From assembly GCF_900141755.1 (NCBI RefSeq), contig NZ_LT670844.1:5986501-6050500 (forward strand): a stretch of DNA of 64,000 nucleotides, given 5' to 3'. The DNA comes from Bradyrhizobium lablabi. Lineage in GTDB: Bacteria; Pseudomonadota; Alphaproteobacteria; Rhizobiales; Xanthobacteraceae. A model generated the notes under the pieces. The model saw only the letters and a program-made list of their open reading frames with translations, did not search any database and was not told the origin of the DNA. Positions 1 to 64,000 of this stretch are shown in pieces (position 1 is the first letter of the stretch; each line of letters begins with the position of its first letter). A program made the translations under genes and the position numbers.

Positions 1-1
1 G

Positions 2-655
2 CGTGTCGCATTTGCACGCGCTATCGTGTTCAAGCCGCGCCTCCTCCTGATGGACGAGCCTCTAGGGGCGCTCGACAAGCAGCTCCGCGAGAACCTACAG
101 CTTGAGATGCGCCGCCTTCATGCCGATCTCGGCATCACATTCATCTACGTGACGCACGACCAGGAAGAAGCCCTCATCATGTCCGACCGCATCGCCGTCA
201 TGAACGAGGGGTTGATTGCTCAGGTCGGGCGGCCCGAAGATCTCTACGACCGACCGAGCAGCCGCTTCGTTGCCGCCTTCCTTGGCGAGTCGAATTTCCT
301 GCCGGCCATAGTGCGCGGCATCGAACACGATGTCGTTGTGGTGGAGTGCGAAGGCGCGATCATCCGCGCCCTGTCTCCCAGTCCGCCCGCCACGGGCGAG
401 AAGGTCACGCTCACGACGCGTCCGGAGCGTATCCGCTTCGCCGACGGCGCCTGGAGTTCGACTGCGCTGCAGAACCGCCTCAGCGTCACCGTGACCGAGG
501 CGCTCTTTGCGGGCGAACGCTGCCGCTACATGCTTCAGGCGAGCGACGGTACCGCCATGGTGCTGAAGGAGCCGTCGAGTGCGGCGATCCGCCGTCGCGC
601 GGTCGGCGAGCGGGCAGAGATCGCGTGGTCGGTCGCGGATACGATCCTTGTCTGA
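2..655 (+). CDS. ABC transporter ATP-binding protein, polyamine (PotA) type, 5' truncated
   Basis: The reading frame is open from base 2, so the gene starts outside the window. The first residues (RVAFARAI) are the end of the ABC signature motif. They are followed by Walker B with D-loop (LLLMDEPLGALD) and the switch histidine (VTHDQEEA). The C-terminal ~100 residues look like the TOBE-type domain of spermidine/putrescine and iron importer ATPases. It would energise import at the inner face of the cytoplasmic membrane. Two permease genes follow directly (1-base gap, then a 4-base overlap), so this is one operon. The binding protein must lie upstream, outside the window. The polyamine specificity comes from family resemblance only; other small cations or compatible solutes are possible. 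Confidence 0.93.
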   Translation, partial: RVAFARAIVFKPRLLLMDEPLGALDKQLRENLQLEMRRLHADLGITFIYVTHDQEEALIMSDRIAVMNEGLIAQVGRPEDLYDRPSSRFVAAFLGESNFLPAIVRGIEHDVVVVECEGAIIRALSPSPPATGEKVTLTTRPERIRFADGAWSSTALQNRLSVTVTEALFAGERCRYMLQASDGTAMVLKEPSSAAIRRRAVGERAEIAWSVADTILV

Positions 656-656
656 G

Positions 657-1544
657 ATGGTCGAAGTCCGATCAATCGGACCGGCCGCCACGCGGCAAGT
701 CGGCGTGCGGCGGTCGTGGCAGCCGTCCGTGCCACTGCTGCTTGCGGTACCGCTTCTGCTCTTCATGTTGGCGTTCTACGTAGTGCCGGTGCTGTCGATG
801 TTGATGCGCAGCGTCAACGATCCGGCCTGGACGCTGTCGCATTATGCATCCCTGACAGGCGACACAGTCTTCCTGAAGGTCCTCTCGAACACGCTCTACA
901 CCTCGTTGATCGTCACCCTGGGGGCCCTGGTACTGGGTTATCCCGTAGCCCTCTCGCTGGTGCGCGCGCCGCGTTTCGCGCCGGTGATCCTGATCCTGAT
1001 CCTGCTGCCGTTCTGGACCAGCGTGCTGGTCCGCAGCTACGCCTGGATGGTGCTGATGGGCCGGCATGGCCTCATCAATGAGGCGCTGCTCGCGGTGAAC
1101 ATGATCGACCGGCCGTTGCGCATCCTAAACACGCCGCTGGCGACGCGGATCGCGATGATTCACATCCTACTGCCTTACATGGTTCTGCCGATCGCCAATG
1201 CGCTTCGGCAGATCGATCCGTCGTTGGCGCGTGCGTCATCCGGGCTTGGCGCCACGCCGGGGGCGACCTTTCGACAGATAACCCTGCCGCTCTCCATGCC
1301 GGGCGTCGCTGCCGGAGTGCTGCTAGTATTCGTGCTGGCCCTCGGCTTCTACATCACGCCGGCCATGCTCGGCGGCCCGCGCGAGATCACGCTGTCGATG
1401 CTGATCGCCCAACAGGTCGATCAGCTCAACTGGGCATATGCTGCTACCCTGTCGGCGGTGCTGCTCGCGACAACGCTCGCCATCATCGCGGCCATCTATC
1501 GCCTGCCTGGCGTCGGCAACGCGCTCCGAATGAGTGCACGATGA
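657..1544 (+). CDS. ABC transporter permease, polyamine (PotB) type
   Basis: A 295-residue membrane protein with about six hydrophobic segments, the first at roughly residues 25-45. The start is the ATG one base after the TGA of the ATPase gene; longer in-frame starts would overlap that gene. Near residues 190-230 is the permease EAA-type loop, with a Gly after a run resembling 'ASSGLGATPGATFRQITLPL', which contacts the ATPase. The YITPAMLGGP motif is typical of the PotB/HisM-like permeases of polyamine systems. It ends in a 4-base overlap with the second permease, so translation is probably coupled. The substrate cannot be read from the sequence. Confidence 0.92.
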   Translation: MVEVRSIGPAATRQVGVRRSWQPSVPLLLAVPLLLFMLAFYVVPVLSMLMRSVNDPAWTLSHYASLTGDTVFLKVLSNTLYTSLIVTLGALVLGYPVALSLVRAPRFAPVILILILLPFWTSVLVRSYAWMVLMGRHGLINEALLAVNMIDRPLRILNTPLATRIAMIHILLPYMVLPIANALRQIDPSLARASSGLGATPGATFRQITLPLSMPGVAAGVLLVFVLALGFYITPAMLGGPREITLSMLIAQQVDQLNWAYAATLSAVLLATTLAIIAAIYRLPGVGNALRMSAR

Positions 1545-2320
1545 CGGTCGCCCGCCTGCTGCTCGCGACAGTGGTCGGGTTGATCCTTCTGTTCCTCGCC
1601 TTGCCCATCGTCGTCGTGATGGTGGTCTCGTTCTCTTCGGCGACCTACCTCACCTTTCCGCCGTCAGCCTTCGGTATGCGTTGGTACACTGCTTATTTCA
1701 CCAGCGACGATTGGCTGCGCCCCACCTGGCTCAGTCTCTGGGTCGCGGCGTGCGTGGTCGTGCTTGCGACGTTCCTCGGCACGCTGGCGGCCATTGGCAT
1801 CGGCCGCCTGCCCAGAGCGCTGCGCGTGCTGGCCTCTGCTCTCATCGTGTCGCCTTTGATCGTGCCGGTGATCGTCGCGGCGATCGGCATCTACTACGCC
1901 TTCGCCCGCTACGGCCTGGTCGGCACGCCGGTTGGCCTGATCCTCGCCCACACTTGCCTTGCGGTGCCCTTCGTGTTCATCAGCGTGAGCGCCAGCCTGG
2001 CGGGCATCGACCCCCGCCTGGAGCAGGCCGCCCTTAGCCTCGGCGCCACACCCAGCGGCACTTTTTTCCAGATCACATTGCCGCTTATTCGACCGGGCGT
2101 TCTGGCGGGCGCCCTGTTCTCCTTCGTCACGTCGTTCGATGAACTGATCGTTGCGCTGTTCATGTCCGGCTCGGGCGCAGTCACACTGCCGCGCCGCATG
2201 TGGGACGATGTGCTCTATCAGATCGAGCCAACCATCGCCGCGGTCTCGACCCTAACCATCGTGGTGACGGTTGTGTTGATGGGCTGCGCCCATCTCCTGC
2301 GAAAGCGAGCGCCCACCTGA
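1541..2320 (+). CDS. ABC transporter permease, polyamine (PotC) type
   Basis: A 259-residue inner-membrane permease. The N-terminal membrane segment is followed by the motif FSSATYLTFPP, typical of PotC-like subunits. The EAA loop is near residues 155-180 (AALSLGATPSGTFFQITLPL), and FDELIVALFMSG follows. The ATG overlaps the TGA of the preceding permease (ATGA), making this the last visible gene of the operon. No strong terminator hairpin is evident in the first 100 bases downstream. The protein closely parallels the permease at 57037-57822, so the window holds two transporters of the same family. Confidence 0.92.
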   Translation: MTVARLLLATVVGLILLFLALPIVVVMVVSFSSATYLTFPPSAFGMRWYTAYFTSDDWLRPTWLSLWVAACVVVLATFLGTLAAIGIGRLPRALRVLASALIVSPLIVPVIVAAIGIYYAFARYGLVGTPVGLILAHTCLAVPFVFISVSASLAGIDPRLEQAALSLGATPSGTFFQITLPLIRPGVLAGALFSFVTSFDELIVALFMSGSGAVTLPRRMWDDVLYQIEPTIAAVSTLTIVVTVVLMGCAHLLRKRAPT

Positions 2321-2973
2321 CCCTGGCCAAGCCGAGACGCCGCGGTTATAGTTGACCGTACGGGAATTTCCTTGGACGCCAAAGTCGTTCAATTTCTGTT
2401 TGGGCGATCGTCATAAAGGGCCTTGCCAATTAATGAAGCCATTTTTCCCAACGATTGCCTAGCCTCTTGATTTTGTTGCTTTCCCTGGCTTCCCTAGGAA
2501 GTCCCACCTTGATCCGACGACGCCTTCAGAAACCGTCGAATCACCTCAAATGATCACCATCAGCGAGTGTCGGTATCGGTGGTCGCGCCTCCCCCAGCTT
2601 TCTTCGGGTGCCTCGGAAACGATCGCCGCGTCATCTCTCGTAGCTCTGAAAGTCCGATTTGGCCTTTGGCAACTGGCCGCCGCTAGTCCGATCCATCTTG
2701 ACGTGAAATCCGAACTCCTTACCCGCGGCTGGCGCGCCGTTGGCAACAAAGGGCCAGAGAAACAGTCCACGCCGCGAACATGACCGGTGACCAAATCATT
2801 TAGCAGAACCGGAAACTCGATAGCTTGCGGAAGCGGCGCCGTCGCGAACAACGCGGTGCCGGCGGCAGCCTATATGTGCTGCAGCGTCGCGAGATTTTCG
2901 GAGCTTCACCAGTGGTGCGCGTTTTGTAATATTGCGTCGGCCCTGCAGACGGTGACACTCCGCCACCTTCGAC
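2321..2973. other. Intergenic region, no convincing gene
   Basis: About 650 bases between an operon end and a convergent small gene. Short open frames exist on both strands (plus 2550-2783, minus 2546-2851), but they overlap each other, lack a ribosome-binding site and look like translations of a degenerate repeat. Bases 2556-2581 resemble 7031-7056 (both carry a 'gtcggt-tcggtggt' core), which suggests a dispersed intergenic repeat. Nothing else could be supported here. Confidence 0.5.
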
Positions 2974-3357
2974 TTACGGACTCACGCCCTCGATAGCCAT
3001 GTCGCGAAACTTGGCGTACTGCTCACCCTTCTTGTGAGCCGCCTGCCACTCAGGGTTATTCCACCATTTCTGCAGCTGGTCCATGTTCTCGAACTGAACG
3101 ATGACCAGGCGTCCCCTCGGCGGTTCACCGGAGAGCGAAACGGGCTTGCCACGCGCGAGGAAGCGTCCGCCAGCCTCTGCGGTAGTCTTCTCGGCGACGG
3201 GCGCGACCACTTTCATGTAGTTGTCTTGATCGTTGACCTCATTATCGGCGACGACATACGCCGGCGGCCTCTTCTGTGCATCAACCGTGTGAACGCCGAA
3301 TGCTCCGATGGCAATGCCGGCCAGCAATGCCGATGCTGTTGCCCACGCTGTTTTCAT
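2974..3357 (-). CDS. DUF1330-like small exported protein
   Basis: A 127-residue protein. The ATG at 3357 was chosen because GGGAGGAG lies just upstream and because it gives a clean signal peptide (MKTAWATASALLAGIAIGAF... ending VDAQ). The remaining ~95 residues have the dimeric ferredoxin-like pattern of DUF1330: PPAYVVADNEV at the start, a central RGKPVSLSGEPPRGRLVIVQF strand-loop-strand, then FENMDQLQKWWNNPEWQ and YAKFRDMAIEG. The function of DUF1330 proteins is not established; they resemble small heme-degrading or monooxygenase-like folds. The signal peptide suggests a periplasmic location, which is common for DUF1330 members in rhizobia. It stands alone, with no operon partner. Confidence 0.8.
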   Translation of the reverse strand: MKTAWATASALLAGIAIGAFGVHTVDAQKRPPAYVVADNEVNDQDNYMKVVAPVAEKTTAEAGGRFLARGKPVSLSGEPPRGRLVIVQFENMDQLQKWWNNPEWQAAHKKGEQYAKFRDMAIEGVSP

Positions 3358-4093
3358 CGATCTCCTCCCTTGGATTACGGCGAGACCTGTGCGCTCCCAG
3401 CTGTTCCATGATACCAAAACGGGCCGTTGAGTTCGAGTCAAATCTCGCAACTCGGTGCTGCCGCGATCTTTAAGCCACCCAGCAAACCACCACCCCGCTT
3501 CAGGCATGACAAAGTCCCGGTTGCATCCTCATTTTCGGTCCGCGACATCGAGACCTTCACGATAGACCGCAATCATTCCACCTTCGTTCGGACTATCTCC
3601 GTCACTGACTTCGTAAACTTTGAGATCAACACGCCGCTGCTGCCCAGGGCTGCAGCTTTCGAAAGCGTGACGCTCTTATGTGTCCTTCACTCTTATGAGT
3701 CCCACGACAAGGTCCGAAATGGGTACATGGACCGGCCTCGGTTGTCTCAATACAGGTAGTCGAGCCAAGTCCCGTTCAGATAGTCGCAGCGAAGCTTACA
3801 CGCATCTGGCGCATGGTTCTTTTCTACGAAGATTATTGTTAAGCGGGATCCCGTGGGCGACTAATGAGGTCTCGATTAAGCGGACATTCGTGAGCGACCG
3901 CTTTTGGCGCAAAGCGGACATCGACCAAATATCCGATTCTTCGGGTCTATGGTCCCGCTCACTGGTGCCGCGGCTGCTGACAGCCGATCGCGGTCTGGGC
4001 CGCCTTGCAGGCGCTGCTCGCCGGTGCCACACTTGGCGTCAAGTCCGACGGCAAAGACCGGGCAAACGGGCATGCGGGACGATAGAGGGAACG
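3358..4093. other. Intergenic region containing repeat remnants
   Basis: About 735 bases without a supported gene. A long plus-strand frame reads into the downstream binding-protein gene, but its first 138 codons show no domain and no ribosome-binding site. Part of it translates a dispersed repeat (3876-3931). Bases 3508-3870 show no recognisable feature. Confidence 0.5.
3876..3931. repeat. Dispersed intergenic repeat with 'aagcggacat' core
   Basis: The core 'aagcggacat' occurs twice about 30 bases apart here (around 3882 and 3913). It recurs as 'gcaaagcggacatttg' near 19975 and as 'gcgcaaagcggccgttcg' near 5170. All copies are in intergenic DNA. Similar translated strings are widespread in Bradyrhizobium annotations as spurious short proteins, so I read this as a degenerate repeat family; that link is from general knowledge. 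Confidence 0.45.
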
Positions 4094-5068
4094 ATGAAGC
4101 TCGCCGCGAACCTGTTCGCCGCCCTGCTTGTGCTGCTCGCGGCGCAGCCGGCATCGGCGCAATCCAGTTATCCGAACCGGCCGGTGAAAATCTTGGTCGG
4201 CTTCACACCCGGCACGGCTCCCGACCTTGCGGCGCGCATTCTTGCGGACCGGTTTTCGGAAGTCTGGGGTACGCCGTTCGTGGTCGAGAATATTCCCGGC
4301 GCCGGCAGCAACATCGCCACCGAACGCGTCGCCAAGGCGGCCGCGGACGGCTACACGTTGCTAATGGGCGGCAACCCGGCGCTGGTCATCAATCCGAGCT
4401 TGTATGAAACACTGCCATTCGACCCGCTAAAGGACTTCGAACCGATCTCGCAGGTATTCATCGCGGCGAACGTGCTCGCCGTTCCGCCCGATCTGCCGGT
4501 CAAGACCGTGGCCGAACTGGTGGCGCTCGCCAAAGCGGAGCCCGGCAAGCTTTCCTATGGCCATGCCGGCGTGGGCACGTCGCAGCATCTGGGCGCCGAA
4601 TTGTTCAAATACATGGCGCATGTCGATATTGCACCAGTGCCCTATCGCGGCACCACGGCGTTAATGCCGGACCTGCTCGCCAACCGAATCAACATGTCGT
4701 TCGCCAATATTGTGAACGTGGTGCCGCTCGCGCGCGAAGGGAAATTGCGCGCGCTGGCCATCACCTCGATCAAGCGCTCGGCCCTGGCGCCCGACCTGCC
4801 GACCATGGCGGAATCCGGATTCCCTGGCTTCGAGGCCGTGCCGTGGTTCGGCCTGCTCGCGCCGACCGGCACGCCGAAGGATGTTCTGGATAAATTGCAC
4901 GGCGAAACCGTCAAGGCCCTGGCGATGCCGGAGGTGCGCAAGAAGTTCGACGAACTTGGCCTCGAGCCGGTCGGCAACACGCCGGCTGAGTTTACCGCGA
5001 TCATCAAGAAAGAAACGCCCGAGTGGGCAAAAGTCATCAAGGATGCCGGCATCAAGCTCGGCAACTAG
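4094..5068 (+). CDS. Bug/TctC-family tripartite tricarboxylate transporter substrate-binding protein
   Basis: A 324-residue periplasmic binding protein. The ATG at 4094 follows 'agaggga' and opens a signal peptide of about 22 residues ending PASAQS. The mature N-terminus has the family hallmark YPNRPVKILVGFTPGTAPD. Later come ENIPGAGSNIATERVAKAAADGYT-type residues around 55-80 and YGHAGVGTSQHLGAELF near 155. The length matches the family. Bug proteins bind carboxylates or amides and either feed TctAB permeases or act in sensing. No tctA or tctB is nearby, as is usual for these expanded orphan families, so the ligand is unknown. Confidence 0.92.
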   Translation: MKLAANLFAALLVLLAAQPASAQSSYPNRPVKILVGFTPGTAPDLAARILADRFSEVWGTPFVVENIPGAGSNIATERVAKAAADGYTLLMGGNPALVINPSLYETLPFDPLKDFEPISQVFIAANVLAVPPDLPVKTVAELVALAKAEPGKLSYGHAGVGTSQHLGAELFKYMAHVDIAPVPYRGTTALMPDLLANRINMSFANIVNVVPLAREGKLRALAITSIKRSALAPDLPTMAESGFPGFEAVPWFGLLAPTGTPKDVLDKLHGETVKALAMPEVRKKFDELGLEPVGNTPAEFTAIIKKETPEWAKVIKDAGIKLGN

Positions 5069-5484
5069 CTCGGCCTTCCAGGCCCAACACTTTGGAAGAT
5101 TGTCGACGCGTCGCAATTTGTCGCCTGCCCTGCCGAGGGCAAAACGGACTTTTCAGGAGAGCTGTTTCTGGCGCAAAGCGGCCGTTCGTGCGCAAACAGC
5201 ATCCCGTGACTAAGGAATAAGTAGAGAATCTATCAGTTTGGAATCAGGCTCGGGGAGGGGCGCTTAGCCGTTCACAGTGGGAAGCCGCGACATCAATGCT
5301 TCGGTGGCGCGTGCGAACATCGGGGCGTTCGTCGCAGCCGCTTTCATCCCCTCCGAGCCGAACGCCGCCGTAGCGTCGGCCCACTGCCGCAGATTCTGCG
5401 CCATGGCTGGATTATTTTTGGTGAGTTTGTGGTGAGTTTTACTTTAACCGACTTCAGGGGCATTTGACTAAGTAATTGATTTTA
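5069..5484. other. Intergenic region beside a tRNA-derived site
   Basis: Bases 5160-5215 carry another degenerate copy of the 'gcaaagcgg' repeat. Bases 5264-5404 on the minus strand hold the short reading frame listed separately. Bases 5405-5484 show no gene. The stretch ends exactly at a tRNA-Arg 3' fragment, so it is probably the chromosome-side flank of an integration site. Confidence 0.45.
5264..5404 (-). pseudogene. Short reading frame, possible C-terminal gene fragment
   Basis: A 46-residue frame beginning MAQNLRQWADATAAFGSEGM and ending MSRLPTVNG. It stays open upstream of the ATG for at least 12 more codons, and no good ribosome-binding site precedes it. The composition (amphipathic, Ala-rich helix) looks coding rather than random. 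I do not recognise the family. It may be the tail of a gene cut off when the neighbouring tRNA-Arg site was used for integration. Confidence 0.3.
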
Positions 5485-5533
5485 TGGCGCACCCGACACG
5501 ATTCGAACGTGTGACCTTTGCCTTCGGAGGGCA
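5485..5533 (-). other. tRNA-Arg(CCG) 3' fragment, candidate attachment site
   Basis: On the minus strand this is the 3' half of a tRNA: part of the anticodon stem, loop CTCCGAA (anticodon CCG), stem GGCAA, then a T arm ACACG-TTCGAAT-CGTGT, acceptor strand CGGGTGC, discriminator G and CCA. The homology stops in the anticodon stem; there is no D arm or 5' acceptor strand, so it is not a functional tRNA. Such a 3' fragment is the classic scar at the distal end of an element integrated in a tRNA gene. From its polarity the element should lie to the right, with the intact tRNA beyond it. Confidence 0.8.
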
Positions 5534-5766
5534 CGGCTCGAATAACGGCCCATGTTTGACTGAAAGCCGTTCGAATTGCCAAAGGCGAGTTATGGGTTGA
5601 AAGGGAGGGCGTGGCGCTACCGCTGCGTCCTCTTGCGCCGGACACGCGGCAACCCACCGACAACCCGATGCGCGCAAACAGATTGCGGCGGACTCCGTTG
5701 ACGCCGTCGAGCGGGGACACGACATATCCTGTACCGTCGATCCAGGTCACTGCTCAGGAGCAAGAT

Positions 5767-6966
5767 ATGAACGCGCCGCCAAGCATCGATCCGGTCACCG
5801 CGCATTCTGACAGCGACGTTGTGCACTGGCTGATAAACGACACGCGCGATGAGCGCTTCATTGACAATATTTTCGCAGAACTGTGTGTCCGACTCCAGCG
5901 AGCGGGCATTCCCGTCAAGCGGGCGTCGCTTCATGTTCTGATCAACCATCCGCAATGGCTTGGCGCCCGGATTATGTGGGCCGACGGGTTGCGCGAAGCC
6001 GAGATTGCGAGAGTCGACTACGATGTCAGGGAGCGATCCGAATACATCGATAGTCCCGCCAACGAAATCCATGACGGTGCCACCGAGGTGCGCGAGAATC
6101 TCGAACGCGATCCCTCGCTGGGCCGCAAGCACGCCATCTATGACGAGATGCGGGCGAAAGGCCTGACCGACTATGTGGCGTGGCCGCTGTACCATACGCT
6201 CGGCAAGCGGCATATCGTGACCTTTGCAACCGACCGGCCCGGAGGTTTCGACGACGCGCATATCGCCGGCCTGTTGAAACTGTTGCCGGTTCTCGCGCTG
6301 GTCAGCGAAATCCGTATCAAGAACCGGCTGGCGCGAACACTGCTCGAAACCTATGTCGGGTCGCATGCCGGCGAACTCATTCTGGCCGGCGCCACCAGGC
6401 GCGGAAGCGGGACGACGGTACGCGCCGCCATCATGATCTGCGATCTGCGTGATTTCACCCGGATCTCCGACAACTGGCCGCGCGATGACGTGATTGATCT
6501 TCTAAACGGCTATTTCGACGCGATGTCGGAGCCGATTGCGCGACATGGCGGGGAAATACTGAAATTCATCGGCGACGGTCTGCTCGCCATTTTTCCGCTC
6601 AGCCAGCCGTCGGCCTGCGCAAATCTACTGCATGCCGTGGCCGAAGCCCGTCAGGCCATGGTTGCCCTGAACGAAAAGAACAGCGAAACCGGTCGTGCGC
6701 CGCTGAATTACGGCATCGGCGTCCACGTCGGAGACGTCATGTACGGCAATATCGGGTCGCGCACTCGGCTCGACTTCACCGTCATCGGTCCGGCCGTCAA
6801 CATGGCTTCGCGTCTCGAAACCCTCACCAAACAATTGGGGAGAACGGTGCTGCTGTCCCGCGCGTTCGCCGACTTCGTCGAAAGCGATTTCGATCTTGAA
6901 CGCGTCGGCGAATATCCGGTGCGCGGCTTCAACGACCCAATCGAGCTGTTTGCGTATCACGGCTGA
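5767..6966 (+). CDS. Class III adenylate/guanylate cyclase
   Basis: A 399-residue protein; the ATG at 5767 follows AGGAG. Residues ~1-190 form an N-terminal sensor-like region without membrane segments. Residues ~215-395 are a class III cyclase domain. Metal-binding Asp residues lie in ICDLRDFTRIS and KFIGDGLLAIF, the Lys of EILKF and the Asp of LDFTVIGPAVNMASRLE fit the adenine-selecting Lys/Asp pair, and GIGVHVGDVMYGNIG precedes them. It should make cAMP from ATP in the cytosol. Rhizobia carry many such cyclases with varied N-terminal inputs. It sits just inside the tRNA-Arg scar; whether it belongs to the island is uncertain. Confidence 0.92.
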   Translation: MNAPPSIDPVTAHSDSDVVHWLINDTRDERFIDNIFAELCVRLQRAGIPVKRASLHVLINHPQWLGARIMWADGLREAEIARVDYDVRERSEYIDSPANEIHDGATEVRENLERDPSLGRKHAIYDEMRAKGLTDYVAWPLYHTLGKRHIVTFATDRPGGFDDAHIAGLLKLLPVLALVSEIRIKNRLARTLLETYVGSHAGELILAGATRRGSGTTVRAAIMICDLRDFTRISDNWPRDDVIDLLNGYFDAMSEPIARHGGEILKFIGDGLLAIFPLSQPSACANLLHAVAEARQAMVALNEKNSETGRAPLNYGIGVHVGDVMYGNIGSRTRLDFTVIGPAVNMASRLETLTKQLGRTVLLSRAFADFVESDFDLERVGEYPVRGFNDPIELFAYHG

Positions 6967-7166
6967 ATGCCGATCTATCGTCAGGTGCCGAGCCGCCCCC
7001 AAGCGGCGCGAACTCGTCAAACGGCCACTATGAGCGAATGTCGGTCTCGGTGGTTGCTAGTCCTCGCAACAAAAGCTCAGACTCTCAAAGACAGGTAGAG
7101 CCACGGCTTTCTGTCAGGACTGGTGTCTGCGCGATCTTCACCGATCGCTTGACACTCGTCGTTGTT
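6967..7166. other. Intergenic region upstream of dinB
   Basis: Bases 7031-7056 resemble 2556-2581 and may be a dispersed repeat. No gene is supported. The dinB regulatory site follows immediately. Confidence 0.4.
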
Positions 7167-7181
7167 GTTCCCATTATGTTC
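7167..7181 (+). promoter_or_regulatory. LexA SOS box (GTTC-N7-GTTC)
   Basis: The sequence GTTCCCATTATGTTC matches the alphaproteobacterial LexA operator GTTC-N7-GTTC exactly. It lies 43 bases upstream of the dinB start codon, a normal distance for LexA to block the promoter. DNA damage should therefore induce this polymerase. Confidence 0.8.
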
Positions 7182-7224
7182 TCTCTGCGAGACCTCCTCG
7201 AAACGTCATGGGCGAACGGTTGGG

Positions 7225-8472
7225 ATGGCAACGACAGCCACCATCCTCCATGCGGACCTGGATGCCTTCTATGCCTCCGTAGAGCAGCTGCTTGACCCTT
7301 CGTTGCGTGGCAGACCCATTGCCGTCGGTGGTGGGGTTGTGCTTGCTGCTTCTTACGAAGCCAGGGCCTTCGGGGTTCGCGGCGGCATGCCGGGACGGCA
7401 AGCGTGCGAACTCTGTCCGCAACTCACCTTTGTCAGCGGGCATTTCAAGGAATACCAACGGCTGGGCGACGCCGCCATCAAAGTGATCGGCGATTTCACA
7501 CCCCTCGTCGAGCGGATTTCCATCGACGAGGCCTTTGCCGACGTCGCGGGCTGCACCCATCTCTTCGGTCCGCCTGCCGAAATTGCAAGGGCAATCCGCC
7601 AACGAGTGCGGGCGGAGCTTGGCCTTCCGATCTCAGTCGGTGTAGCGCGCACCAAGCATCTGGCAAAAATTGCTTCGCAAGTGGCCAAGCCCGACGGGCT
7701 CGTGGTTGTCGATCCCGACACTGAGCTGAAATTCCTTCACCACCTGCCCGTCGAACTGATGTGGGGAGTGGGTCCGGCCACAAGGGCACGGCTGGCCGAG
7801 ATCGGCGTGCTAACTATCGGGCAGCTGGCAAAGACACCGGGATGCTCGCTCAAGCAGGTGCTTGGTTCCGCGGCAGGGGCGAAACTCGCTGCGCTGGCGT
7901 GGAATCGTGATCCACGAGAAATCAAGACTCACCGCCGGGCTCGATCGGCAGGAGCGCAGTCGGCGCTTGGCAGGAAACCTGCCGAAGAGCGAGTTTTTCG
8001 ACCCACCCTGCTTCACCTTGCAGACCGAATCGGCAGCCGGCTCCGGGCCAAGTCCAGGCCTGGGCGAACCGTGACGGTCCGCGTTCGCTTCGCCAACCTG
8101 AACTCAGTCACCCGCTCGGCAACGCTTGATGCACCAATCTCAGCGACCGTGATCCTTGCCGAGCTCGCCGAGGAGCTGGTGCGCGCACTCCTCGCGGATC
8201 ACCCTCACGAGAAAACCATCTCGCTCCTGGCGATTTCTGTGTCGCATCTCGAGGAGCACTGGGATGTGGAGTTGGAACTCCCGCTTGGGCTTACAGATGA
8301 AGCACGCCGCCCCGGCACCAAAAAAGGCATGGCACGTTGGGCGGCCGACCATGCCGTCGATAGGATCCGCGATCGCTTCGGATGGGATGCTATCGGATAT
8401 GGATCGGTGGCGCTGGGCACCTCTCCTTCCGTTCCCGACGAGTTTCGCAAACTCGCCGAAAAGGACCTGTGA
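7225..8472 (+). CDS. dinB: DNA polymerase IV (DinB), Y-family translesion polymerase
   Basis: A 415-residue protein; the ATG at 7225 gives the usual short N-terminus before ILHADLDAFYASVEQ. The palm holds the catalytic carboxylates: Asp11 in HADLD and the Asp-Glu pair in ISIDEAFADV near residue 105. SVGVARTKHLAKIASQVAKPDGL is the typical finger/palm motif near 150. A helix-hairpin-helix thumb (LPVELMWGVGPATRARLAEIG) follows at ~175-200, and a little-finger domain fills the rest. It copies past DNA lesions without proofreading. The C-terminus shows no clear clamp-binding pentapeptide. The upstream SOS box indicates LexA control. Extra dinB genes are common on plasmids and islands. Confidence 0.95.
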   Translation: MATTATILHADLDAFYASVEQLLDPSLRGRPIAVGGGVVLAASYEARAFGVRGGMPGRQACELCPQLTFVSGHFKEYQRLGDAAIKVIGDFTPLVERISIDEAFADVAGCTHLFGPPAEIARAIRQRVRAELGLPISVGVARTKHLAKIASQVAKPDGLVVVDPDTELKFLHHLPVELMWGVGPATRARLAEIGVLTIGQLAKTPGCSLKQVLGSAAGAKLAALAWNRDPREIKTHRRARSAGAQSALGRKPAEERVFRPTLLHLADRIGSRLRAKSRPGRTVTVRVRFANLNSVTRSATLDAPISATVILAELAEELVRALLADHPHEKTISLLAISVSHLEEHWDVELELPLGLTDEARRPGTKKGMARWAADHAVDRIRDRFGWDAIGYGSVALGTSPSVPDEFRKLAEKDL

Positions 8473-8765
8473 CCGTCACCAGTACATCGTGCGTCCAAGG
8501 GTACGCGCTTCTGAGACAAACCGGGCCGCAGCGACCATCGTTCTCCCTGAGAACGCCGCAACGAAATCGCAACGAATTGGGTGAAACGACCGTGAACAAA
8601 CGTGGCGGAAACACCTGGCACGACAAGAAAAATCAATAACTTAGAAAATGTTCACTGCGTTCGGGACGCTGGTGCCCTCTCGCATAATCAAGCCGCGGAT
8701 CACACGCTAGCGAGACTAATTCTCAAGTTAAGCAATCACCACGAAAAGCTGAGGAGGCGGCCAAC
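8473..8765. other. Intergenic region with a possible integrase start remnant
   Basis: No complete gene is seen. A GTG-initiated run near 8592 (NKRGGNTWHDKK, stop at 8639) resembles the first residues of some phage-type tyrosine integrases, but it is too short to be sure. The rest shows no recognisable feature. Confidence 0.25.
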
Positions 8766-8861
8766 ATGGGCGGCGCGATTATCGGGCAGACTGGCGCTCG
8801 AATCGCGCATCCGGCGTTACTCATGGTGATCATGCGCGCGTCGCGGAGTGGCGCCGTGTGA
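8766..8861 (+). CDS. Possible 31-residue small protein
   Basis: The ATG at 8766 is preceded by a strong Shine-Dalgarno sequence (GAGGAGG, about 8 bases away). The frame gives MGGAIIGQTGARIAHPALLM followed by VIMRASRSGAV, with a weakly hydrophobic middle. There is no family match that I know. The good ribosome-binding site is the only argument for expression. Confidence 0.25.
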   Translation: MGGAIIGQTGARIAHPALLMVIMRASRSGAV

Positions 8862-8927
8862 AGCCCGACCAATATGCCTAACATTGACGACTTGCCGATT
8901 CCGTATCCTTGTCGTGACCGACAATTT

Positions 8928-9059
8928 CTAAAGTGATCTCAATACCCATGCGGATGACGATCCCTCGCGCAAGAACCTAATGACAGCCGGCGGCTGACTC
9001 CCGATTTCAGCAGCAAGATCAAGAGACAGCTCATTTACCAGGCACGTTAGCCGAGACAT
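8928..9059 (-). pseudogene. Frameshifted remnant of a small gene
   Basis: A 43-residue frame starts MSRLTCLVNELSLDLAAEIG and ends after SSSAWVLRSL. A +1 shift near 8955 would continue as an open coding-like run (MGIEITLEIVGHDKDTES). The helical, acidic N-terminus looks coding. I do not recognise the family, and no ribosome-binding site was identified. Confidence 0.3.
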
Positions 9060-9093
9060 TCCCTGCTACCGCGTCCTCATACGCCAGTTCGCG

Positions 9094-9285
9094 TCAGCCG
9101 TCCTTCTTCACGATCTGATAGCCGTCGGCCGCAAGGTCCAAGAGGATCACTTTGGTGATCTGCGAACTTTGCTCCGGCGGAATCCACTCATAGTCGAGGT
9201 GCGGCCCGCCGTCGCCTTCGGGGTATTTGATAAATGCCGTGTGGATGGCGTTGGTGATCAGCTTTTCTATCGTTTGATCCGACAT
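9094..9285 (-). CDS. Hypothetical 63-residue protein
   Basis: The second of two adjacent ATG codons (9285) was chosen because AGGAGG lies at a workable distance from it. The product begins MSDQTIEKLITNAIHTAFIK, carries the acidic stretch EGDGGPHLDYEW, and ends in a helix DLAADGYQIVKKDG. It is small, soluble and probably cytoplasmic. I do not recognise the family. It is the nearest divergent neighbour of the serine recombinase and could be cargo or an accessory gene of the same mobile element. Confidence 0.5.
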   Translation of the reverse strand: MSDQTIEKLITNAIHTAFIKYPEGDGGPHLDYEWIPPEQSSQITKVILLDLAADGYQIVKKDG

Positions 9286-9465
9286 CATGCCTCCTGCTTT
9301 CTGATCTTGGACTAGCACGGCATCCCGCGGCGCACATGCGGGATTGGACAGCAAAACACGATCCTAACTCGTTGATTTGGCGATCGGGCAGACGCCGATG
9401 AGTTTGAGCATTTGATCCTTATTGGCCTGGTCTCCGTAAGATTTGGAGAACAAAACTCAGCCAAG

Positions 9466-11103
9466 ATGCAGGTGATCGATGACCAGAGTGACCGTTCGGT
9501 GCAACACGAAGAGCGCACAAAGAACGATGACGACTCGATCAGCCTGCGGGCTGCGCAGTACGTGCGCATGTCCACAGATCGACAGATATATTCGACCGAA
9601 AACCAGGCAGCGACCATCGCTGCATTTGCCGCTCGCCGCAATCTGACGATCGTCCGAACCTATGTCGACAACGCTCGCAGTGGGCTACGCATCAACAATC
9701 GTAAGGGCCTCCAAGACCTGATAAGCGACGTTCGCGACCGCAGAGCGGACTTTAGTTTCATTCTCGTCTATGACGTCACCCGCTGGGGTCGTTTCCAGGA
9801 TATCGACGAGAGCGCGTATTACGAGTTTATTTGCAAGCAAGCTGGAATCAGAGTTCTTTATTGCGCCGAGCAGTTCGAAAACGACGACAGCTTCGTATCC
9901 GCAATAATGAAGAACCTCAAACGAGTAGCGGCCGGCGACTTTAGTCGAGAGCTCTCCGAGAAGGTATTCGCTGGCAGTTGCCGCATGGTCCGATTAGGGT
10001 TCAAGCAAGGAGGATCACCCGGTTACGGCCTGCAAAGAGTATTGGTTGACCAGTCTGGATCAATGAAATGCCTGCTCGTGCCCGGCGAACGAAAAGCCCT
10101 GCAAACGGACCGTGTCATTCTCCGGCCGGGACGGACGGAAGAAGTTGAGACGGTCCGGCGCGTTTTCCGTTCTTTTGTCCTCGAGCGAAAATCAGAATTG
10201 GCGATAGCTCGCGAACTCAATGAAGAGCGCATCCTTAATGAGTTCGGTCGGCCGTGGCGAATGCTGGCGGTGCGTCGGTTGCTTACCTGCGAGAAATATA
10301 TCGGCAGTTACGTCTACAATCGCAAATCGGGCAAGCTAAAGGGCCGGAGGTTATCAAACCCGCCTGATATATGGGTGCGCTGTGACAATGCATTCGAGGG
10401 TATAATCGACCCGGCCATTTTCAGGACGGCAGGAACGATCGTTAGCCAGCGTCCCCGCAGGACCATCCGGGCGTGGCGGTCCAACCAGGAGGTGCTGACC
10501 CGGCTTCGCCTTCTGCTCGAGCAAAAAGGACGCCTCACCCACAAGATCATCAACGAAGCCGACGGCATGCCATGCGGTGCGACGTATAGTGAACGGTTTG
10601 GCGGCCTTAAGCAGGCCTACCAGCTGGTCGGATACCATCAGGGCCGGTTCAAGCAAGCCGAAGCCAGACGTGAAACAGCTGCGACGGTCGCTAAGCTGGG
10701 TGCGGATCTGGTTGCCGGGGTTCAAGGCGCGGGCGTATCTGCCGCTTTTGATCAGGGAAGCAGTGTGCTGACGATCAAGGACACGATCAAAGCCGCTATC
10801 TTTGTCGCCCGTTGTCAGCGGATGGCTACCGGATTGCTCCGTTGGGATATCAAGCGGCCGGTTAATCGGGGTTCGCACCTGATAATCGCGGCAAGAATGG
10901 ATGAGGCAAACAAGGATGCTCTTGACTATTTCCTGATTCCAAAGGGCAAGATGCCCGGCGGCAAGATAAGCTTCAGGGAGAAACACCGGCCGAAGCTTAA
11001 TCCCTACCGCCTCTCCACTCTCGATGCCCTGGTCGATGCAATACAGCGGTTCGCCGTTAGCCGGGGAGGTCCGTTGGGGGTCCGGCGGCGGTCTAACTCA
11101 TGA
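9466..11103 (+). CDS. Large serine recombinase (resolvase/invertase superfamily)
   Basis: A 545-residue protein from the ATG at 9466 (a TTG at 9412 would add 18 residues). The resolvase catalytic domain covers about residues 25-175, with the nucleophile Ser in YVRMSTDRQ and the later RWGRF and ENDDSF motifs. The recombinase domain follows at ~185-300 (GYGLQRVLVDQSG, then RELNEERILNEFGRPW and LTCEKYIGSYVYNRKSG). No cysteine zinc ribbon is evident. The C-terminal ~200 residues match nothing I know. Such enzymes integrate or excise phages and islands. Together with the tyrosine integrase at 18065-19438 this gives two recombinases flanking the nuclease-helicase pair. The next gene starts 123 bases downstream. 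Confidence 0.9.
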   Translation: MQVIDDQSDRSVQHEERTKNDDDSISLRAAQYVRMSTDRQIYSTENQAATIAAFAARRNLTIVRTYVDNARSGLRINNRKGLQDLISDVRDRRADFSFILVYDVTRWGRFQDIDESAYYEFICKQAGIRVLYCAEQFENDDSFVSAIMKNLKRVAAGDFSRELSEKVFAGSCRMVRLGFKQGGSPGYGLQRVLVDQSGSMKCLLVPGERKALQTDRVILRPGRTEEVETVRRVFRSFVLERKSELAIARELNEERILNEFGRPWRMLAVRRLLTCEKYIGSYVYNRKSGKLKGRRLSNPPDIWVRCDNAFEGIIDPAIFRTAGTIVSQRPRRTIRAWRSNQEVLTRLRLLLEQKGRLTHKIINEADGMPCGATYSERFGGLKQAYQLVGYHQGRFKQAEARRETAATVAKLGADLVAGVQGAGVSAAFDQGSSVLTIKDTIKAAIFVARCQRMATGLLRWDIKRPVNRGSHLIIAARMDEANKDALDYFLIPKGKMPGGKISFREKHRPKLNPYRLSTLDALVDAIQRFAVSRGGPLGVRRRSNS

Positions 11104-11226
11104 GCATTGCCGGTTCGCGCACAGCAATACCGCAAGTTATGGTTGTAGATTTCGATATTGTCCTTCATTCTCATCGGGTTGCAAAACCCGAGAGAAAAAA
11201 CTCGGATAAAGGGCGATGCATTCTGA

Positions 11227-14200
11227 ATGTCAGCGGCAATCGCAATCTCCTCCGAAAATAGCCGTCGAATCCGGCGCGCTTCCGTCTGGCTCGAAAATCG
11301 AGCGCCCGCCGAAGAAGTCGTGATGGTCGGAGCAAGTCTCGACGCGGCCAATGAGCTCACGCGCAATGTCGTAAAGTACCGAGGTGCGGCATTCGGTTGG
11401 CATCGGCTGACCCTTTCCCAACTGGCCGCATCGGTTGCTGCGTCCGAGCTTGCCAACAAGGGGTTGACGCCGGTCAGCCGGATTGCAACCGATGCGATCG
11501 TCGCACGATTTCTTCACAATTTGAAAGCGGACGGCAGGCTCGGTCGCTTCCAGCCCATCGCGGAGACGCCGGGATTTCCGCGTAGCATTGCTCGCGTAAT
11601 CACAGAACTGCGGTTGGCGGATGTCTCGCCAGAGAAGATCAGTGCTGCGGCACCCGATATCGCGCTATTGATTGAGGTTTACGAGGCGGAGCTGCAAAAG
11701 GCAGGTCTCATTGACTGGCCGGGTACGTTGATGCTTGCAACCGAGGTCATCCGATCTAGCGGCAGCGCAAGCAGGTTAGTCGGCCTTCCGACGTTGCTGC
11801 TCGACGTTCCGGTCGCCAACAATGTTGAACTAGCCTTCGTACGCGCGTTTGTATCAGCCGCCCCCGAGGTGCTGGCAACAATCCCCGCGGCCGATGAATT
11901 CTCGATCAATCGCACTTGCGAAGCACTCAAGGTTCAAGCCGAAGATCTTGATCATGAGCACGAGGACGAAGGTGCCCTAGGACCAATCGGCACTTTGGCC
12001 AATTTGCAACGACAGTTGTTTCATGAACAACAAGCGCAGCAAGACGTAACCCACGATGGGGCCGTCGAGGTGTTCTCCGCTCCAGGTGAGGGTCGCGAGT
12101 GCATCGAGATTGCGCGACGAATCCTTTCAATTGCGCGTGGCGGCCTTCCGTTCGATCGCATCGCAGTGCTGTTGCGCTCGCCGGAACACTATCGCGCGAA
12201 CCTAGCGGAGGCGTTCGGTCGCGCCGGAATACCTACCCACTTCGTGAGAGGTACGACCCGGCCAGACCCGTCGGCGCGTGCGTTCTGTGCCTTGCTCAAG
12301 TGTGCGGACGAAGGTCTGTCGGCCAGCAGGTTTGCCGAATATCTCTCGCTTGGACAGGTTCCCGACGCAGGCCCTGACGGGGCCCCGCCGCAAGCTATCC
12401 CGTCGAATGAACGGTGGGTCGCTCCAGATCCCGAGGCAGTAGCGCCGGTGCCGATCATGGAAATCGATGACCCTGTCGAGTTTCCGAAGGCGGCGGCTCC
12501 AGGCACCGAGCTTTTTGTGCAGCAGCCCGTCGCAGATGGAAGGCTGAGAGCACCTGGCCGCTGGGAGCGCCTTCTGGTTGAGGCAGCGGTGATCGGAGGC
12601 CGAAATCGTTGGCGACGCCGCATCGACGGTCTTGGTGCTGATCTCCGAAGAAAACTCCTGGACGCTGGGCGAGAGGATGAAGCCCGGGAGGCGATGTTTG
12701 CGCGCATGCTCGAGGATCTAACCTCGTTTTCAGCTTACGCGTTACCGCTTATTGACACCCTTGCCGATCTGCCGTCTGCGGCAAACTGGGGAGACTGGAT
12801 CGAACAACTCGGAGCGCTGGCAACGCGCGCGGTTAAACAGCCCGATCGGGTACTTGCGATCCTCGCGGAGCTCGCGCCGATGGCGCCGGTCGGACCTGTC
12901 GCCTTGAGCGAAGTGCTGCTGGTGCTTGAAGACTTGCTTCTGGAAGTATCAGTGCCGCCGGCTTCGCCGCGGTACGGCAAAGTTTTTGTAGGTCCACCAG
13001 ATGCGGCTCGTGGTCTCAGTTTCGAGGCCGTCTTCGTGCCGGGGCTAGCCGAGAAGATGTTTCCAGGAAAGATCGTCGAGGAGCCGATCTTGCTCGATGT
13101 CGTGCGCGGGATGATCGATAGCAGCCTTGCAACGAATCAGACCCGGCTCGCAACTGAACGTCTTGCCTTGGCACTTGCGGTCGGCGCCGCAGATCGGACG
13201 ATCTGTTTCTCTTATCCGCGTGTCGATCTCGACCAGGCGCGGTCGCGAGTTCCTTCTTTCTATGCGCTTGAAGCAGTGCGGGCGGCTGAGGGCTTGCTCC
13301 CTGATTTTGCGGGCCTTGCCAAACGCGCAGAGACAGCAATCGTCACCCGGCTAGGCTGGCCGGCACCGCCCGATGCCGCCGATGCGATTGACGATGCCGA
13401 GCACGACCTCGCCGTTCTCGGGCGCCTTGTGACTCAACCGCAAGCCGAGGCCAGCGCTGCCCGATATTTGATGACCGTCAATTCCTATCTCGCCCGATCA
13501 TTGCGGTCGCGCTATCAACGGTGGGGGAGTTCCTGGACGCCGGCCGATGGCCTTATCAGCCGGACCGAAAATATTCGAACCCTTATGGCGCGCCACGGCC
13601 TTGCCGTTCGCAGCTATTCCCCGACCGCGCTGCAGACTTTTGCACGGTGTCCATACAAATTCTTCCTTCAGACGATTCAAGGTCTTTCTCCGCGAGAGGT
13701 ACCGGAAGCGATAGACCAGATGGATCCTTTGCAGCGCGGATCGCTCATTCATGACGTCCAGTTTCAACTCCTCGCACAGCTCCGACAGGAAAGTCTGCTT
13801 CCAGTGCGCGCTGCAAATCTCGAAAGAGTGCAAGAGGCGCTTGAACTAGTCATTTCTGCGGTTGCCGTTCGTTACCATGACGATCTTAACCCCGCGATTG
13901 AGCGCGTGTGGGAGGACGGGATCAGCGCAATTCGTGCCGATTTGCGCGAATGGCTGAGACTGGCCAGCGAGGACGAGTCAGGCTACGTGCCCGCAAACTT
14001 TGAGCTGACATTTGGCATGGAGCGCCCCGACTGGAATCGTGTCGACCCGCAGGCAGAACGCGGTGCCATTCACCTCGAATCCGGCGTCCAGCTTCGCGGT
14101 TCAATTGACCTCGTCGAGCAGCACCCAACAGGCATCGCCCGAGTAACCGATCACAAGACCGGCGCTATGGACAGCACGCCGAACCAATTGATTGGAGGTG

Positions 14201-14538
14201 GTAAGTCCCTTCAACCTTTGTTTTATGCACTTGCGGCCGAGAAACTACTTGCAGGACGGTCACAAGTCCGTTCGGGCCGGCTTTACTTCTGCACGTCGAT
14301 CGGCGGTTTCTCTGAGCACGTCGTCACCCTCAACGATGAGGCTCGAGCTGCGGCCGTTCAAGTTGTTGAGACGATCGATGCAGCGGTAACGGCACCATTT
14401 TTGCCAGCAGCTCCGGATCAGCGTGAATGCGAGTACTGTAGCTATCGGCCAGTATGCGGTCCATACGAGGAACGGCGTGTGACTCGTAAGTCTCAACAGC
14501 GCCTTGAACAACTCTTCGCGTTGAGAGAGTCGCGATGA
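11227..14538 (+). CDS. AddB-like protein: inactive helicase fold plus PD-(D/E)XK nuclease with Fe-S cysteines
   Basis: An 1,103-residue protein. The N-terminal half has a UvrD/AddB-like fold without a good Walker A motif (VMVGASLDAANEL), and the AddB-like segment RECIEIARRILSIARGGLPF at ~295. From ~800 the nuclease begins: a Cys in RCPYKFF near residue 807, the RecB-family core GSIDLVEQH (~956), TDHKTG (~974) and the Gln strand LQPLFYALA, then CEYCSYRPVC (CX2CX5C, ~1067-1076). One plus three cysteines is the 4Fe-4S pattern of AddB. It should partner the next gene, whose ATG overlaps its stop codon. It is not obviously the canonical housekeeping AddB of alphaproteobacteria, and it lies between two recombinase genes. 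Confidence 0.85.
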   Translation: MSAAIAISSENSRRIRRASVWLENRAPAEEVVMVGASLDAANELTRNVVKYRGAAFGWHRLTLSQLAASVAASELANKGLTPVSRIATDAIVARFLHNLKADGRLGRFQPIAETPGFPRSIARVITELRLADVSPEKISAAAPDIALLIEVYEAELQKAGLIDWPGTLMLATEVIRSSGSASRLVGLPTLLLDVPVANNVELAFVRAFVSAAPEVLATIPAADEFSINRTCEALKVQAEDLDHEHEDEGALGPIGTLANLQRQLFHEQQAQQDVTHDGAVEVFSAPGEGRECIEIARRILSIARGGLPFDRIAVLLRSPEHYRANLAEAFGRAGIPTHFVRGTTRPDPSARAFCALLKCADEGLSASRFAEYLSLGQVPDAGPDGAPPQAIPSNERWVAPDPEAVAPVPIMEIDDPVEFPKAAAPGTELFVQQPVADGRLRAPGRWERLLVEAAVIGGRNRWRRRIDGLGADLRRKLLDAGREDEAREAMFARMLEDLTSFSAYALPLIDTLADLPSAANWGDWIEQLGALATRAVKQPDRVLAILAELAPMAPVGPVALSEVLLVLEDLLLEVSVPPASPRYGKVFVGPPDAARGLSFEAVFVPGLAEKMFPGKIVEEPILLDVVRGMIDSSLATNQTRLATERLALALAVGAADRTICFSYPRVDLDQARSRVPSFYALEAVRAAEGLLPDFAGLAKRAETAIVTRLGWPAPPDAADAIDDAEHDLAVLGRLVTQPQAEASAARYLMTVNSYLARSLRSRYQRWGSSWTPADGLISRTENIRTLMARHGLAVRSYSPTALQTFARCPYKFFLQTIQGLSPREVPEAIDQMDPLQRGSLIHDVQFQLLAQLRQESLLPVRAANLERVQEALELVISAVAVRYHDDLNPAIERVWEDGISAIRADLREWLRLASEDESGYVPANFELTFGMERPDWNRVDPQAERGAIHLESGVQLRGSIDLVEQHPTGIARVTDHKTGAMDSTPNQLIGGGKSLQPLFYALAAEKLLAGRSQVRSGRLYFCTSIGGFSEHVVTLNDEARAAAVQVVETIDAAVTAPFLPAAPDQRECEYCSYRPVCGPYEERRVTRKSQQRLEQLFALRESR

Positions 14539-17500
14539 ACGAATTGGGAGACGGAGAGGCGCGACGGCGCATCCTGACCGAGTTCGGATTCACGTTTTTC
14601 GTGGAAGCTGCCGCTGGTACCGGCAAGACCAGCGCGCTGGTCGGGCGCATCGTTAGTTTGGTTCGAACTGGAACTGGAAGGCTCGAACAGGTTGTCGCAG
14701 TGACCTTCACTGAAAAGGCTGCCGGAGAGATGAAGCTTCGTCTCCGCAGTGAGATCGAGAAGGCGCGCGCCCAAGCAACGAGCATTGAGCGCAACAGATT
14801 GGATCAGGCGCTCAGAGAGTTGGAGCTCGCGCGCATCGGGACGATACATGGCTTTTGCGGCGATATTCTTCACGAGCGGCCAATCGAGGCGGGGATTGAT
14901 GCGCTCTTCGCAGTGGCCTCGGAAGACGAGGCTGAAGCAATTGCCGACCAGGCGTTTGACCGTTGGTTTGAGAAGATTCTCGAGGAACCCCCGGAGGGCA
15001 TTCGGCGCGTACTTCGCCGCCGCGCGCGAGGGCAGCGTCCGCGCGATCAGTTGCGCACCGCGTTTCATACCCTCCGAGGACATCGTGATTTTCCGGCAAG
15101 GTGGCGGCGCGATCCATTTGATCGTGATCGCGCAATCGACGCATTGATTGAAGAACTACGGAACGTCGGCGCGCTCGCGACAAGCAGCTCTTGGACGGAC
15201 GACTATCTTACCCGCAGTCTCACCGAAATCGCGCGGTTTGCGGGAGAATCGACGCGTCTGGAGGCCGTTCGCGGTCGCGACTACGATGGTCTTGAGGCAA
15301 GTCTTCGTAGTTTTACAAGACAGCGTAGTTGGTCGTGGAAAGGATGGGCTGGAACCAAATTTGGGATGTTCTCCCGAGATGACGTGCTAAGCCGCCGCGA
15401 TCGGTTGAAGGCAAATCTGGCTTCTTTCATTGCGGCGAGCGATGCCGACCTCGCTCCCATTCTTCACGAAGTCCTGCAGGATCCGATTGCCGACTATGAG
15501 CGACTGAAGGCGAAGGCAGGCAGGCTCGATTTTCTCGACCTTCTAATCAAGACCCGTGATCTTGTCCGTAACGACGCTCTTGTGCGAGGCGAGTTGCAGC
15601 GCCGTTATACCCATTTTTTTGTCGACGAGTTCCAGGACACAGATCCTCTTCAATCGGAGATTCTCCTTCTGCTGGCTTCCGAAGACCCGAAGGAAGCCAA
15701 TTGGCGAGCCGCATACCCGATCCCGGGCAAGCTCTTTCTGGTCGGCGATCCAAAGCAATCCGTTTACAGATTCAGGCGCGCCGACGTCTCATTTTATGAG
15801 GATGTAAAGTCGCAGCTTCTCGCACAAGGCGCTGTGTTGCTTCATCTGACGACGAGCTTTCGTGCCCCCCCGTCAATACAAGACTTCGTCAACGGCGCCT
15901 TCGCTCCAGCGATGGCGGCCGGGCAAGCGGGCGGCCAGGCGACCTATGTTCCGCTGGGCCATTCGCGGCTCGAGATTGCCGGTCAACCGACGCTCATTGC
16001 GCTTCCGGTTCCGCGACCGTATGGCGAGTATGGCAACATTACAAACCGGAGCATCGAAGAATCCTTTCCCGATGCGGTGGGCGGTTTCATCGACTGGCTC
16101 ATCAACGAAAGCGGATGGAAGATAGAAGAGGAGGGGGCGCAGGTGCCGATCAAGCCCCGCCACATTGCGATCCTTTCCCGGCGCTTTCGAAATTTTGGTG
16201 CCGATGTTACTCGCCCCTACGTTCGCGCGCTGGAGTCACGCCGCATTCCGCACGTGCTGATGGGGGGCCGGTCGTTCCATGACCGCGAGGAAGTTATCGC
16301 TCTCCGGACAGCGATCGAAGCAATCGAATGGCCGGACGACGAGCTAAAGATTTACGCGACGCTGCGTGGCCCGTTCTTCGCGTTCAGCGATGAAGCTCTC
16401 CTTGCATTTCGCCAATATGTAGATGCAGATGGCGTCGTGAAACGTCGACATCTTAATCCGCTGCGATCAATCGACCAATCCATACTTGATTCTGCCGGTG
16501 GACAGGTTGCTGACGCCTTGGCGCTGTTACGCCGCCTCCATGCTGGCCGCAACTATCGTCCCATCGCGGAAACAATTGGTATGTTGTTAGAAGCAGTGCG
16601 TGCGCATGCCGGCATTGCACTTTGGCCGACCGGGGAACAAGCCCTTGGCAACTGCCAACGAATGATCGACATGGCGCAGCATTTCGAACAGCGCGCCTTC
16701 TCCTTCCGTTCCTTCGTAGAGAAACTTGAGACTGACGCCGAACGCGGCGAGGTCGACGAGGCGCCGATCGTGGAGGAAGGTACTGAAGGCGTCCGGATCA
16801 TGACTGTTCATAAGGCGAAGGGCCTGGAATTTCCGGTGGTAATTCTCGCCGATCCAACTTGCACTGCAACGCGCGACACTCCAAGTAGGCACGTCAACCC
16901 GGCCCGGCATTTGTGGCTTGAGTCGATTTGCGGATCGACGCCCGTCGAGCTTCTTGAAGCAGCCGCTGAAGAGTTACAGCGTGACGAGGCAGAGGCAACC
17001 AGGCTTGCATACGTCGCGGCAACACGCGCGCGCGACCTCTTGGTCATGCCAGTGACTGGCGACCAGCCATTCGGCGGTTGGCTCAACGTGCTCAATCCAG
17101 CGCTCTATCCGGAGAAAAATGGGCGCCGGATCGCTGAACTTGCCCCCGGTTGCCCAGAGTTTGGAGAGGACAGTGTGCTTGAGCGGGGGCCGAAAGGCCG
17201 TGCGCCTCCCGAGGGGCCGGTTCGTCCAGGTTTGCATAGACCGATAACCGGCGGCCCGGCGATTGTCTGGTGGGATCCCACGAAGATCACACTCGACGTT
17301 GACGAGCTGACCTCGCTCAGACACCAGCGTCTCTTGGAACCGAGTTCAGACGGATCTACCGTATCCAAGAGCGAAGAGGACTATGCCGCATGGAAGAATG
17401 CTCGGGAAAAATTACAGCAGGTCAGTTCACAGCCTTCGATAAGCGTGCAGACAGTCACTTCACTTGTTCGTGCTCGATCGTTTGAGGAGTCTCCCGATCA

Positions 17501-18026
17501 GGGTACCGGCGATGCAACGAGGAGTTATCCAAGCGTTGAAATCGAGGTGCTGGACCGCGGTGCGTTCGAACGGCCGGGCGGACGCCGGTTTGGCGTTCTC
17601 GTTCATGCGCTTCTCTCCTCAGTTGAGTTCGATGCCGGCATCGACGCGATTCGATCAGCGGCCACGATCGCCGGAAGGATCGTGAATGCGACGGAGGATG
17701 AAGTCAAAGCAGCCTCCGCTGTCGTTCAGGATGCGCTTGAGCATCCGATCCTGCGAAGGGCTGCAGCCAGTGGCGGGAGGGGGAAGCTCCGCCGCGAGAC
17801 GCCGGTATTGCAGAAACGAAAAAATGGCACCCTCATTGAAGGCGTAATCGATCTCGCATTTCAGGAGGAAGAATCAACCTTTGCAGGGTGGACGGTGCTA
17901 GATTTCAAGACTGACCGCGAGTTCGATCGATCTTCGGAACGGTATGTTGACCAAGTGAGGATGTATGCTGAGGCCGTTGCAGCCGCGACGGCAACTTCAG
18001 TTAGAGGTTTCGTGTTGGTCGTTTGA
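14535..18026 (+). CDS. AddA/RecB-like UvrD-family helicase-nuclease
   Basis: A 1,163-residue superfamily 1A helicase. Walker A AAAGTGKTSALV is at residues ~25-36, motif Ia is VAVTFTEKAAGEMKLRLR, motif II FVDEFQDTDPLQ is near 363, motif III GDPKQSVYRFRRADV near 405, motif V MTVHKAKGLEFPVV near 755, and motif VI AYVAATRARDLLV near 825. The C-terminus holds a RecB-type nuclease: GVIDLAF at ~1101 and DFKTDREFD at ~1123. Both catalytic centres therefore look intact. The gene is coupled to the AddB-like gene by an ATGA overlap, so the two probably form a double-strand-end processing complex. The gene is followed convergently by the integrase. Confidence 0.9.
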   Translation: MNELGDGEARRRILTEFGFTFFVEAAAGTGKTSALVGRIVSLVRTGTGRLEQVVAVTFTEKAAGEMKLRLRSEIEKARAQATSIERNRLDQALRELELARIGTIHGFCGDILHERPIEAGIDALFAVASEDEAEAIADQAFDRWFEKILEEPPEGIRRVLRRRARGQRPRDQLRTAFHTLRGHRDFPARWRRDPFDRDRAIDALIEELRNVGALATSSSWTDDYLTRSLTEIARFAGESTRLEAVRGRDYDGLEASLRSFTRQRSWSWKGWAGTKFGMFSRDDVLSRRDRLKANLASFIAASDADLAPILHEVLQDPIADYERLKAKAGRLDFLDLLIKTRDLVRNDALVRGELQRRYTHFFVDEFQDTDPLQSEILLLLASEDPKEANWRAAYPIPGKLFLVGDPKQSVYRFRRADVSFYEDVKSQLLAQGAVLLHLTTSFRAPPSIQDFVNGAFAPAMAAGQAGGQATYVPLGHSRLEIAGQPTLIALPVPRPYGEYGNITNRSIEESFPDAVGGFIDWLINESGWKIEEEGAQVPIKPRHIAILSRRFRNFGADVTRPYVRALESRRIPHVLMGGRSFHDREEVIALRTAIEAIEWPDDELKIYATLRGPFFAFSDEALLAFRQYVDADGVVKRRHLNPLRSIDQSILDSAGGQVADALALLRRLHAGRNYRPIAETIGMLLEAVRAHAGIALWPTGEQALGNCQRMIDMAQHFEQRAFSFRSFVEKLETDAERGEVDEAPIVEEGTEGVRIMTVHKAKGLEFPVVILADPTCTATRDTPSRHVNPARHLWLESICGSTPVELLEAAAEELQRDEAEATRLAYVAATRARDLLVMPVTGDQPFGGWLNVLNPALYPEKNGRRIAELAPGCPEFGEDSVLERGPKGRAPPEGPVRPGLHRPITGGPAIVWWDPTKITLDVDELTSLRHQRLLEPSSDGSTVSKSEEDYAAWKNAREKLQQVSSQPSISVQTVTSLVRARSFEESPDQGTGDATRSYPSVEIEVLDRGAFERPGGRRFGVLVHALLSSVEFDAGIDAIRSAATIAGRIVNATEDEVKAASAVVQDALEHPILRRAAASGGRGKLRRETPVLQKRKNGTLIEGVIDLAFQEEESTFAGWTVLDFKTDREFDRSSERYVDQVRMYAEAVAAATATSVRGFVLVV

Positions 18027-18064
18027 ACAACTCGTTGGCTCAGCTCGCTCGACCCCATATCGGG

Positions 18065-19438
18065 TCAGGCGGCCGGTCGAATGGTCACTTGCTTCCCCGC
18101 GACGCAATCGCTCGAGTTGATCGGTGCATCCAAAGTAGCTCGTCGGCTTGCACCGCGGCCCAGCCAACCTCGGAGACGTTGATGTTCAGTCAGTGAGGTT
18201 CCTAGGCCAGCAAATACAGCGCTGCTGATTGCTTGTTGCTGGCAGCGCAGGTGGTTCTCAAGAAGCTTGTGTCGAGTAATGTAACCGGCATTCACGCCGG
18301 GAATGGCGTGGTTCATTAGCAGCTTTGCGTCGAACTCGGACACGCCGGCTGCAGTCGCGATGGTTCGGAAGCTCTGGCGAAGATCGTTGCCCCACTTCGA
18401 CAGCGTGGCTCGATCTTCCTTTCCCTCGGCTAAATGCCCTGATGCACTGTCGCCTGGGAATAACCAGTCTCCGCCGTTCGACGGATACATTTGGCGGCTA
18501 AAGCGAATCGCCCGTATGAGGCACAGGATCATCTCGCGCGATAACGGAATATCGAACGCGCGCTTGACGCCGCCCTTAGGCTTAGGAATGTGGACTATGC
18601 GCCGCCGAAAATCGATATGGCTGGGCTGTATCTCCTGCAATGCCGCAGGACGACAGCCAGACAGCAGCGTGAACAGATGGAATTCACGCCGGACTGGATT
18701 TTCGATAGCCGCCAACTCAGCAAACCAGCCTTCCAGGTCGCTGGTGCCCATCCCAGTATCGCGACGCTTCTCTTCGTTCCAGTCAATTGCGTCTGCCGGG
18801 TTGTCGGAAGGCAGCGACTTGTTGGTCTTGCTGGCATGATTATAAACAGCACGTAAAGTTCGCATGCTTCCATTAGCCATGTAAGGACCATTTTCATTGG
18901 TGATCTCGTCGTGTCTCTTCGCCACACGAGCCGGATCTGATGCAAGCTCTTGCAACGGCGTATCGAGCCAATCCACGAAAATTCGCTCTACGTGATCGCG
19001 GTAACCTTCGATGGTGAGCTCGCTGCGCCCCTTCCGAACTAAGTGAGCGTCCAGATATCGCTGCCAGGCCTCCTTAAGTGTAACACCTCGCAACGTCGCG
19101 GCCGTCTTATTTCCAGCCGTTTCGGTCTGACTGGTCCTTGGGCTTCCCTTCTCATCCTTCGGATGCTGTCCTCGACTGATTAGGGCCAAATACTCCTTTG
19201 CGGTAGCGCGTGCACTCCGTGTCGATATCTCATCGGTGCCACCAATCGCCACCCTAATGGATGATGCGCGCTTTCCGTCCTGCCTGAGATCGCCTTGGAC
19301 CGTGAATGTCCTCTTCCGCTTACCTACGACAACGAAGAAGCCCTTCAGTTCGGTATCTCGAACCAAATACCAACCATCCTTTGGGGTTGGTAATCGAGCG
19401 ATCGTCTTGTCAGTCAGCAGAATCCGGAGGTCGGCCAT
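18065..19438 (-). CDS. Tyrosine-type site-specific integrase
   Basis: A 457-residue protein. The N-terminus (DKTIARLPTPKDGWYLVRDT) is an arm-site-binding domain as in island integrases. A core-binding SAM-like region covers ~125-215. The catalytic domain holds the first Arg in SGCRPAALQEI, a Lys in PKPKGG, the second Arg box NDLRQSFRT, His in LMNHA, and the nucleophile Tyr in GYITR. The usual His of the HxxR box is Asn here. The C-terminus is long and polar after the Tyr. The gene starts about 180 bases from a tRNA-Lys 3' fragment, the standard arrangement for an island that uses that tRNA as its attachment site. An excision/integration role is expected. Confidence 0.93.
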   Translation of the reverse strand: MADLRILLTDKTIARLPTPKDGWYLVRDTELKGFFVVVGKRKRTFTVQGDLRQDGKRASSIRVAIGGTDEISTRSARATAKEYLALISRGQHPKDEKGSPRTSQTETAGNKTAATLRGVTLKEAWQRYLDAHLVRKGRSELTIEGYRDHVERIFVDWLDTPLQELASDPARVAKRHDEITNENGPYMANGSMRTLRAVYNHASKTNKSLPSDNPADAIDWNEEKRRDTGMGTSDLEGWFAELAAIENPVRREFHLFTLLSGCRPAALQEIQPSHIDFRRRIVHIPKPKGGVKRAFDIPLSREMILCLIRAIRFSRQMYPSNGGDWLFPGDSASGHLAEGKEDRATLSKWGNDLRQSFRTIATAAGVSEFDAKLLMNHAIPGVNAGYITRHKLLENHLRCQQQAISSAVFAGLGTSLTEHQRLRGWLGRGASRRATLDAPINSSDCVAGKQVTIRPAA

Positions 19439-20030
19439 GGAAGCGTCTCGGGCAACTAAAACGGTTTTAAAACGGTCTTGGCGAGGCGGGGAGTTCGAAG
19501 GTGTGCATTCGACAGTATGCGAAACTATACGAGAAATGCCCTATAATGAAAGACTATTTGAATTTCGATCGCAGCGTAGCGTGCATTTAAGAACTGCAGC
19601 GCAGACCGATTTTTTAACTCTTAATCATCGGGTCCCAGGTTCGAGCCCTGGTGCGCCCACCAAGCTTTTCAAGAATTTGGCATCAGATGCCACTCGGCCA
19701 GAAGGCTTCATTTGATTTTGCTTCAGTTTTGGTGAGGCTCGACGAGGTTCGTTGTAATCCGAATGGATGGTTTCTGGTGCGAAACTGGCGCGGCGCACGC
19801 TTGGTCGTTGTGCTGACGAACTTCCGCTCAATCGGCCGGATCTAGAACTGTCGCGTAATGAATGCACATGCCAACGCACTACGCAGCTCGCGCCAGCCAC
19901 AGCTCCTGAATGTTGCTTGCGTCGCCAGTCGGCTATGCGGCGTTGTTTCGAAGCAAGGCAGCTAATGGCGGCTGCAAAGCGGACATTTGCCAAAATATCG
20001 ACGTCGGCAAAGTGCCATTGCGGCTGTAAG
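19439..20030. other. Integrase upstream region and island edge
   Basis: Bases 19439-19616 would contain the integrase promoter and arm-binding sites; the stretch is locally AT-richer than its surroundings. The tRNA-Lys fragment occupies 19617-19662. Bases 19663-20030 hold no gene that I can support; a degenerate 'gcaaagcggacattt' repeat copy lies near 19975. Confidence 0.45.
19617..19662 (+). other. tRNA-Lys(CTT) 3' fragment, attachment site of the adjacent integrase
   Basis: Reads anticodon loop CTCTTAA (anticodon CTT), a partial stem, T arm CCAGG-TTCGAGC-CCTGG, acceptor strand TGCGCCC, discriminator A and CCA. The 5' half of the tRNA is absent, so this is the duplicated 3' end left at one side of an integrated element. 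From the polarity, the element lies to the left and includes the integrase. No second copy of this sequence was seen in the window, so the intact tRNA-Lys should be further left, outside it. Confidence 0.82.
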
Positions 20031-20678
20031 TCATCCGCACGAATGATCTGACAGGACTACTTCCGCTCGACGGCGTAACGTGACTTCATTTCGTCGAATG
20101 AAAATTGAAAATGCATATCCCGCCGCAATAAACAGGACCAATGAGATCACACTCAGTACTCCGGAAATCTTGTAAATTTCGCCGCCGACCGCATAAGCGC
20201 CGAAGCCGAACAGACACGCCCAGCAGACTCCACCAGTTATATTGAAGAAGAAAAATCGACTTGGCGGCATGCAATTGGCGCCTGCAAGCAAAGCCGCAAA
20301 CATTCGCAGCACTGCAATGAAACGCCCAAAGAACACGACGGCGTTGCCATACTGAAAGAAAAGATATCGACCGATCAGCAATCGATCCTCATCGAGGCGG
20401 ATGTACCGACCGTATCTGCGAAGAAAGGGCAAACCAAGGCGACGCCCGACCATGTATCCCATACCGTCCCCGACAATCGCACCCGCTGCAGCTGCCGCTA
20501 CAACGACGACGATATTGATCTGACCGGTGGTGGCGGCAAGCAGTGCAGCGGCAATGAGAACTGTCTCTCCGGGGAGAGGCACGCCGGCACTTTCTAACGC
20601 AACAATACCAAAGATGATCCACGGGCCGTAGATCGGGATCAAGCTAATCAAGACATCGGACAAAGAAGCAAACTCCAT
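20031..20678 (-). CDS. DedA-family membrane protein
   Basis: A 215-residue protein; the ATG at 20678 places the first hydrophobic segment at the normal position for DedA (SDVLISLIPIYGPWIIFGIV). The conserved ESAGVPLPGETVLIAAALLA is at ~28-47, GDGMGYMVGRRLG at ~72-85 and FFGRFIAVLRMFAALLAG around 120-137, with four to five hydrophobic segments overall. DedA proteins act in the inner membrane in lipid (undecaprenyl-phosphate or phospholipid) flipping and in membrane potential homeostasis. The gene stands alone, divergent from oxyR with about 230 bases between them. Confidence 0.92.
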   Translation of the reverse strand: MEFASLSDVLISLIPIYGPWIIFGIVALESAGVPLPGETVLIAAALLAATTGQINIVVVVAAAAAGAIVGDGMGYMVGRRLGLPFLRRYGRYIRLDEDRLLIGRYLFFQYGNAVVFFGRFIAVLRMFAALLAGANCMPPSRFFFFNITGGVCWACLFGFGAYAVGGEIYKISGVLSVISLVLFIAAGYAFSIFIRRNEVTLRRRAEVVLSDHSCG

Positions 20679-20862
20679 CTCAAGACACGACAACAAGCCT
20701 CGCGGCGAGTTGCCTTGATGTTGGATTCGAAATGTTGACGGTATTTCATACTGCTTCACCGGATAGTGAGATGTTGCAAGTGAACGATTTGTAACTAGCC
20801 GGCCATGGAAAGGTCATCCGCCGGCTCATATCTCTGTGGGCGCAGGGTCCGTCATTCTTTGC

Positions 20863-20875
20863 CATTGGTCCAATG
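20863..20875. promoter_or_regulatory. Palindrome upstream of oxyR
   Basis: CATTGG-T-CCAATG is a perfect 6+6 palindrome 32 bases upstream of the oxyR ATG. The half-site CATTGG recurs at 20894-20899. It could be an autoregulatory operator of the LysR-type regulator. It is not the long ATAG-type OxyR consensus, so the assignment is tentative. Confidence 0.35.
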
Positions 20876-20907
20876 GATAAAAACGCACAGCTTCATTGGA
20901 CATTCCG

Positions 20908-21861
20908 ATGGCCATCCTGCCCAGTCTTCAACAACTCCGCTTTCTGTGCGCCCTGGCCGAGCAATGTCATTTCGGCCGCGCCGCGGAAAGTTGTGCCGTC
21001 ACGCAATCGACGTTGAGCGGAGGGATCAAGGAGCTCGAGGTACGGCTGGGCATAACGCTATTTGAGCGCAGCCATCGCCACGTGATGCTGACGCCTTTGG
21101 GGAAAGAGATCGCGACCCGCGCCCAGCGCCTGCTGGTCGACGCCGAAGAACTGGTCGGGTTGGCCCGCAACGCGCACGAGCCGTTGTCCGGGCCGCTCCG
21201 GTTCGGGGTAATACCGACGGTCGGACCTTATGTCCTGCCCCCACTGCTGTCGCACCTAGGCACTGCGTTGCCGAAGCTCAAGCTGCAAGTGCGGGAGGCT
21301 CCGACTACAGTCCTGCTGGACAAGCTCGCCAGAGGAGAGCTCGACGTTTTGCTGGTGGCCGTTCCTTACGAGCTTGGCGATGTCCAGACGATGCAAATCG
21401 CGGAAGATCCAATCGTCGTGGCGATGCCGCGCAACCATCCTCTTGGCCATCACAAGGTGGTCAACCGCGATGACCTGGCCCGCGAGCAGGTTCTCTTGAT
21501 CGAGGACGGACACTGCCTGCGCAGCCATTCACTCCAGGCGTGTCGGATCGTGAATCCGGTTCGCAATGAGGTCTTCCAAGCGACCAGTCTGCGAACGCTT
21601 GTTCAGATGGTCGCCGCGAATCTTGGTATCACGCTTATTCCCCAGATCGCGGTGGATTCGGAACTCGCTTCAACTCGCGATGTTGTGATCCGACCGCTCT
21701 CTCCAGACAGGCCGTACCGGACACTGGTCCTCGCCTGGCGGCCGACATCCTCGCGCGGCGCCGAATTCAGGATGCTCGGAAATCTTATCCGAGAGTGTCT
21801 GACTGGTCCCAAGAAAGCATTTGCGCCTGACCGGGACACTGCAGCTCTACCAGCGCGCTGA
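20908..21861 (+). CDS. oxyR: LysR-type peroxide sensor OxyR
   Basis: A 317-residue protein. The ATG at 20908 begins MAILPSLQQLRFLCALAEQC, followed by a winged helix-turn-helix with the recognition region CAVTQSTLSGGIKELE. The effector domain contains IEDGHCLRSHSLQAC, with two Cys nine residues apart, which matches the redox pair Cys199/Cys208 of OxyR. ATSLRTLVQMVAANLGITLIP matches the conserved C-terminal region. It should sense H2O2 by disulfide formation and activate peroxide defence genes. No catalase or peroxidase gene is adjacent, so its targets are elsewhere. Confidence 0.9.
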   Translation: MAILPSLQQLRFLCALAEQCHFGRAAESCAVTQSTLSGGIKELEVRLGITLFERSHRHVMLTPLGKEIATRAQRLLVDAEELVGLARNAHEPLSGPLRFGVIPTVGPYVLPPLLSHLGTALPKLKLQVREAPTTVLLDKLARGELDVLLVAVPYELGDVQTMQIAEDPIVVAMPRNHPLGHHKVVNRDDLAREQVLLIEDGHCLRSHSLQACRIVNPVRNEVFQATSLRTLVQMVAANLGITLIPQIAVDSELASTRDVVIRPLSPDRPYRTLVLAWRPTSSRGAEFRMLGNLIRECLTGPKKAFAPDRDTAALPAR

Positions 21862-22019
21862 CCGCCATCGTCCTTTTCTGCGCTGATAACAGCGCAATCG
21901 GCTGCTCCGATTACTGTCTTCGAAATTTCCCGTTAGCGATCCGCAGTCGGGCAACGATATGAGGCCGGGCAGGAAGTTCGATGATCACTGATGGCTCCTG
22001 CCCATCGAAAGGAAAATTC

Positions 22020-22478
22020 ATGACTGTACGAAGAACGACGATGGTATTGGCAACCGCCCTGCTTGCCGGATCGCTGCTTGCGACGGGTGCGCAGGCACGC
22101 GGCGGTGGTGGCGGAGGCGGTGGCGGCGGTGGTGGCGGCGGTGGTGGCGGACACGGTGGCGGCGGCTTTAGTGGCGGCGGCTTTGGCGGAGGAGGTCACA
22201 TGGGCGGTTTCGGCGGAGGTCACATGGGTGGCTTCGGCGGAACTCACATGGGAGGGTTTGGCGGAGGTCACATGGCGGGCTTTGGCCGAGGTCACTATGG
22301 CGATGGAAGGGGTCACTATGGCTACGGCTATGGAAGACATGGCTATGGCCATGGACGATATGGCTACGGCTATGGACGACGTCATTTCGTTGGCGGCGGC
22401 TTTTACGACTACGACTACGGCCCTGGTTGCTCGTATTACACCCCCTACTATTCGCCATACAGCTGCACCTACTACTGA
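22020..22478 (+). CDS. Secreted Gly/His/Tyr-rich low-complexity protein
   Basis: A 152-residue protein; the ATG at 22020 follows AAAGGA and opens a signal peptide (VRRTTMVLATALLAGSLLATGAQA). The mature part begins with Arg and 17 consecutive Gly, then GGFGGGHMGGFGG-type repeats each carrying His-Met, then GHYGYGYGRHGYGHGRYGYG repeats, and ends in a Tyr/Cys-rich tail with two Cys. The bias suggests an exported, flexible or phase-separating protein; His/Met could bind metals and Tyr could be cross-linked. Similar short Gly-rich exported proteins are common in Bradyrhizobium and have no assigned function. The gene is monocistronic, with a hairpin terminator just downstream. Confidence 0.8.
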   Translation: MTVRRTTMVLATALLAGSLLATGAQARGGGGGGGGGGGGGGGGGHGGGGFSGGGFGGGGHMGGFGGGHMGGFGGTHMGGFGGGHMAGFGRGHYGDGRGHYGYGYGRHGYGHGRYGYGYGRRHFVGGGFYDYDYGPGCSYYTPYYSPYSCTYY

Positions 22479-22490
22479 ATGGTGGGCTGT

Positions 22491-22518
22491 GCGAAAGCCG
22501 CCGCCGCGCGGCTTTCGC
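22491..22518 (+). terminator. Terminator-like hairpin after the Gly-rich gene
   Basis: GCGAAAGCCG and CGGCTTTCGC form a perfect 10-bp stem with an 8-base loop, 12 bases after the stop codon. Only 'aattt' follows, so the U-tract is weak. It probably terminates transcription of the Gly-rich gene. Confidence 0.6.
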
Positions 22519-22528
22519 AATTTCAAGG

Positions 22529-22566
22529 GGCTCACCTGGCGAACAAACCGCTCTGCCAGGTGAGCC
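22529..22566. other. Second strong hairpin
   Basis: GGCTCACCTGGC and GCCAGGTGAGCC form a perfect 12-bp stem with a 14-base loop. No U-tract follows. It may be a second termination or processing element, or an intergenic palindromic repeat between the Gly-rich gene and the downstream transporter operon. Confidence 0.5.
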
Positions 22567-22691
22567 ACCAACCCAACTCGGGGCATATTGGCGAGTTTGT
22601 TGGCGCAAGTGCAGAAAAGACAGGCAAATGGCCCTGCCTCTAGTCTTGATCCGAACTTGCAGTAACCGGCTCGCTATCGTAGTCCTCGACC

Positions 22692-23606
22692 ATGTCACTG
22701 TTCATCATCCGAAGACTGTGGCTGGCCGCCTTGGTGTGCCTCACCGTTCTGGTCGTCAGCTTCATCTTGACACGCCTTTCCGGCGATCTGGCCGCTTCGA
22801 TCGCAGGTCCGAACGCGACCGCGGCCGATATCGCGATCATCACCAAGAATTACGGCCTCGATCGGCCGCTGGTCGTGCAGTTTCTCGATTGGGCCGGCCA
22901 CGCTGCCGAAGGCGACCTCGGCCGATCCTTCCTCTACCATGCGCCGGTTTGGGGACTGATCCGTGATCGGCTGCCGGTCACCCTGACGCTTGGTCTGACC
23001 GGCCTTGCGATCGCGCTGTTGGTCGCGCTGCCGCTAGGGATTCTGGCGGCGGCGCGGGAGGGCTCGGCGATGGACCGCGGCATCATGATGGTGGCGCTGC
23101 TGGGGCAAGCGATGCCGGGCTTCTGGTTTGGTCTGGTCCTGATCGTGCTGCTTGGCCTGGACCTGCAATGGTTGCCGATTTCGGGCGTGGACACCTGGCA
23201 GGGCTACATCATGCCCGGGGTCGTGCTGGCCTTCTCGGCAATCCCGGCGCTGATGCGGCTGACCCGGTCGGGAATGATCGACGCATTGGCTGCGGATTAC
23301 ATTCGTACCGCGCGCGCCAAGGGGCTGAGCCGGGCGAGCATCGTCCTCAAGCACGCGCTCCGCAATGCGGCGATGCCGGTGGTATCGATCGCGGCCGTGC
23401 AGCTTGGCTTCATGCTGGGAGGGTCGGTGGTGATCGAGTCGGTATTCGCACTGCCGGGCGTCGGCTATCTGGCCTGGGAATCGATCACCAAAAACGATTT
23501 TCCGGTCGTCCAGGCCGTGGTGCTGTTCCTGGCCGTCATCTACATCGCACTGACCTTGCTGGCCGACATGATGAATGCGGTGCTCGATCCGAGGCTTCGG
23601 GGATGA
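22692..23606 (+). CDS. Peptide/nickel-type ABC importer permease (DppB-like)
   Basis: A 304-residue inner-membrane permease, first gene of a four-gene operon. An N-terminal membrane segment (FIIRRLWLAALVCLTVLVVSF) precedes a periplasmic loop with LGLDRPL-type residues (YGLDRPLVVQFLDW). Five further membrane segments follow. The EAA loop DYIRTARAKGLSRASIVLKH is near residue 205, and the conserved FALPGVGYLAWESI is near 255. The gene overlaps the next one by four bases. The substrate class is oligopeptides or similar; specificity depends on the binding protein encoded convergently at 26487-28013. Confidence 0.93.
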   Translation: MSLFIIRRLWLAALVCLTVLVVSFILTRLSGDLAASIAGPNATAADIAIITKNYGLDRPLVVQFLDWAGHAAEGDLGRSFLYHAPVWGLIRDRLPVTLTLGLTGLAIALLVALPLGILAAAREGSAMDRGIMMVALLGQAMPGFWFGLVLIVLLGLDLQWLPISGVDTWQGYIMPGVVLAFSAIPALMRLTRSGMIDALAADYIRTARAKGLSRASIVLKHALRNAAMPVVSIAAVQLGFMLGGSVVIESVFALPGVGYLAWESITKNDFPVVQAVVLFLAVIYIALTLLADMMNAVLDPRLRG

Positions 23607-24481
23607 GCGGTGATGTGATTGTGCAGACTGTGCCGGGGCGCCGGCGATTACCCGCCTTTCGTCACCTGGCCACGCTGCTCGGGGCTGTCATCGTGGGCAC
23701 CGCGCTGCTGGTCGCGATTTTCGCACCCTATCTGACGCCGCACGATCCATTCGCTCAGGATCTCAACCTGCGCCTCATCCCGCCGGTGTGGATGGACGGC
23801 AGCCAGCCGACGCATCTGTTGGGCACCGATCAGATCGGGCGCGATTACCTCTCGCGCCTGATCTTTGGCACGCGCATCTCGATGCTGATCGGCGTGCTGA
23901 CCGTCATCACATCCGGCCTGATCGGCGTCACGCTCGGGATCGTCGGCGGGTTCTATGGCGGGCGGACCGACGACTTCGTCATGTTCCTGATCACCTCCCG
24001 CCTGTCGATCCCGCTGATATTGGTGGCGCTGACGGTGGTGGCGCTGGTTGGCAGTTCGCTTGCGGTGGTTATCCTGACGCTGGGACTATTGCTGTGGGAC
24101 CGATTTGCCGTGGTGGCGCGTACCACCACAATGCAAGTGCGTAACCTCGATTACGTCGCCGCGGCGCAGGCGGCCGGTGCCTCGCGCGTGCATATTCTGG
24201 TGCGCGAGGTGCTTCCCAACATTGCCAATCATTTGGTGGTGGTGGCAACGCTGGAAATGGCACTCGCGATCCTGCTTGAAGCATCGCTGTCATTTCTCGG
24301 CCTTGGCGTGCCGCCACCATTGCCGAGCTGGGGTCTGATGATCGCCGAGGCCAAGGAATACATGTTCTTCAGCCCGTGGGTGATCATGACTCCAGGCGTC
24401 GCGCTTTTCGTGCTGGTGCTCGGCATAAATCTCCTGGGCGACGGGCTGCGCGACCTGTTGCGAGCGGATCTGCGGCGATGA
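23603..24481 (+). CDS. Peptide-type ABC importer permease (DppC-like)
   Basis: A 292-residue permease. The ATG overlaps the stop of the DppB-like gene. After a short cytoplasmic N-terminus come the first membrane segment (LLGAVIVGTALLVAIFAPYL) and the DppC hallmark HLLGTDQIGRDYLSRLIFGTR near 75-95. Next are the EAA-like loop NLDYVAAAQAAGASRVHILV near 190-205 and LEASLSFLGLGVPPPLPSWG near 235-255, both diagnostic. It pairs with the preceding permease and overlaps the next gene by four bases. Confidence 0.94.
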   Translation: MSGDVIVQTVPGRRRLPAFRHLATLLGAVIVGTALLVAIFAPYLTPHDPFAQDLNLRLIPPVWMDGSQPTHLLGTDQIGRDYLSRLIFGTRISMLIGVLTVITSGLIGVTLGIVGGFYGGRTDDFVMFLITSRLSIPLILVALTVVALVGSSLAVVILTLGLLLWDRFAVVARTTTMQVRNLDYVAAAQAAGASRVHILVREVLPNIANHLVVVATLEMALAILLEASLSFLGLGVPPPLPSWGLMIAEAKEYMFFSPWVIMTPGVALFVLVLGINLLGDGLRDLLRADLRR

Positions 24482-25470
24482 CTGCCTTGGTACCAGACCC
24501 GGTTCTCAGCGTCGCCAATCTGCGTGTGTCGTTCTCCCAGACGGAAGCGGTGCGCGGCGTGTCGCTGTCGGTTGAGCGCGGCGAAACGCATTGCCTGGTC
24601 GGCGAGTCCGGCTGCGGCAAATCAGTGACCGCGTTGTCGGTGATGAACCTGCTGCCGCGCGGCAGCATCCGCACCGCCGATCACATCCGCTTTCACGGGC
24701 AAGATCTGCTGGGCATGTCGGAGCGCCAGATCGCACGGCTGCGCGGCGACAAGATGGCGATGATTTTTCAGGAACCGATGACGAGCCTGAACCCGGCCTA
24801 CACGATCGGGTCGCAAATGTCAGAAGTGCTCGAACGCCACCGTCGGGCCACGCGGCGCCAGGCGATGGACAGGGCGGCCGAATTGCTGGAGCGCGTCGGC
24901 ATCACCGCGCCGGGCATGCGGCTCGCCCAATATCCCCACCAGCTCTCCGGCGGCCTGCGCCAGCGCATGATGATCGCCATGGCGCTGATGTGCGAACCGG
25001 AGCTCTTGATCGCCGACGAACCGACAACGGCCCTCGATGTGACGGTGCAGGCGCAGATTCTGCGGCTGCTGCAGAAGCTGCAGCGGGAGTTTGGGCTGGC
25101 ATTGCTGCTGATCATGCATGATCTCGGTGTGGTGGCGCGCATGGCGCAGCGAGTCTCGGTGATGTATGCGGGCGAAGTGGTTGAAACCGGCACGGTGGCC
25201 GAGGTGTTCGCCAAGCCCACGCACCCCTACACGCGAGGGCTATTGGACTGCATTCCCGTGCCAGGCATGACGCGGACCGGCGAGCCCCTGGGCAATATTC
25301 CGGGCGTGGTACCTCGCATACCGCCTGGCTTCGTGGGTTGCGGGTTTCGCGACCGCTGTACTTTGGCGATACCGGAATGTGCCCAAACCGTGCCGCGGCG
25401 CGATGCCGGCGGCGATCATTGCTATCTCTGCCGGCTGCCGCCGGATTGGAAGCGAGCTGCCGCGGCATGA
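24478..25470 (+). CDS. Peptide-type ABC importer ATPase (DppD-like)
   Basis: A 330-residue ATPase with Walker [13 protein letters not shown] (~39-50), Q-loop FQEPMTSLNP, signature LSGGLRQRMMIAMALM, Walker B LLIADEPTTALD and switch His IMHDLG. The C-terminus has the oligopeptide-transporter extension with a cysteine cluster (CGFRDRCTLAIPEC), typical of the DppD/OppD Fe-S or zinc site. The start ATG overlaps the previous stop; the stop overlaps the start of the second ATPase. The two ATPases probably form a heterodimer. Confidence 0.94.
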   Translation: MTALVPDPVLSVANLRVSFSQTEAVRGVSLSVERGETHCLVGESGCGKSVTALSVMNLLPRGSIRTADHIRFHGQDLLGMSERQIARLRGDKMAMIFQEPMTSLNPAYTIGSQMSEVLERHRRATRRQAMDRAAELLERVGITAPGMRLAQYPHQLSGGLRQRMMIAMALMCEPELLIADEPTTALDVTVQAQILRLLQKLQREFGLALLLIMHDLGVVARMAQRVSVMYAGEVVETGTVAEVFAKPTHPYTRGLLDCIPVPGMTRTGEPLGNIPGVVPRIPPGFVGCGFRDRCTLAIPECAQTVPRRDAGGDHCYLCRLPPDWKRAAAA

Positions 25471-26420
25471 CGCATGCGATCGAGGTTCGGAATGTGTACC
25501 GGGAGTTTCAGCAGCGCAGCGGTGCGGGCGCGCGTCGCCCGGTGCGCGCGGTGGACGGGGTGACGTTCTCGCTTCCCTCGGGCGATGTTCTGGGTGTTGT
25601 GGGCGAGTCCGGGTGTGGCAAGTCAACGCTGGCCCGCCTCATCATGGGCTTATTGCCACCAACTTCGGGCGAGGTGCTGGTGGATGGACGGAGCCTCGCC
25701 GGCATGGACCGGCGCGAACGCGCCCGACTGATCCAGCCGGTGTTTCAGGACCCGTTCTCCTCGCTCAACCCGCGCCAGCGCATTCGGGAGATCGTCGGCC
25801 TGCCGCTGGCCGCGCAGGGCGATCTGCCAAAAGCGCGGCAGGCCGATCGCGTCATGGAGATGCTGGCGCGGGTTGGAATTTCCAGCGAGATGGCCGAGCG
25901 CATGCCCGGCCAACTCTCCGGCGGCCAGCGGCAGCGTGTGGCCATCGCGCGTGCCCTCGTGCTCCACCCGCGCATTGTGGTGTGCGACGAGCCCACCAGC
26001 GCGCTGGACGTGTCCGTGCAGGCGCAGATTCTCAATCTGCTGGCGGAATTGCGGCGGGAGCTTGGACTGACCTATCTCTTCATCAGCCACAATCTGGCGG
26101 TGGTGGAACACATCGCCACGGAAGTGGCGGTCATGTATCTCGGCCGGATCGTCGAACAGGCGCCGGTGCACGAGCTGTTCCGCACCCCCACCCACCCCTA
26201 TACACAGGCGCTATTGGCCTCCGTGCTGACACCGGATCCTGCGCTAGGCATTCCCGATGTCGGCCTGGGTGACACCTACCCGGATCCCACGAATATCCCG
26301 CCGGGCTGTCGTTTCCACCCACGTTGCCCGAGCGCATTCGCGGAATGCGCGGCAACGATGCCCGACAACATCCGCAAGGATGGCCGTTTGGTCGAATGCC
26401 TGCTGGCGGTTCAGCCATAA
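25467..26420 (+). CDS. Peptide-type ABC importer ATPase (DppF-like)
   Basis: A 317-residue ATPase with Walker [16 protein letters not shown]-loop [14 protein letters not shown], signature [16 protein letters not shown], Walker [13 protein letters not shown] and switch His FISHNL. The C-terminus has the peptide-transporter extension (THPYTQALL, then [17 protein letters not shown] with paired cysteines). Last gene of the operon; it ends 66 bases from the end of the convergent binding-protein gene. Confidence 0.94.
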
Positions 26421-26486
26421 CGCAGTCGCCGGCCGTTCTGTATCGGGTGCGGCTGCGCCGACCGGTTAAAACCCCGCCAATTCCTT

Positions 26487-28013
26487 TCACTTCCAGCTGG
26501 ACAAATAGAAGCGCGGCACATCGTCCGGAAAACCCTGGAAATTCAGCTGCTTTGAAAATGCGACATAGCGGACGTCGCTGAACAGCGGGATGAAATCGAC
26601 GCGTTCAGTGGCGAGGCGGATCGCCTCGCTATAGGCCTTGCGGCGCAGCTCGGAATCGACGGTGGTGCCGGCCTGTTTCAACAGATTTTGCACGTCGGCA
26701 TCGTGGGCGTAATCGTCCAGTCCGCCACCGAGCCAGTAGGGCATGAATGCCGAGACATCATTGATGGAATTGCTACCCCAGCTCCCCGCATACATCGGCG
26801 CCTTGCCTGCTTCCGCCAGCTGGATGGCAGCGCCGATCTGGAGCTGGTTGATGCGCAGGTTGATGCCGACCGCCTTGAGATAGTTCTGCAGCGCCGCGCC
26901 AAGCGCCGTTGGGGCATAGGATACGACCTCCGTGTCGAAGCCGTTGGGATAACCTGCCTCGGCCAGAAGCTGCTTGGCCCGGGCGGGGTCGTATGGATAT
27001 TTCACGGCTGCCGATACGTCGCAACCGAACTGGCTTGGGAAACAGGGCGTATCGATGACGTGCGAGTCGCCCTGGATCAGCTGCTTGGCCATCGTGGCGC
27101 GGTCGATCGCCGAGATGATCGCCTGCCGCACCTTCAGCTTGGTCAACGGATTATCGGCGCCTGAACGGCCAGCGCCGTCGATGGTCATGAAATGGACCCG
27201 CATGGTGCCGAACCGCACCGATTCCAGATTCGGCATCCGGGCGATATTCGCGAACTGGTCGGCGTTATAGCCCCAGATCCAATCCGCCCGTCCGCCGAGC
27301 AATTCGGTCAGCTCGGTGGTAGCGTCGGGCACTTCGTGGATCTTGATGTAGCGGATGGCGGGCCGGCCCTTCGGGCTATCGGCGTAGTAGCCATCATACC
27401 GCTCCAGATCGATCTCGGTGGTGCCGTCGACCTTGGTGATCTTGTAAGGGCCGGTGCCGATCGGGGCATGGGCGTACGCATCGGCACCGATTTTCTCGCG
27501 ATAGGTTTTCGGCCAGATCGGCGTGACCATCGCCAGGTACTCCATCACGGCCGGCGACACACCGGTCAGCTTGAGACGCACGTGAAAGTCGTCGATCTTC
27601 TCGGCGCCGGCGAAGGACGCGTAATAGGCGGGGATTGCCACCTGTTTGTCGTGGATGATGTCGTTGATCGTGTACACCACGTCATCGGCAGTAAACGGGT
27701 CGCCGTTCTGGAACGTCACGCCCTGGCGCAGCGTGAAATCGATCGTGGTCGCATCGACCTGCTTCCAAGAGGTCGCCAAGGCAGGCTTGATTTCCATGGT
27801 CTGGGGATCGCGATACACCAGGCAGTCGAAGGCCTGGAACGCCACGACCATGCCGGTGCGCTGCGAGTTGTAATAGGGGTCGACATCGGGAATGGCATCG
27901 CGCCAGGTGATGCGGAGCGTGTCAGCCGATTTTTGCGCAAACGCCGGGGCCGCCATTACCAGTGTCGTGCAGGCGGCCAGCAGCGCGCCGCGGAGCCAGG
28001 TATCCGATCGCAT
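26487..28013 (-). CDS. Extracellular solute-binding protein family 5 (peptide-type)
   Basis: A 508-residue protein preceded by AAAGGA. It has a signal peptide of 26 residues ending PAFAQ. Family-5 features follow: TLRITWRDAIPDVDPYYN at the mature start, DFTLRQGVTFQNGDPFTADDVVYTI near 92-116, GTGPYKI near 185, and KLKVRQAIISAIDR near 292. It binds the substrate in the periplasm for the convergent DppBCDF-like importer. It is encoded on the opposite strand, probably in one transcription unit with the serine hydrolase upstream (149 bases apart). Confidence 0.93.
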   Translation of the reverse strand: MRSDTWLRGALLAACTTLVMAAPAFAQKSADTLRITWRDAIPDVDPYYNSQRTGMVVAFQAFDCLVYRDPQTMEIKPALATSWKQVDATTIDFTLRQGVTFQNGDPFTADDVVYTINDIIHDKQVAIPAYYASFAGAEKIDDFHVRLKLTGVSPAVMEYLAMVTPIWPKTYREKIGADAYAHAPIGTGPYKITKVDGTTEIDLERYDGYYADSPKGRPAIRYIKIHEVPDATTELTELLGGRADWIWGYNADQFANIARMPNLESVRFGTMRVHFMTIDGAGRSGADNPLTKLKVRQAIISAIDRATMAKQLIQGDSHVIDTPCFPSQFGCDVSAAVKYPYDPARAKQLLAEAGYPNGFDTEVVSYAPTALGAALQNYLKAVGINLRINQLQIGAAIQLAEAGKAPMYAGSWGSNSINDVSAFMPYWLGGGLDDYAHDADVQNLLKQAGTTVDSELRRKAYSEAIRLATERVDFIPLFSDVRYVAFSKQLNFQGFPDDVPRFYLSSWK

Positions 28014-28162
28014 TTATTTTGTCCTTTCAATTCCCAAACGCAGATGACCCATACGACGCCGGGAATCTACGGCGCCGGAAAACAGAGGCAACCCGCATGC
28101 CAACACGCTGGCTGGCGGGCCGGTCCCGCACCGGGCGGTCTTTACCGAAGCGGTGACCTGAT

Positions 28163-29377
28163 CTACCCGTGATCGATGGCCGCGAGCAACCGTTTCAGGA
28201 AACCGTCGACGGCCTCACCATCGATCCAGCGAACCACGGCCACGAGATCATGCTCCGGATCGACATAGACCATGTTGGTGCCGTTGCCGACGTGGGCGAA
28301 TGCGGTGGGCGGTGCACTTGGCCAGCGCTTCCGATCGGTGTTGAGAAACCAGTTCATATACCCATAGATCGGTTCGGGCTTGGTCGGCGTGCGTGCCTGA
28401 TCGATCCATCGATCCGAAAGCAATTGACAATCTTTCCACTTGCCGCCACGCAGCGTGAGATAGCCGAAGCGGGCCATGTCGTAGGCATTGATATACATGC
28501 CGCCGCCCCAGTGCCCGCCGCCGGTCACCGACTGCATCAGGCTGCCATCCAGCACCACCCATGAATTCTCGTAGCCGAACCAGCGCCAAGTGTTGGAGGC
28601 ACCGATCGGGTCCATGATGTTTTCCTTCAGGACCTGCGGTAGCGGCTGTCGCCAGACGTTGAGGGTTGCGAGCGCCAAAACATTGGTGCGGACATCATTA
28701 TATTTGTAGAAGGTGCCCGCCTTGTTGCGTGGCGAAGCCCCCCATTCCGCCGGATTGTCGCTGGGCCGGTCCGCCCAATCCGGCTTCCCCCACAACGTGC
28801 CTTCCCAATCGCTGGTCTGCCGCAACAGATTGTCCCAGGTGATCGTGCGGTTGTGCGGCGATTCAAACAGGAACAGCAGATCGGGCGTGGTGAGCCGATC
28901 CGATTTGTTGGTGGTCGAGGGCGGAGCGAAGAGCTGGATCGGGGCGACATAATCCCTTACCGCGTCGTCGACGCTCCTGATCATGCCCCGCTCGACGGCA
29001 ATTCCGACGACGCTGGAAAGGAAGCTCTTGGTAACGCTGTGGGTCATATCTACCCTGAGCGGATCTCCCCATTCAGCGACGATGTAACCCTTGTGAATGA
29101 TGATACCGGTCGGATCACCGCGTTCCCTGATCGGCCCGATCGCGTAGCCGAACGGTTCGCGGCCGAAGTTTTGATAGTGGTTCATCACGAGATCGCGGGG
29201 CGCCTTTGTCTCCCCGGCGATGGCAAAATCGATTGCCTGCTTCAGGAGATCGGGACTGACGCCCGATTCTGAAGGCGTCCTATGCTGCCAGGTTGCATCC
29301 GGGTAATAGGTTGCACCTGGATTTGCGTCTCTGTCAGGTTGATCGGCTGGCCCACGCAGACTGGAACAAGAAGCCAT
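28163..29377 (-). CDS. Serine hydrolase, beta-lactamase/6-aminohexanoate-dimer hydrolase type
   Basis: A 404-residue protein of the class C beta-lactamase/esterase fold. The SxxK nucleophile motif is HSVTKSF near residue 114. A Tyr motif lies in FYKYNDVRTN near 222, and the third element HVGNGT is near 362. Flanking helices (VGIAVERGMIRSVDDAVRDY) are typical. No confident signal peptide is seen, although Ser/Cys residues near the start (ASCSS) resemble a poor lipobox. It may cleave an amide, peptide or ester. Its position upstream of a peptide-binding protein suggests hydrolysis of the substrate taken up by that transporter; this is an inference from context. Confidence 0.85.
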   Translation of the reverse strand: MASCSSLRGPADQPDRDANPGATYYPDATWQHRTPSESGVSPDLLKQAIDFAIAGETKAPRDLVMNHYQNFGREPFGYAIGPIRERGDPTGIIIHKGYIVAEWGDPLRVDMTHSVTKSFLSSVVGIAVERGMIRSVDDAVRDYVAPIQLFAPPSTTNKSDRLTTPDLLFLFESPHNRTITWDNLLRQTSDWEGTLWGKPDWADRPSDNPAEWGASPRNKAGTFYKYNDVRTNVLALATLNVWRQPLPQVLKENIMDPIGASNTWRWFGYENSWVVLDGSLMQSVTGGGHWGGGMYINAYDMARFGYLTLRGGKWKDCQLLSDRWIDQARTPTKPEPIYGYMNWFLNTDRKRWPSAPPTAFAHVGNGTNMVYVDPEHDLVAVVRWIDGEAVDGFLKRLLAAIDHG

Positions 29378-30090
29378 TACTTTCCCTTCAATTAAGATTC
29401 TTCAGGTGCCCGACCGCTGGCTGACAGGGCTTCAGCAACGATATCCTCCGTACCCTGACCGCCTACCAGTTGGTCGGAAGCTTGGGCCTCGAAGCCGCCT
29501 TGGATCAGGCCGCGGTGCTGTTATCGACAATGTGAACGCGGAAGTCACGTCTGGCAAAATCAAATTTTACCCAGCGACGTTGCAACAACGCTATGGGTCC
29601 GGCCGAGTCCGGTATTGGCGGATACTGTTGAAAAAGTCGAAAACCAAGGGGCTCCGAAAATCTCGCGAATGTTGAATGTTGGTGATCTCAGCCGCTGTAA
29701 GGCTCTGCAGAACCGATACGAGCGTCAGTGGTTGCCTTTGCGCTAATCGATGTGGTCCCTCCCATCGCAGCACGTGAGACGCACCAGTGGTCCTGAGAAT
29801 TTTCTGTCATCAGCCAAAAAGGACTTCTTCAACACTATCGGCGCAAAGCAGACCTTCATTGGGCTGATTTCGGCGAGCGCGTCGGCGGTCGTCCCTGCGC
29901 ATACACGAGGAATCTTGCGGCATAGACCGCGTCCAATTGACGTCCCTGGTGCCGAGACGCATCGTGTGCTGAGCCCACCCATTCGATCCAGAACTGCTTC
30001 GCGCATTTTTCGCAACGTCATCCGGAATTCGCCCGCGGTGCTACGATGCGCCCAACGAAGCGCAATCGGATCGTCAAAAAGGAGGCGCGA
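29378..30090. other. Intergenic region with a MITE-like element
   Basis: About 710 bases with no supported gene between the serine hydrolase start and the luxR pseudogene. It would hold the hydrolase promoter (near 29380-29450), the inverted-repeat element at 29616-29844, and unrecognised sequence from 29845 to 30060. Open frames here change with every lesion and lack ribosome-binding sites. Confidence 0.45.
29616..29844. mobile_element. MITE-like or decayed insertion element with terminal inverted repeats
   Basis: The 23 bases at 29616-29638 (core ATACTGTTGAAAAAGTC) and the reverse complement of 29822-29844 (core ATAGTGTTGAAGAAGTC) match at 18 of 23 positions. The 229-base interval has no transposase and no long open frame. 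It is either a non-autonomous element or the remains of an insertion sequence. No clear target-site duplication was found. It lies at the left edge of the mosaic secretion locus. Confidence 0.5.
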
Positions 30091-30890
30091 TTGCAGCATT
30101 CTGCGCGGAACCGGGTTGTCGAGCTTGGACGAATCTCCAAGAACGATGTCGCATTCGTCCGTTCCGATCCGGATCTCAACGCTTGGGTTCAGGCGCTGCG
30201 TTTGCTTCCGGCGACGCCGGTTTCGGAAGCCGACGTTGTTGCATGGGTCGAAGGACCGCTGCGACGATTCTTCCCGTTCGAGAGATTCGGGGGCGCCTAT
30301 GGGAACCTGCTGGGCGGTCGAATCCGGATGGGCTTATTGCTGTCGAGCGGGCATTCGCCGGAATATCTCGCAAGTCTGCGAAGCACTTTCGATTTAAAAA
30401 TGCTGGGCTGCTTTGCGTGGTAGGTGTCCAACCGGAAGCCCTTCATATTTATGAAACAGGCGCGCTCGATGAACCAGGGGTGCGAAGGTTCGCAACAAGG
30501 CAATCACTCGAAGAGATGAAACGGTTCTCGCTGGGCGTCGTCGCTGCACACGGCGTCATCGATCCGTTTGTCAATGCTGGTACCTATATCAGCTTTTCAG
30601 GTGTGCCCGGAACTCAACCGAAGCGGACGCTTGCAGCGCTCGATTTGATCGCGCCTGTTCTACACACACTCTTCCTCCGAACAAAACAGGCCGAGGAATC
30701 AACGATCGATTTGATGGTGTTGACGGATCGGCAGAGAGAATTGGTTGATCTCGCCGTGATGGGATTGTCCGATAAGGCGATTGCCTCACGCTTGGCGATT
30801 TCGGATCACACGGTCGGGAATCACTTTCGCGCGATCTATGCCAAGCTCGGTATCGGCAAACGTAGCCAGCTCATCGCACTGCTGAAATAG
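30091..30890 (+). pseudogene. Broken copy of the LuxR-family regulator gene
   Basis: A close paralogue of the intact regulator at 34940-35710. The probable start is TTG at 30091, 6 bases after AGGAGG. Two lesions are visible by alignment to the intact copy. One is a nonsense codon TAG at 30421-30423 where the other gene has TGG; the other is a one-base deletion between about 30437 and 30460. After it the frame resumes (LGVVAAHGVIDPFVNAGTYI) through to the LuxR helix-turn-helix (LTDRQRELVDLAVMGLSDKA, then ISDHTVGNHFRAIYAKLGIG). It lies just upstream of the exporter operon, where the ancestral regulator would sit. Confidence 0.85.
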
Positions 30891-30900
30891 TCTGTTGAAT

Positions 30901-30914
30901 AGTACGAACGTGCT
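30901..30914. promoter_or_regulatory. Conserved 14-base imperfect palindrome, copy 1
   Basis: AGTACGAACGTGCT is an inverted repeat with one mismatch (AGTACG/CGTGCT around AA). It is repeated exactly at 35719-35732 and 39657-39670, each time 8-10 bases after the stop codon of a luxR copy or remnant and upstream of an exporter start or exporter-start remnant. Conservation at fixed positions suggests an operator, perhaps for the LuxR-type protein; it may alternatively just reflect recent duplication. Confidence 0.4.
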
Positions 30915-30954
30915 ATCGATCTGATGACCGGATTCATGCTGTTAATGCGCGCGC

Positions 30955-30971
30955 TCAACCGTCACGGTTGA
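30955..30971. promoter_or_regulatory. Perfect 17-base palindrome upstream of the exporter gene
   Basis: TCAACCGT-C-ACGGTTGA, centred about 78 bases before the exporter ATG. In the two pseudo-modules (near 35775 and 39713) the right arm is mutated to 'aacgatgg', so the palindrome is intact only in front of the working operon. This fits a binding site for the regulator of the secretion genes. Confidence 0.45.
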
Positions 30972-31040
30972 CGCGGGGTTGCTGGAACTACAGCGGGCAA
31001 TCCGTTTAATCTAAAGTGATGTCGGGTTGGGGTTGGATTA

Positions 31041-33200
31041 ATGGTCGATGCTGGAGGCGTCGCCACTGGTCAGCGCGCGCCTATGGCACCGCTGACGTCG
31101 GTCGATACGGGCCTCGGCTGCCTTGGGCTGGTTCTGGCGCTGTCCGGGGAAGCGTTCGATCTCGATCGGGCGCGCCGTGAGTTTTTGGCTGATGGCAGCC
31201 TCGCCAGCTGCGATGATCTGGTCCGCATCGCACGGGCGCAGGGCCTAAAAGCCCGCGTCAGCCGCTCCTCCGTCAAGCGGGTTCGGGCGATTTCGCTGCC
31301 GGTGATCGCACGCGGCCGCGACGGTGCATTCTTCGTGATCGGGCGCCTGATCGAGACCGGCGTGCTGGTCGGCCACGCCGGCGGTCCGCCGGTCGGCTGG
31401 ACCTTGGAACAGCTGGAGCGCGAATGGACCGGTGAGGTCGTGCTGGTCGCCAAGCGCGACCGGCTCCCCGGCGAGGTCGCGCGCTTCGGGCTGCGCTGGT
31501 TCATTCCGGTGATCAAACGGTTCTCGAAAGTGCTGGCCGAAGTGCTCGTCATTTCGGTGTTCATTCAGCTCGTGGCCCTGGTATCGCCGCTGTTCTTCCA
31601 GGTGGTGATCGACAAGGTGCTGGTGCATCGCGGGCTCACTACGCTGGAAGTGCTGGTGATCGGCCTTCTGGTCGTCAATGTCGCCGACGCGCTTCTGAAC
31701 TGGCTGCGCACCTACGCCTTTGCCCATACCACGAGCCGGATGGACGCCATTCTCGGCTCGCAGCTGTTCCGTCATCTGGTCGCGCTGCCGATCGGCTATT
31801 TCGAGAGCCGCGCCACCGGCCAGACCGTGGCGCGGGTGCGCGAACTGGAAAACGTGCGGCAGTTCATCACCTCTTCGGCGCTGACCCTGGTGATCGACGT
31901 GGTGTTCGGCCTGATTTTTCTTGCCGTGATGTTCTGGTACAGCCCGCCGCTGACGCTCGCGGTGGTGATCTCGATCCCGTTTTACGCGGTGATCTCGCTC
32001 GTGATCACGCCGGTGCTGAAGGCGCGCGTGCAGGAGAAATTCCAGCGCGGCGCCGCCAACCAGTCGCTGCTGGTGGAGAGTCTTGCCGGCATCCAGACGC
32101 TGAAGGCCTGCGCGGTCGAGCCGCAGATGCGCCAGCGCTGGGACGAGCAGCTCGCCGGCTATATCGGCGCGTCGCTGCGGGTGGTGACCTTGGGCGCGGC
32201 TGGCTCGCAGCTGGTCGGCCTCGTCAACAAGGTGACGAGCGCCGCGATCCTGTGGTTCGGCGCCCAGGCGGTGATCGGCAATCAGCTCACCATCGGCGAG
32301 TTCGTCGCCTTCAACATGCTGGCCGGCCAGATCAGCGGGCCGGTGCTGCGGCTAGCGCAGCTATGGCAGGACTTTCAGCAGTTCCGGCTCTCGATCGAGC
32401 GGCTTGCCGACATCATCGACACCCCGACCGAGCCCAACAGCATCAGCGCCAAGCAGAACCTGCCGCCGATCCAAGGGCACTTGCGATTCGAGAACATCGT
32501 GTTCCGCTATCGCGCCAGCAGCCCGGAAATCCTGCGCGACCTCTCGCTGGAGATCCGCGCCGGCGAGGTGGTCGGCATTGTCGGCCGCTCCGGCTCCGGC
32601 AAGTCGACGCTGACCAAACTGCTGCAGCGGCTCTACATGCCCGAGCGTGGCCGCGTCATGGTCGACGGCCTCGACATCGCGCTCTTGGATCCGGCCTGGC
32701 TGCGCCGGCAGATCGGCGTGGTGCTGCAGGAGAACGTGCTGTTCAACCGCTCAATCCGCGAGAATATCGCGCTGGTCGATCCCTCGATGCCGCTGGAGCG
32801 CGTGATCCACTCGGCCCAGCTTGCTGGCGCCCATGAGTTCATCCTCGAACTGCCGCATGGCTATGACACCATTCTGGAAGAGCGCGGCGCCAATCTCTCC
32901 GGCGGCCAGCGCCAGCGCATCGCGATTGCCCGGGCGCTGGTCACCAATCCGCGTATCCTGATCTTCGATGAGGCGACCTCGGCGCTCGACTATGAGAGCG
33001 AGCGGGTGATCCAGAGCAATATGCGCGCAATCTGCCAGGGCCGCACCGTGCTGATCGTGGCGCATCGGCTCTCGACCGTGCGCAGTGCCGACCGCATCCT
33101 GGTGATGGAGCGCGGCCAGCTCGCCGAGGCCGGCACCCATGATGCGCTGATGCATCATGACGGCCTCTACGCCAATCTCGTGCGCCAGGCGACGGGGTGA
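31041..33200 (+). CDS. Type I secretion ABC exporter (HlyB/PrtD-like) with degenerate C39-like domain
   Basis: A 719-residue exporter. Residues ~15-140 are a C39-peptidase-like domain: DTGLGCLGLVLALSG has Thr where active peptidases have the catalytic Cys, and FFVIGRL lacks the His. It should therefore bind rather than cleave the substrate, as in HlyB. Six membrane segments lie between ~165 and 430. The nucleotide-binding domain has Walker A GRSGSGKST (~515), signature [16 protein letters not shown] (~618), Walker B ILIFDEATSALD (~638) and switch His IVAHRLSTV. It exports unfolded substrates with C-terminal signals. The adaptor gene overlaps its stop. The likely clients are the large proteins encoded at 37131 and 42392. 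No TolC-like gene is present in the window. Confidence 0.94.
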   Translation: MVDAGGVATGQRAPMAPLTSVDTGLGCLGLVLALSGEAFDLDRARREFLADGSLASCDDLVRIARAQGLKARVSRSSVKRVRAISLPVIARGRDGAFFVIGRLIETGVLVGHAGGPPVGWTLEQLEREWTGEVVLVAKRDRLPGEVARFGLRWFIPVIKRFSKVLAEVLVISVFIQLVALVSPLFFQVVIDKVLVHRGLTTLEVLVIGLLVVNVADALLNWLRTYAFAHTTSRMDAILGSQLFRHLVALPIGYFESRATGQTVARVRELENVRQFITSSALTLVIDVVFGLIFLAVMFWYSPPLTLAVVISIPFYAVISLVITPVLKARVQEKFQRGAANQSLLVESLAGIQTLKACAVEPQMRQRWDEQLAGYIGASLRVVTLGAAGSQLVGLVNKVTSAAILWFGAQAVIGNQLTIGEFVAFNMLAGQISGPVLRLAQLWQDFQQFRLSIERLADIIDTPTEPNSISAKQNLPPIQGHLRFENIVFRYRASSPEILRDLSLEIRAGEVVGIVGRSGSGKSTLTKLLQRLYMPERGRVMVDGLDIALLDPAWLRRQIGVVLQENVLFNRSIRENIALVDPSMPLERVIHSAQLAGAHEFILELPHGYDTILEERGANLSGGQRQRIAIARALVTNPRILIFDEATSALDYESERVIQSNMRAICQGRTVLIVAHRLSTVRSADRILVMERGQLAEAGTHDALMHHDGLYANLVRQATG

Positions 33201-34690
33201 GCGCGATGGTGCAACCGATTCCGCTGCGTCCAGGCGACGCCTCACCCAAACCGGGGGCGCCGGCATCCAGCCCCCCGGCGCAGCCGCGACTCAAGGTCGT
33301 GCCGCGCCTCACCGCCGAGGAGCGCGAGTTTCTTCCGGCCACCATCGAGCTGATCGAGACGCCATTGTCGCCGACGCTGCGATTTACCTCCTGGGCGCTG
33401 TGCGGGCTGATCGCCGCCAGCGTGACCTGGGCCTCGCTGTCGCACATCGACATGGTCGCGGTCGCCGACGGCAAGGTGGTGCCGCTCGGCCAGGTCAAGG
33501 TGGTGCAGCCGCTGGAGACCGCGATGATCCGCGCCATCCATGTCGACGAGGGAGACCATGTCACGGCGGGCCAGTTGCTGGTCGATCTCGATCCGACCGA
33601 GGCGCGCGCCGATCTCGATGCCTTCGTTTACAATCGCGCACAAGCGGCGCTCGACGCCGAAGTGGCGCGCGTGCTGCTCAGCCGCGATCCCGACGAGCCG
33701 TTCCGCGGCCCGGACGACGCCGATCCGGAGCTCGTCGAGCAGAGCCACAGCCAGGCGCAGCGCGAGATCGAAAAGCATCTCGCCGCCATCGCCGGCTTCG
33801 AGGCCGACATCGCGCAAAAGGAAGCGGCGCTGCAATCCAACGACGCCCAGATCGAACGCGCCCGGCTGACCTTGCCGCTGCTGCAGGAAAAGAACGAGAC
33901 CGCCAAGGGCCTCTACGACAAGAAGTTCGGCACCAGGCCGCCGGTGCTCGACAGTGAGCAGCAGCTTGTCGAAAAGCGCGCCGAGCTGAAGACCGCCGAG
34001 CATAACGTGCACCAACTCGAGGCCGAGCGCCGCTCGATCCAGGCCAAACTCGCCGAGGCCAGGGCCGGCTACATGGCTGATGCCACCGACCGCCGCAGCA
34101 AAGCGCTGTTGAAGATCTCGCAGCTCAATCAGGACATCACCAAGGCGCGACAGAAGGAGAGCTACCGCCGCCTGGTGGCGCCGGTCGACGGCACCGTGCA
34201 GGGCCTCAAGATCCACACGTCAGGCGCCGTGGTCACCACCGCCGATACGCTGATGACGATCGTGCCCGACGGCACCGGCATCGAGGTCGACTGCCTGGTG
34301 CCGAACAAGGACATCGGTTTTGTCGGCGAGGGCCAGGATGTCGAAGTCAAGCTCGAGGCTTTTCCGTTCACCCGCTACGGCCTGGTGCAGGGGCGGGTGC
34401 GAAAACTCGGCCGCGACGCCGCCACCAATCCGAATGCCGCGCCACCCGGCTCGATGGCGGCGATGGCGCAGACGCCGCAGTCAGCCACCTCAAGCGCGCC
34501 CCCGGCGGAGCTCGCCTATCCCGCCAAAGTGACGCTGCTGCAGGACTCGATCCTGGTCGACGGCCGCCACGAAAAAATCCGCGCCGGCATGCGCGTCTCC
34601 GCCGAGATCAAGACCGGCGACCGCCGCGTGATCGAGTATCTGCTGTCACCAGTGGTGCAGGCGGTGCAGGAAGCGGGGAGGGAGAGATGA
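33197..34690 (+). CDS. Type I secretion membrane fusion protein (HlyD family)
   Basis: A 497-residue adaptor starting at GTG 33197 in a 4-base overlap with the exporter stop; ATG 33206 is an alternative. A Pro-rich cytoplasmic N-terminus is followed by one membrane segment (WALCGLIAASVTWASL, ~68-85). A lipoyl half-motif (VVPLGQVKVVQPLETAMIRA) and a long coiled coil (~140-310) come next, with the second lipoyl half and a beta-barrel domain (~310-420). The C-terminal VTLLQDSILVDGRHEKIRAG and GMRVSAEIKTGDRRVIEYLL is the family signature. It bridges the exporter and an outer-membrane channel. Its last ~55 codons recur as scars at four other places downstream, so this gene is one source of the local duplications. 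Confidence 0.93.
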   Translation: MSAMVQPIPLRPGDASPKPGAPASSPPAQPRLKVVPRLTAEEREFLPATIELIETPLSPTLRFTSWALCGLIAASVTWASLSHIDMVAVADGKVVPLGQVKVVQPLETAMIRAIHVDEGDHVTAGQLLVDLDPTEARADLDAFVYNRAQAALDAEVARVLLSRDPDEPFRGPDDADPELVEQSHSQAQREIEKHLAAIAGFEADIAQKEAALQSNDAQIERARLTLPLLQEKNETAKGLYDKKFGTRPPVLDSEQQLVEKRAELKTAEHNVHQLEAERRSIQAKLAEARAGYMADATDRRSKALLKISQLNQDITKARQKESYRRLVAPVDGTVQGLKIHTSGAVVTTADTLMTIVPDGTGIEVDCLVPNKDIGFVGEGQDVEVKLEAFPFTRYGLVQGRVRKLGRDAATNPNAAPPGSMAAMAQTPQSATSSAPPAELAYPAKVTLLQDSILVDGRHEKIRAGMRVSAEIKTGDRRVIEYLLSPVVQAVQEAGRER

Positions 34691-34706
34691 TTTTTGGAGC
34701 CAAAAG

Positions 34707-34853
34707 ATGAAAGTGGCTTCTGATCTATTCGGTCGGCTTTCGGTTGTCGTTGTCGGCATTGCCCTCGTCCCTGTCATGGCCATTTTTTTGATCGATGTGA
34801 TGCCGCGCGCGCGAGGCTGCTGTTTGCGATTATGTGCTCCGGAATGCGTTTAG
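34707..34853 (+). CDS. Possible 48-residue single-span membrane protein
   Basis: The ATG at 34707 has GGAG eight bases upstream and lies 17 bases after the adaptor stop, so it could be the third gene of the exporter operon. The product begins MKVASDLFGRLSVVVVGIAL, spans the membrane to about residue 29 (PVMAIFLID), then has an Arg/Cys-rich tail (RARGCCLRLCAPECV). I do not recognise it. The sequence just before the ATG resembles the spacer after the adaptor-tail scars, but those copies do not conserve this frame. Confidence 0.35.
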   Translation: MKVASDLFGRLSVVVVGIALVPVMAIFLIDVMPRARGCCLRLCAPECV

Positions 34854-34939
34854 AAGTTGCAAAACTGGGCAAGCCTGTGGCATTCTAGCCATAATATCCT
34901 ACCTTCGGCATTCGTCGCCCACCTGCAGGACTTCTCATT

Positions 34940-35710
34940 TTGCCCGGACAAACGGAGAGGGGCGACGTCGGATCGGGCAGTTCCGATCCAGATCTCAACG
35001 CCTGGATTCGTGCGTTCCGTTTGCTTCCGGCAGCGCCGGTGGCGGAAGCCGACGTTCTGGCATGGGTCGAAGGACCGCTGCGACGATTTTTTCCCTTTGA
35101 AAGATTTTTGGGCAGTTATGGAAGCTTATCGGGCGGTCGCATCCAGATGCGTTCATTGGTAACGAGCGGGCATACACCAGAGTTCCTGGCAGGCCTTGAA
35201 AGGACATTCGATCTGAAATCGCGTGGCTGCTTTGCGTGGTGGGTGTCCAATCGGAAGGCCTTCATTCTGGATAGAACCGGCGCGCTGGATGAATCGGGGG
35301 TACCAATTCCTGCAACCAGGAGCGAACTCGAGGAGATAGAGCGGTTCTCGCTGGGCGTCGTCGCGGCGCACGGCGTTATAGATACGTTTGTCAATGCCGG
35401 TACATATATCAGCTTTTCAGGTGTGCCGAGGACTGAGCCGAAGCGAACCCTGGCGGCGCTCGATCTCATCGCACCCGTTCTACACACGCTTTTCCTCCGC
35501 ACAAAACAAGCCGATCAATCAACGGTTGATCTGACGGCGTTGACGGATCGGCAAAGAGAATTGGTTGATCTCGCTCTCACGGGATTGTCCGACAAGGCGA
35601 TCGCCTTACGCTTGGCGATTTCCGATCATACGGTCGGGAACCATTTTCGCGCAATCTACGCCAAGCTCGGCATCAGCAAGCGCAGCCAGCTCATCGCCCT
35701 GCTGAAATAA
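34940..35710 (+). CDS. LuxR-family transcriptional regulator (intact copy)
   Basis: A 256-residue protein. No ATG fits; the TTG at 34940 is the first usable start, with GCAGGA upstream. The N-terminal ~180 residues have no recognised ligand domain; a conserved-looking stretch is EGPLRRFFPFERFLGSYGSL. The C-terminal LuxR/GerE helix-turn-helix is clear: LTDRQRELVDLALTGLSDKA, IALRLAISDHTVGNHFRAIY, and AKLGISKRSQLIALLK. It probably controls the secretion locus. The broken paralogue at 30091-30890 suggests that the operon together with its regulator was duplicated and this copy was kept. What it senses is unknown; there is no autoinducer synthase nearby. Confidence 0.85.
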   Translation: MPGQTERGDVGSGSSDPDLNAWIRAFRLLPAAPVAEADVLAWVEGPLRRFFPFERFLGSYGSLSGGRIQMRSLVTSGHTPEFLAGLERTFDLKSRGCFAWWVSNRKAFILDRTGALDESGVPIPATRSELEEIERFSLGVVAAHGVIDTFVNAGTYISFSGVPRTEPKRTLAALDLIAPVLHTLFLRTKQADQSTVDLTALTDRQRELVDLALTGLSDKAIALRLAISDHTVGNHFRAIYAKLGISKRSQLIALLK

Positions 35711-35718
35711 TCTCCCAT

Positions 35719-35732
35719 AGTACGAACGTGCT
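35719..35732. promoter_or_regulatory. Conserved 14-base imperfect palindrome, copy 2
   Basis: Exact copy of AGTACGAACGTGCT, 8 bases after the luxR stop codon and upstream of a defunct exporter start. Confidence 0.4.
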
Positions 35733-35852
35733 ATCGCCTCGATGGTCGAATTCATGCTGTTACATTGGAGCGCTCAACCGTAACGATGGGCGCGAGATTG
35801 CCGAAGTACAGCGGGCAGTCGTTTGGTCCGAAGCGATGTTGGGTTGGGGTCC

Positions 35853-36129
35853 ATGGTTGGTGCTGGGGGCATCGCCGACAATCAGCGCGCATCTGCGCCG
35901 ACGATGCCCGTCGATATGGGCCTCGGCTGCCTTCGGCCGGTTCTGGCGCTAGCTGCTTGTCCCGCCAAGGTGACGATGTTGCAGGACTGGATCCTGGTCG
36001 ACGGCCGCCACGAAAAAATCCGCGCCGGTGCGCGTCTCCGCCGAGATCAAAACCGGCGACCGTCGCGTGATCGAGTATATTCTCTCGCCCGTCGTGCAGA
36101 CGGTGAAGGAAGCGGGGAGGGAGAAATAA
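35853..36129 (+). pseudogene. Exporter-start/adaptor-tail deletion fusion, copy A
   Basis: Begins like the exporter gene (MVGAGGIADNQRASAP... then VDMGLGCLRPVLALA, compare 31041 onwards). It then jumps, at 35940-35960, into the last part of the adaptor gene (PAKVTMLQDWILVDGRHEKI). About 3.4 kb of exporter and adaptor is missing. A 2-base loss near 36029 ('ccggtgcgcgtc' for 'ccggcatgcgcgtc') breaks the frame before the adaptor stop. The same join is present at 39791-40070, so one deletion product was later duplicated. Confidence 0.85.
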
Positions 36130-36145
36130 GCGTGGCGTTGTCTCA

Positions 36146-36240
36146 GATGCTGCTTCTTCCTCGTACGGCGAAACGGCTAAAGCAAACGCCAGATGCAAAT
36201 TTTCAGCGACCGAAGCTAACCGGATTTGATGATCCGGCTA
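36146..36240 (+). pseudogene. Fragment of the partner-gene family
   Basis: Translated LLLPRTAKRLKQTPDANFQR continuing PKLTGFDDPAN aligns with ILPRRSKMLKRSSGMSFQR and PKLTGWDDPTW of the partner genes at 40306 and 41608 (their residues ~147-178). Both ends of the gene are missing. It follows an adaptor-tail scar, as the intact partner genes do. Confidence 0.7.
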
Positions 36241-36279
36241 ACCGCGCGCACCCTGGCGTTTACGTGGTGATCGCGCCAA

Positions 36280-36329
36280 GCCGGTTGCCACGCGCTCGGT
36301 CGCGGCAGCTACGGCTGAAGCAGAGACAT
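36280..36329 (-). pseudogene. N-terminal fragment of the minus-strand partner gene
   Basis: Reading minus from 36329 gives MSLLQP, a stop codon, then LPRPSAW, matching MSLRQPYLLRPSAW at the start of the gene at 36345-37043. The nucleotide similarity covers about 36290-36345 versus 37006-37061. It is a tandem remnant lying immediately beyond the 3' end of the intact gene. Confidence 0.6.
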
Positions 36330-36344
36330 TGTGAGGTTGCCAAG

Positions 36345-37043
36345 TTACCGAGGCCTGCCCCGCGGCGGCCCTGTCTCTCCGTACACGTCCACCAGATGGG
36401 CCAGGTAGCCCGGGCGCATTTCCGGGGACGGCGGCAGACCACTGAAAAGATTGTCCTGGCTCTGGATGTTGGAGCAGGTCAGGTAAATGTATTCAAACGG
36501 ATCAAAATACGGCTTACGCCGCGATCCTTCGATATCAATTCCGATCCCGCCAATGTTCACCTCCGGCCGCAGCGGTTCACCCGGAGCGGCACCTATGAAT
36601 CCCATCCAGCGGCATCTGGGATTCTTGGCAATGATACATTCGCCAAAGAAGAGGCCGAGGTCGAAGATGGTGTTGAGTCCGCGCAGGCGTCCTGTCCACG
36701 GCATCCTCCAACGATAGAACGCCTGTCGAACCGTCTTGTTCCGAAGCCCCGCGACCAGCAGGGCCGCGTGGCCAGGAAACCACGCCGACACAGCCTCGAG
36801 ACCAGGACCTTCCAGCGCCAACTCAACGTCGAAGGCGCGCAGCAAATCGCGCAACGCTCCGATGCGCTCGGGCCGATGCTCGAAGAAATAGCGTTCGTTC
36901 TCTTTGGCGGAGTCGAAGTCCAGGAAGGCCGAATTCTTGCTGTGGGGAGGCGCGAAGAGCGGATAGTCGGACAGCGCTTTGCGCAGGCGCCGCGCGCGCC
37001 CCCATGCGCTCGGTCGCAACAGGTATGGCTGACGTAGAGACAT
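36345..37043 (-). CDS. Partner-family protein 1 (divergent member)
   Basis: A 232-residue protein, ATG at 37043, without a strong ribosome-binding site. It shares a scattered pattern with the proteins at 40306 and 41608: DYPLFAPPH against DYPLYDPPH; an acidic helix with YFFEHRPERIGALRDLLRAF against YFMRVRLERFAYFQNWLRRY; and PWTGRLRGLNTIFDLG...GECIIAKNP against PWTGENAGNNVVFDMG...GEIIIANCP. No signal peptide or membrane segment is seen. It is transcribed divergently from the secreted-protein gene at 37131, 87 bases away. Its family is unknown to me; immunity protein, chaperone or modifying enzyme are possibilities, all inferred from context. Confidence 0.65.
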   Translation of the reverse strand: MSLRQPYLLRPSAWGRARRLRKALSDYPLFAPPHSKNSAFLDFDSAKENERYFFEHRPERIGALRDLLRAFDVELALEGPGLEAVSAWFPGHAALLVAGLRNKTVRQAFYRWRMPWTGRLRGLNTIFDLGLFFGECIIAKNPRCRWMGFIGAAPGEPLRPEVNIGGIGIDIEGSRRKPYFDPFEYIYLTCSNIQSQDNLFSGLPPSPEMRPGYLAHLVDVYGETGPPRGRPR

Positions 37044-37130
37044 TGCGAGTGTGCCAAGGTTTGCCGAGAGAACAAGCCCCTTCGGGCAAGCAGGATGTAG
37101 CAGAGTTTATACTGAAGAAGGAATGCCGAC

Positions 37131-39764
37131 ATGGCGTCGTCTGATCAAAATACAAATTTTGGGTTCGGTCCCGTAATTGTCACGCCTTTCGGGCTCATGG
37201 TCGTCGGAAACGGACAACTTAACGTCACGCTATTCCCGGACATCATGTTGCCGAGACGAGACTTCTTCATGAGTTCGCTCAACGGCTCCATTGGTCCCGG
37301 CACCACGCTCAGTGCTGTCCTGCCTCCCGATCAGTTTAACGTGCAAACCTATTCCAATGTCGCACCGCGCTCGGTGACATGGACAGACGCTCAGGCGCAG
37401 GGGCTCAACTATTGGCAAACGATCAATAGAAATGGGGCTGCTGCCGAAGCCGAATCACGCAGTTTGGCGGTGGAAGATCGCGGTGCTTCTTCGGTCATTT
37501 CTAGCCAGGACTACAGAAATCCCAACGGGAGCGGGCAGTTTTGGCGCCAGATCGACAGCCAGGCTGTTTACGGGTCTTTCTTGCGTTTGAACGGGAACGC
37601 GATCGAGCAGATCGAAAGCAAGGCAGGGGAGCCCACCGGTCAAGCGCTTGTGCGCGCGCAAGCCCAAGCCGTGTTCGACACCCAGCAGGTGCAGATCCCG
37701 GTGTCGATGGCCGATCAAATGCGGGCAAATGGTTTCGCAATCGATGGGGTCGTTTCGCAACAGGGCGACGGAATCCTCATTCCCGCTGCGCGAGCTGGCG
37801 ACATCACGGCGGCGCGGGAAGGCGGACTTGAGACCCGCGCCATGGGCGGTTTGTTGACCGGTGCCGGGTTCGGCTTGGACGCGATGAATTTCGCCGCGGC
37901 GCAGTTGGCGGACGGAGGCACGTTCGGGTCAAACACTGAAGCCTTTCTTTCGCAAGCCGCACCAGCGTACATTGGAATCGGTGGTGGGGCGATAGCGGGC
38001 GCCATCTCAGGCGGTGAGTGGGCAGCCGCGGCAAGGTGGGCGGGTATCGGTGGTCTCGGCGGCAGCGTCTTGGGTAGTGCCTTGACGCAAGCCGCGGCGT
38101 TTGTCGGCGACAATTATCAGTTCGGACCGCAATCCCAACAAGCGCTTACTAACAATGCCGTTGGCTGGGGAGGCGCGTTCGCTGGCGGCGGATTGGCCTG
38201 GTCGCTCGGAAGCACCTTCGGCAGTGGATTCGGTGTCGGCGGCCTTGTAACTGGAGGCGCTCTTCTCAATTTACAGATGTATCAGAGTATCGCCGCCACG
38301 GATCCACAACGGGCTGTAAATTTGCAGGCTGCGGCAGCAGGGGATATTCAAGCGGCGGGTGGAGTCTATGATCCAAATGGTCCCTTCTACGTATCGCCGG
38401 ATCCGGTGTTGCAGCCACAGCCGTTCAACCCCGGTCCACGGCCTGGGGAACTTGCGCCAGTAGTTCCGGCGTTTCAACCCGACGCGCAATACGACGCGTT
38501 GGGAAATTTCCTTGGAAATTACCCAACACCCTCCGTTGACACAGGCGCGAACCAAATTCCGTATTGGTCCGGCGCGACGGTTCCCACAAACCCGCTGACT
38601 GCCAACGGCATCACGCCGGGCTTCAGTCTTATCAATGGCGCGCTCCTAAACACCCAGAGCGGGCAGCTAGCGTTTGGAACGCCGAACGGACCATCCAACA
38701 CCACCACCAACTGGCCCGGCTTTTTTTCCAATAACACTGGCTCCACGCCCACGATCGATGCCAACGCGTTGAACGGGCTGAACCTGACTGCGCCGCTGAC
38801 TGAATTTAACAATGCGACAGCTGGGATGAATTACATCCCGACTGATAACTCCGTTTGGAACAACGTCCCCACCGACGCACCGTATACCTACGCCCCTGGT
38901 CCCACCGTCTCCGGCGAACCCGTCGTACTCGACCTGACCGGCAACGGCATCAACATCACCCAGCTCGGATCGAGCGGCCAGTTCCACGACATGACCGGCA
39001 ATGGCTATCAGAACCGCACCGCGTGGGCGGGCGCCGGCAATGGCGTGCTGGCGATCGATCTCAAGGGCACCGGCAAGATCGATTCGCCGAACGAGTATCA
39101 GTTCACCAACTGGGATCCGACCGCGACTTCGGACATGCAGGCGCTGCGCGACGTGTTCGATACCAACCACGACGGCAAGCTCGATTCGGGTGACGCCGAC
39201 TGGAGCAAGTTCGGCGTGCTGGTGACCAACGCCGACGGCACCACCACGTTCGAGACGCTGACCCAGCTCGGCATCACCTCGATCAATCTCACCACCGACA
39301 ACAACAAGAACGTGCTGGCGGATGGCTCGGTGATTTCAGGCCAGAGCACCTATACCAAAGCCGACGGCACGACCGGCGCCGCGGCCGACGTGTCGCTCGC
39401 CTACGACGCCAACGGCTATGCGACATCGCAGACCGTCACCAAGAATGCCGACGGCTCGACCACGATCGACGTCAAGGCAACCAATCCCGACGGCAGCCTC
39501 GCCAACGAGACCGTCTCCACCACCAGCGCCGACGGCGCGTCGCGGACGTTTCGTCGACGCCTGCCACGAAAAAATCCGCGCCGGAATGCCCGTCTCCGCC
39601 GAGGCCGAAATCGGCGATCGCCGCGCGCTCATCGCCCTGCCGAAATAATCTCCCATAGTACGAACGTGCTATCGCCTCGATGGTCGAATTCATGCTGTTA
39701 CATTGGAGCGCTCAACCGTAACGATGGGCGCGAGATTGCCGAAGTACAGCGGGCAGTCGTTTGA
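37131..39764 (+). CDS. Large type I secretion substrate, truncated by recombination
   Basis: An 877-codon frame with a good ribosome-binding site (GAAGGA). Residues 1-235 are unique. Residues ~237-385 are Gly/Ala-rich with glycine-zipper-like hydrophobic stretches. Residues ~385-590 are Pro/Asn-rich. From ~593 (PVVLDLTGNGINITQLGSS) comes a module nearly identical in DNA to the giant gene (38918-39548 versus 44018-44651), including an EF-hand-like DTNHDGKLDSGD. At 39549, right after SADGASRT, the sequence switches into an out-of-frame adaptor-tail scar, so the last ~72 codons are junk. It lacks the repeats and any C-terminal secretion signal. I regard it as a truncated gene, possibly a silent donor of an alternative N-terminus. 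Confidence 0.75.
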   Translation: MASSDQNTNFGFGPVIVTPFGLMVVGNGQLNVTLFPDIMLPRRDFFMSSLNGSIGPGTTLSAVLPPDQFNVQTYSNVAPRSVTWTDAQAQGLNYWQTINRNGAAAEAESRSLAVEDRGASSVISSQDYRNPNGSGQFWRQIDSQAVYGSFLRLNGNAIEQIESKAGEPTGQALVRAQAQAVFDTQQVQIPVSMADQMRANGFAIDGVVSQQGDGILIPAARAGDITAAREGGLETRAMGGLLTGAGFGLDAMNFAAAQLADGGTFGSNTEAFLSQAAPAYIGIGGGAIAGAISGGEWAAAARWAGIGGLGGSVLGSALTQAAAFVGDNYQFGPQSQQALTNNAVGWGGAFAGGGLAWSLGSTFGSGFGVGGLVTGGALLNLQMYQSIAATDPQRAVNLQAAAAGDIQAAGGVYDPNGPFYVSPDPVLQPQPFNPGPRPGELAPVVPAFQPDAQYDALGNFLGNYPTPSVDTGANQIPYWSGATVPTNPLTANGITPGFSLINGALLNTQSGQLAFGTPNGPSNTTTNWPGFFSNNTGSTPTIDANALNGLNLTAPLTEFNNATAGMNYIPTDNSVWNNVPTDAPYTYAPGPTVSGEPVVLDLTGNGINITQLGSSGQFHDMTGNGYQNRTAWAGAGNGVLAIDLKGTGKIDSPNEYQFTNWDPTATSDMQALRDVFDTNHDGKLDSGDADWSKFGVLVTNADGTTTFETLTQLGITSINLTTDNNKNVLADGSVISGQSTYTKADGTTGAAADVSLAYDANGYATSQTVTKNADGSTTIDVKATNPDGSLANETVSTTSADGASRTFRRRLPRKNPRRNARLRRGRNRRSPRAHRPAEIISHSTNVLSPRWSNSCCYIGALNRNDGREIAEVQRAVV
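39549..39648 (+). pseudogene. Adaptor-tail to luxR-tail junction scar
   Basis: Bases 39549-39625 match the adaptor 3' region (gtcgacg...cacgaaaaaatccgcgccgg; translated VDACHEKIRAGM). They then run into the last codons of luxR (LIALPK, stop at 39646-39648), with the same downstream 'tctcccatag' as after the intact luxR at 35710. Two unrelated gene ends are therefore fused here, marking another recombination point. Confidence 0.8.
39657..39670. promoter_or_regulatory. Conserved 14-base imperfect palindrome, copy 3
   Basis: Third exact copy of AGTACGAACGTGCT, again directly after a luxR 3' end and upstream of an exporter-start remnant. Confidence 0.4.
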
Positions 39765-39790
39765 TCTGAAGTGATGTTGGGTTGGGGTCC

Positions 39791-40070
39791 ATGGTGGGTG
39801 CTGGGGGCATCGCCGACAATCAGCGTGCATCTGCGCCGGTGACGCCCGTCGATACAGGGCTCGGCTGTCTTGGGCCGGTTCTAGCGCTAGCTCGCCTATC
39901 CCGCCAAGGTGACGCTGCTGCAGGACTGGATCCTGGTCGACGGCCGCCACGAAAAAATCCGCGCCGGCATGCGCGTCTCCGCCGAGATCAAGACCGGCGA
40001 CCGCCGCGTGATCGAATATATTCTCTCGCCTGTGATGCAGGCGGTGAAGGAAGCGGGGAGGGAGAGGTGA
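39791..40070 (+). pseudogene. Exporter-start/adaptor-tail deletion fusion, copy B
   Basis: Starts MVGAGGIADNQRASAPVTPV as in copy A, then joins the adaptor tail at 39885-39905 ('gctagctcgcctatcccgcc'). In this copy the two parts are out of frame. The region from 39646 to 40070 is very similar to 35708-36129, so the whole segment was duplicated after the deletion had formed. It ends with the adaptor stop at 40068-40070. Confidence 0.85.
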
Positions 40071-40212
40071 ATTTTTGGACCCGAGAAAAATGCGGACTAA
40101 CGAGCGTTTTGCGACAGTCTCATTGGCTCAAACGGATTTGTTCGAACGGTTTTTGCGTCGGTTGCAACGCCGGATCATCCCTTGAGGCAACGTGTAATCT
40201 GAGATTATCGCG

Positions 40213-40305
40213 ATGACCCAATCTCCTTTTGGAACAGCGGGTGCGCTCACAGGATTTCGCCTCTATTCCTTCGGAACCGTCCTTGTCGTTCGGATCGAGG
40301 CGTAG
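40213..40305 (+). CDS. Conserved 30-codon frame in phase with partner gene 2
   Basis: MTQSPFGTAGALTGFRLYSF followed by GTVLVVRIEA and TAG. The stop codon is immediately followed by the ATG of the partner gene in the same frame. The same arrangement and length occur at 41515-41607. It may be a leader peptide for translational coupling, or an N-terminal extension separated by a fixed amber codon. No strong ribosome-binding site is seen. Confidence 0.35.
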   Translation: MTQSPFGTAGALTGFRLYSFGTVLVVRIEA

Positions 40306-41100
40306 ATGCTTCTGCCTCACATGTGGCTAAGAAAATTCTGGCTGCGGCGCGCGATGCGCGACTACCCACTGTACGATCCGCCGCACAAGGTCGAGGAGTA
40401 TCTTCTTTCCAGAGAGCAGGCGACGGAGAACTTCGACTACTTCATGCGCGTGCGGTTGGAGCGCTTTGCGTATTTTCAAAATTGGCTCCGGCGCTACTTC
40501 TGGGTGGCGATCACGTCGGATGAAAGAGGTGTCAAAGCGCTCAGCCGCTGGGGCAACAGGTATGCCGGGCTCTTGCTCGTCATTGGTCCTGATGGCGATC
40601 CAACGGATTCCTATTTCACCTACGATCCGCCATGGACGGGCGAGAACGCTGGAAACAACGTCGTGTTCGACATGGGCATCGCGCTCGGCGAAATCATCAT
40701 CGCCAATTGCCCGAAGCTGCATTGGGCCCTCGAGCCGACGTCCGCGATCCTGCCCCGCAGATCGAAGATGCTCAAGCGATCGTCCGGCATGAGTTTCCAG
40801 AGACCGAAGCTGACCGGTTGGGATGATCCCACCTGGACTTCCTCATCGCTTCATGAGGCTGAGGCTGTCGCGCGTCAAATGATGCGGTACATGACGACGT
40901 TTAAGGGACGCAGTCGCTTCAACCGATGCCACAAGGCAGATCGGCTTCTGATCCGCGACCAGCTTCTAAATGGATTCAAGGGGACACTTCGGGATTATCC
41001 CGCGGGGGACCCCTACAAGCTCCGCGGCCAGATGTCAGCGGACGACTATGCCAGACTGGTTGATTCAGAAACAGACGAAGAGGACAACGGCGATGAGTGA
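40306..41100 (+). CDS. Partner-family protein 2
   Basis: A 264-residue soluble protein, rich in Trp, Tyr and Arg in its first 80 residues (RKFWLRRAMRDYPLYDPPHK; RLERFAYFQNWLRRYFWVAI). Central motif: PPWTGENAGNNVVFDMGIAL then GEIIIANCP. The tail is very acidic (ETDEEDNGDE). There is no signal peptide. Its last 8 bases overlap the ATG of a secreted-protein gene stub, whose Shine-Dalgarno (GAAGAGGA) lies inside this gene. It is almost identical to the protein at 41608 for residues 1-176, then differs strongly at ~177-227 before matching again. The function is unknown; the arrangement fits an immunity, chaperone or maturation protein made together with the secreted protein. Confidence 0.75.
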   Translation: MLLPHMWLRKFWLRRAMRDYPLYDPPHKVEEYLLSREQATENFDYFMRVRLERFAYFQNWLRRYFWVAITSDERGVKALSRWGNRYAGLLLVIGPDGDPTDSYFTYDPPWTGENAGNNVVFDMGIALGEIIIANCPKLHWALEPTSAILPRRSKMLKRSSGMSFQRPKLTGWDDPTWTSSSLHEAEAVARQMMRYMTTFKGRSRFNRCHKADRLLIRDQLLNGFKGTLRDYPAGDPYKLRGQMSADDYARLVDSETDEEDNGDE

Positions 41101-41372
41101 TTTCAACAATCGGAGTCTGAGCTATTCCTTTGGAGGCAGCCTCTACGGTACGGGCATCGGCGTACTGAACGTTTATCCTTGGGCAGAAGGTGCTTATCGG
41201 TCTTACCTCGGCAGCGCCGATACGGTAACGATCGCGCCTGCTCTCGAAAAGGCAATTACAAACGCCGGGCATGCGCGTCTCCGCCGAGATCAAGACCGGC
41301 GACCGCCGCGTGATCGAATATTTGCTCTGGCCGGTGGTGCAGGCGGTGAGGGAAGCCGGGAGGGAGAGATGA
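41093..41372 (+). pseudogene. Stub of a secreted-protein gene fused to an adaptor tail
   Basis: Begins MSDFNNRSLSYSFGGSLYGT like the giant gene at 42392 and follows it for about 59 codons (to ITNAG). At ~41267 it enters the adaptor tail (catgcgcgtctccgcc...), out of frame, running to the adaptor stop at 41370-41372. The join falls on a short shared 'gccgg' sequence. The rest of the secreted protein is gone. The shift leaves a junk C-terminus reading to about 41518. Confidence 0.85.
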
Positions 41373-41514
41373 GTTCTTGGCCCTGGAAAGAAGTCTGGAC
41401 TAACGAGCGTCTTGCGGCAGTCTCATTGGCGGAAGCGGATTTGTTCGAACGGTCTTGCGTCGGATGCGGTGTCGATGCAGCCCTTGGGGCAACGTGTAAT
41501 CTGAGATCATCGCG

Positions 41515-41607
41515 ATGACCCAATCTCCTTCTGGCGCAGCGGTTTCACTCACAGGATTTCGCCTGTATTCCTTCGGAACCCTCCTTGTCGTTCGGATCGA
41601 GGCGTAG
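41515..41607 (+). CDS. Conserved 30-codon frame in phase with partner gene 3
   Basis: MTQSPSGAAVSLTGFRLYSF followed by GTLLVVRIEA and TAG, directly abutting the ATG of the partner gene in the same frame. Compared with 40213-40305, most differences change the amino acid (positions 6-11), while the C-terminal half is kept. Confidence 0.35.
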   Translation: MTQSPSGAAVSLTGFRLYSFGTLLVVRIEA

Positions 41608-42399
41608 ATGCTTCTGCCCCAAATGTGGCTAAGAAAATTCTGGCTGCGGCGCGCCTTACGCGACTACCCGCCTTACGATCCGCCGCACAAGGTCGAGGAG
41701 TATCTTCTTTCCAGAGAGCAGGCGACAGAGAATTTCGACAACTTCATGCGCGTGCGGCTGGAGCGCTTCGCGTATTTTCGAAATTGGCTCCGGCGCTATT
41801 TCTGGGCGACGATCACGCCGGACGAAAGAGGTATCCGGGCGCTCAGCCGCTGGGGCAACAGGTATGCCGGGCTCTTGCTCGTCATTGGTCCTGATGGCCA
41901 TCCAACGGATTCCTATTTCACCTACGACCCACCATGGACCGGCGAGAACGCCGGAAACAACGTCGTGTTCGACATGGGCATCGCGCTTGGAGAAATCATC
42001 ATCGCCAATTGCCCGAGGCTGCATTGGGCCCTCGAGCCCACGTCCGCGATCCTGCCCCGCAGATCGAAGATGCTCAAGCGATCGCCCGGCATGAGTTTCC
42101 AGAGACCGAAGCTGACCGGCTGGGATGATCCTACTTGGGATGCGTCACCACTTCATCAGGTCCATAGCTTTGCTCATGAGATGCTCTATCTGTCGACCTA
42201 CCCGAGCGCCTGTCGTTACTACCAGCGCAGCAAAGAAAGTCGCCGCAATGTCCGGGAATGGCTTCTAAACATGTTCAAAAGCATACTTCGAGACTATCCC
42301 GCAGGTGATCCTTACAAACTCCGGGATGAGATGTCGGCGGGCGATTATTCGAGGCTGATGGATTCAGAAACAGAGGAAGAGGACAACGGCGATGAGTGA
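41608..42399 (+). CDS. Partner-family protein 3, coupled to the giant secreted protein
   Basis: A 263-residue paralogue of the protein at 40306. Shared features: DYPPYDPPHKVEEYLLSREQ, WGNRYAGLLLVIGPDG, PPWTGENAGNNVVFDMG, RPKLTGWDDPTW, and the acidic end ETEEEDNGDE. Residues ~177-226 (DASPLHQVHSFAHEMLYLST onward) are unrelated or very diverged from the sister copy, whereas the flanks are over 90% alike. It overlaps the start of the 4,841-residue gene by 8 bases (gcgATGAGTGA), so the two are translationally coupled. A cytoplasmic protein acting on, or protecting against, that product is the simplest reading; this is inference. Confidence 0.8.
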   Translation: MLLPQMWLRKFWLRRALRDYPPYDPPHKVEEYLLSREQATENFDNFMRVRLERFAYFRNWLRRYFWATITPDERGIRALSRWGNRYAGLLLVIGPDGHPTDSYFTYDPPWTGENAGNNVVFDMGIALGEIIIANCPRLHWALEPTSAILPRRSKMLKRSPGMSFQRPKLTGWDDPTWDASPLHQVHSFAHEMLYLSTYPSACRYYQRSKESRRNVREWLLNMFKSILRDYPAGDPYKLRDEMSAGDYSRLMDSETEEEDNGDE

Positions 42400-45300
42400 T
42401 TTCAACAATCAGAATCTGACCTATTCCTTTGGAGGCAGCCTCTATGGAACAGGCGTCGGCGTACTGAACGTTTATCCTTGGGGAGAAGGCGCTTATCGGT
42501 CTTATCTCGGCAGCGCCCCGACGGTGACGATCACGACATCTCTTAGAGATGCAATCGCAAACGCGGGAATGGATTTCGATCCAGTCGGCAGAAGAGCCGA
42601 TCCCATTCTGCGCACGGACCCCTATTATTCCAACACCTCCATTGGCCGGCAAGGAAACGCGGCGACGATCGACGCCCGCAATGTTGTTACCTCGCAATAC
42701 GGGCGCAATGTCACCAATTTGAGGATGGATCTGGCGGGGTTTCCGCAGAATAGGGTTACGCTGCCAAGCGGCGAAATCGTTCGGATTGATCTTAGCTACA
42801 GAACCTTTTCGCTTTGGTCGGGCGGCACAGAGCACTACGACGAAGTGAAAGCTGTTTCCGATCTCACGGGCGAGGTAAAAAATATCACGCAAGCCGAGCA
42901 ATACGGCCGCGCCATCTCCGGGGTCCGAGGCGCGTCGAGCAGCATGCGTGCGGTGGGAACGGTGCTTCGTAACGGTGGTGCCGTCGTTGGCGCCGTAGGC
43001 TTCGGCTTAGACGGTTATTTCACATACGGTCAGATCAGCCAGCAACTCGCCGCTGGAGATACTTCGGGCGCCGGACTTTCCGGGGCGCAGTTCCTTGGGC
43101 GCGGCGGCGGAGGTCTGGCGGGCGGAGCGGCGCTGGGAGGACTTCTCGCAGGCGCTGAATTGTTTGGAACCGCGGGGGCTGTCGCGGGCACTGTCGAGCC
43201 GGGTCTCGGCAATATCCTCGGCGGTTTCGCCGGCGGTATCGTGGGCGGTATTGCCGGGGCCTACCTCGGGGAAGCTGGCGTAACCGCACTCTACAACTCG
43301 ATCGTTAGCACGCCATCGCTGGGTCGGCAGCAGCCGAGCCCCCAAACCTCGCTCAACAACCGATGGGGCAATTTCGCCCCGGTCGGTTGGTCGGCATCAA
43401 GTGCGTCGCGAGCCTCGATAAGCGGCGCGAGCGATGGTTGGCTGGCTGGCTCGGCGCTTTCTCCGAGCAGCGCCGAACACTTGAAAGGTGGAGACGTATC
43501 GTTTGATACGACACCCCTTAACGGAACAATCGTCGATCCAGCCTCTGTCGGCGCGGTTCTGCTTGGGCCCGCGGTCAGTTATGACAGTAATGGTGTAACG
43601 CGTCTTCACATCTACGGGGGTAGTCGCGACGGTTATCATGACGAGACCGTTGGCAACACGGTCTACTCCGTGCCGGACGGCAAGACCCTAAGCCCTCCCG
43701 ATTCTCCATTAGCCAACGGCGCGACTGACCCCACCATTCCCCAAACCGCCAATGGCGTCGCGCCGAGCGACACGGTCATTAACAGTTCGACGCTAAATAC
43801 CCAGAATGGCCAGATGGCGTTTGCGTCGCCGGACGGTCCGTCCGGTACGACCGCGAACTGGCCCGCCTATTTCCCAAATAATGTCGGCAGCCCAACCGGT
43901 ACCGACGCGCCGACCGTGCTGATCCAAACCGCTTCGCCACCCGCGGATTCGGGGATCATCTCGGGCGATAACAATCAAATTCAGGATTTCAGCGGGGACA
44001 ACGTCCCCACCGGCTCCGGCAATCCCGTCGTCCTCGACCTCACCGGCCACGGCATCAACATCACCCAGCTCGGATCGTCGAGCCAGTTCCACGACATGAC
44101 CGGTGACGGCTACCAGAATCGCACCGCGTGGGCGGGCGTCGGCAATGGCGTGCTGGCGATCGATCTCAAGGGCACCGGCAAGATCGACCAGCCGAACGAG
44201 TATCAGTTCACCAACTGGGATCCGACCGCGACCTCGGACATGCAGGCGCTGCGCGACGTGTTCGACACCAACCACGACGGCAAGCTCGATTCGCGCGACG
44301 CCAATTGGAGTAAGTTCGGCGTGCTGGTGACCAACGCCGACGGGACCACCACGTTCGAGACGCTGACCCAGCTCGGCATCACCTCGATCAATCTCACCAC
44401 CGACAACAACAAGAACGTGCTGGCGGATGGCTCGGTGATCTCCGGCCAGACCACCTTCACCAAAGCCGACGGCACGACCGGCGCCGCGGCCGACGTCTCG
44501 CTCGCCTATGACGCCAACGGCTATGCGACATCGCAGACCGTCACCAAGAATGCCGACGGCTCGACCACGATCGACGTCAAGGCATCCAATCCCGACGGCA
44601 GCCTCGCCAATGAGACCGTCACCACCACCAGCGCCGACGGCGCGTCGCGGACGATAAAATTCAACCACAGCGGCAGCGGGATTTTCGACCAGACCCAGAC
44701 CATCGTTAACACCGCTAATGCCGACGGCAGCACGACCAATACGATCGCCAATTTCGACGCCACCGGCGCGCTCAGCAACCGGACCGTCACCACCACCAGC
44801 CCAGAGCCTGCCCCCGCGCAGGCGGGGGGCCAGACGGTGACGATCGCGCGCGACCTTCACGGCAACGGCCGCACCGACCAGACCGAGCTGCACGTCACCA
44901 ATGCCGACGGCAGCAAGACCATCACCGTCTCCGATCTCAACGCCGACGGCTCGCTCAGGGATCGCACGGTCTCCACCACCAGCCAGGACGGACTGACAAA
45001 ACTGCTGCAAACGGATTCGACCGGCGCCGGCGTGTTCGATCAGACCCGCAGCGACGTGACCGTGGTCGCCGCCGACGGCAGCCGCAGCGAGACCGTCAAG
45101 GATCTCTATCAGAACGGCTCGCTGCGCGACAGCTCGGTCACGGCGACCAGCGCCGACGGCCGTACCAAGACGACGCAAAGCGATCTCGACGGCAACGGCA
45201 CGATCGATCTGACCACGGCATCGGCGATCGTGGTTGCCGCCGATGGCAGCTCGGTGACGACGCAGACCGATCGCAACGCCGATGGCTCGCTGCGTGACCA

Positions 45301-48300
45301 GACCGTCACCACGCTCAGCGCCGACGGACTGTCGAAGACCGTAGCCCGCGATCTCGACGGCAACGGCACATTCGATATCACGACTTCGGACGTCACAATT
45401 GCCAATGCCGACGGCAGCAAGACCGAGACCGTGATCGATCGCAACGCGAACGGTTCGCTGCGCGATCAAACCACGACCGTGCGCGGCGCGGACGGCCGCT
45501 CGCGCACGGTGCAAGCGGATACCAATGGCGGCGGGATCATCGATCATACCGAGACCATCGCCGTCGCCGCCGATGGATCGAGCGTCGACACCGTCAGCGA
45601 TCTCAACGCCGATGGCTCGCTGAGGGATCGCACGGTCACCAGCGTCAGCGCCAGCGGACTTGCGACCACCACTCAGCAGGACTTGACCGGCTCCGGAACC
45701 TTCGATCGCACCCACGCCGATGTCATCGCGGTCAACGCCGACGGCAGCCGCACCGAGACGGTGGTTGACAGCAGCGCCAATGGCGCGCTGCTCGACCGCT
45801 CGGTGACCACGACCAGCGCCAATGGGCTGTCCATCACCACCCAGAGCGATACCATCGGCAGCGGCAGCTTCAATCGCACCCGGCTAGATGTCACGACGCT
45901 CAATGCCGACGGCAGCAAGACCGAGACGGTGAGCGATCTCAACGCCGATGGCTCGCTGCACGACCGCACCGTCGTCGTTACCAGCGCGGACCGGCTGACG
46001 GTGTCGACAGCCATCGATGCCAATGGCGACGGTCATGTCGACCAGATCAAGACCCAGACCACCAGCGTCGCCGGCGTCGTGACGACTGATGTCGCCGACC
46101 TCAATCTCGACGGTTCGCTGCGGGACCGCACCGTCACCACCACCAGCGCCAACGGCCTCTCGGTGACGACGCAATCGGACTCGACCGGCGCCGGCAGCTT
46201 CGACCGGACCCGGAGCGACGTCACGACACTCAACGCCGACGGCAGCCGCACCGAGTGGGTTGTCGATTTCAACAGCAACGGCTCGGTGAAAGATCGGACT
46301 GTCACGACAACGAATGCGAATGGTCTATCGATTGCAACGCAGCAGGATGTGTCGGGTTCTGGGACCTTCAACCAGGACCGAACCGACGTCACCGTGCTCA
46401 ATACCGACGGCAGCCGCACCGAGACCGTTACGGATATCAACAGCAACGGCTCGGTGAAAGATATAACTGTCACGACGACAAGTGCGAATGGCCTATCGAT
46501 CACGACGCAGCAAGATGTGTCGGGCTCCGGGACCTTCAACCAGACCCGGGACGACGTCACGCTGCTCAACGCCGACGGCAGCCGCAGCGAGTGGGTTACC
46601 GATCTCAACGGCAACGGCTCGGCGAGAGATCAGACTTTCACGACAATCAGTGCCAGCGGCAACTCGGTTTTGATCTTTCGGAACACCAACGGCGCTGGTG
46701 CTTTCAATCAAACCGAGGCGGACGCGTTGATTGCCAACGGCAGCAAGGTCCACGCCGTCTCCGATTTCAATGCGGACAGGACGCTCAGGGATAGGCTCGT
46801 TGTGACGACGAGCGCAAGCGGGCTGTCGACGACGACGCAGCGGGATACGACGGGGGCCGGTACATTCAACGAGACACGAACGGATGTGACGGTTCTGAAT
46901 GCGGACGGCAGCCGGACGGAGACGGTGGCTGACCAGAGTGCGAACGGCACGCTGCTGGACAAGAAGGTTGTCACGATCAGCGCCAACGGGCTGTCGAACA
47001 CCAAGCAGGAAGACACCACAGGAGCCGGCAGCTTTGACCTGACCGAAACCGACGTTACCGCCCTCAATTCGGACGGCAGCAACACCGAGACCGTCACCGA
47101 TACCAACGCAAACGGCTCGCTGAGGTCGAAAGCGGTGACAACGGTCAGTTCCGATCGTCGGACCACCACGAAGCAAATCGATTCGCATGGCGTTGGCCAT
47201 TTCGATGAGATTCAGACCCGCGTGTTGAATGCCGACGGCAGCGTGACGTCGACCGTCGCCGATTACAGCGCCAACGGCTCGTTGAAAGATCGGACTGTCA
47301 CGACGACGAGTGCGAATGGTCTATCGATCACGACACAGCAGGATGTGTCGGGCTCCGGGAGCTTCAACCAGATCCGGAGCGACGTCACGGTGCTCAACGC
47401 CGACGGCAGCCGCACCGAGCGGGTGACTGATCTCAACAGCAACGGCTCGGTGAAAGATCAGACTGTCACGACGACGAATGCGAATGGTCTATCGATTGCA
47501 GCGCAGCAGGATGTGTCGGGTTCTGGGACCTTCAACCAGGACCGAACCGACGTCACCGTGCTCAATACCGACGGCAGCCGCACCGAGACCGTTACGGATA
47601 TCAACAGCAACGGCTCGTTGAAAGATCAAACTGTCACGACGACAAGTGCGAATGGCCTATCGATCACGACGCAGCAAGATGTGTCGGGCTCCGGGAGCTT
47701 CAACCAGACCCGGGACGACGTCACGCTGCTCAACGCCGACGGCAGCCGCAGCGAGTGGGTTACCGATCTCAACGGCAACGGCTCGGCGAGAGATCAGACT
47801 TTCACGACAATCAGTGCCAGCGGCAACTCGGTTTTGATCTTTCGGAAAACCAACGGCGCTGGTGCTTTCAATCAAACCGAGGCGGACGCGTTGATTGCCA
47901 ACGGCAGCAAGGTCCACGCCGTCTCCGATTTCAATGCGGACGGGACGCTCAGGGATAGACTCGTTGTGACGACGAGCGCAAGCGGGCTGTCGACGACGAC
48001 GCAGCGTGACACCACCGGCGCCGGGAGCTTCAACCAGACCGACACGGACATTGTCGTTCTGAATGCCGACGGCAGCCGCAGCGAGACCGTAACCTGCCTG
48101 AACGGCGACGGCACGCTGCGCTACAAAACCGTCACGGCCACCAGCGCCAACGGCCTTTCGAAGACCATGCAATGGGACGACCGCGGCTCCGGACTGTTCG
48201 ATCTCACCGAAAGCGATGTCGTCGCGCTCAATGCCGACGGCAGCAAGAGCGAGACCGTCACCGACCTCAACGCCGACGGTTCGCTGCGAGCCAAGGTCAC

Positions 48301-51300
48301 CACGACCACCAGCGCCGACCGGAACACCGTCACGGTGCAGCGCATTCTCAATGGCGCCACCAGCACCCTGGTGACGCAGACCAACGCCGACGGCAGCGTC
48401 GTCGCCACGGTGTCGGACTTCAACGCGGACGGCTCGCTGCGCGACCGTTCGGTGACCACCACCAGCGCCAATGGCCTGTCGGTCACGACGCAACGTGACA
48501 CCAAGGGCGCCGGTACGTTCGATACGACGCGGACCGACGTCACGGTGCTCAACGCCGACGGCAGCCATACCGAGACGGTGACCGACTTTGCGTCCGGCGC
48601 CAAGTTGGATCAGATCGTCAGCACCACCAGCGCCAACGGGCTCGGCACGGCCACGCAATACGATCTCACCGGCGCCGGTACCTTCAGCGAGACCAAGACC
48701 GACGTGACCGTCCTCAACGCCGACGGCAGCAAGACCGAGACCGTAACCTACACGGGCGCGAGCGGTGCGCTAATTTCGCGCTATGTCGCGACCACCAACG
48801 CCAACGGCCTGTCGATCACCAAGCAATGGGACACTACCGGCAGCGGCAGCTTTGACCAAACCACCACCGACGTCACCGCGATCAATGCGGACGGCAGCAG
48901 AACTGAAACCGTGACGGCGCTGAGCGCCAGCGGAGGGTTAATCTCCAAATCGATCATCACCACCAGCGCCGACGGCCTGTCACAGACCAAGCAGTTCTCG
49001 ACATCAGGCAATCAGCAGCTCAACCAGACCCAGACCGACGTCAAGCAGCACAACGCCGATGGCAGCACCACGGAGACGCTCTCGGATCTGAACGCCGATG
49101 GCAGCCTCAGGGATCGCGCGGTCACCGCCACCAGCGGCGACGCAATGACGGTCACGACGAGCCGCGACAGCAATGGCGACGGCGTCGTCGACCAGACCGA
49201 TGTGATCCAGCGCCACGTCGACGGCAGCAGCGTCGAGACGGTGACGGATTTCGCCGCCGGCACGATCACGGGCCGCACCGTCCTGACCACCAGCGCCGAC
49301 GGCCTGACCAAAACCACGCAGCAATATCTTGCCGCGACCGGTGCGATCACACGGACACGCAGCGACGTGACGGTCGTCAATCTCGACGGCAGCCGCACCG
49401 AAACCATCGTCGACACCAACGCCGATGGCAGCCTTCACCAGAAGGGCGTCATGACGACCAGCGCCGACGGGCGCACCAAGACCCTGCAGGAGGACACCAC
49501 CGGGGCCGGGTTCTTCGACCATACCGAGCTCACCACCGTCGCAGCCGACGGCAGTTCGACCACGGTGGCGAAGGATTTCAATGCCGCCGGCACCATGGTC
49601 GACCAGACCGTTGCGTCGGTCAGCGCCGACGGCCGCTCGAAAACCGTGCAGACCGATTCCAAGGGGACAGGAGTCTTCGACCGCACCGAGATCACCCGAA
49701 CCAATATCGACGGCACCACGGTCGCCACCGCGACCGATCACAACGCCGACGGCTCGGCCAAGGATCGTCAGCTCATCACCACCAGCGCCGACGGCCGGGT
49801 CAAGGTGATCCAGACCGATACCACCAATTCCGGGACCTTCGACCTGGTGCAGACCAGCACCACGAAAATCGACGGCAGCCGCAACGTGGTTGCCGCCAAC
49901 GCCAACGGGACCTCCGACGAACGCGATTACGACGCCGTCGGCAATCTCGTGAGCGAGACGCTCAAATCCAGCGATGGCAGCACCCTCAAGACGACCTACG
50001 CGTTCGGCATCACGACGAGCACGGTGTTCACGGATGCGCGGGGCAGCACCGGCACGGTGGGTTCCGCCGGGATCGGCTCGTCCTATGGATCGTTCCTCGG
50101 CGGCAATTCGCTGGCCGCCAATCTCACCAAGTCGACGCTGATCGGCATGCTCGGCCAGGCCATCGCGCAATCGAGCGCCGTCCGCGACTTGAGCCAAGCA
50201 CTCACGGACGCCACGGGAGGCACCGGCTCGGCGCTCGACGGCAGCCTCGGCAATGCCACCCAGGCCGCTGGGGGGCCGCCGGTCGCCACCGCAAACGCGA
50301 TGATCGCGTCGCTGTTGATGACCGAGGCCGCCCAGGCTCTGGGACTGAAGGGTTTCGCCGGCACCGTGTTCACCATCACCGGAGCGGCAATCACCAAGCA
50401 GCTGATCACCAATATTGAGAATATCGTGGCCAGCGGCCAGGATCTGGCCACCGCGTCGGTGGATCAGCTATTTGCCGGCTTCAACGCCGGGTTCTTTGTC
50501 AATATCGGAGCGGCCGTCGGGGGAGCCTTCGGCAGCTCGCTCGGCTCGGAGCTCGTTCCCGCGACCAACCCGGAAGGCGCCATCGGAGGTCAGATCGGCA
50601 GCACGGTTGGCGGAGACATCGGAGCTACTCTCGGATTCGCGGCAGGAGGCCCCATCGGTATGATCGTCGGAGACTTCGTCGGCTCGTTCCTGGGCGACGT
50701 TCTCGGCACATTGTTCGGGGATCTGTTCGGTAACGACGGACCGCCGTCGGCATCGGTGACACTCGGGGTCAGCGGCGGCGCGATCAACATCGTGGGCTCG
50801 TATTCCGACCAAGGCGGCAGTCCGAGCGTGTTCATCCCGATCGCGACCGCGGTCGACAACACCCTCAATTCGCTCATCGGCATGACCGGTGCCACGATCA
50901 CTTCGCTGGTTGGTCCAGCTGTGAGCGGCGCGGCGTCGTCGTTCCTGGGAAACCAGACCGGCGTGACGTTCTCGTTCCAGGGCAACCAGGCCGGCGTGTA
51001 CATTCCCGGTGCGGGCTACGAGGCGCTGCCGACCAGCGGCGATACCAGCGCTGCCTGGACCAAGGCGGCCCAGGACAGCGTCATGGCGCTGCTCCAGGAG
51101 GCGCAGCTTGCGGGCGGCGACCCCATCGTGATGACCGCGCTCGTCGCGGCGATGCAACGGGACGCCAACATTGGAGCGATCAGTTCCGACCTGCAGGTCG
51201 CCAAGGATTATGAGACCTATCTGACCAACACCACGGCCATCAATCAGCTGATCGAGCTCAATCCGGACAGCGCCTTCGCGGCCGGCTGGGAGCTGACGCT

Positions 51301-54300
51301 GCTGCGCGCCGAAGAGCTCGGCATCACCCAAGTTCCGGACGAGCCCGGCTGGAAGGCAAATCTGGTCAACGGCACGGGTGCCACCGGGGACACGTCCCTG
51401 GCCCACGAGAGCGTCTACGAAAACAACGGCATCCTGGTCGAAGAGATTACCTTCAACAAGAACGGCAGCCGGACCTACAACCAATATTACAAGAACCTGA
51501 CCGTCTCGCTCAGCAACGTCATCCTAGAAGTTCCCAATGCGTCGACTTGGACCATCACCGGCAACGGCGACACGGTCGACGCCGGCCGCGGATCGACCGT
51601 GAATCTTACGGGCAACAATAACAACGTCATCGTCAGCGGACCCAAGAGCTTGGTCCAACTGTCGGGCACCGGCAACTCCGTATCGATCAGTGCCGGTTCG
51701 GTTGTGGCCGCTGCCGGAAGCAGCCTATCGGTCCATGGCGACAGCGACGTCATCTCGGGCGGATCGAACGTTGCGCTCAGCGTCGCAGGGTCCGCAGACG
51801 CGGTCACGCTGAGCAACGGCACCATCGCGCTCGCCGCCAATTTCAATGGCGCAATCACCGGAGATAGCAACCAGATCAGCACCGGGACTTCGGTGGCGCT
51901 AACGCTCAAAGGCAATAGCGACGCGATCGCCGCCGGCAATGGATCGACGCTGACGATCGCCGGCACCGGGGACACGACCTCCGCCGGGAACGCCGCGACC
52001 GTGACGATCGACGGCTCCAGCGACATCGCGGCGGCGCTCGACCAGTCGACAATTGTCGTCAATGGCAATCAAGATACCACCACCGCCGGAAACGCGGCTA
52101 ACGTCACGATCACCGGCACCGGCGACACCACCACCGCGCTCGACCATTCGACCATAACGATCCATGGCGATGGCGATAGCACCACTGGCGGAATTGCCGC
52201 CAATATCCAGGTTGTCGGCGCAAAGGATGCCGTGTCGGCGGGCTCCGGCTCGTCAGTGTCGGTCAACGGAGACGACGGACAGATCACCGCAGGCGATAAT
52301 TCCATCGTCACCGCGACCGGCGCGCGGGAGACAGTCTCGGCGGGCAATGGCGTTCAGGTCACGCTGACCGGCTCGGGCGGCTCGGTTACCGCTGCCGCCA
52401 ACGTCTCGCTCAACCTCAAGGGCGATACGACAGCCATCAAGGCGGGCAGCGGCGCTGCGATCGTGATCGCTGGCGCTTCCGACAAGGTTTCGGCAGGCGA
52501 CGCGGCGAACCTCACCATCACCGGGAATAATGATACCGGCACGCTCGCCGACTACGCCACCGTGACGGTGAACGGCACTGGCGCCAGCATCATTACCGGA
52601 AGCAAAGCACATGTCGCGATCAGCGGCACCGGCAATGCGGTTGTCGCGGGCAGCGGCGCGGTCATCACCGTCAAGGGCGACCAGAACAGCGCCAGCGGCG
52701 GCGACGGCTCGTCGCTGACTGCGCAAGGATCGAGCGAAACGCTCGCGATCGGCAACAGCGCGACCGCGACGCTGACGGGCTCCGGCGGTTCGATCGCGGG
52801 CGGCAAGAGTGTCTCCGTCACCATCGCCGGCGACCATGACAGTGCCACACTCGGCAACAACGCGATCGCCACGGCGACCGGTACCGGTGAGACCGTTACC
52901 GGTGGCCTGCAATCCAATCTTGTGGTCAATGGCGACGGAGCCGCGATCGGCGCCGGCGACTACTCGACCGTGACGCTCACCGGATCGAGCGGCACGGTTA
53001 CGGCAGGCGCGTTCGCGGCCGTCACCGTCACCGGCGCTTCCGATGCGGTCACGGTCGGATCGAGCGGCAAAGTCGTGCTGAATGGTGCGTCGGATTCGGT
53101 CACCTCGACAGGTTCTGGCGTGTCGCTCGATGTCGACGGCTCGAGTGCCAGTGCAACGCTGAGCGGAAGCACGCTGACCTTGGAGAATAATGCTTCCGCC
53201 GCCGTTACCGGCATCGGCGATATTTTCGCCCAAAAATCCAATACCGGTCTCGCCGTGACCGGTGCGGGCAGCGCCGTCGATGTCATCGGCGCCGGCAATT
53301 CTACCGCGATCAGCGCCGGCACCATCACCGTTGAATCGGGCGCCGGCACTACCGCGACCGGCGACAGCGACGCGGTGACGCTGCGCTCCAACGCCTCGGT
53401 GACGATGACGGGTGCCCATGACTCGGTCGACATCACCGGCACCGGCACCAGTGCCACAACCAGCAATGCCAATGTGCGGTTCGAGAACAACACCGGCGGC
53501 ACACTAACCGGCTCGGCTGATACCGTGAACGTCGGCAGCAATGTGGCGATCAACCTGGTCGGCAACCAGTCCAGCCTGTCGGTCACCGGCAGCGGAACGT
53601 CGATCAACGTCACCACCGGCAGCGTCAATGACTCGATCGTCATGACCCAGGGGTCGCTGGCGCTTGGCGCCAACAGCACGGCTGCGATTGCCGGCGATGG
53701 CAACGCCATCAGCGAAAGCTCCGGCGATACCGTCGTTGCGTCCGGCAAGCAGGACGCCGTGACTATTAGCGGCACTGGCAATGTCATCGCCATCTCAAAT
53801 GCCACCATCACGCTGGCAGACGGCGCCGGCGCGATCATCGTCGGATCGAATGATACCGTCATTTCAGGCGCCAACGCCAATATCACCCTGATCGGCAACA
53901 ACAATGCCGCGACCGCCAACGGCTCCGGCACCACGCTCGACATCGCCGGCAACAATGATAGCGTGGCGATCAGCAACGGTTCGGTGATCCTGGAGCCCGG
54001 CAGCAATGACTCGATCACCGGCTCGAGCAACAATGTCAAGCAGGGCACGGGTCTTACCCAGGCAGACAATGCTGTTCTGACGGCTGCCGGCAATAACGGC
54101 ATCCTGGTCGCCGGCAATAATGCGCTCGCCAACGTGACCGGCGACCATAATCTGGTCGCCGTCGGCAACAGCTCGGTGGTCAACGTCAGCGGCGCTTCCA
54201 ACACGATCTCGGCAGGAGATCTTTCGACGGTCAACGCGACTGGCAACACCAATCTGGTGCAGGTAGGCGATTCATCGACCCTGCTGATTTCCGGCCAAAC

Positions 54301-56917
54301 CAACACGGTGGTGGCCGGCGCGCAGGCGACGATCACCGAAGGCGGCTCCGGCAACATCGTCACCGCGACGACGGGGGCCAAGGGCGTGCTGAGCGGGACC
54401 AAGGACCATCTGACGCTTGGCGCGACCGCGACCGTGGACGTCACCGGTACCAACGATGTCCTGACGACGGGGGCTTCGGGCACCATCACCGTCGATGGTG
54501 GTTCGAACCAGGTCAGCGCCGGCACCGGTTCGAGCGTGACGGTCAACAGCAGCAGCAATACGGTCTCGGCCGGCGATAGCGCCGTGATCACGGCGAAGGG
54601 CTCGTCCAACACCCTCACGAGCGGCCTGGCATCGACATTGACATTGACCGGCGACTGGAATAGCGCCACCGCCGGGGCCAATTCGAACGTTGCGCTCAAC
54701 GGCGCGCACGAGACGCTAGGCTCCAGCACATCCGCATCCGCGTGGCTTACCGTGATGGCGGCCGGAGCGTACGACGTGGCGACGGTCGGCGACAATGCGA
54801 CCCTTACCACGACCGGCAGCAATGCGACGATCACCGCAGGTGCAAACGCAGGCGCGACCGTCGGCGGTAGCGCCAACAGCGTTACCACAGGCGACACTGC
54901 TCACGTTGGTTTGGCCGGCAGCGGCAACACCGTTGTCACCGGCAAATCCGCCAACGCGACCGTGACCGGATCGACCGACAGCATCACGGTCGGCACTGGC
55001 TCGACCCTGATCGTCTCCAGCAATACCAACACGGCCAAGGCCGGCGACGGCTCCAATGTCACCGTGAGCGGCGGCTCCAACACCGTCACCACCGGTGCGA
55101 CCTCGACGCTGTCGGTGACCGGCTCCGGCAACCAGAGCACGGCCGGTTCCACATCGACCGTCTCGATCACCGGCAATACCGACACAACCGTGGCCGGACC
55201 TGGTTCCACCGTGACGATCGGCGGTACCTCGAATACCACGACAGCCGGCGATGGCTCGACCGTCACCGTGAACGGCTCGGGCGATGGCGTGACCACCGGC
55301 GCCAACTCGCAACTGACCGTGAACGGCAATTCCGACACCAGCACCGCAGGGTTTAAATCCACGGTGTGGGTGAACGGCGCGACCGACAAGACGACGACCG
55401 ACTACTCGTCATGGCTGCAAGTGGCCGGGACGTCCGATACCAGCACGGTCGGAACAAACTCGACCGTGATTGTCAAAGGCGCTGGCAACTACACGACCGC
55501 TCTGGCGAACTCGACACTGACGGTTTCCGGTGACACCAATACGATCAACGCCGCGACCGGATCGTCTGTCACCATCGCCGGCAAGTCGGCCACTACGACA
55601 CTCGGCGACAACGGGACTCTCGTCCTCAACGGCTCCAATGCCAATTCCACTGCGGGCGCCAATGTCACGCTTTCGGTCGGCGGAACCGGTAACACCACCA
55701 ACACCGGCAACGGAGCGCATGCGACCATCACCGGACCCAGCAATTCCACGACCGTCGGGTCGTCTTCGTCGATGACGGTCTCGGGTGATACGAACACCGT
55801 CGTCGCCGGTGCCAGCTCGACGGTGACCGCGAGTGGCGCGTCCGACAACACGACGGTCGGAGATCATTCGAGCCTTACGATTTCGGGTGCGGCTGATACT
55901 TCCACGGCAACGAATTATGTAACACTGTGGGTCAATGGCACCAGCGACACTACAACGGCCGGCGTGGGCAGCAACATCACCGTGAACGGCAGCAAAGATT
56001 CGACCACGTCCGGAGCGTCCACAACGATGCTTGTGGCGGGCAATTCCAACACCGGCAATATCGGGGCGAGTTCGAACCTGACGGTGAACGGCGGCAGCAA
56101 TAACGATTATCTCGGAGATAGCTCGGTCGCCCATATCAACGGATCTTCCAACCTGACCTCATATCTCTCCACCGGGAACTACGAGACACTGGTGATCGCC
56201 GGTAATTCGAACACCAGCTATGGAGGATATGGTTCAAGCGCCACCGTCAGCGGCGCGAGCAATTATACGGTACTCGGGAACGCGTCGTCTCTCACTGTGA
56301 CAGGCAGTTCCAATACGAGCCAATCTGGAAACGGCACGTCGTTCAACATCAATGCGTCGTACAACAACACCACCCTCGGCAGTTCTTCGGGCGGCTATGT
56401 TTACGGGTCCGGCAACACTACCTCAACCGGCGCTTCCAGCACGATGTACATCATGGGAAGTTCGGAAGGCAGCACTATCGGTAACAGCTCCAACGTCTAC
56501 GTGTACGGCTCAAGCAATTCGACCACGCTAGCGGCCTATGACGCCTTGTATCTGTATGGCAACTCCAACAACACCAGCGCTGGATCCGGGTTGTCAGCCA
56601 CGGTCAACGGCAGCAGCAATTATACCAACGCAGGCGACTACGCGAGAATTACGATGAATGGCAATTCAAATACCTCAATTGCCCAAAATGCTTCCGATAT
56701 GTGGTTCTATGGCTCGAACAATTCGGGCTATGCCCAGCTCAGCGCGTGGATGGATATGTATGGCTCGGGCAATTATGCAGCGGACAGCAACGGCTCGACG
56801 ACGCGCTATGTCATGTACAGCAATGATCACGGCTGGGTCGGCCCTTCAGGATTGTTGATACCCACCTACGGTTCCTCAGGATATGAAATCTCTACGGGAA
56901 ATGGCGTTTCGTTCTGA
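42392..56917 (+). CDS. Giant type I secretion substrate: beta-solenoid repeat protein of 4,841 residues
   Basis: Start ATG 42392 with GAAGAGGA upstream inside the partner gene. Domains, approximate residues: 1-160 unique N-terminus; 190-305 Gly/Ala glycine-zipper segment; 310-540 Ser/Asn/Pro-rich linker; 545-740 RTX-protein-type module (PVVLDLTGHGINITQLGSS, EF-hand-like DTNHDGKLDSRD near 625); 745-2515 about 31 repeats of ~56 residues; 2520-2780 Ala/Gly-rich with a second glycine-zipper run (GGQIGSTVGGDIGATLG); 2780-3045 mixed alpha/beta; 3050-4830 about 100 repeats of 17 residues. There is no N-terminal signal peptide. The end (GYEISTGNGVSF) could be part of an uncleaved C-terminal secretion signal. 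Asp-rich repeats suggest calcium-dependent folding outside the cell. Surface adhesin, filament, or carrier of a toxic N-terminus are all possible. Confidence 0.9.
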   Translation: MSDFNNQNLTYSFGGSLYGTGVGVLNVYPWGEGAYRSYLGSAPTVTITTSLRDAIANAGMDFDPVGRRADPILRTDPYYSNTSIGRQGNAATIDARNVVTSQYGRNVTNLRMDLAGFPQNRVTLPSGEIVRIDLSYRTFSLWSGGTEHYDEVKAVSDLTGEVKNITQAEQYGRAISGVRGASSSMRAVGTVLRNGGAVVGAVGFGLDGYFTYGQISQQLAAGDTSGAGLSGAQFLGRGGGGLAGGAALGGLLAGAELFGTAGAVAGTVEPGLGNILGGFAGGIVGGIAGAYLGEAGVTALYNSIVSTPSLGRQQPSPQTSLNNRWGNFAPVGWSASSASRASISGASDGWLAGSALSPSSAEHLKGGDVSFDTTPLNGTIVDPASVGAVLLGPAVSYDSNGVTRLHIYGGSRDGYHDETVGNTVYSVPDGKTLSPPDSPLANGATDPTIPQTANGVAPSDTVINSSTLNTQNGQMAFASPDGPSGTTANWPAYFPNNVGSPTGTDAPTVLIQTASPPADSGIISGDNNQIQDFSGDNVPTGSGNPVVLDLTGHGINITQLGSSSQFHDMTGDGYQNRTAWAGVGNGVLAIDLKGTGKIDQPNEYQFTNWDPTATSDMQALRDVFDTNHDGKLDSRDANWSKFGVLVTNADGTTTFETLTQLGITSINLTTDNNKNVLADGSVISGQTTFTKADGTTGAAADVSLAYDANGYATSQTVTKNADGSTTIDVKASNPDGSLANETVTTTSADGASRTIKFNHSGSGIFDQTQTIVNTANADGSTTNTIANFDATGALSNRTVTTTSPEPAPAQAGGQTVTIARDLHGNGRTDQTELHVTNADGSKTITVSDLNADGSLRDRTVSTTSQDGLTKLLQTDSTGAGVFDQTRSDVTVVAADGSRSETVKDLYQNGSLRDSSVTATSADGRTKTTQSDLDGNGTIDLTTASAIVVAADGSSVTTQTDRNADGSLRDQTVTTLSADGLSKTVARDLDGNGTFDITTSDVTIANADGSKTETVIDRNANGSLRDQTTTVRGADGRSRTVQADTNGGGIIDHTETIAVAADGSSVDTVSDLNADGSLRDRTVTSVSASGLATTTQQDLTGSGTFDRTHADVIAVNADGSRTETVVDSSANGALLDRSVTTTSANGLSITTQSDTIGSGSFNRTRLDVTTLNADGSKTETVSDLNADGSLHDRTVVVTSADRLTVSTAIDANGDGHVDQIKTQTTSVAGVVTTDVADLNLDGSLRDRTVTTTSANGLSVTTQSDSTGAGSFDRTRSDVTTLNADGSRTEWVVDFNSNGSVKDRTVTTTNANGLSIATQQDVSGSGTFNQDRTDVTVLNTDGSRTETVTDINSNGSVKDITVTTTSANGLSITTQQDVSGSGTFNQTRDDVTLLNADGSRSEWVTDLNGNGSARDQTFTTISASGNSVLIFRNTNGAGAFNQTEADALIANGSKVHAVSDFNADRTLRDRLVVTTSASGLSTTTQRDTTGAGTFNETRTDVTVLNADGSRTETVADQSANGTLLDKKVVTISANGLSNTKQEDTTGAGSFDLTETDVTALNSDGSNTETVTDTNANGSLRSKAVTTVSSDRRTTTKQIDSHGVGHFDEIQTRVLNADGSVTSTVADYSANGSLKDRTVTTTSANGLSITTQQDVSGSGSFNQIRSDVTVLNADGSRTERVTDLNSNGSVKDQTVTTTNANGLSIAAQQDVSGSGTFNQDRTDVTVLNTDGSRTETVTDINSNGSLKDQTVTTTSANGLSITTQQDVSGSGSFNQTRDDVTLLNADGSRSEWVTDLNGNGSARDQTFTTISASGNSVLIFRKTNGAGAFNQTEADALIANGSKVHAVSDFNADGTLRDRLVVTTSASGLSTTTQRDTTGAGSFNQTDTDIVVLNADGSRSETVTCLNGDGTLRYKTVTATSANGLSKTMQWDDRGSGLFDLTESDVVALNADGSKSETVTDLNADGSLRAKVTTTTSADRNTVTVQRILNGATSTLVTQTNADGSVVATVSDFNADGSLRDRSVTTTSANGLSVTTQRDTKGAGTFDTTRTDVTVLNADGSHTETVTDFASGAKLDQIVSTTSANGLGTATQYDLTGAGTFSETKTDVTVLNADGSKTETVTYTGASGALISRYVATTNANGLSITKQWDTTGSGSFDQTTTDVTAINADGSRTETVTALSASGGLISKSIITTSADGLSQTKQFSTSGNQQLNQTQTDVKQHNADGSTTETLSDLNADGSLRDRAVTATSGDAMTVTTSRDSNGDGVVDQTDVIQRHVDGSSVETVTDFAAGTITGRTVLTTSADGLTKTTQQYLAATGAITRTRSDVTVVNLDGSRTETIVDTNADGSLHQKGVMTTSADGRTKTLQEDTTGAGFFDHTELTTVAADGSSTTVAKDFNAAGTMVDQTVASVSADGRSKTVQTDSKGTGVFDRTEITRTNIDGTTVATATDHNADGSAKDRQLITTSADGRVKVIQTDTTNSGTFDLVQTSTTKIDGSRNVVAANANGTSDERDYDAVGNLVSETLKSSDGSTLKTTYAFGITTSTVFTDARGSTGTVGSAGIGSSYGSFLGGNSLAANLTKSTLIGMLGQAIAQSSAVRDLSQALTDATGGTGSALDGSLGNATQAAGGPPVATANAMIASLLMTEAAQALGLKGFAGTVFTITGAAITKQLITNIENIVASGQDLATASVDQLFAGFNAGFFVNIGAAVGGAFGSSLGSELVPATNPEGAIGGQIGSTVGGDIGATLGFAAGGPIGMIVGDFVGSFLGDVLGTLFGDLFGNDGPPSASVTLGVSGGAINIVGSYSDQGGSPSVFIPIATAVDNTLNSLIGMTGATITSLVGPAVSGAASSFLGNQTGVTFSFQGNQAGVYIPGAGYEALPTSGDTSAAWTKAAQDSVMALLQEAQLAGGDPIVMTALVAAMQRDANIGAISSDLQVAKDYETYLTNTTAINQLIELNPDSAFAAGWELTLLRAEELGITQVPDEPGWKANLVNGTGATGDTSLAHESVYENNGILVEEITFNKNGSRTYNQYYKNLTVSLSNVILEVPNASTWTITGNGDTVDAGRGSTVNLTGNNNNVIVSGPKSLVQLSGTGNSVSISAGSVVAAAGSSLSVHGDSDVISGGSNVALSVAGSADAVTLSNGTIALAANFNGAITGDSNQISTGTSVALTLKGNSDAIAAGNGSTLTIAGTGDTTSAGNAATVTIDGSSDIAAALDQSTIVVNGNQDTTTAGNAANVTITGTGDTTTALDHSTITIHGDGDSTTGGIAANIQVVGAKDAVSAGSGSSVSVNGDDGQITAGDNSIVTATGARETVSAGNGVQVTLTGSGGSVTAAANVSLNLKGDTTAIKAGSGAAIVIAGASDKVSAGDAANLTITGNNDTGTLADYATVTVNGTGASIITGSKAHVAISGTGNAVVAGSGAVITVKGDQNSASGGDGSSLTAQGSSETLAIGNSATATLTGSGGSIAGGKSVSVTIAGDHDSATLGNNAIATATGTGETVTGGLQSNLVVNGDGAAIGAGDYSTVTLTGSSGTVTAGAFAAVTVTGASDAVTVGSSGKVVLNGASDSVTSTGSGVSLDVDGSSASATLSGSTLTLENNASAAVTGIGDIFAQKSNTGLAVTGAGSAVDVIGAGNSTAISAGTITVESGAGTTATGDSDAVTLRSNASVTMTGAHDSVDITGTGTSATTSNANVRFENNTGGTLTGSADTVNVGSNVAINLVGNQSSLSVTGSGTSINVTTGSVNDSIVMTQGSLALGANSTAAIAGDGNAISESSGDTVVASGKQDAVTISGTGNVIAISNATITLADGAGAIIVGSNDTVISGANANITLIGNNNAATANGSGTTLDIAGNNDSVAISNGSVILEPGSNDSITGSSNNVKQGTGLTQADNAVLTAAGNNGILVAGNNALANVTGDHNLVAVGNSSVVNVSGASNTISAGDLSTVNATGNTNLVQVGDSSTLLISGQTNTVVAGAQATITEGGSGNIVTATTGAKGVLSGTKDHLTLGATATVDVTGTNDVLTTGASGTITVDGGSNQVSAGTGSSVTVNSSSNTVSAGDSAVITAKGSSNTLTSGLASTLTLTGDWNSATAGANSNVALNGAHETLGSSTSASAWLTVMAAGAYDVATVGDNATLTTTGSNATITAGANAGATVGGSANSVTTGDTAHVGLAGSGNTVVTGKSANATVTGSTDSITVGTGSTLIVSSNTNTAKAGDGSNVTVSGGSNTVTTGATSTLSVTGSGNQSTAGSTSTVSITGNTDTTVAGPGSTVTIGGTSNTTTAGDGSTVTVNGSGDGVTTGANSQLTVNGNSDTSTAGFKSTVWVNGATDKTTTDYSSWLQVAGTSDTSTVGTNSTVIVKGAGNYTTALANSTLTVSGDTNTINAATGSSVTIAGKSATTTLGDNGTLVLNGSNANSTAGANVTLSVGGTGNTTNTGNGAHATITGPSNSTTVGSSSSMTVSGDTNTVVAGASSTVTASGASDNTTVGDHSSLTISGAADTSTATNYVTLWVNGTSDTTTAGVGSNITVNGSKDSTTSGASTTMLVAGNSNTGNIGASSNLTVNGGSNNDYLGDSSVAHINGSSNLTSYLSTGNYETLVIAGNSNTSYGGYGSSATVSGASNYTVLGNASSLTVTGSSNTSQSGNGTSFNINASYNNTTLGSSSGGYVYGSGNTTSTGASSTMYIMGSSEGSTIGNSSNVYVYGSSNSTTLAAYDALYLYGNSNNTSAGSGLSATVNGSSNYTNAGDYARITMNGNSNTSIAQNASDMWFYGSNNSGYAQLSAWMDMYGSGNYAADSNGSTTRYVMYSNDHGWVGPSGLLIPTYGSSGYEISTGNGVSF
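44625..49945 (+). repeat. About 31 tandem 56-residue (168-bp) repeats inside the giant gene
   Basis: A typical unit reads TTTSANGLSVTTQSDSTGAG, SFDRTRSDVTTLNADGSRTE, then a linker such as VVDFNSNGSVKDRTV. Fixed positions are NADGS-TETV, D-N-NGS, and S-GLS. Several units carry EF-hand/dockerin-like loops (DANGDGHVDQ, DSNGDGVVDQTD, DLDGNGTIDL), so calcium binding is plausible. Units drift from 50 to 57 residues. Long open frames on the opposite strand are a by-product of the repeat codon pattern. Confidence 0.9.
46265..48019 (+). repeat. Recent internal duplication within the 56-residue repeats
   Basis: Bases ~46265-46855 and ~47429-48019 are nearly identical at an offset of exactly 1,164 bases (388 codons, about seven repeats). 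The few differences include 'agatataactg' versus 'agatcaaactg' and 'cggaacacc' versus 'cggaaaacc'. The identity far exceeds that between neighbouring repeats, so the array expanded recently by block duplication. Confidence 0.85.
51538..56860 (+). repeat. About 100 tandem 17-residue (51-bp) beta-solenoid repeats
   Basis: Consecutive units such as STLTIAGTGDTTSAGNA, ATVTIDGSSDIAAALDQ and STIVVNGNQDTTTAGNA keep an exact 17-residue register for long stretches. Consensus: S/A-x-V/L-T-V/I-x-G-x-x-D/N-x-T/V-x-A-G-x-x. Two short strands per turn, each with Thr/Val alternation, predict a slender parallel beta-solenoid with Thr ladders. Towards the C-terminus Tyr appears at fixed positions (VYVYGSSNSTT, LYLYGNSNNTS). 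A few 18- to 23-residue units interrupt the register near residues 3080-3150 and 3540-3900. Confidence 0.9.
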
Positions 56918-57036
56918 CGTCGTGCTGGGGGCAGGGGACGCAGGCGCACTCAGTTTTGTTCGCCTTTCGAGCCTCAGACCGCCGCTTCAGCGAGCTGAAT
57001 GTCGCGGCCAAGGTAGTGAGCATCTGGCACGCGGCA

Positions 57037-57822
57037 TCAGGCGTTTTTCTTTTGCCGCGTGCTCGCGAGCAGTACCAGCAGGAACGAGGCGGCCGTCATC
57101 AGCGAACTGATCGCCGCGATCGTTGGATCGATCTCGTCGCGCAGCGCGGTGAACATCCGCTTTGTCAGTGGCTGATATTGACCGCCGGAAATGAACAGCG
57201 CCACGACAGTCTCGTCCATCGCCGAGATAAAGGCGAAGATGCCTCCCGTCAGCACGCTTGCCTTGATCTGCGGCAGCGTCACGACGAAGAAGCTGCGCAG
57301 GCGGTTCATGCCGAGACTGCGTGCCACCATCTCCTGTGCTCCATCAAAGCTCTGCAATCCCGCTACAACGGACGTGATCACATAGGGCAGGCCAAGCATG
57401 ACATTGGCCAGCACGAGTCCCGACATCGTCGCCACCAGTCCGATCCTGGCATAGACGAAGAAGACGCCGACGGCGGTAATGATGATCGGTACCACCAGCG
57501 GCAGCATCAGCGTCATGTGGATTATTCGCATGACGCGCAGCTTCGAGTTGCTGATCGCGTAGGCGGCGGCGACGCCGAGCGGGGTCGCAATCAATACCGT
57601 GAGCACCGCAACCGTGAACGTTACGCGGGTAGCCTGCATCCAGGCCGCATTGTCGATATATTCCCGATACCAGCGCAGCGACAGCGACGGCGGCGGGAAT
57701 GTCAGGAAGCGCGCGCTTGAGAACGACATCGGCACGATGATCAGCACCGGCAACATCAAATAGAGCAGTACCAGCGTGCAGAACAGAACGAAGGCGATGC
57801 GACCGGCTGACAAGGTCTTCAT
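57037..57822 (-). CDS. ABC transporter permease, polyamine (PotC) type
   Basis: A 261-residue permease, last gene of a six-gene minus-strand operon. The ATG at 57822 overlaps the stop of the preceding permease. Features: FSSARFLTFPPPSLSLRWY after the first membrane segment, MLPLVVPIIITAVGVFFVYA, the EAA-type loop ARSLGMNRLRSFFVVTLPQI near 175-195, and ISAMDETVVALFISG. It forms the channel with the PotB-like subunit. About 120 bases separate its end from the giant gene; the two are convergent, and a small 'ttcagc-ga-gctgaa' hairpin lies between them. Confidence 0.93.
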   Translation of the reverse strand: MKTLSAGRIAFVLFCTLVLLYLMLPVLIIVPMSFSSARFLTFPPPSLSLRWYREYIDNAAWMQATRVTFTVAVLTVLIATPLGVAAAYAISNSKLRVMRIIHMTLMLPLVVPIIITAVGVFFVYARIGLVATMSGLVLANVMLGLPYVITSVVAGLQSFDGAQEMVARSLGMNRLRSFFVVTLPQIKASVLTGGIFAFISAMDETVVALFISGGQYQPLTKRMFTALRDEIDPTIAAISSLMTAASFLLVLLASTRQKKNA

Positions 57823-58688
57823 CTTTGCCCCAATATGCGGTCGAGCGGAATGAACCGGCTCACGATCAGGAAGATTGCGAAAACACTGATCAGGAGCACG
57901 ACGCCCACGGCGCTTGCCGCGCCCCATTGGTTGTAAAGCTCGACATTGCGGCTCACCAACATCGATACCATCACAGTTCGGCCACCGCCGAGCAGTTCAG
58001 GTGTGATGTAGAAGCCAAGGCACAGCACGAACACCAACGTCGCGCCGGCCAATACGCCGGGCAGCGACAGCGGCAGGAAAATCCGCCAGAAGGTGTGCGA
58101 AGGACTGCCGCCGAGGCTCGCGCCGGCCTGCATCAGATCGCCTGGGATTTTCTGCATGGTGGCGTAGAGCGGCAGCACCATGAACGGCAGCAGAATGTGG
58201 ACGGTCGCAACCACCGTGCCGAAGGTGTTGTGAACGAGGGCCAACGGCTGCTGGATGACGCCGAGATATTCCAGGAATTGGTTGATCACGCCGGTCCTTT
58301 GCAGCAGCGCCAGCCAGGCGTAGGCCCGTACCAATACGCTGGTCCAGAACGGCAGGATCACAAGAGCTAGAATGAAAACGCTCCATCCTTTGGGAACCGC
58401 GCTGGCGGCATAGGCAATGGGATATCCGAGCAGCAGCGCCAGCAGTGTCACCAGCAAGCTGATCTCGAAGGTCAGCAAGAAGCTGCGCCAGTAGATGTCT
58501 TCGTTGAGAATGCGCCGGTAGTTCTCGAGCGTAAAGCCGTCATGGTAGATCGATTGCCAGGCGAGCCAACCCACCGGAAGCACGATGAGCAGCAGGATCA
58601 CCAGCAGCGCCGGCGATGCCAATGCCAACATCAGGCCCTGTTCGCGGCGCTGATGTCGCAAGGAGAGATCCTGGATTGAACCGCTCAA
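57819..58688 (-). CDS. ABC transporter permease, polyamine (PotB) type
   Basis: A 289-residue permease. The TTG at 58688 was chosen because AGGAAA lies seven bases upstream and longer starts would overlap the binding-protein gene; an ATG 19 codons in is the alternative. It begins MSGSIQDLSLRHQRREQG, then membrane segments. It contains LPFWTSVLVRAYAWLALLQR, the EAA loop AGASLGGSPSHTFWRIFLPL, and YITPELLGGG, all typical of PotB. It overlaps the PotC-like gene by four bases. Confidence 0.9.
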   Translation of the reverse strand: MSGSIQDLSLRHQRREQGLMLALASPALLVILLLIVLPVGWLAWQSIYHDGFTLENYRRILNEDIYWRSFLLTFEISLLVTLLALLLGYPIAYAASAVPKGWSVFILALVILPFWTSVLVRAYAWLALLQRTGVINQFLEYLGVIQQPLALVHNTFGTVVATVHILLPFMVLPLYATMQKIPGDLMQAGASLGGSPSHTFWRIFLPLSLPGVLAGATLVFVLCLGFYITPELLGGGRTVMVSMLVSRNVELYNQWGAASAVGVVLLISVFAIFLIVSRFIPLDRILGQR

Positions 58689-58725
58689 TGCTGTTTTCCT
58701 GTGGTCCGTAGGGCTTGCATTCGGC

Positions 58726-59793
58726 CTATTTCTGCATGAAGGCGACCCAGCGTTTCTCGGCGGCTTCTCCTTCCGGCGACGACCACCAGGCATATGACAT
58801 CAATGCCTGCTTGCTGGCGTTCTCCGGTGCGCTGGGCAGCTGAGCGGTCCGATCAGGCTTGACCACGCCCGTTTCGAACGCCTTCGGGTTCGCCGGGCCG
58901 TAGTCGATATGCAGCGGCAGGTTGGCCTGATTGACGGGATCGACGGCTTCGTTGAGGAAGCTGACTGCGGTTGCGAGATTGGGCGCATTCTTCAGGATGC
59001 AAAGCGAGGTGCTCTGCAGGATGCCCTGGTTATAGGTAAAGCCAACCTTGGCGCCTTCGCTGGCCAACGCGCTGACACGGCCGTTCCAGGCCATCACCAT
59101 GTCGACCTCGCCATCGTTGAGAAGCTGGGCGGATTGCGCACCCGATGTCCACCAGACCGTGATATTGGGCTTGATCTCCTCGAGCTTCCTGAAGGCCCGA
59201 TCGATGTCGAGCGGATAAAGTTTGTCCGGCGCGACGCCGTCGGCCATCAGCGCTGCCTCGAGCGTCGCGATCGGATGGTTGCGCAGCGCGCGCCGGCCCG
59301 GGAATTTCTTCACATCCCAGAAATCAGCCCAGCTATTTGGCGCAGCGCCTTCCGGATATTTCTTCTGGCTATAGGCAAGAACGCTCGAATAGAACTCGTA
59401 AGCGACCGAATATGCGTTTCGGTATGCCTCCGGCATGGCAGCAGCATTCGGGATCTTCGAGAAATCGAGCTTTTCGATCAGTCCCTGATCGCCGCCGCGC
59501 AGGCAATAGCCGGTCGGCACGTCCACCACATCCCAGATCGGCTTGCCGCTCGCGACCTGCGATTTGATCACTGGCCAGGCGTCGGGAATGCTGTCCTGAT
59601 TGACGGTGATGCCAAGCTTCTTGGCGGCGGGATCGAGGATCGCGATGGTTTGGGCTTTCTGATAGGCGCCGCCCTGTGACACGAAGGTGATCTGATCGGC
59701 TACTGCCGCTGAAATATTTGTCAGCCCGAAAAGCCCAAGCGAGAGGCCGAACAATGCGCGCGGGGAAAACCTTGAATTCGATGCAACTGCCAT
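58726..59793 (-). CDS. Polyamine-type ABC transporter substrate-binding protein (PotD/PotF-like)
   Basis: A 355-residue periplasmic protein; the ATG at 59793 follows CAGGA. It has a signal peptide of about 32 residues ending AVADQ. It has the PotD-like order: ITFVSQGGAYQKAQ at the mature start, PIWDVVDVPTGYC near 85, PNSWADFWDVKKFPGRRALR near 150-170, then SGAQSAQLLNDGEVDMVMAWNGR near 215-237 and CILKNAPNLATAVSFLNEAV. The ligand is probably a polyamine or related amine, supported by the amine oxidoreductase next door. It is preceded by that gene and followed by the two permeases. Confidence 0.92.
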   Translation of the reverse strand: MAVASNSRFSPRALFGLSLGLFGLTNISAAVADQITFVSQGGAYQKAQTIAILDPAAKKLGITVNQDSIPDAWPVIKSQVASGKPIWDVVDVPTGYCLRGGDQGLIEKLDFSKIPNAAAMPEAYRNAYSVAYEFYSSVLAYSQKKYPEGAAPNSWADFWDVKKFPGRRALRNHPIATLEAALMADGVAPDKLYPLDIDRAFRKLEEIKPNITVWWTSGAQSAQLLNDGEVDMVMAWNGRVSALASEGAKVGFTYNQGILQSTSLCILKNAPNLATAVSFLNEAVDPVNQANLPLHIDYGPANPKAFETGVVKPDRTAQLPSAPENASKQALMSYAWWSSPEGEAAEKRWVAFMQK

Positions 59794-59831
59794 GTCCTGT
59801 TTCCCTGTTGTTAAAACCAAGCTTTCGATCT

Positions 59832-61139
59832 CTATTGCCCAATCGCGTCGAGGAACTGGTACCAGCCGGCCACCATCCGGACGGCCGGTTCGCGCAGCGG
59901 ATAAAACGGGATGATTTTGAGGCGGCTGGCGTCGAGCAGGCCGACATCGGGATTTTCGCCGCGCACGAAGGCCGCCAGATAGCGCCCCATCAGGCTGGAC
60001 ATCGCGACGCCGGCGCCGTTGTAGCCCATCGAGAACAGTGTCTGATCGTTGAGGCGGCCGATATGCGGCACTGAATCCAGCGTCATGCCGACAAGGCCCG
60101 ACCATTTGAAGGAAAGCGGAACGTCGGTCAGTTCGGGAAAGATGCCGGTCATCGCCTTGCGCAGCGCGGCGAAAGCTGATTCCGAATCCTGCCTGCCGAA
60201 GGCACCGCGCCCGCCGAAAATGACGCGATCATCCACCATGCGGAACCAACGCATCATGCGCTTGGTCTCGGTATAGGTTCGACCAGTCGGCATCAGACGA
60301 CCGGCAAGGTTGCGTGGCAATTTGTCGGTCGCGATGATGGCGCTGCGGAACGGCACCAGCGTGTGCTGCAGATGACGGGTCGCGTCGGTCAGATCGGAAT
60401 AGCTGTTGGTGGCGAAGATCGCCTGCCGCGCCCGCACCGCGCCGTGCGGCGTTTCGGCGACGATCAGCCCGTTCTCGTGCCTCAACCGGAGGACGGGGCT
60501 CTCCTGGAAAATGGCGATGCCGCGTTTGGCAAGGCCTGCGGCGAGCCCGTGAAGATAGTTCAGTGGATGGATGCCACCCGAACCCGGATTGAGAACGCCG
60601 CCGACGAAGGCTTGCGAACCGGTTTCCTCGCGCACCTGATCGGCGTCGAGTATCCGGACATCCGCATCGCCCATCTCGCGCTTCATCCAATCGGCTTCGT
60701 CGATGGCGGCTTGAAGCGTCGCCTGATTGTGCGCCGCCTTGACCTGTCCATTTCGCGTCAAGTTTGCGCCGGCGATGTCGAGATCGGAAACCAGCTCCTC
60801 GACGATATCAACCGATTCATGCGCGATCTCGTACATGCGCCGGGCCATTGCACGGCCGTGGGTCGCGTCGATGCTGCGGAAGGAGAGCCGGAACTTTGCT
60901 GTGATGACGCCGCCGTTGCGGCCGCTTGCCCCCCACCCGGGACGATTGGCTTCGAGCACGACCGGCATCAAGCCGCTCTTCGCGATGTGATGTGCGGCGG
61001 AGAGCCCGGTATAGCCCGCGCCGATGATGACAACATCGGCCTGAACTTCGCGCGACAGGGACGGAAAGGCAGGTAAAGGCCTGGCCGTGCTCGCCCAGAG
61101 CGAGGCGGCCGGTGCCATTGGGGTCCAGACCTCCGTCAT
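59832..61139 (-). CDS. FAD-dependent amine oxidoreductase (PuuB/DAO family)
   Basis: A 435-residue flavoprotein. The ATG at 61139 avoids overlap with the upstream HAD gene. The FAD-binding Rossmann motif is DVVIIGAGYTGLSAAHHIA near 35-53, followed by GASGRNGGVI (~71-80) as in gamma-glutamylputrescine and glycine/D-amino-acid oxidases. PLSFKWSGLVGMTLDSVPHI and MGYNGAGVAMSSLMG near the C-terminus are typical. It likely oxidises the imported amine or its gamma-glutamyl derivative to an aldehyde with H2O2 release. No gamma-glutamylpolyamine synthetase or aldehyde dehydrogenase gene is in the window. Confidence 0.88.
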   Translation of the reverse strand: MTEVWTPMAPAASLWASTARPLPAFPSLSREVQADVVIIGAGYTGLSAAHHIAKSGLMPVVLEANRPGWGASGRNGGVITAKFRLSFRSIDATHGRAMARRMYEIAHESVDIVEELVSDLDIAGANLTRNGQVKAAHNQATLQAAIDEADWMKREMGDADVRILDADQVREETGSQAFVGGVLNPGSGGIHPLNYLHGLAAGLAKRGIAIFQESPVLRLRHENGLIVAETPHGAVRARQAIFATNSYSDLTDATRHLQHTLVPFRSAIIATDKLPRNLAGRLMPTGRTYTETKRMMRWFRMVDDRVIFGGRGAFGRQDSESAFAALRKAMTGIFPELTDVPLSFKWSGLVGMTLDSVPHIGRLNDQTLFSMGYNGAGVAMSSLMGRYLAAFVRGENPDVGLLDASRLKIIPFYPLREPAVRMVAGWYQFLDAIGQ

Positions 61140-61155
61140 GGCCGCTTTACCCGGT

Positions 61156-61854
61156 TCAGTGACCAACTGCCGCGTCGGCGAAGGCCTTCATGGTCGCGAA
61201 ATGAAAATCGGGTTTTGTCAGTGCCGCCACGTCAGGCGTTCCGCCGAATCCCGTCATCCCTTGGCGGCGCTCGATCCAGCACACCTTGTAGCCGAGCTTT
61301 CGAGCGATCCCGATGTCGTGATACTGGCTCTGGGCCACATGCAGGATGTCGGATTGCTTGTAGCCGAAGGCCGCCTGCCGGCCCTTGTTGTACGCGAAGA
61401 ATTCGGGGTTCGGCTTGGCAACGCCGGTATCGTCGGCGCAGACGGTATCGTCGAACGGATCGCCGAGCGCATGGGCGTAGCACGACAGCGCGACGCGATC
61501 CGCGTTGGTCATCGCGACCAGGCGAAATTTCGTGCGCAAGCGCTTCAGCGCCTCGACGGAGTCGACGAACGGTTGCCAGCGCAGCACCGCGAGCTGGAAG
61601 GCGTCGCAGGCCTGGTCATCAGCCGGGAGGCCGAGGTCCTTAGCCAGGAAGCGGTATACGTGAAACATCACTTCGCTCGACCGCTCCGGATGAGCATCGC
61701 GGCCGCGCTTGTAGGAAGCGAAGATCCGGTCGTCGCTCAGTTCCGCCGTGCTTCGGCCGGAAATCTTGCGGACGGCGTTCAGAACGCCGGTTTCGAAGTC
61801 GATCAAGGTGCCGACGACGTCAAAGGTGAGAACCTTGAAATTGCTGAGTGACAT
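61156..61854 (-). CDS. HAD-superfamily hydrolase, haloacid dehalogenase type II-like
   Basis: A 232-residue protein; start ATG 61854 (MSLSNFKVLTFDVVGTLIDF). The nucleophile Asp is in FDVVGTL; motif II is AMTNADR near 110; the Lys/Asp motifs III-IV are GVAKPNPEFF and HVAQSQYHDIGIARKLG near 145-190. The size and cap region (SSEVMFHVYRFLAKDLGL) fit L-2-haloacid dehalogenase-like enzymes, many of which are general phosphatases or dehalogenases. It sits between the ATPase and the amine oxidoreductase, 16 bases from the latter, so it probably acts on an intermediate of the same pathway; the reaction is unknown. Confidence 0.88.
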   Translation of the reverse strand: MSLSNFKVLTFDVVGTLIDFETGVLNAVRKISGRSTAELSDDRIFASYKRGRDAHPERSSEVMFHVYRFLAKDLGLPADDQACDAFQLAVLRWQPFVDSVEALKRLRTKFRLVAMTNADRVALSCYAHALGDPFDDTVCADDTGVAKPNPEFFAYNKGRQAAFGYKQSDILHVAQSQYHDIGIARKLGYKVCWIERRQGMTGFGGTPDVAALTKPDFHFATMKAFADAAVGH

Positions 61855-61898
61855 GGGCGCTTCTTCTCTGGTGCTGGGACGGTGTTGGTGAGGTATGT

Positions 61899-62978
61899 TC
61901 ATTCCGGTACTTTCGGCACGATGATCGTGTCCTCGGGGTGGAGCGTCACCGTGAGGCCGCTGCCAATTGGCGGAATGCGGCGATAGGCTTCGTGATGGCT
62001 CGGCTGGCGCAGGCTCAATGTCGTGCCATCCGGCAACACGAGAAAAATGCGCAGGCTTTCGCCCTGGTAGACGACATCCGTGACGGTACCGGTCAGGCGG
62101 TTGCGTGCCGTGTCACCGCTGTTGTCGATCAGAAGCTTTTCGCTGTGCACCGCCAGGATCAGGGCGTCGCCGTTCGGTATGGCCCGCGCGCTGCGCAGGA
62201 CGACCGGGCCCAGTGCAACGCGGTTTCCGTCGATGCGGCGGACGGGCAGCAAGCTTGCCTCGCCGATGAAGCTCGCGACAAAGGAATCCGCGGGATGATC
62301 GTGCAGGCGTTCCGGCCGGTCGATCTGGATCAGGCGCCCATCTTTCAGAATGGCGACCCGGTCGCTCATCGTCAGCGCTTCGCGCTGGTCATGCGTCACA
62401 TAAACGATCGTGGCGCCGATGCGCTTATGGAGTTCGCGCAATTCGATCTGCATCGATTCCCGCAACTGCTTGTCGAGCGCCGAAAGCGGCTCATCCATCA
62501 GAATAAGCCGCGGCTCGAAAATCATCGCCCGCGCGAGCGCGACGCGTTGGCGCTGGCCGCCGGACAGCTGGGCGACGCCGCGCGCCTCGTAGCCGGCGAG
62601 ACCGACCATCGCGAGCGCCGCGCGGACCTTCTCCGGCCAACTCGCCTTGGGAAGCCGTCGCGCGCGCAGCGGGAAGGCGACGTTCTCGCCGACGCTCATA
62701 TGCGGAAACAGCGCGTAGTTCTGAAACACGACTCCGATGTCGCGCTTGTGCGGGGGCAGGAAGGTGACGTCGCGGTCGCCGAAATGGATCGAGCCCGAAG
62801 AAGGCTGGATGAAGCCACCGAGCAAGCCGAGAAGCGTCGTCTTCCCCGATCCGGATGGCCCCAGCAGCGAGACGAATTCACGCGGTGCGACCTTGAGGGT
62901 GACCTTGTCGAGCGCGCGGACAGCGCCGTAGCTCTTGCTGGCAGACCTGATCTCGACGCTTTCGCCGCCGGTGTCCAA
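61899..62978 (-). CDS. ABC transporter ATP-binding protein, polyamine (PotA) type
   Basis: A 359-residue ATPase, first gene of the operon. The TTG at 62978 has a strong GGAAGG eight bases upstream and places the ABC domain at the usual distance; a GTG at 63080 would add 34 unlikely residues. Walker A LLGPSGSGKTTLL, Q-loop FQNYALFPHMSV, signature [15 protein letters not shown], Walker B LILMDEPLSALD, switch His VTHDQREA, and a C-terminal TOBE region (~240-359). It closely resembles the truncated ATPase at the left end of the window. Regulation is probably by the divergent LysR gene. Confidence 0.92.
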   Translation of the reverse strand: MDTGGESVEIRSASKSYGAVRALDKVTLKVAPREFVSLLGPSGSGKTTLLGLLGGFIQPSSGSIHFGDRDVTFLPPHKRDIGVVFQNYALFPHMSVGENVAFPLRARRLPKASWPEKVRAALAMVGLAGYEARGVAQLSGGQRQRVALARAMIFEPRLILMDEPLSALDKQLRESMQIELRELHKRIGATIVYVTHDQREALTMSDRVAILKDGRLIQIDRPERLHDHPADSFVASFIGEASLLPVRRIDGNRVALGPVVLRSARAIPNGDALILAVHSEKLLIDNSGDTARNRLTGTVTDVVYQGESLRIFLVLPDGTTLSLRQPSHHEAYRRIPPIGSGLTVTLHPEDTIIVPKVPE

Positions 62979-63165
62979 TGATCGACCTTCCCTGTTGCTC
63001 CCAGCCGGCGACCCCACACGAAATTGGGTCCCCGACGCCTTGCCCGCAGGCAAAGGAGCGTTGAACTGGCATGATCTCACTTTATAGTCGGGCGCATCCC
63101 AAGCGACCGAGAGTGTCCCGTATCGCCGGTCGATCAGGGCGCTCCGCTACCCGGCAGGCAATCCC

Positions 63166-63182
63166 TTGATCCATGCAATCAA
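63166..63182. promoter_or_regulatory. LysR-type operator candidate
   Basis: TTGAT-N7-ATCAA is an interrupted palindrome matching the T-N11-A rule for LysR regulators, in the 258-base divergent promoter region. A second palindrome, TTGCC-G-GGCAA, is at 63191-63201. Both lie upstream of the lysR start at 63237 and of the polyamine operon start at 62978. Confidence 0.5.
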
Positions 63183-63236
63183 AATTCATGTTGCCGGGCA
63201 ATTGCCAAATTATCACTCGCATCATAATCTGATGTT

Positions 63237-64000
63237 ATGCCTGAACTCCGCCGGATGCTGCCTTCCAGCAATGCGCTGTTCGTCTTCGATGCGGCCGCGC
63301 GCAACGGCAGCTTCACTGCGGCTGCGGCAGAGCTGAACGTGACCCAGCCAGCGGTGAGCCGCATGTTGGGACGTTTCGAAGATTATCTCGGCGTACGCCT
63401 TTTTGACCGCACAGCCGGTGGTGCGATCCTGACCGAGGAGGGCGAGTTGCTCTATCGGCGGGTACTTGACGGATTTCGCAGCATTGAAAGCGGCCTGATC
63501 GAGATCGAGCGGCGCCGCAGGGGTACCGAAACAGTCACGCTCTCGCTCTCCTCGGCTTTCACCACCCACTGGCTGATGCCGCGCATGGACAAGCTGCAGC
63601 GAAGCTTTCCGAATGTTGATCTCAGGTTCCAGCTGATATCCGGGTCGCTGCGAGGCCCGGTCGAGAACGTGGATTTGGGCATGCGGTTTCGCGATCAGGA
63701 CGACCCTCATTCCAACGGCGCGCTGGTGATGAAGGAAGTCATGCTTCCGATCTGCAGTCCCGCCTATCGCGATGCGGATGCTGTAACGAAAGCGGGCGAA
63801 GAAAGCACGATCATCAAACTGGCCGACACGCCCGAAGACTGGGTGGCGCAATATCCAGGCGTTCTCACGAGCCCGTCCGCTCCCGCCAAGGCGTTGAGCT
63901 TCTCGGATTATGCCGTTGTGGTGCAGGCGGCCTTGCTCGGCCAGGGGATCACCCTCGGCTGGCTCACCGTCGTATCGCATTGGCTTTTGACCGGCACACT
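63237..64000 (+). CDS. LysR-family transcriptional regulator (GcvA-like), 3' truncated by the window end
   Basis: The ATG at 63237 opens a frame that remains open to the window end (254 codons visible). The helix-turn-helix is FDAAARNGSFTAAAAELNVT followed by QPAVSRMLGRFEDYLGVRLF. The effector domain begins with VTLSLSSAFTTHWLMPRMDK, the pattern of the GcvA-like subgroup. It is divergent from the polyamine operon, so regulation of that operon, perhaps in response to the amine or a breakdown product, is likely. The last ~45 residues of a normal length gene are missing. Confidence 0.9.
   Translation, partial: MPELRRMLPSSNALFVFDAAARNGSFTAAAAELNVTQPAVSRMLGRFEDYLGVRLFDRTAGGAILTEEGELLYRRVLDGFRSIESGLIEIERRRRGTETVTLSLSSAFTTHWLMPRMDKLQRSFPNVDLRFQLISGSLRGPVENVDLGMRFRDQDDPHSNGALVMKEVMLPICSPAYRDADAVTKAGEESTIIKLADTPEDWVAQYPGVLTSPSAPAKALSFSDYAVVVQAALLGQGITLGWLTVVSHWLLTGT

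Follow-up and report, generated by a model that had tools for sequence, protein, structure and literature searches.

A probable type I-secreted polymorphic toxin locus with 5' immunity-toxin cassettes in Bradyrhizobium lablabi

The locus at 30-57 kb of a 64,000-nucleotide stretch (5986501-6050500) of the Bradyrhizobium lablabi genome (the window, to whose numbering positions refer unless stated otherwise) is probably a type I-secreted polymorphic toxin system with 5' immunity-toxin cassettes. Toxic action, nuclease activity, immunity and secretion are inferred from comparison of sequences, as are switching inside the window locus and recombination of cassettes in the living strain.

Organization of the locus

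Self-comparison of 30-45 kb showed four stacked versions, units A to D, of one gene order, luxR-hlyB-hlyD-partner-secreted protein; features lie on the plus strand unless stated. Unit A (30064-34690) consisted of a frameshifted luxR and the sole intact exporter and adaptor. This luxR copy 1 (30064-30887), traced by tblastn with luxR copy 2 and the LuxR of genome G065, passes from frame 2 to frame 1 and contained a GerE domain (PF00196, 4.3e-12). The type I secretion permease/ATPase gene hlyB (31041-33200; TIGR01846, E 1.6e-294) and the adaptor gene hlyD (33197-34690; TIGR01843, E 5e-110) were intact and scored above the cut-offs. The first-pass annotation had listed one working exporter-adaptor pair and two luxR copies, one of them broken, and both points hold: copy 1 is split over two frames and copy 2 is open. 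The final ~190 nt of hlyD, the left arm, was found by blastn of the window against itself to be copied across the locus.

Unit B (34940-39548) contained the open luxR copy 2 (34940-35710; tblastn), the luxR 3' flank and exporter 5' end joined to the adaptor tail by the deletion 31141|34509 (35711-36124), a partner fragment corresponding to family residues 148-181 (36153-36254; tblastn), an inverted partner and a cut secreted-protein gene. The inverted partner, P0126 (36345-37043, minus strand), is divergent, with 36% identity to P0006 over residues 1-140; it is the predicted immunity protein of unit B and is oriented away from the toxin gene of that unit. The truncated toxin gene (37131-39548) carried a variable N-terminus, with a D/ExK motif in common with the giant of unit D, followed by a copy of the central module, the right arm (38901-39548; 94.5% identical to 44006-44653, dS 0.13). 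It is cut at 39548, while the reading frame continues to 39764 and an adaptor-tail scar lies at 39553-39625.

Unit C (39627-41269) contained a luxR tail and an exporter-adaptor fusion with the breakpoint of unit B (39627-40079; 93.4% to 35689-36124), the open orphan partner P0005, a predicted immunity protein 80% identical to P0006 (40306-41100), and a toxin 5' stub of 59 codons (41093-41269). Unit D (41263-56917) began with an adaptor-tail scar (41263-41380), followed by the giant's partner P0006, also a predicted immunity protein (41608-42399), and by the intact giant secreted protein of 4841 aa (42392-56917), whose start overlaps the partner gene by 8 nt. The truncated secreted-protein gene, the stub and the giant were as first described. 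The earlier count of three intact partners and two fragments stood for the intact genes and for the fragment at 36153-36254; the second fragment was reduced to a 19-residue match (36329-36273, E 0.09), which sits inside a 57-bp repeat of 82% identity. Tyrosine integrase- and recombinase-like ORFs were seen by eye at 18065-19438 (minus strand) and 9412-11103 and suggest a mobile island upstream of the locus.

Repeats, breakpoints and relative ages of the units

The blastn self-comparison bore out the description of the luxR, hlyB, hlyD, partner and secreted-protein blocks as duplicated and deleted at recurring breakpoints. The luxR gene with the first ~100 nt of hlyB was present twice (30161-31141 and 34980-35950, 80% identity). 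The hlyD tail (34509-34698) recurred at 35951-36124, 39889-40079, 39553-39625 and 41263-41380 with 89%, 94%, 86% and 90% identity, respectively, and the last two repeats account for the adaptor-tail scars first placed at 39549 and 41270. The central module was repeated over 649 bp, and a partner unit of 1.3 kb (39962-41273) matched 41263-42571 with 86% identity. All of these matches had E values of 1e-16 or lower, which excludes chance.

The exporter-adaptor fusions of units B and C had been called identical; their breakpoint is indeed common, but the copies are 93.4% identical over 439 bp. A common breakpoint together with this identity points to a single deletion that was probably copied later. 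Junction alignments located the junctions at short similar stretches.

Synonymous divergence was 0.70 for luxR (codons after 60), against the low value of the central module. For the partners of units C and D it was 0.18 over codons 1-170 and 1.3 over codons 171-264, and DNA identity was again ~90% in the stub; such a jump within one partner gene points to a mosaic. The unit copies differ in age, or underwent recombination. None of the 15 fetched relative loci with an HlyD carried a second hlyD tail, so that the scars are particular to the window.

Related loci in the genus

When the genus was searched with the module, 41 of 262 genomes had matches, and 20 regions were fetched. An hlyB-hlyD pair lay upstream of the secreted gene on the same strand in 12 of the 20 (L085-L089, L091-L094 and L098-L100), with further genes between exporter and partner in L093 and L098-L100. 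A downstream giant (ORF of >2700 codons in the fetched stretch) was found in L085-L087, L089 and L091-L094 and was split in L088. The secreted genes of L098-L100, from genomes G015, G095 and G245, respectively, had 1042-1173 codons, the module at the C-terminal end and no long repeats. Region L084 (G065) begins at a contig end; upstream lay a gene for an RTX acyltransferase (HlyC, 4.4e-29) and a luxR (78% identity over 144 residues). No hlyB-hlyD pair was in view in L090, L095, L096 and L097, and in L101-L103 the module lay near the C-terminus, with a different exporter pair on the opposite strand.

A gene before the toxin was usual, and most such genes had about 170-430 codons. In a comparison of 16 candidate partner ORFs, some of them doubtful, similarity was found only between L098 and L100 (83%) and between L086 and L100 (20%, E 7e-4). 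All-vs-all blastp showed the N-termini to be unrelated except in the last ~40 residues before the module, in small groups (L098/L099/L100, with the toxin part absent in L099; L096/L097; L089/L091) and in linker or glycine-rich stretches (L084/L085/giant/P0004, L085/L092, L093/L094, and L041 with the giant and with L098-L100). The first-pass proposal that the variable part is 5' was thus upheld, in that the N-termini usually differ between relatives while the central module stays.

Four of the 14 scanned N-termini reached a Pfam cut-off: those of L098 and L100 for AHH nuclease, that of L092 for Phage_lysozyme2 (1.1e-14) and that of L090 for NlpC/P60 (exactly at the cut-off). Below the cut-off were AHH in L086 (far, E 0.19) and a Hint-type domain in L097 (just); the others gave no match or chance-level matches. 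Of 10 scanned partners, those of L086 (G099; E 1.6e-56) and L100 (G245; E 1.8e-14) were Imm11 proteins and that of L090 had RCC1 repeats, while seven gave no convincing Pfam match. AHH and Imm11 are, as we understand these families from their Pfam descriptions, polymorphic-toxin families.

Clear orphan immunity genes were seen in the window and L100 only; L084 and L096 showed duplications of another kind. In L084 (contig C34 of G065, 1-2000), hlyC stands between luxR and partner, and a partial hlyC copy (89%, 330 bp) lies on the opposite side of luxR. In L096 (G043), a 246-bp piece of the secreted gene (5665-5908 and 8905-9148, 90% identity) is repeated ~3 kb upstream, beyond the preceding gene. 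In L088 (G125, 5769-15855), hlyB, hlyD and the toxin gene each appear split in frames, which would fit decay of the locus or sequence errors. By eye, L094 had a metallopeptidase-like N-terminal frame with the motif HEFDH (10594-11370, reverse complement; no Pfam match), and this frame overlaps the module-bearing frame (11352 on), a split toxin gene. L097 (6622-12231) encodes a large protein with a peptidase-like start (HEMTH, by eye), the Hint-type domain and an SPM-like module near the C-terminus, with no exporter in view. The genome that holds the window has a further exporter locus, L053 (2060000-2079900), with the layout of the window locus: hlyB and hlyD were followed by a 265-codon gene whose start is signal-like and then by a giant gene with a distant SPM match (35%).

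Exchange of partner and N-terminus between species

The window and G099 were 83% identical in HlyB and 73% in HlyD. Their DNA homology ran from near the hlyB start to the last base of hlyD (34691) and resumed at the module (44024), and no DNA homology was found across the partner and N-terminus. For the pairs G015-G245 and G095-G245, HlyB was 92-94% and HlyD 94-96% identical. G015 and G245 had a common AHH N-terminus (78% over 249 aa) and a common partner (83%). G095 had neither of these, while the last 219 residues of its protein were 83% identical to those of G245. DNA similarity between G095 and G245 (HlyB 92%, HlyD 94%) ended before the partner and was back after the toxin N-terminus; beyond the toxin gene it ended again, whereas that between G015 and G245 continued. 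Judged by these sequences, partner and N-terminus are swapped as a unit between species, and the cassette reading of the first-pass annotation, exchange of this unit beside a constant exporter and central module, was borne out by G099 and by G095/G245.

Upstream of its working pair, G245 carried an orphan Imm11 gene and toxin stub, a frame like the G095 partner (69% protein identity) and a second toxin-start stub. This orphan array is the window's pattern with other families.

The layout of the locus could also be explained if a single operon had simply been duplicated in tandem and had decayed through short-homology recombination, the copies being dead and outside any exchange. All four units can be derived from an ancestral luxR-hlyB-hlyD-partner-substrate order, the fusions, stub and scars appear non-functional, the junctions sit at short similarities, and the second hlyD tails are confined to this locus among those with an HlyD. 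We nevertheless consider this account unlikely, because the reading frame of the orphan partner at 40306 is open and its dN/dS against its copy is 0.28, because what varies among the relatives is precisely the stretch enclosed by the left and right arms, and because a sister locus retains an orphan that is homologous to the working partner of another species.

The partner family

With E <= 0.001 as the threshold, the partner family comprised 167 database proteins, counting the two from the window. The window's partner matched nothing in Pfam or NCBIfam, and when 34 members were searched every family matched at most one of them. Conservation was higher over residues 1-180 (mean identity to P0006 in 30-residue blocks, 0.58-0.77) than beyond (0.37-0.46). 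The structure model of the partner, considered with regard to the FrpD fold, had a pLDDT of 88.5 and gave no clear PDB match. P0005 and P0006 showed no hydrophobic segment within the first 110 residues (maximum KD17 0.64 in each) and lacked the signal peptide or lipidated cysteine of the FrpD type. Partners of cell-wall-type N-termini had a strongly hydrophobic early segment (KD17 of 2.29 in L090 and 2.16 in L092), and KD17 was lower in Imm11-type partners (0.95, 0.87 and 1.42 in L086, L100 and L098, respectively) and in those of the window, including P0126 (1.43). The partners of L088, L093 and L096 were also hydrophobic early (2.81, 2.62 and 2.08, respectively), so that partner hydrophobicity by toxin type is a pointer only.

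The first-pass annotation had counted partner homologues lying mostly apart from secreted-protein genes as evidence against its reading, and taken literally this is what was found: 15 of 18 distinct partner loci had no SPM-bearing gene alongside, and no hlyBD pair of the window type either. We read these solitary partners as orphan immunity genes, because an Imm11 protein 84% identical to that of G099 also stands alone, in G101. One partner locus, L037, had a distant HlyD-like gene within about 4 kb. Three homologues (P0014, P0075 and P0102) carried an N-terminal extension that resembled a membrane segment by eye. In Methylobacterium sp. BTF04 (L108, 9236-11596), three partner domains lie in series, two of them fused in one protein of 538 residues, and precede a toxin start with an in-frame stop; they are possibly stacked immunity genes.

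The overlap of the partner gene with the start of the giant would also suit a partner that serves the N-terminus as secretion chaperone, activator or surface anchor. Such a role is quite improbable, since Imm11 occupies this position in G099 and G245, the partner family changes together with the N-terminus, and solitary homologues are common, which is to be expected of immunity genes and not of chaperones; in addition, neither full-length partner of the window begins with a hydrophobic segment.

The N-terminus of the giant

The domains of the giant were, in order, a toxin-like N-terminal domain, a glycine-rich stretch, the FrpC-SPM-like module, NADGS repeats and DUF3060 repeats. DUF3060 was the only Pfam family matched, and the pretoxin-VENN domain of CDI proteins was not among the matches. 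Relatives of the N-terminal domain were two database proteins and, in addition, P0004, L109 and L107. In alignment A4, the Asp, Glu and Lys columns of a D..ExK motif were invariant in all six sequences, among 15 invariant columns out of 192 ungapped. The Glu and Lys columns were also invariant in the five-row alignment A2, while the invariant Asp varied with the alignment (D113 in A2, D133 in A4). We take this motif to be PD-(D/E)XK-like. No Pfam or NCBIfam match and no PDB sequence relative were obtained for this N-terminus, and its structure model had a pLDDT of 36.6, so that the nuclease call rests on the motif in six sequences; the window's toxin N-terminus is perhaps PD-(D/E)XK nuclease-like. 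The partner and the window's N-terminal domain occur together: a profile of the domain matched three of 18 partner-bearing genomes, each time with a partner directly upstream.

A giant with long repeats and DUF3060 stretches could also be an adhesin with interchangeable N-terminal binding domains, and LapA/BAP-type adhesins are exported by type I secretion. This is highly unlikely, as this slot is filled in relatives by nuclease, lysozyme and NlpC/P60 domains, and Imm11 occurs among the partners. Misassembly, to which long repeats are prone, is scarcely credible as the source of the repeats, the copies being 78-94% identical, far from near-identical, and the host genome a single contig of 7,909,999 bases.

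The central module

The central module of the giant (44006-44653, right arm) was homologous to the self-processing module of FrpC (PDB 6sjw, E 1.3e-7; 6sjx, E 2.3e-7). According to the accessible text on FrpC, calcium binding leads to breakage of an Asp-Pro bond (PMC7078468). In place of the Asp of this site, the giant has Asn and the truncated copy of unit B has Glu; among 22 rows from relatives the Asp was absent in 17 and present in three (L101-L103), and two gave no clear reading. Since the window copies lack the Asp-Pro site, the module is termed SPM-like and cleavage is not claimed. It is best read as a putative FrpC-type calcium domain without that site. A search of the giant for nonapeptide calcium-binding repeats (PF00353, the accession used in PMC6759196) gave no match at E <= 1.

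Proposed mode of action

In the type I polymorphic toxin system that we favor, the giant would be exported by HlyB and HlyD. Its first ~200 residues would be the toxin, followed by the glycine-rich hydrophobic stretch, the predicted calcium-binding module and thousands of repeat residues that may display the toxin. The toxin would then enter a neighboring cell, perhaps aided by the glycine-rich stretch, and the upstream gene overlapping the giant's start would encode the immunity protein that protects the producer.

Units of immunity gene and toxin N-terminus would have been duplicated, truncated and exchanged through common arms, the hlyD tail on the left and the central module on the right. 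The units that precede the working pair, B and C, would be orphan cassettes, and such spare units may keep immunity and serve as donors sharing both arms with the working unit. Unit B retains both arms and unit C lacks the right one. As second hlyD tails were absent from the 15 relative loci with an HlyD, the left arm there would have to be something else.

It is conceivable, and we suggest it tentatively, that the type I locus is a mirror image of CDI, an expression site supplied from a bank of cassettes on its 5' side. Units stored there would recombine into the giant's start via the hlyD end and the SPM-like module, which would have been kept as a warhead-stalk joint after loss of self-cleavage. 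Strains might then change toxin specificity over ecological time scales, with resistance to former kin retained by the orphan immunity genes.

Comparison with known systems

Two features of polymorphic toxins were present, a variable module beside a conserved delivery part and standalone orphan cassettes (units B and C, and L100), while the variable module was N-terminal rather than C-terminal. The gene adjacent to the toxin module was Imm11 in two relatives, and the window's own partner had no family match. CDI is marked by a CdiA protein with two-partner secretion and pretoxin-VENN domains; the window exporter is HlyB/HlyD, not a two-partner system. Units B and C are comparable to orphan cdiA-CT/cdiI modules but lie upstream rather than downstream. 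The available sections of Poole 2011 (PMC3150448) describe, for CDI and Rhs, a large delivery protein, a variable toxin module, an adjacent immunity gene, exchange between strains and arrays of orphan modules that carry main-gene pieces, all of which resemble the window; the orphan modules have functional immunity and lie downstream of the main gene. In those systems, by the same sections, the toxin is C-terminal, immunity gene and orphans are downstream and cdiB is present, whereas in the window all of these parts are at the 5' side with HlyB/HlyD.

The variable toxin domains, immunity genes and standalone cassettes of polymorphic toxin systems (Zhang 2012, PMC3482391) also have counterparts here. 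The excerpts of that survey at hand place the toxin domains at the C-terminus, give types II, V, VI, VII, PVC, PrsW and MuF as routes, and mention type I only for large RTX toxins.

A further likeness is to FrpD-FrpC of Neisseria meningitidis, in which a partner gene precedes a type I-secreted large protein with an N-terminal domain and then the SPM (PMC5233953, PMC7078468 and PMC6759196, as far as their accessible portions go); cassette exchange is not described in these portions. Unlike FrpD, the window partner has no lipoprotein-type start and no detected FrpD similarity, and unlike FrpC, the module has no Asp-Pro site. A paper on the Stenotrophomonas T4SS proposes, in the part available, FrpC as a type I antibacterial effector and FrpD as its immunity protein; it reports 221 proteins resembling effector Smlt3024, nearly all via the N-terminal region and all but six with RTX/haemolysin-type calcium-binding motifs (PMC6759196).

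Min-Wnt proteins share a toxin N-terminal to RTX repeats and presumed type I export but are, in the sections available, one domain family with no cassette array (PMC12419801). Cdz of Caulobacter is likewise an alphaproteobacterial system of contact-dependent killing by type I secretion, with glycine zippers and an immunity protein, but its toxins have 84 and 86 residues and are not giants (PMC5380434, accessible text). No description of type I polymorphic toxins with a 5' cassette array was found in the open-access literature. The earlier statement that no such system is described was too strong, since even the portions at hand propose an effector-immunity pair for FrpC/FrpD (PMC6759196) and a toxin N-terminal to RTX repeats (PMC12419801); the class is not wholly new.

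Implications

Type I secretion is known mainly as a route for RTX toxins and adhesins. If our reading is true, a large class of unannotated giant proteins of soil bacteria would gain a function as polymorphic antibacterial toxins, and Neisseria FrpC/FrpD would gain a testable role. That polymorphic toxins as a rule vary at the C-terminus would then follow from the exporter used, and the central module would mark places in which to seek new toxin and immunity families.
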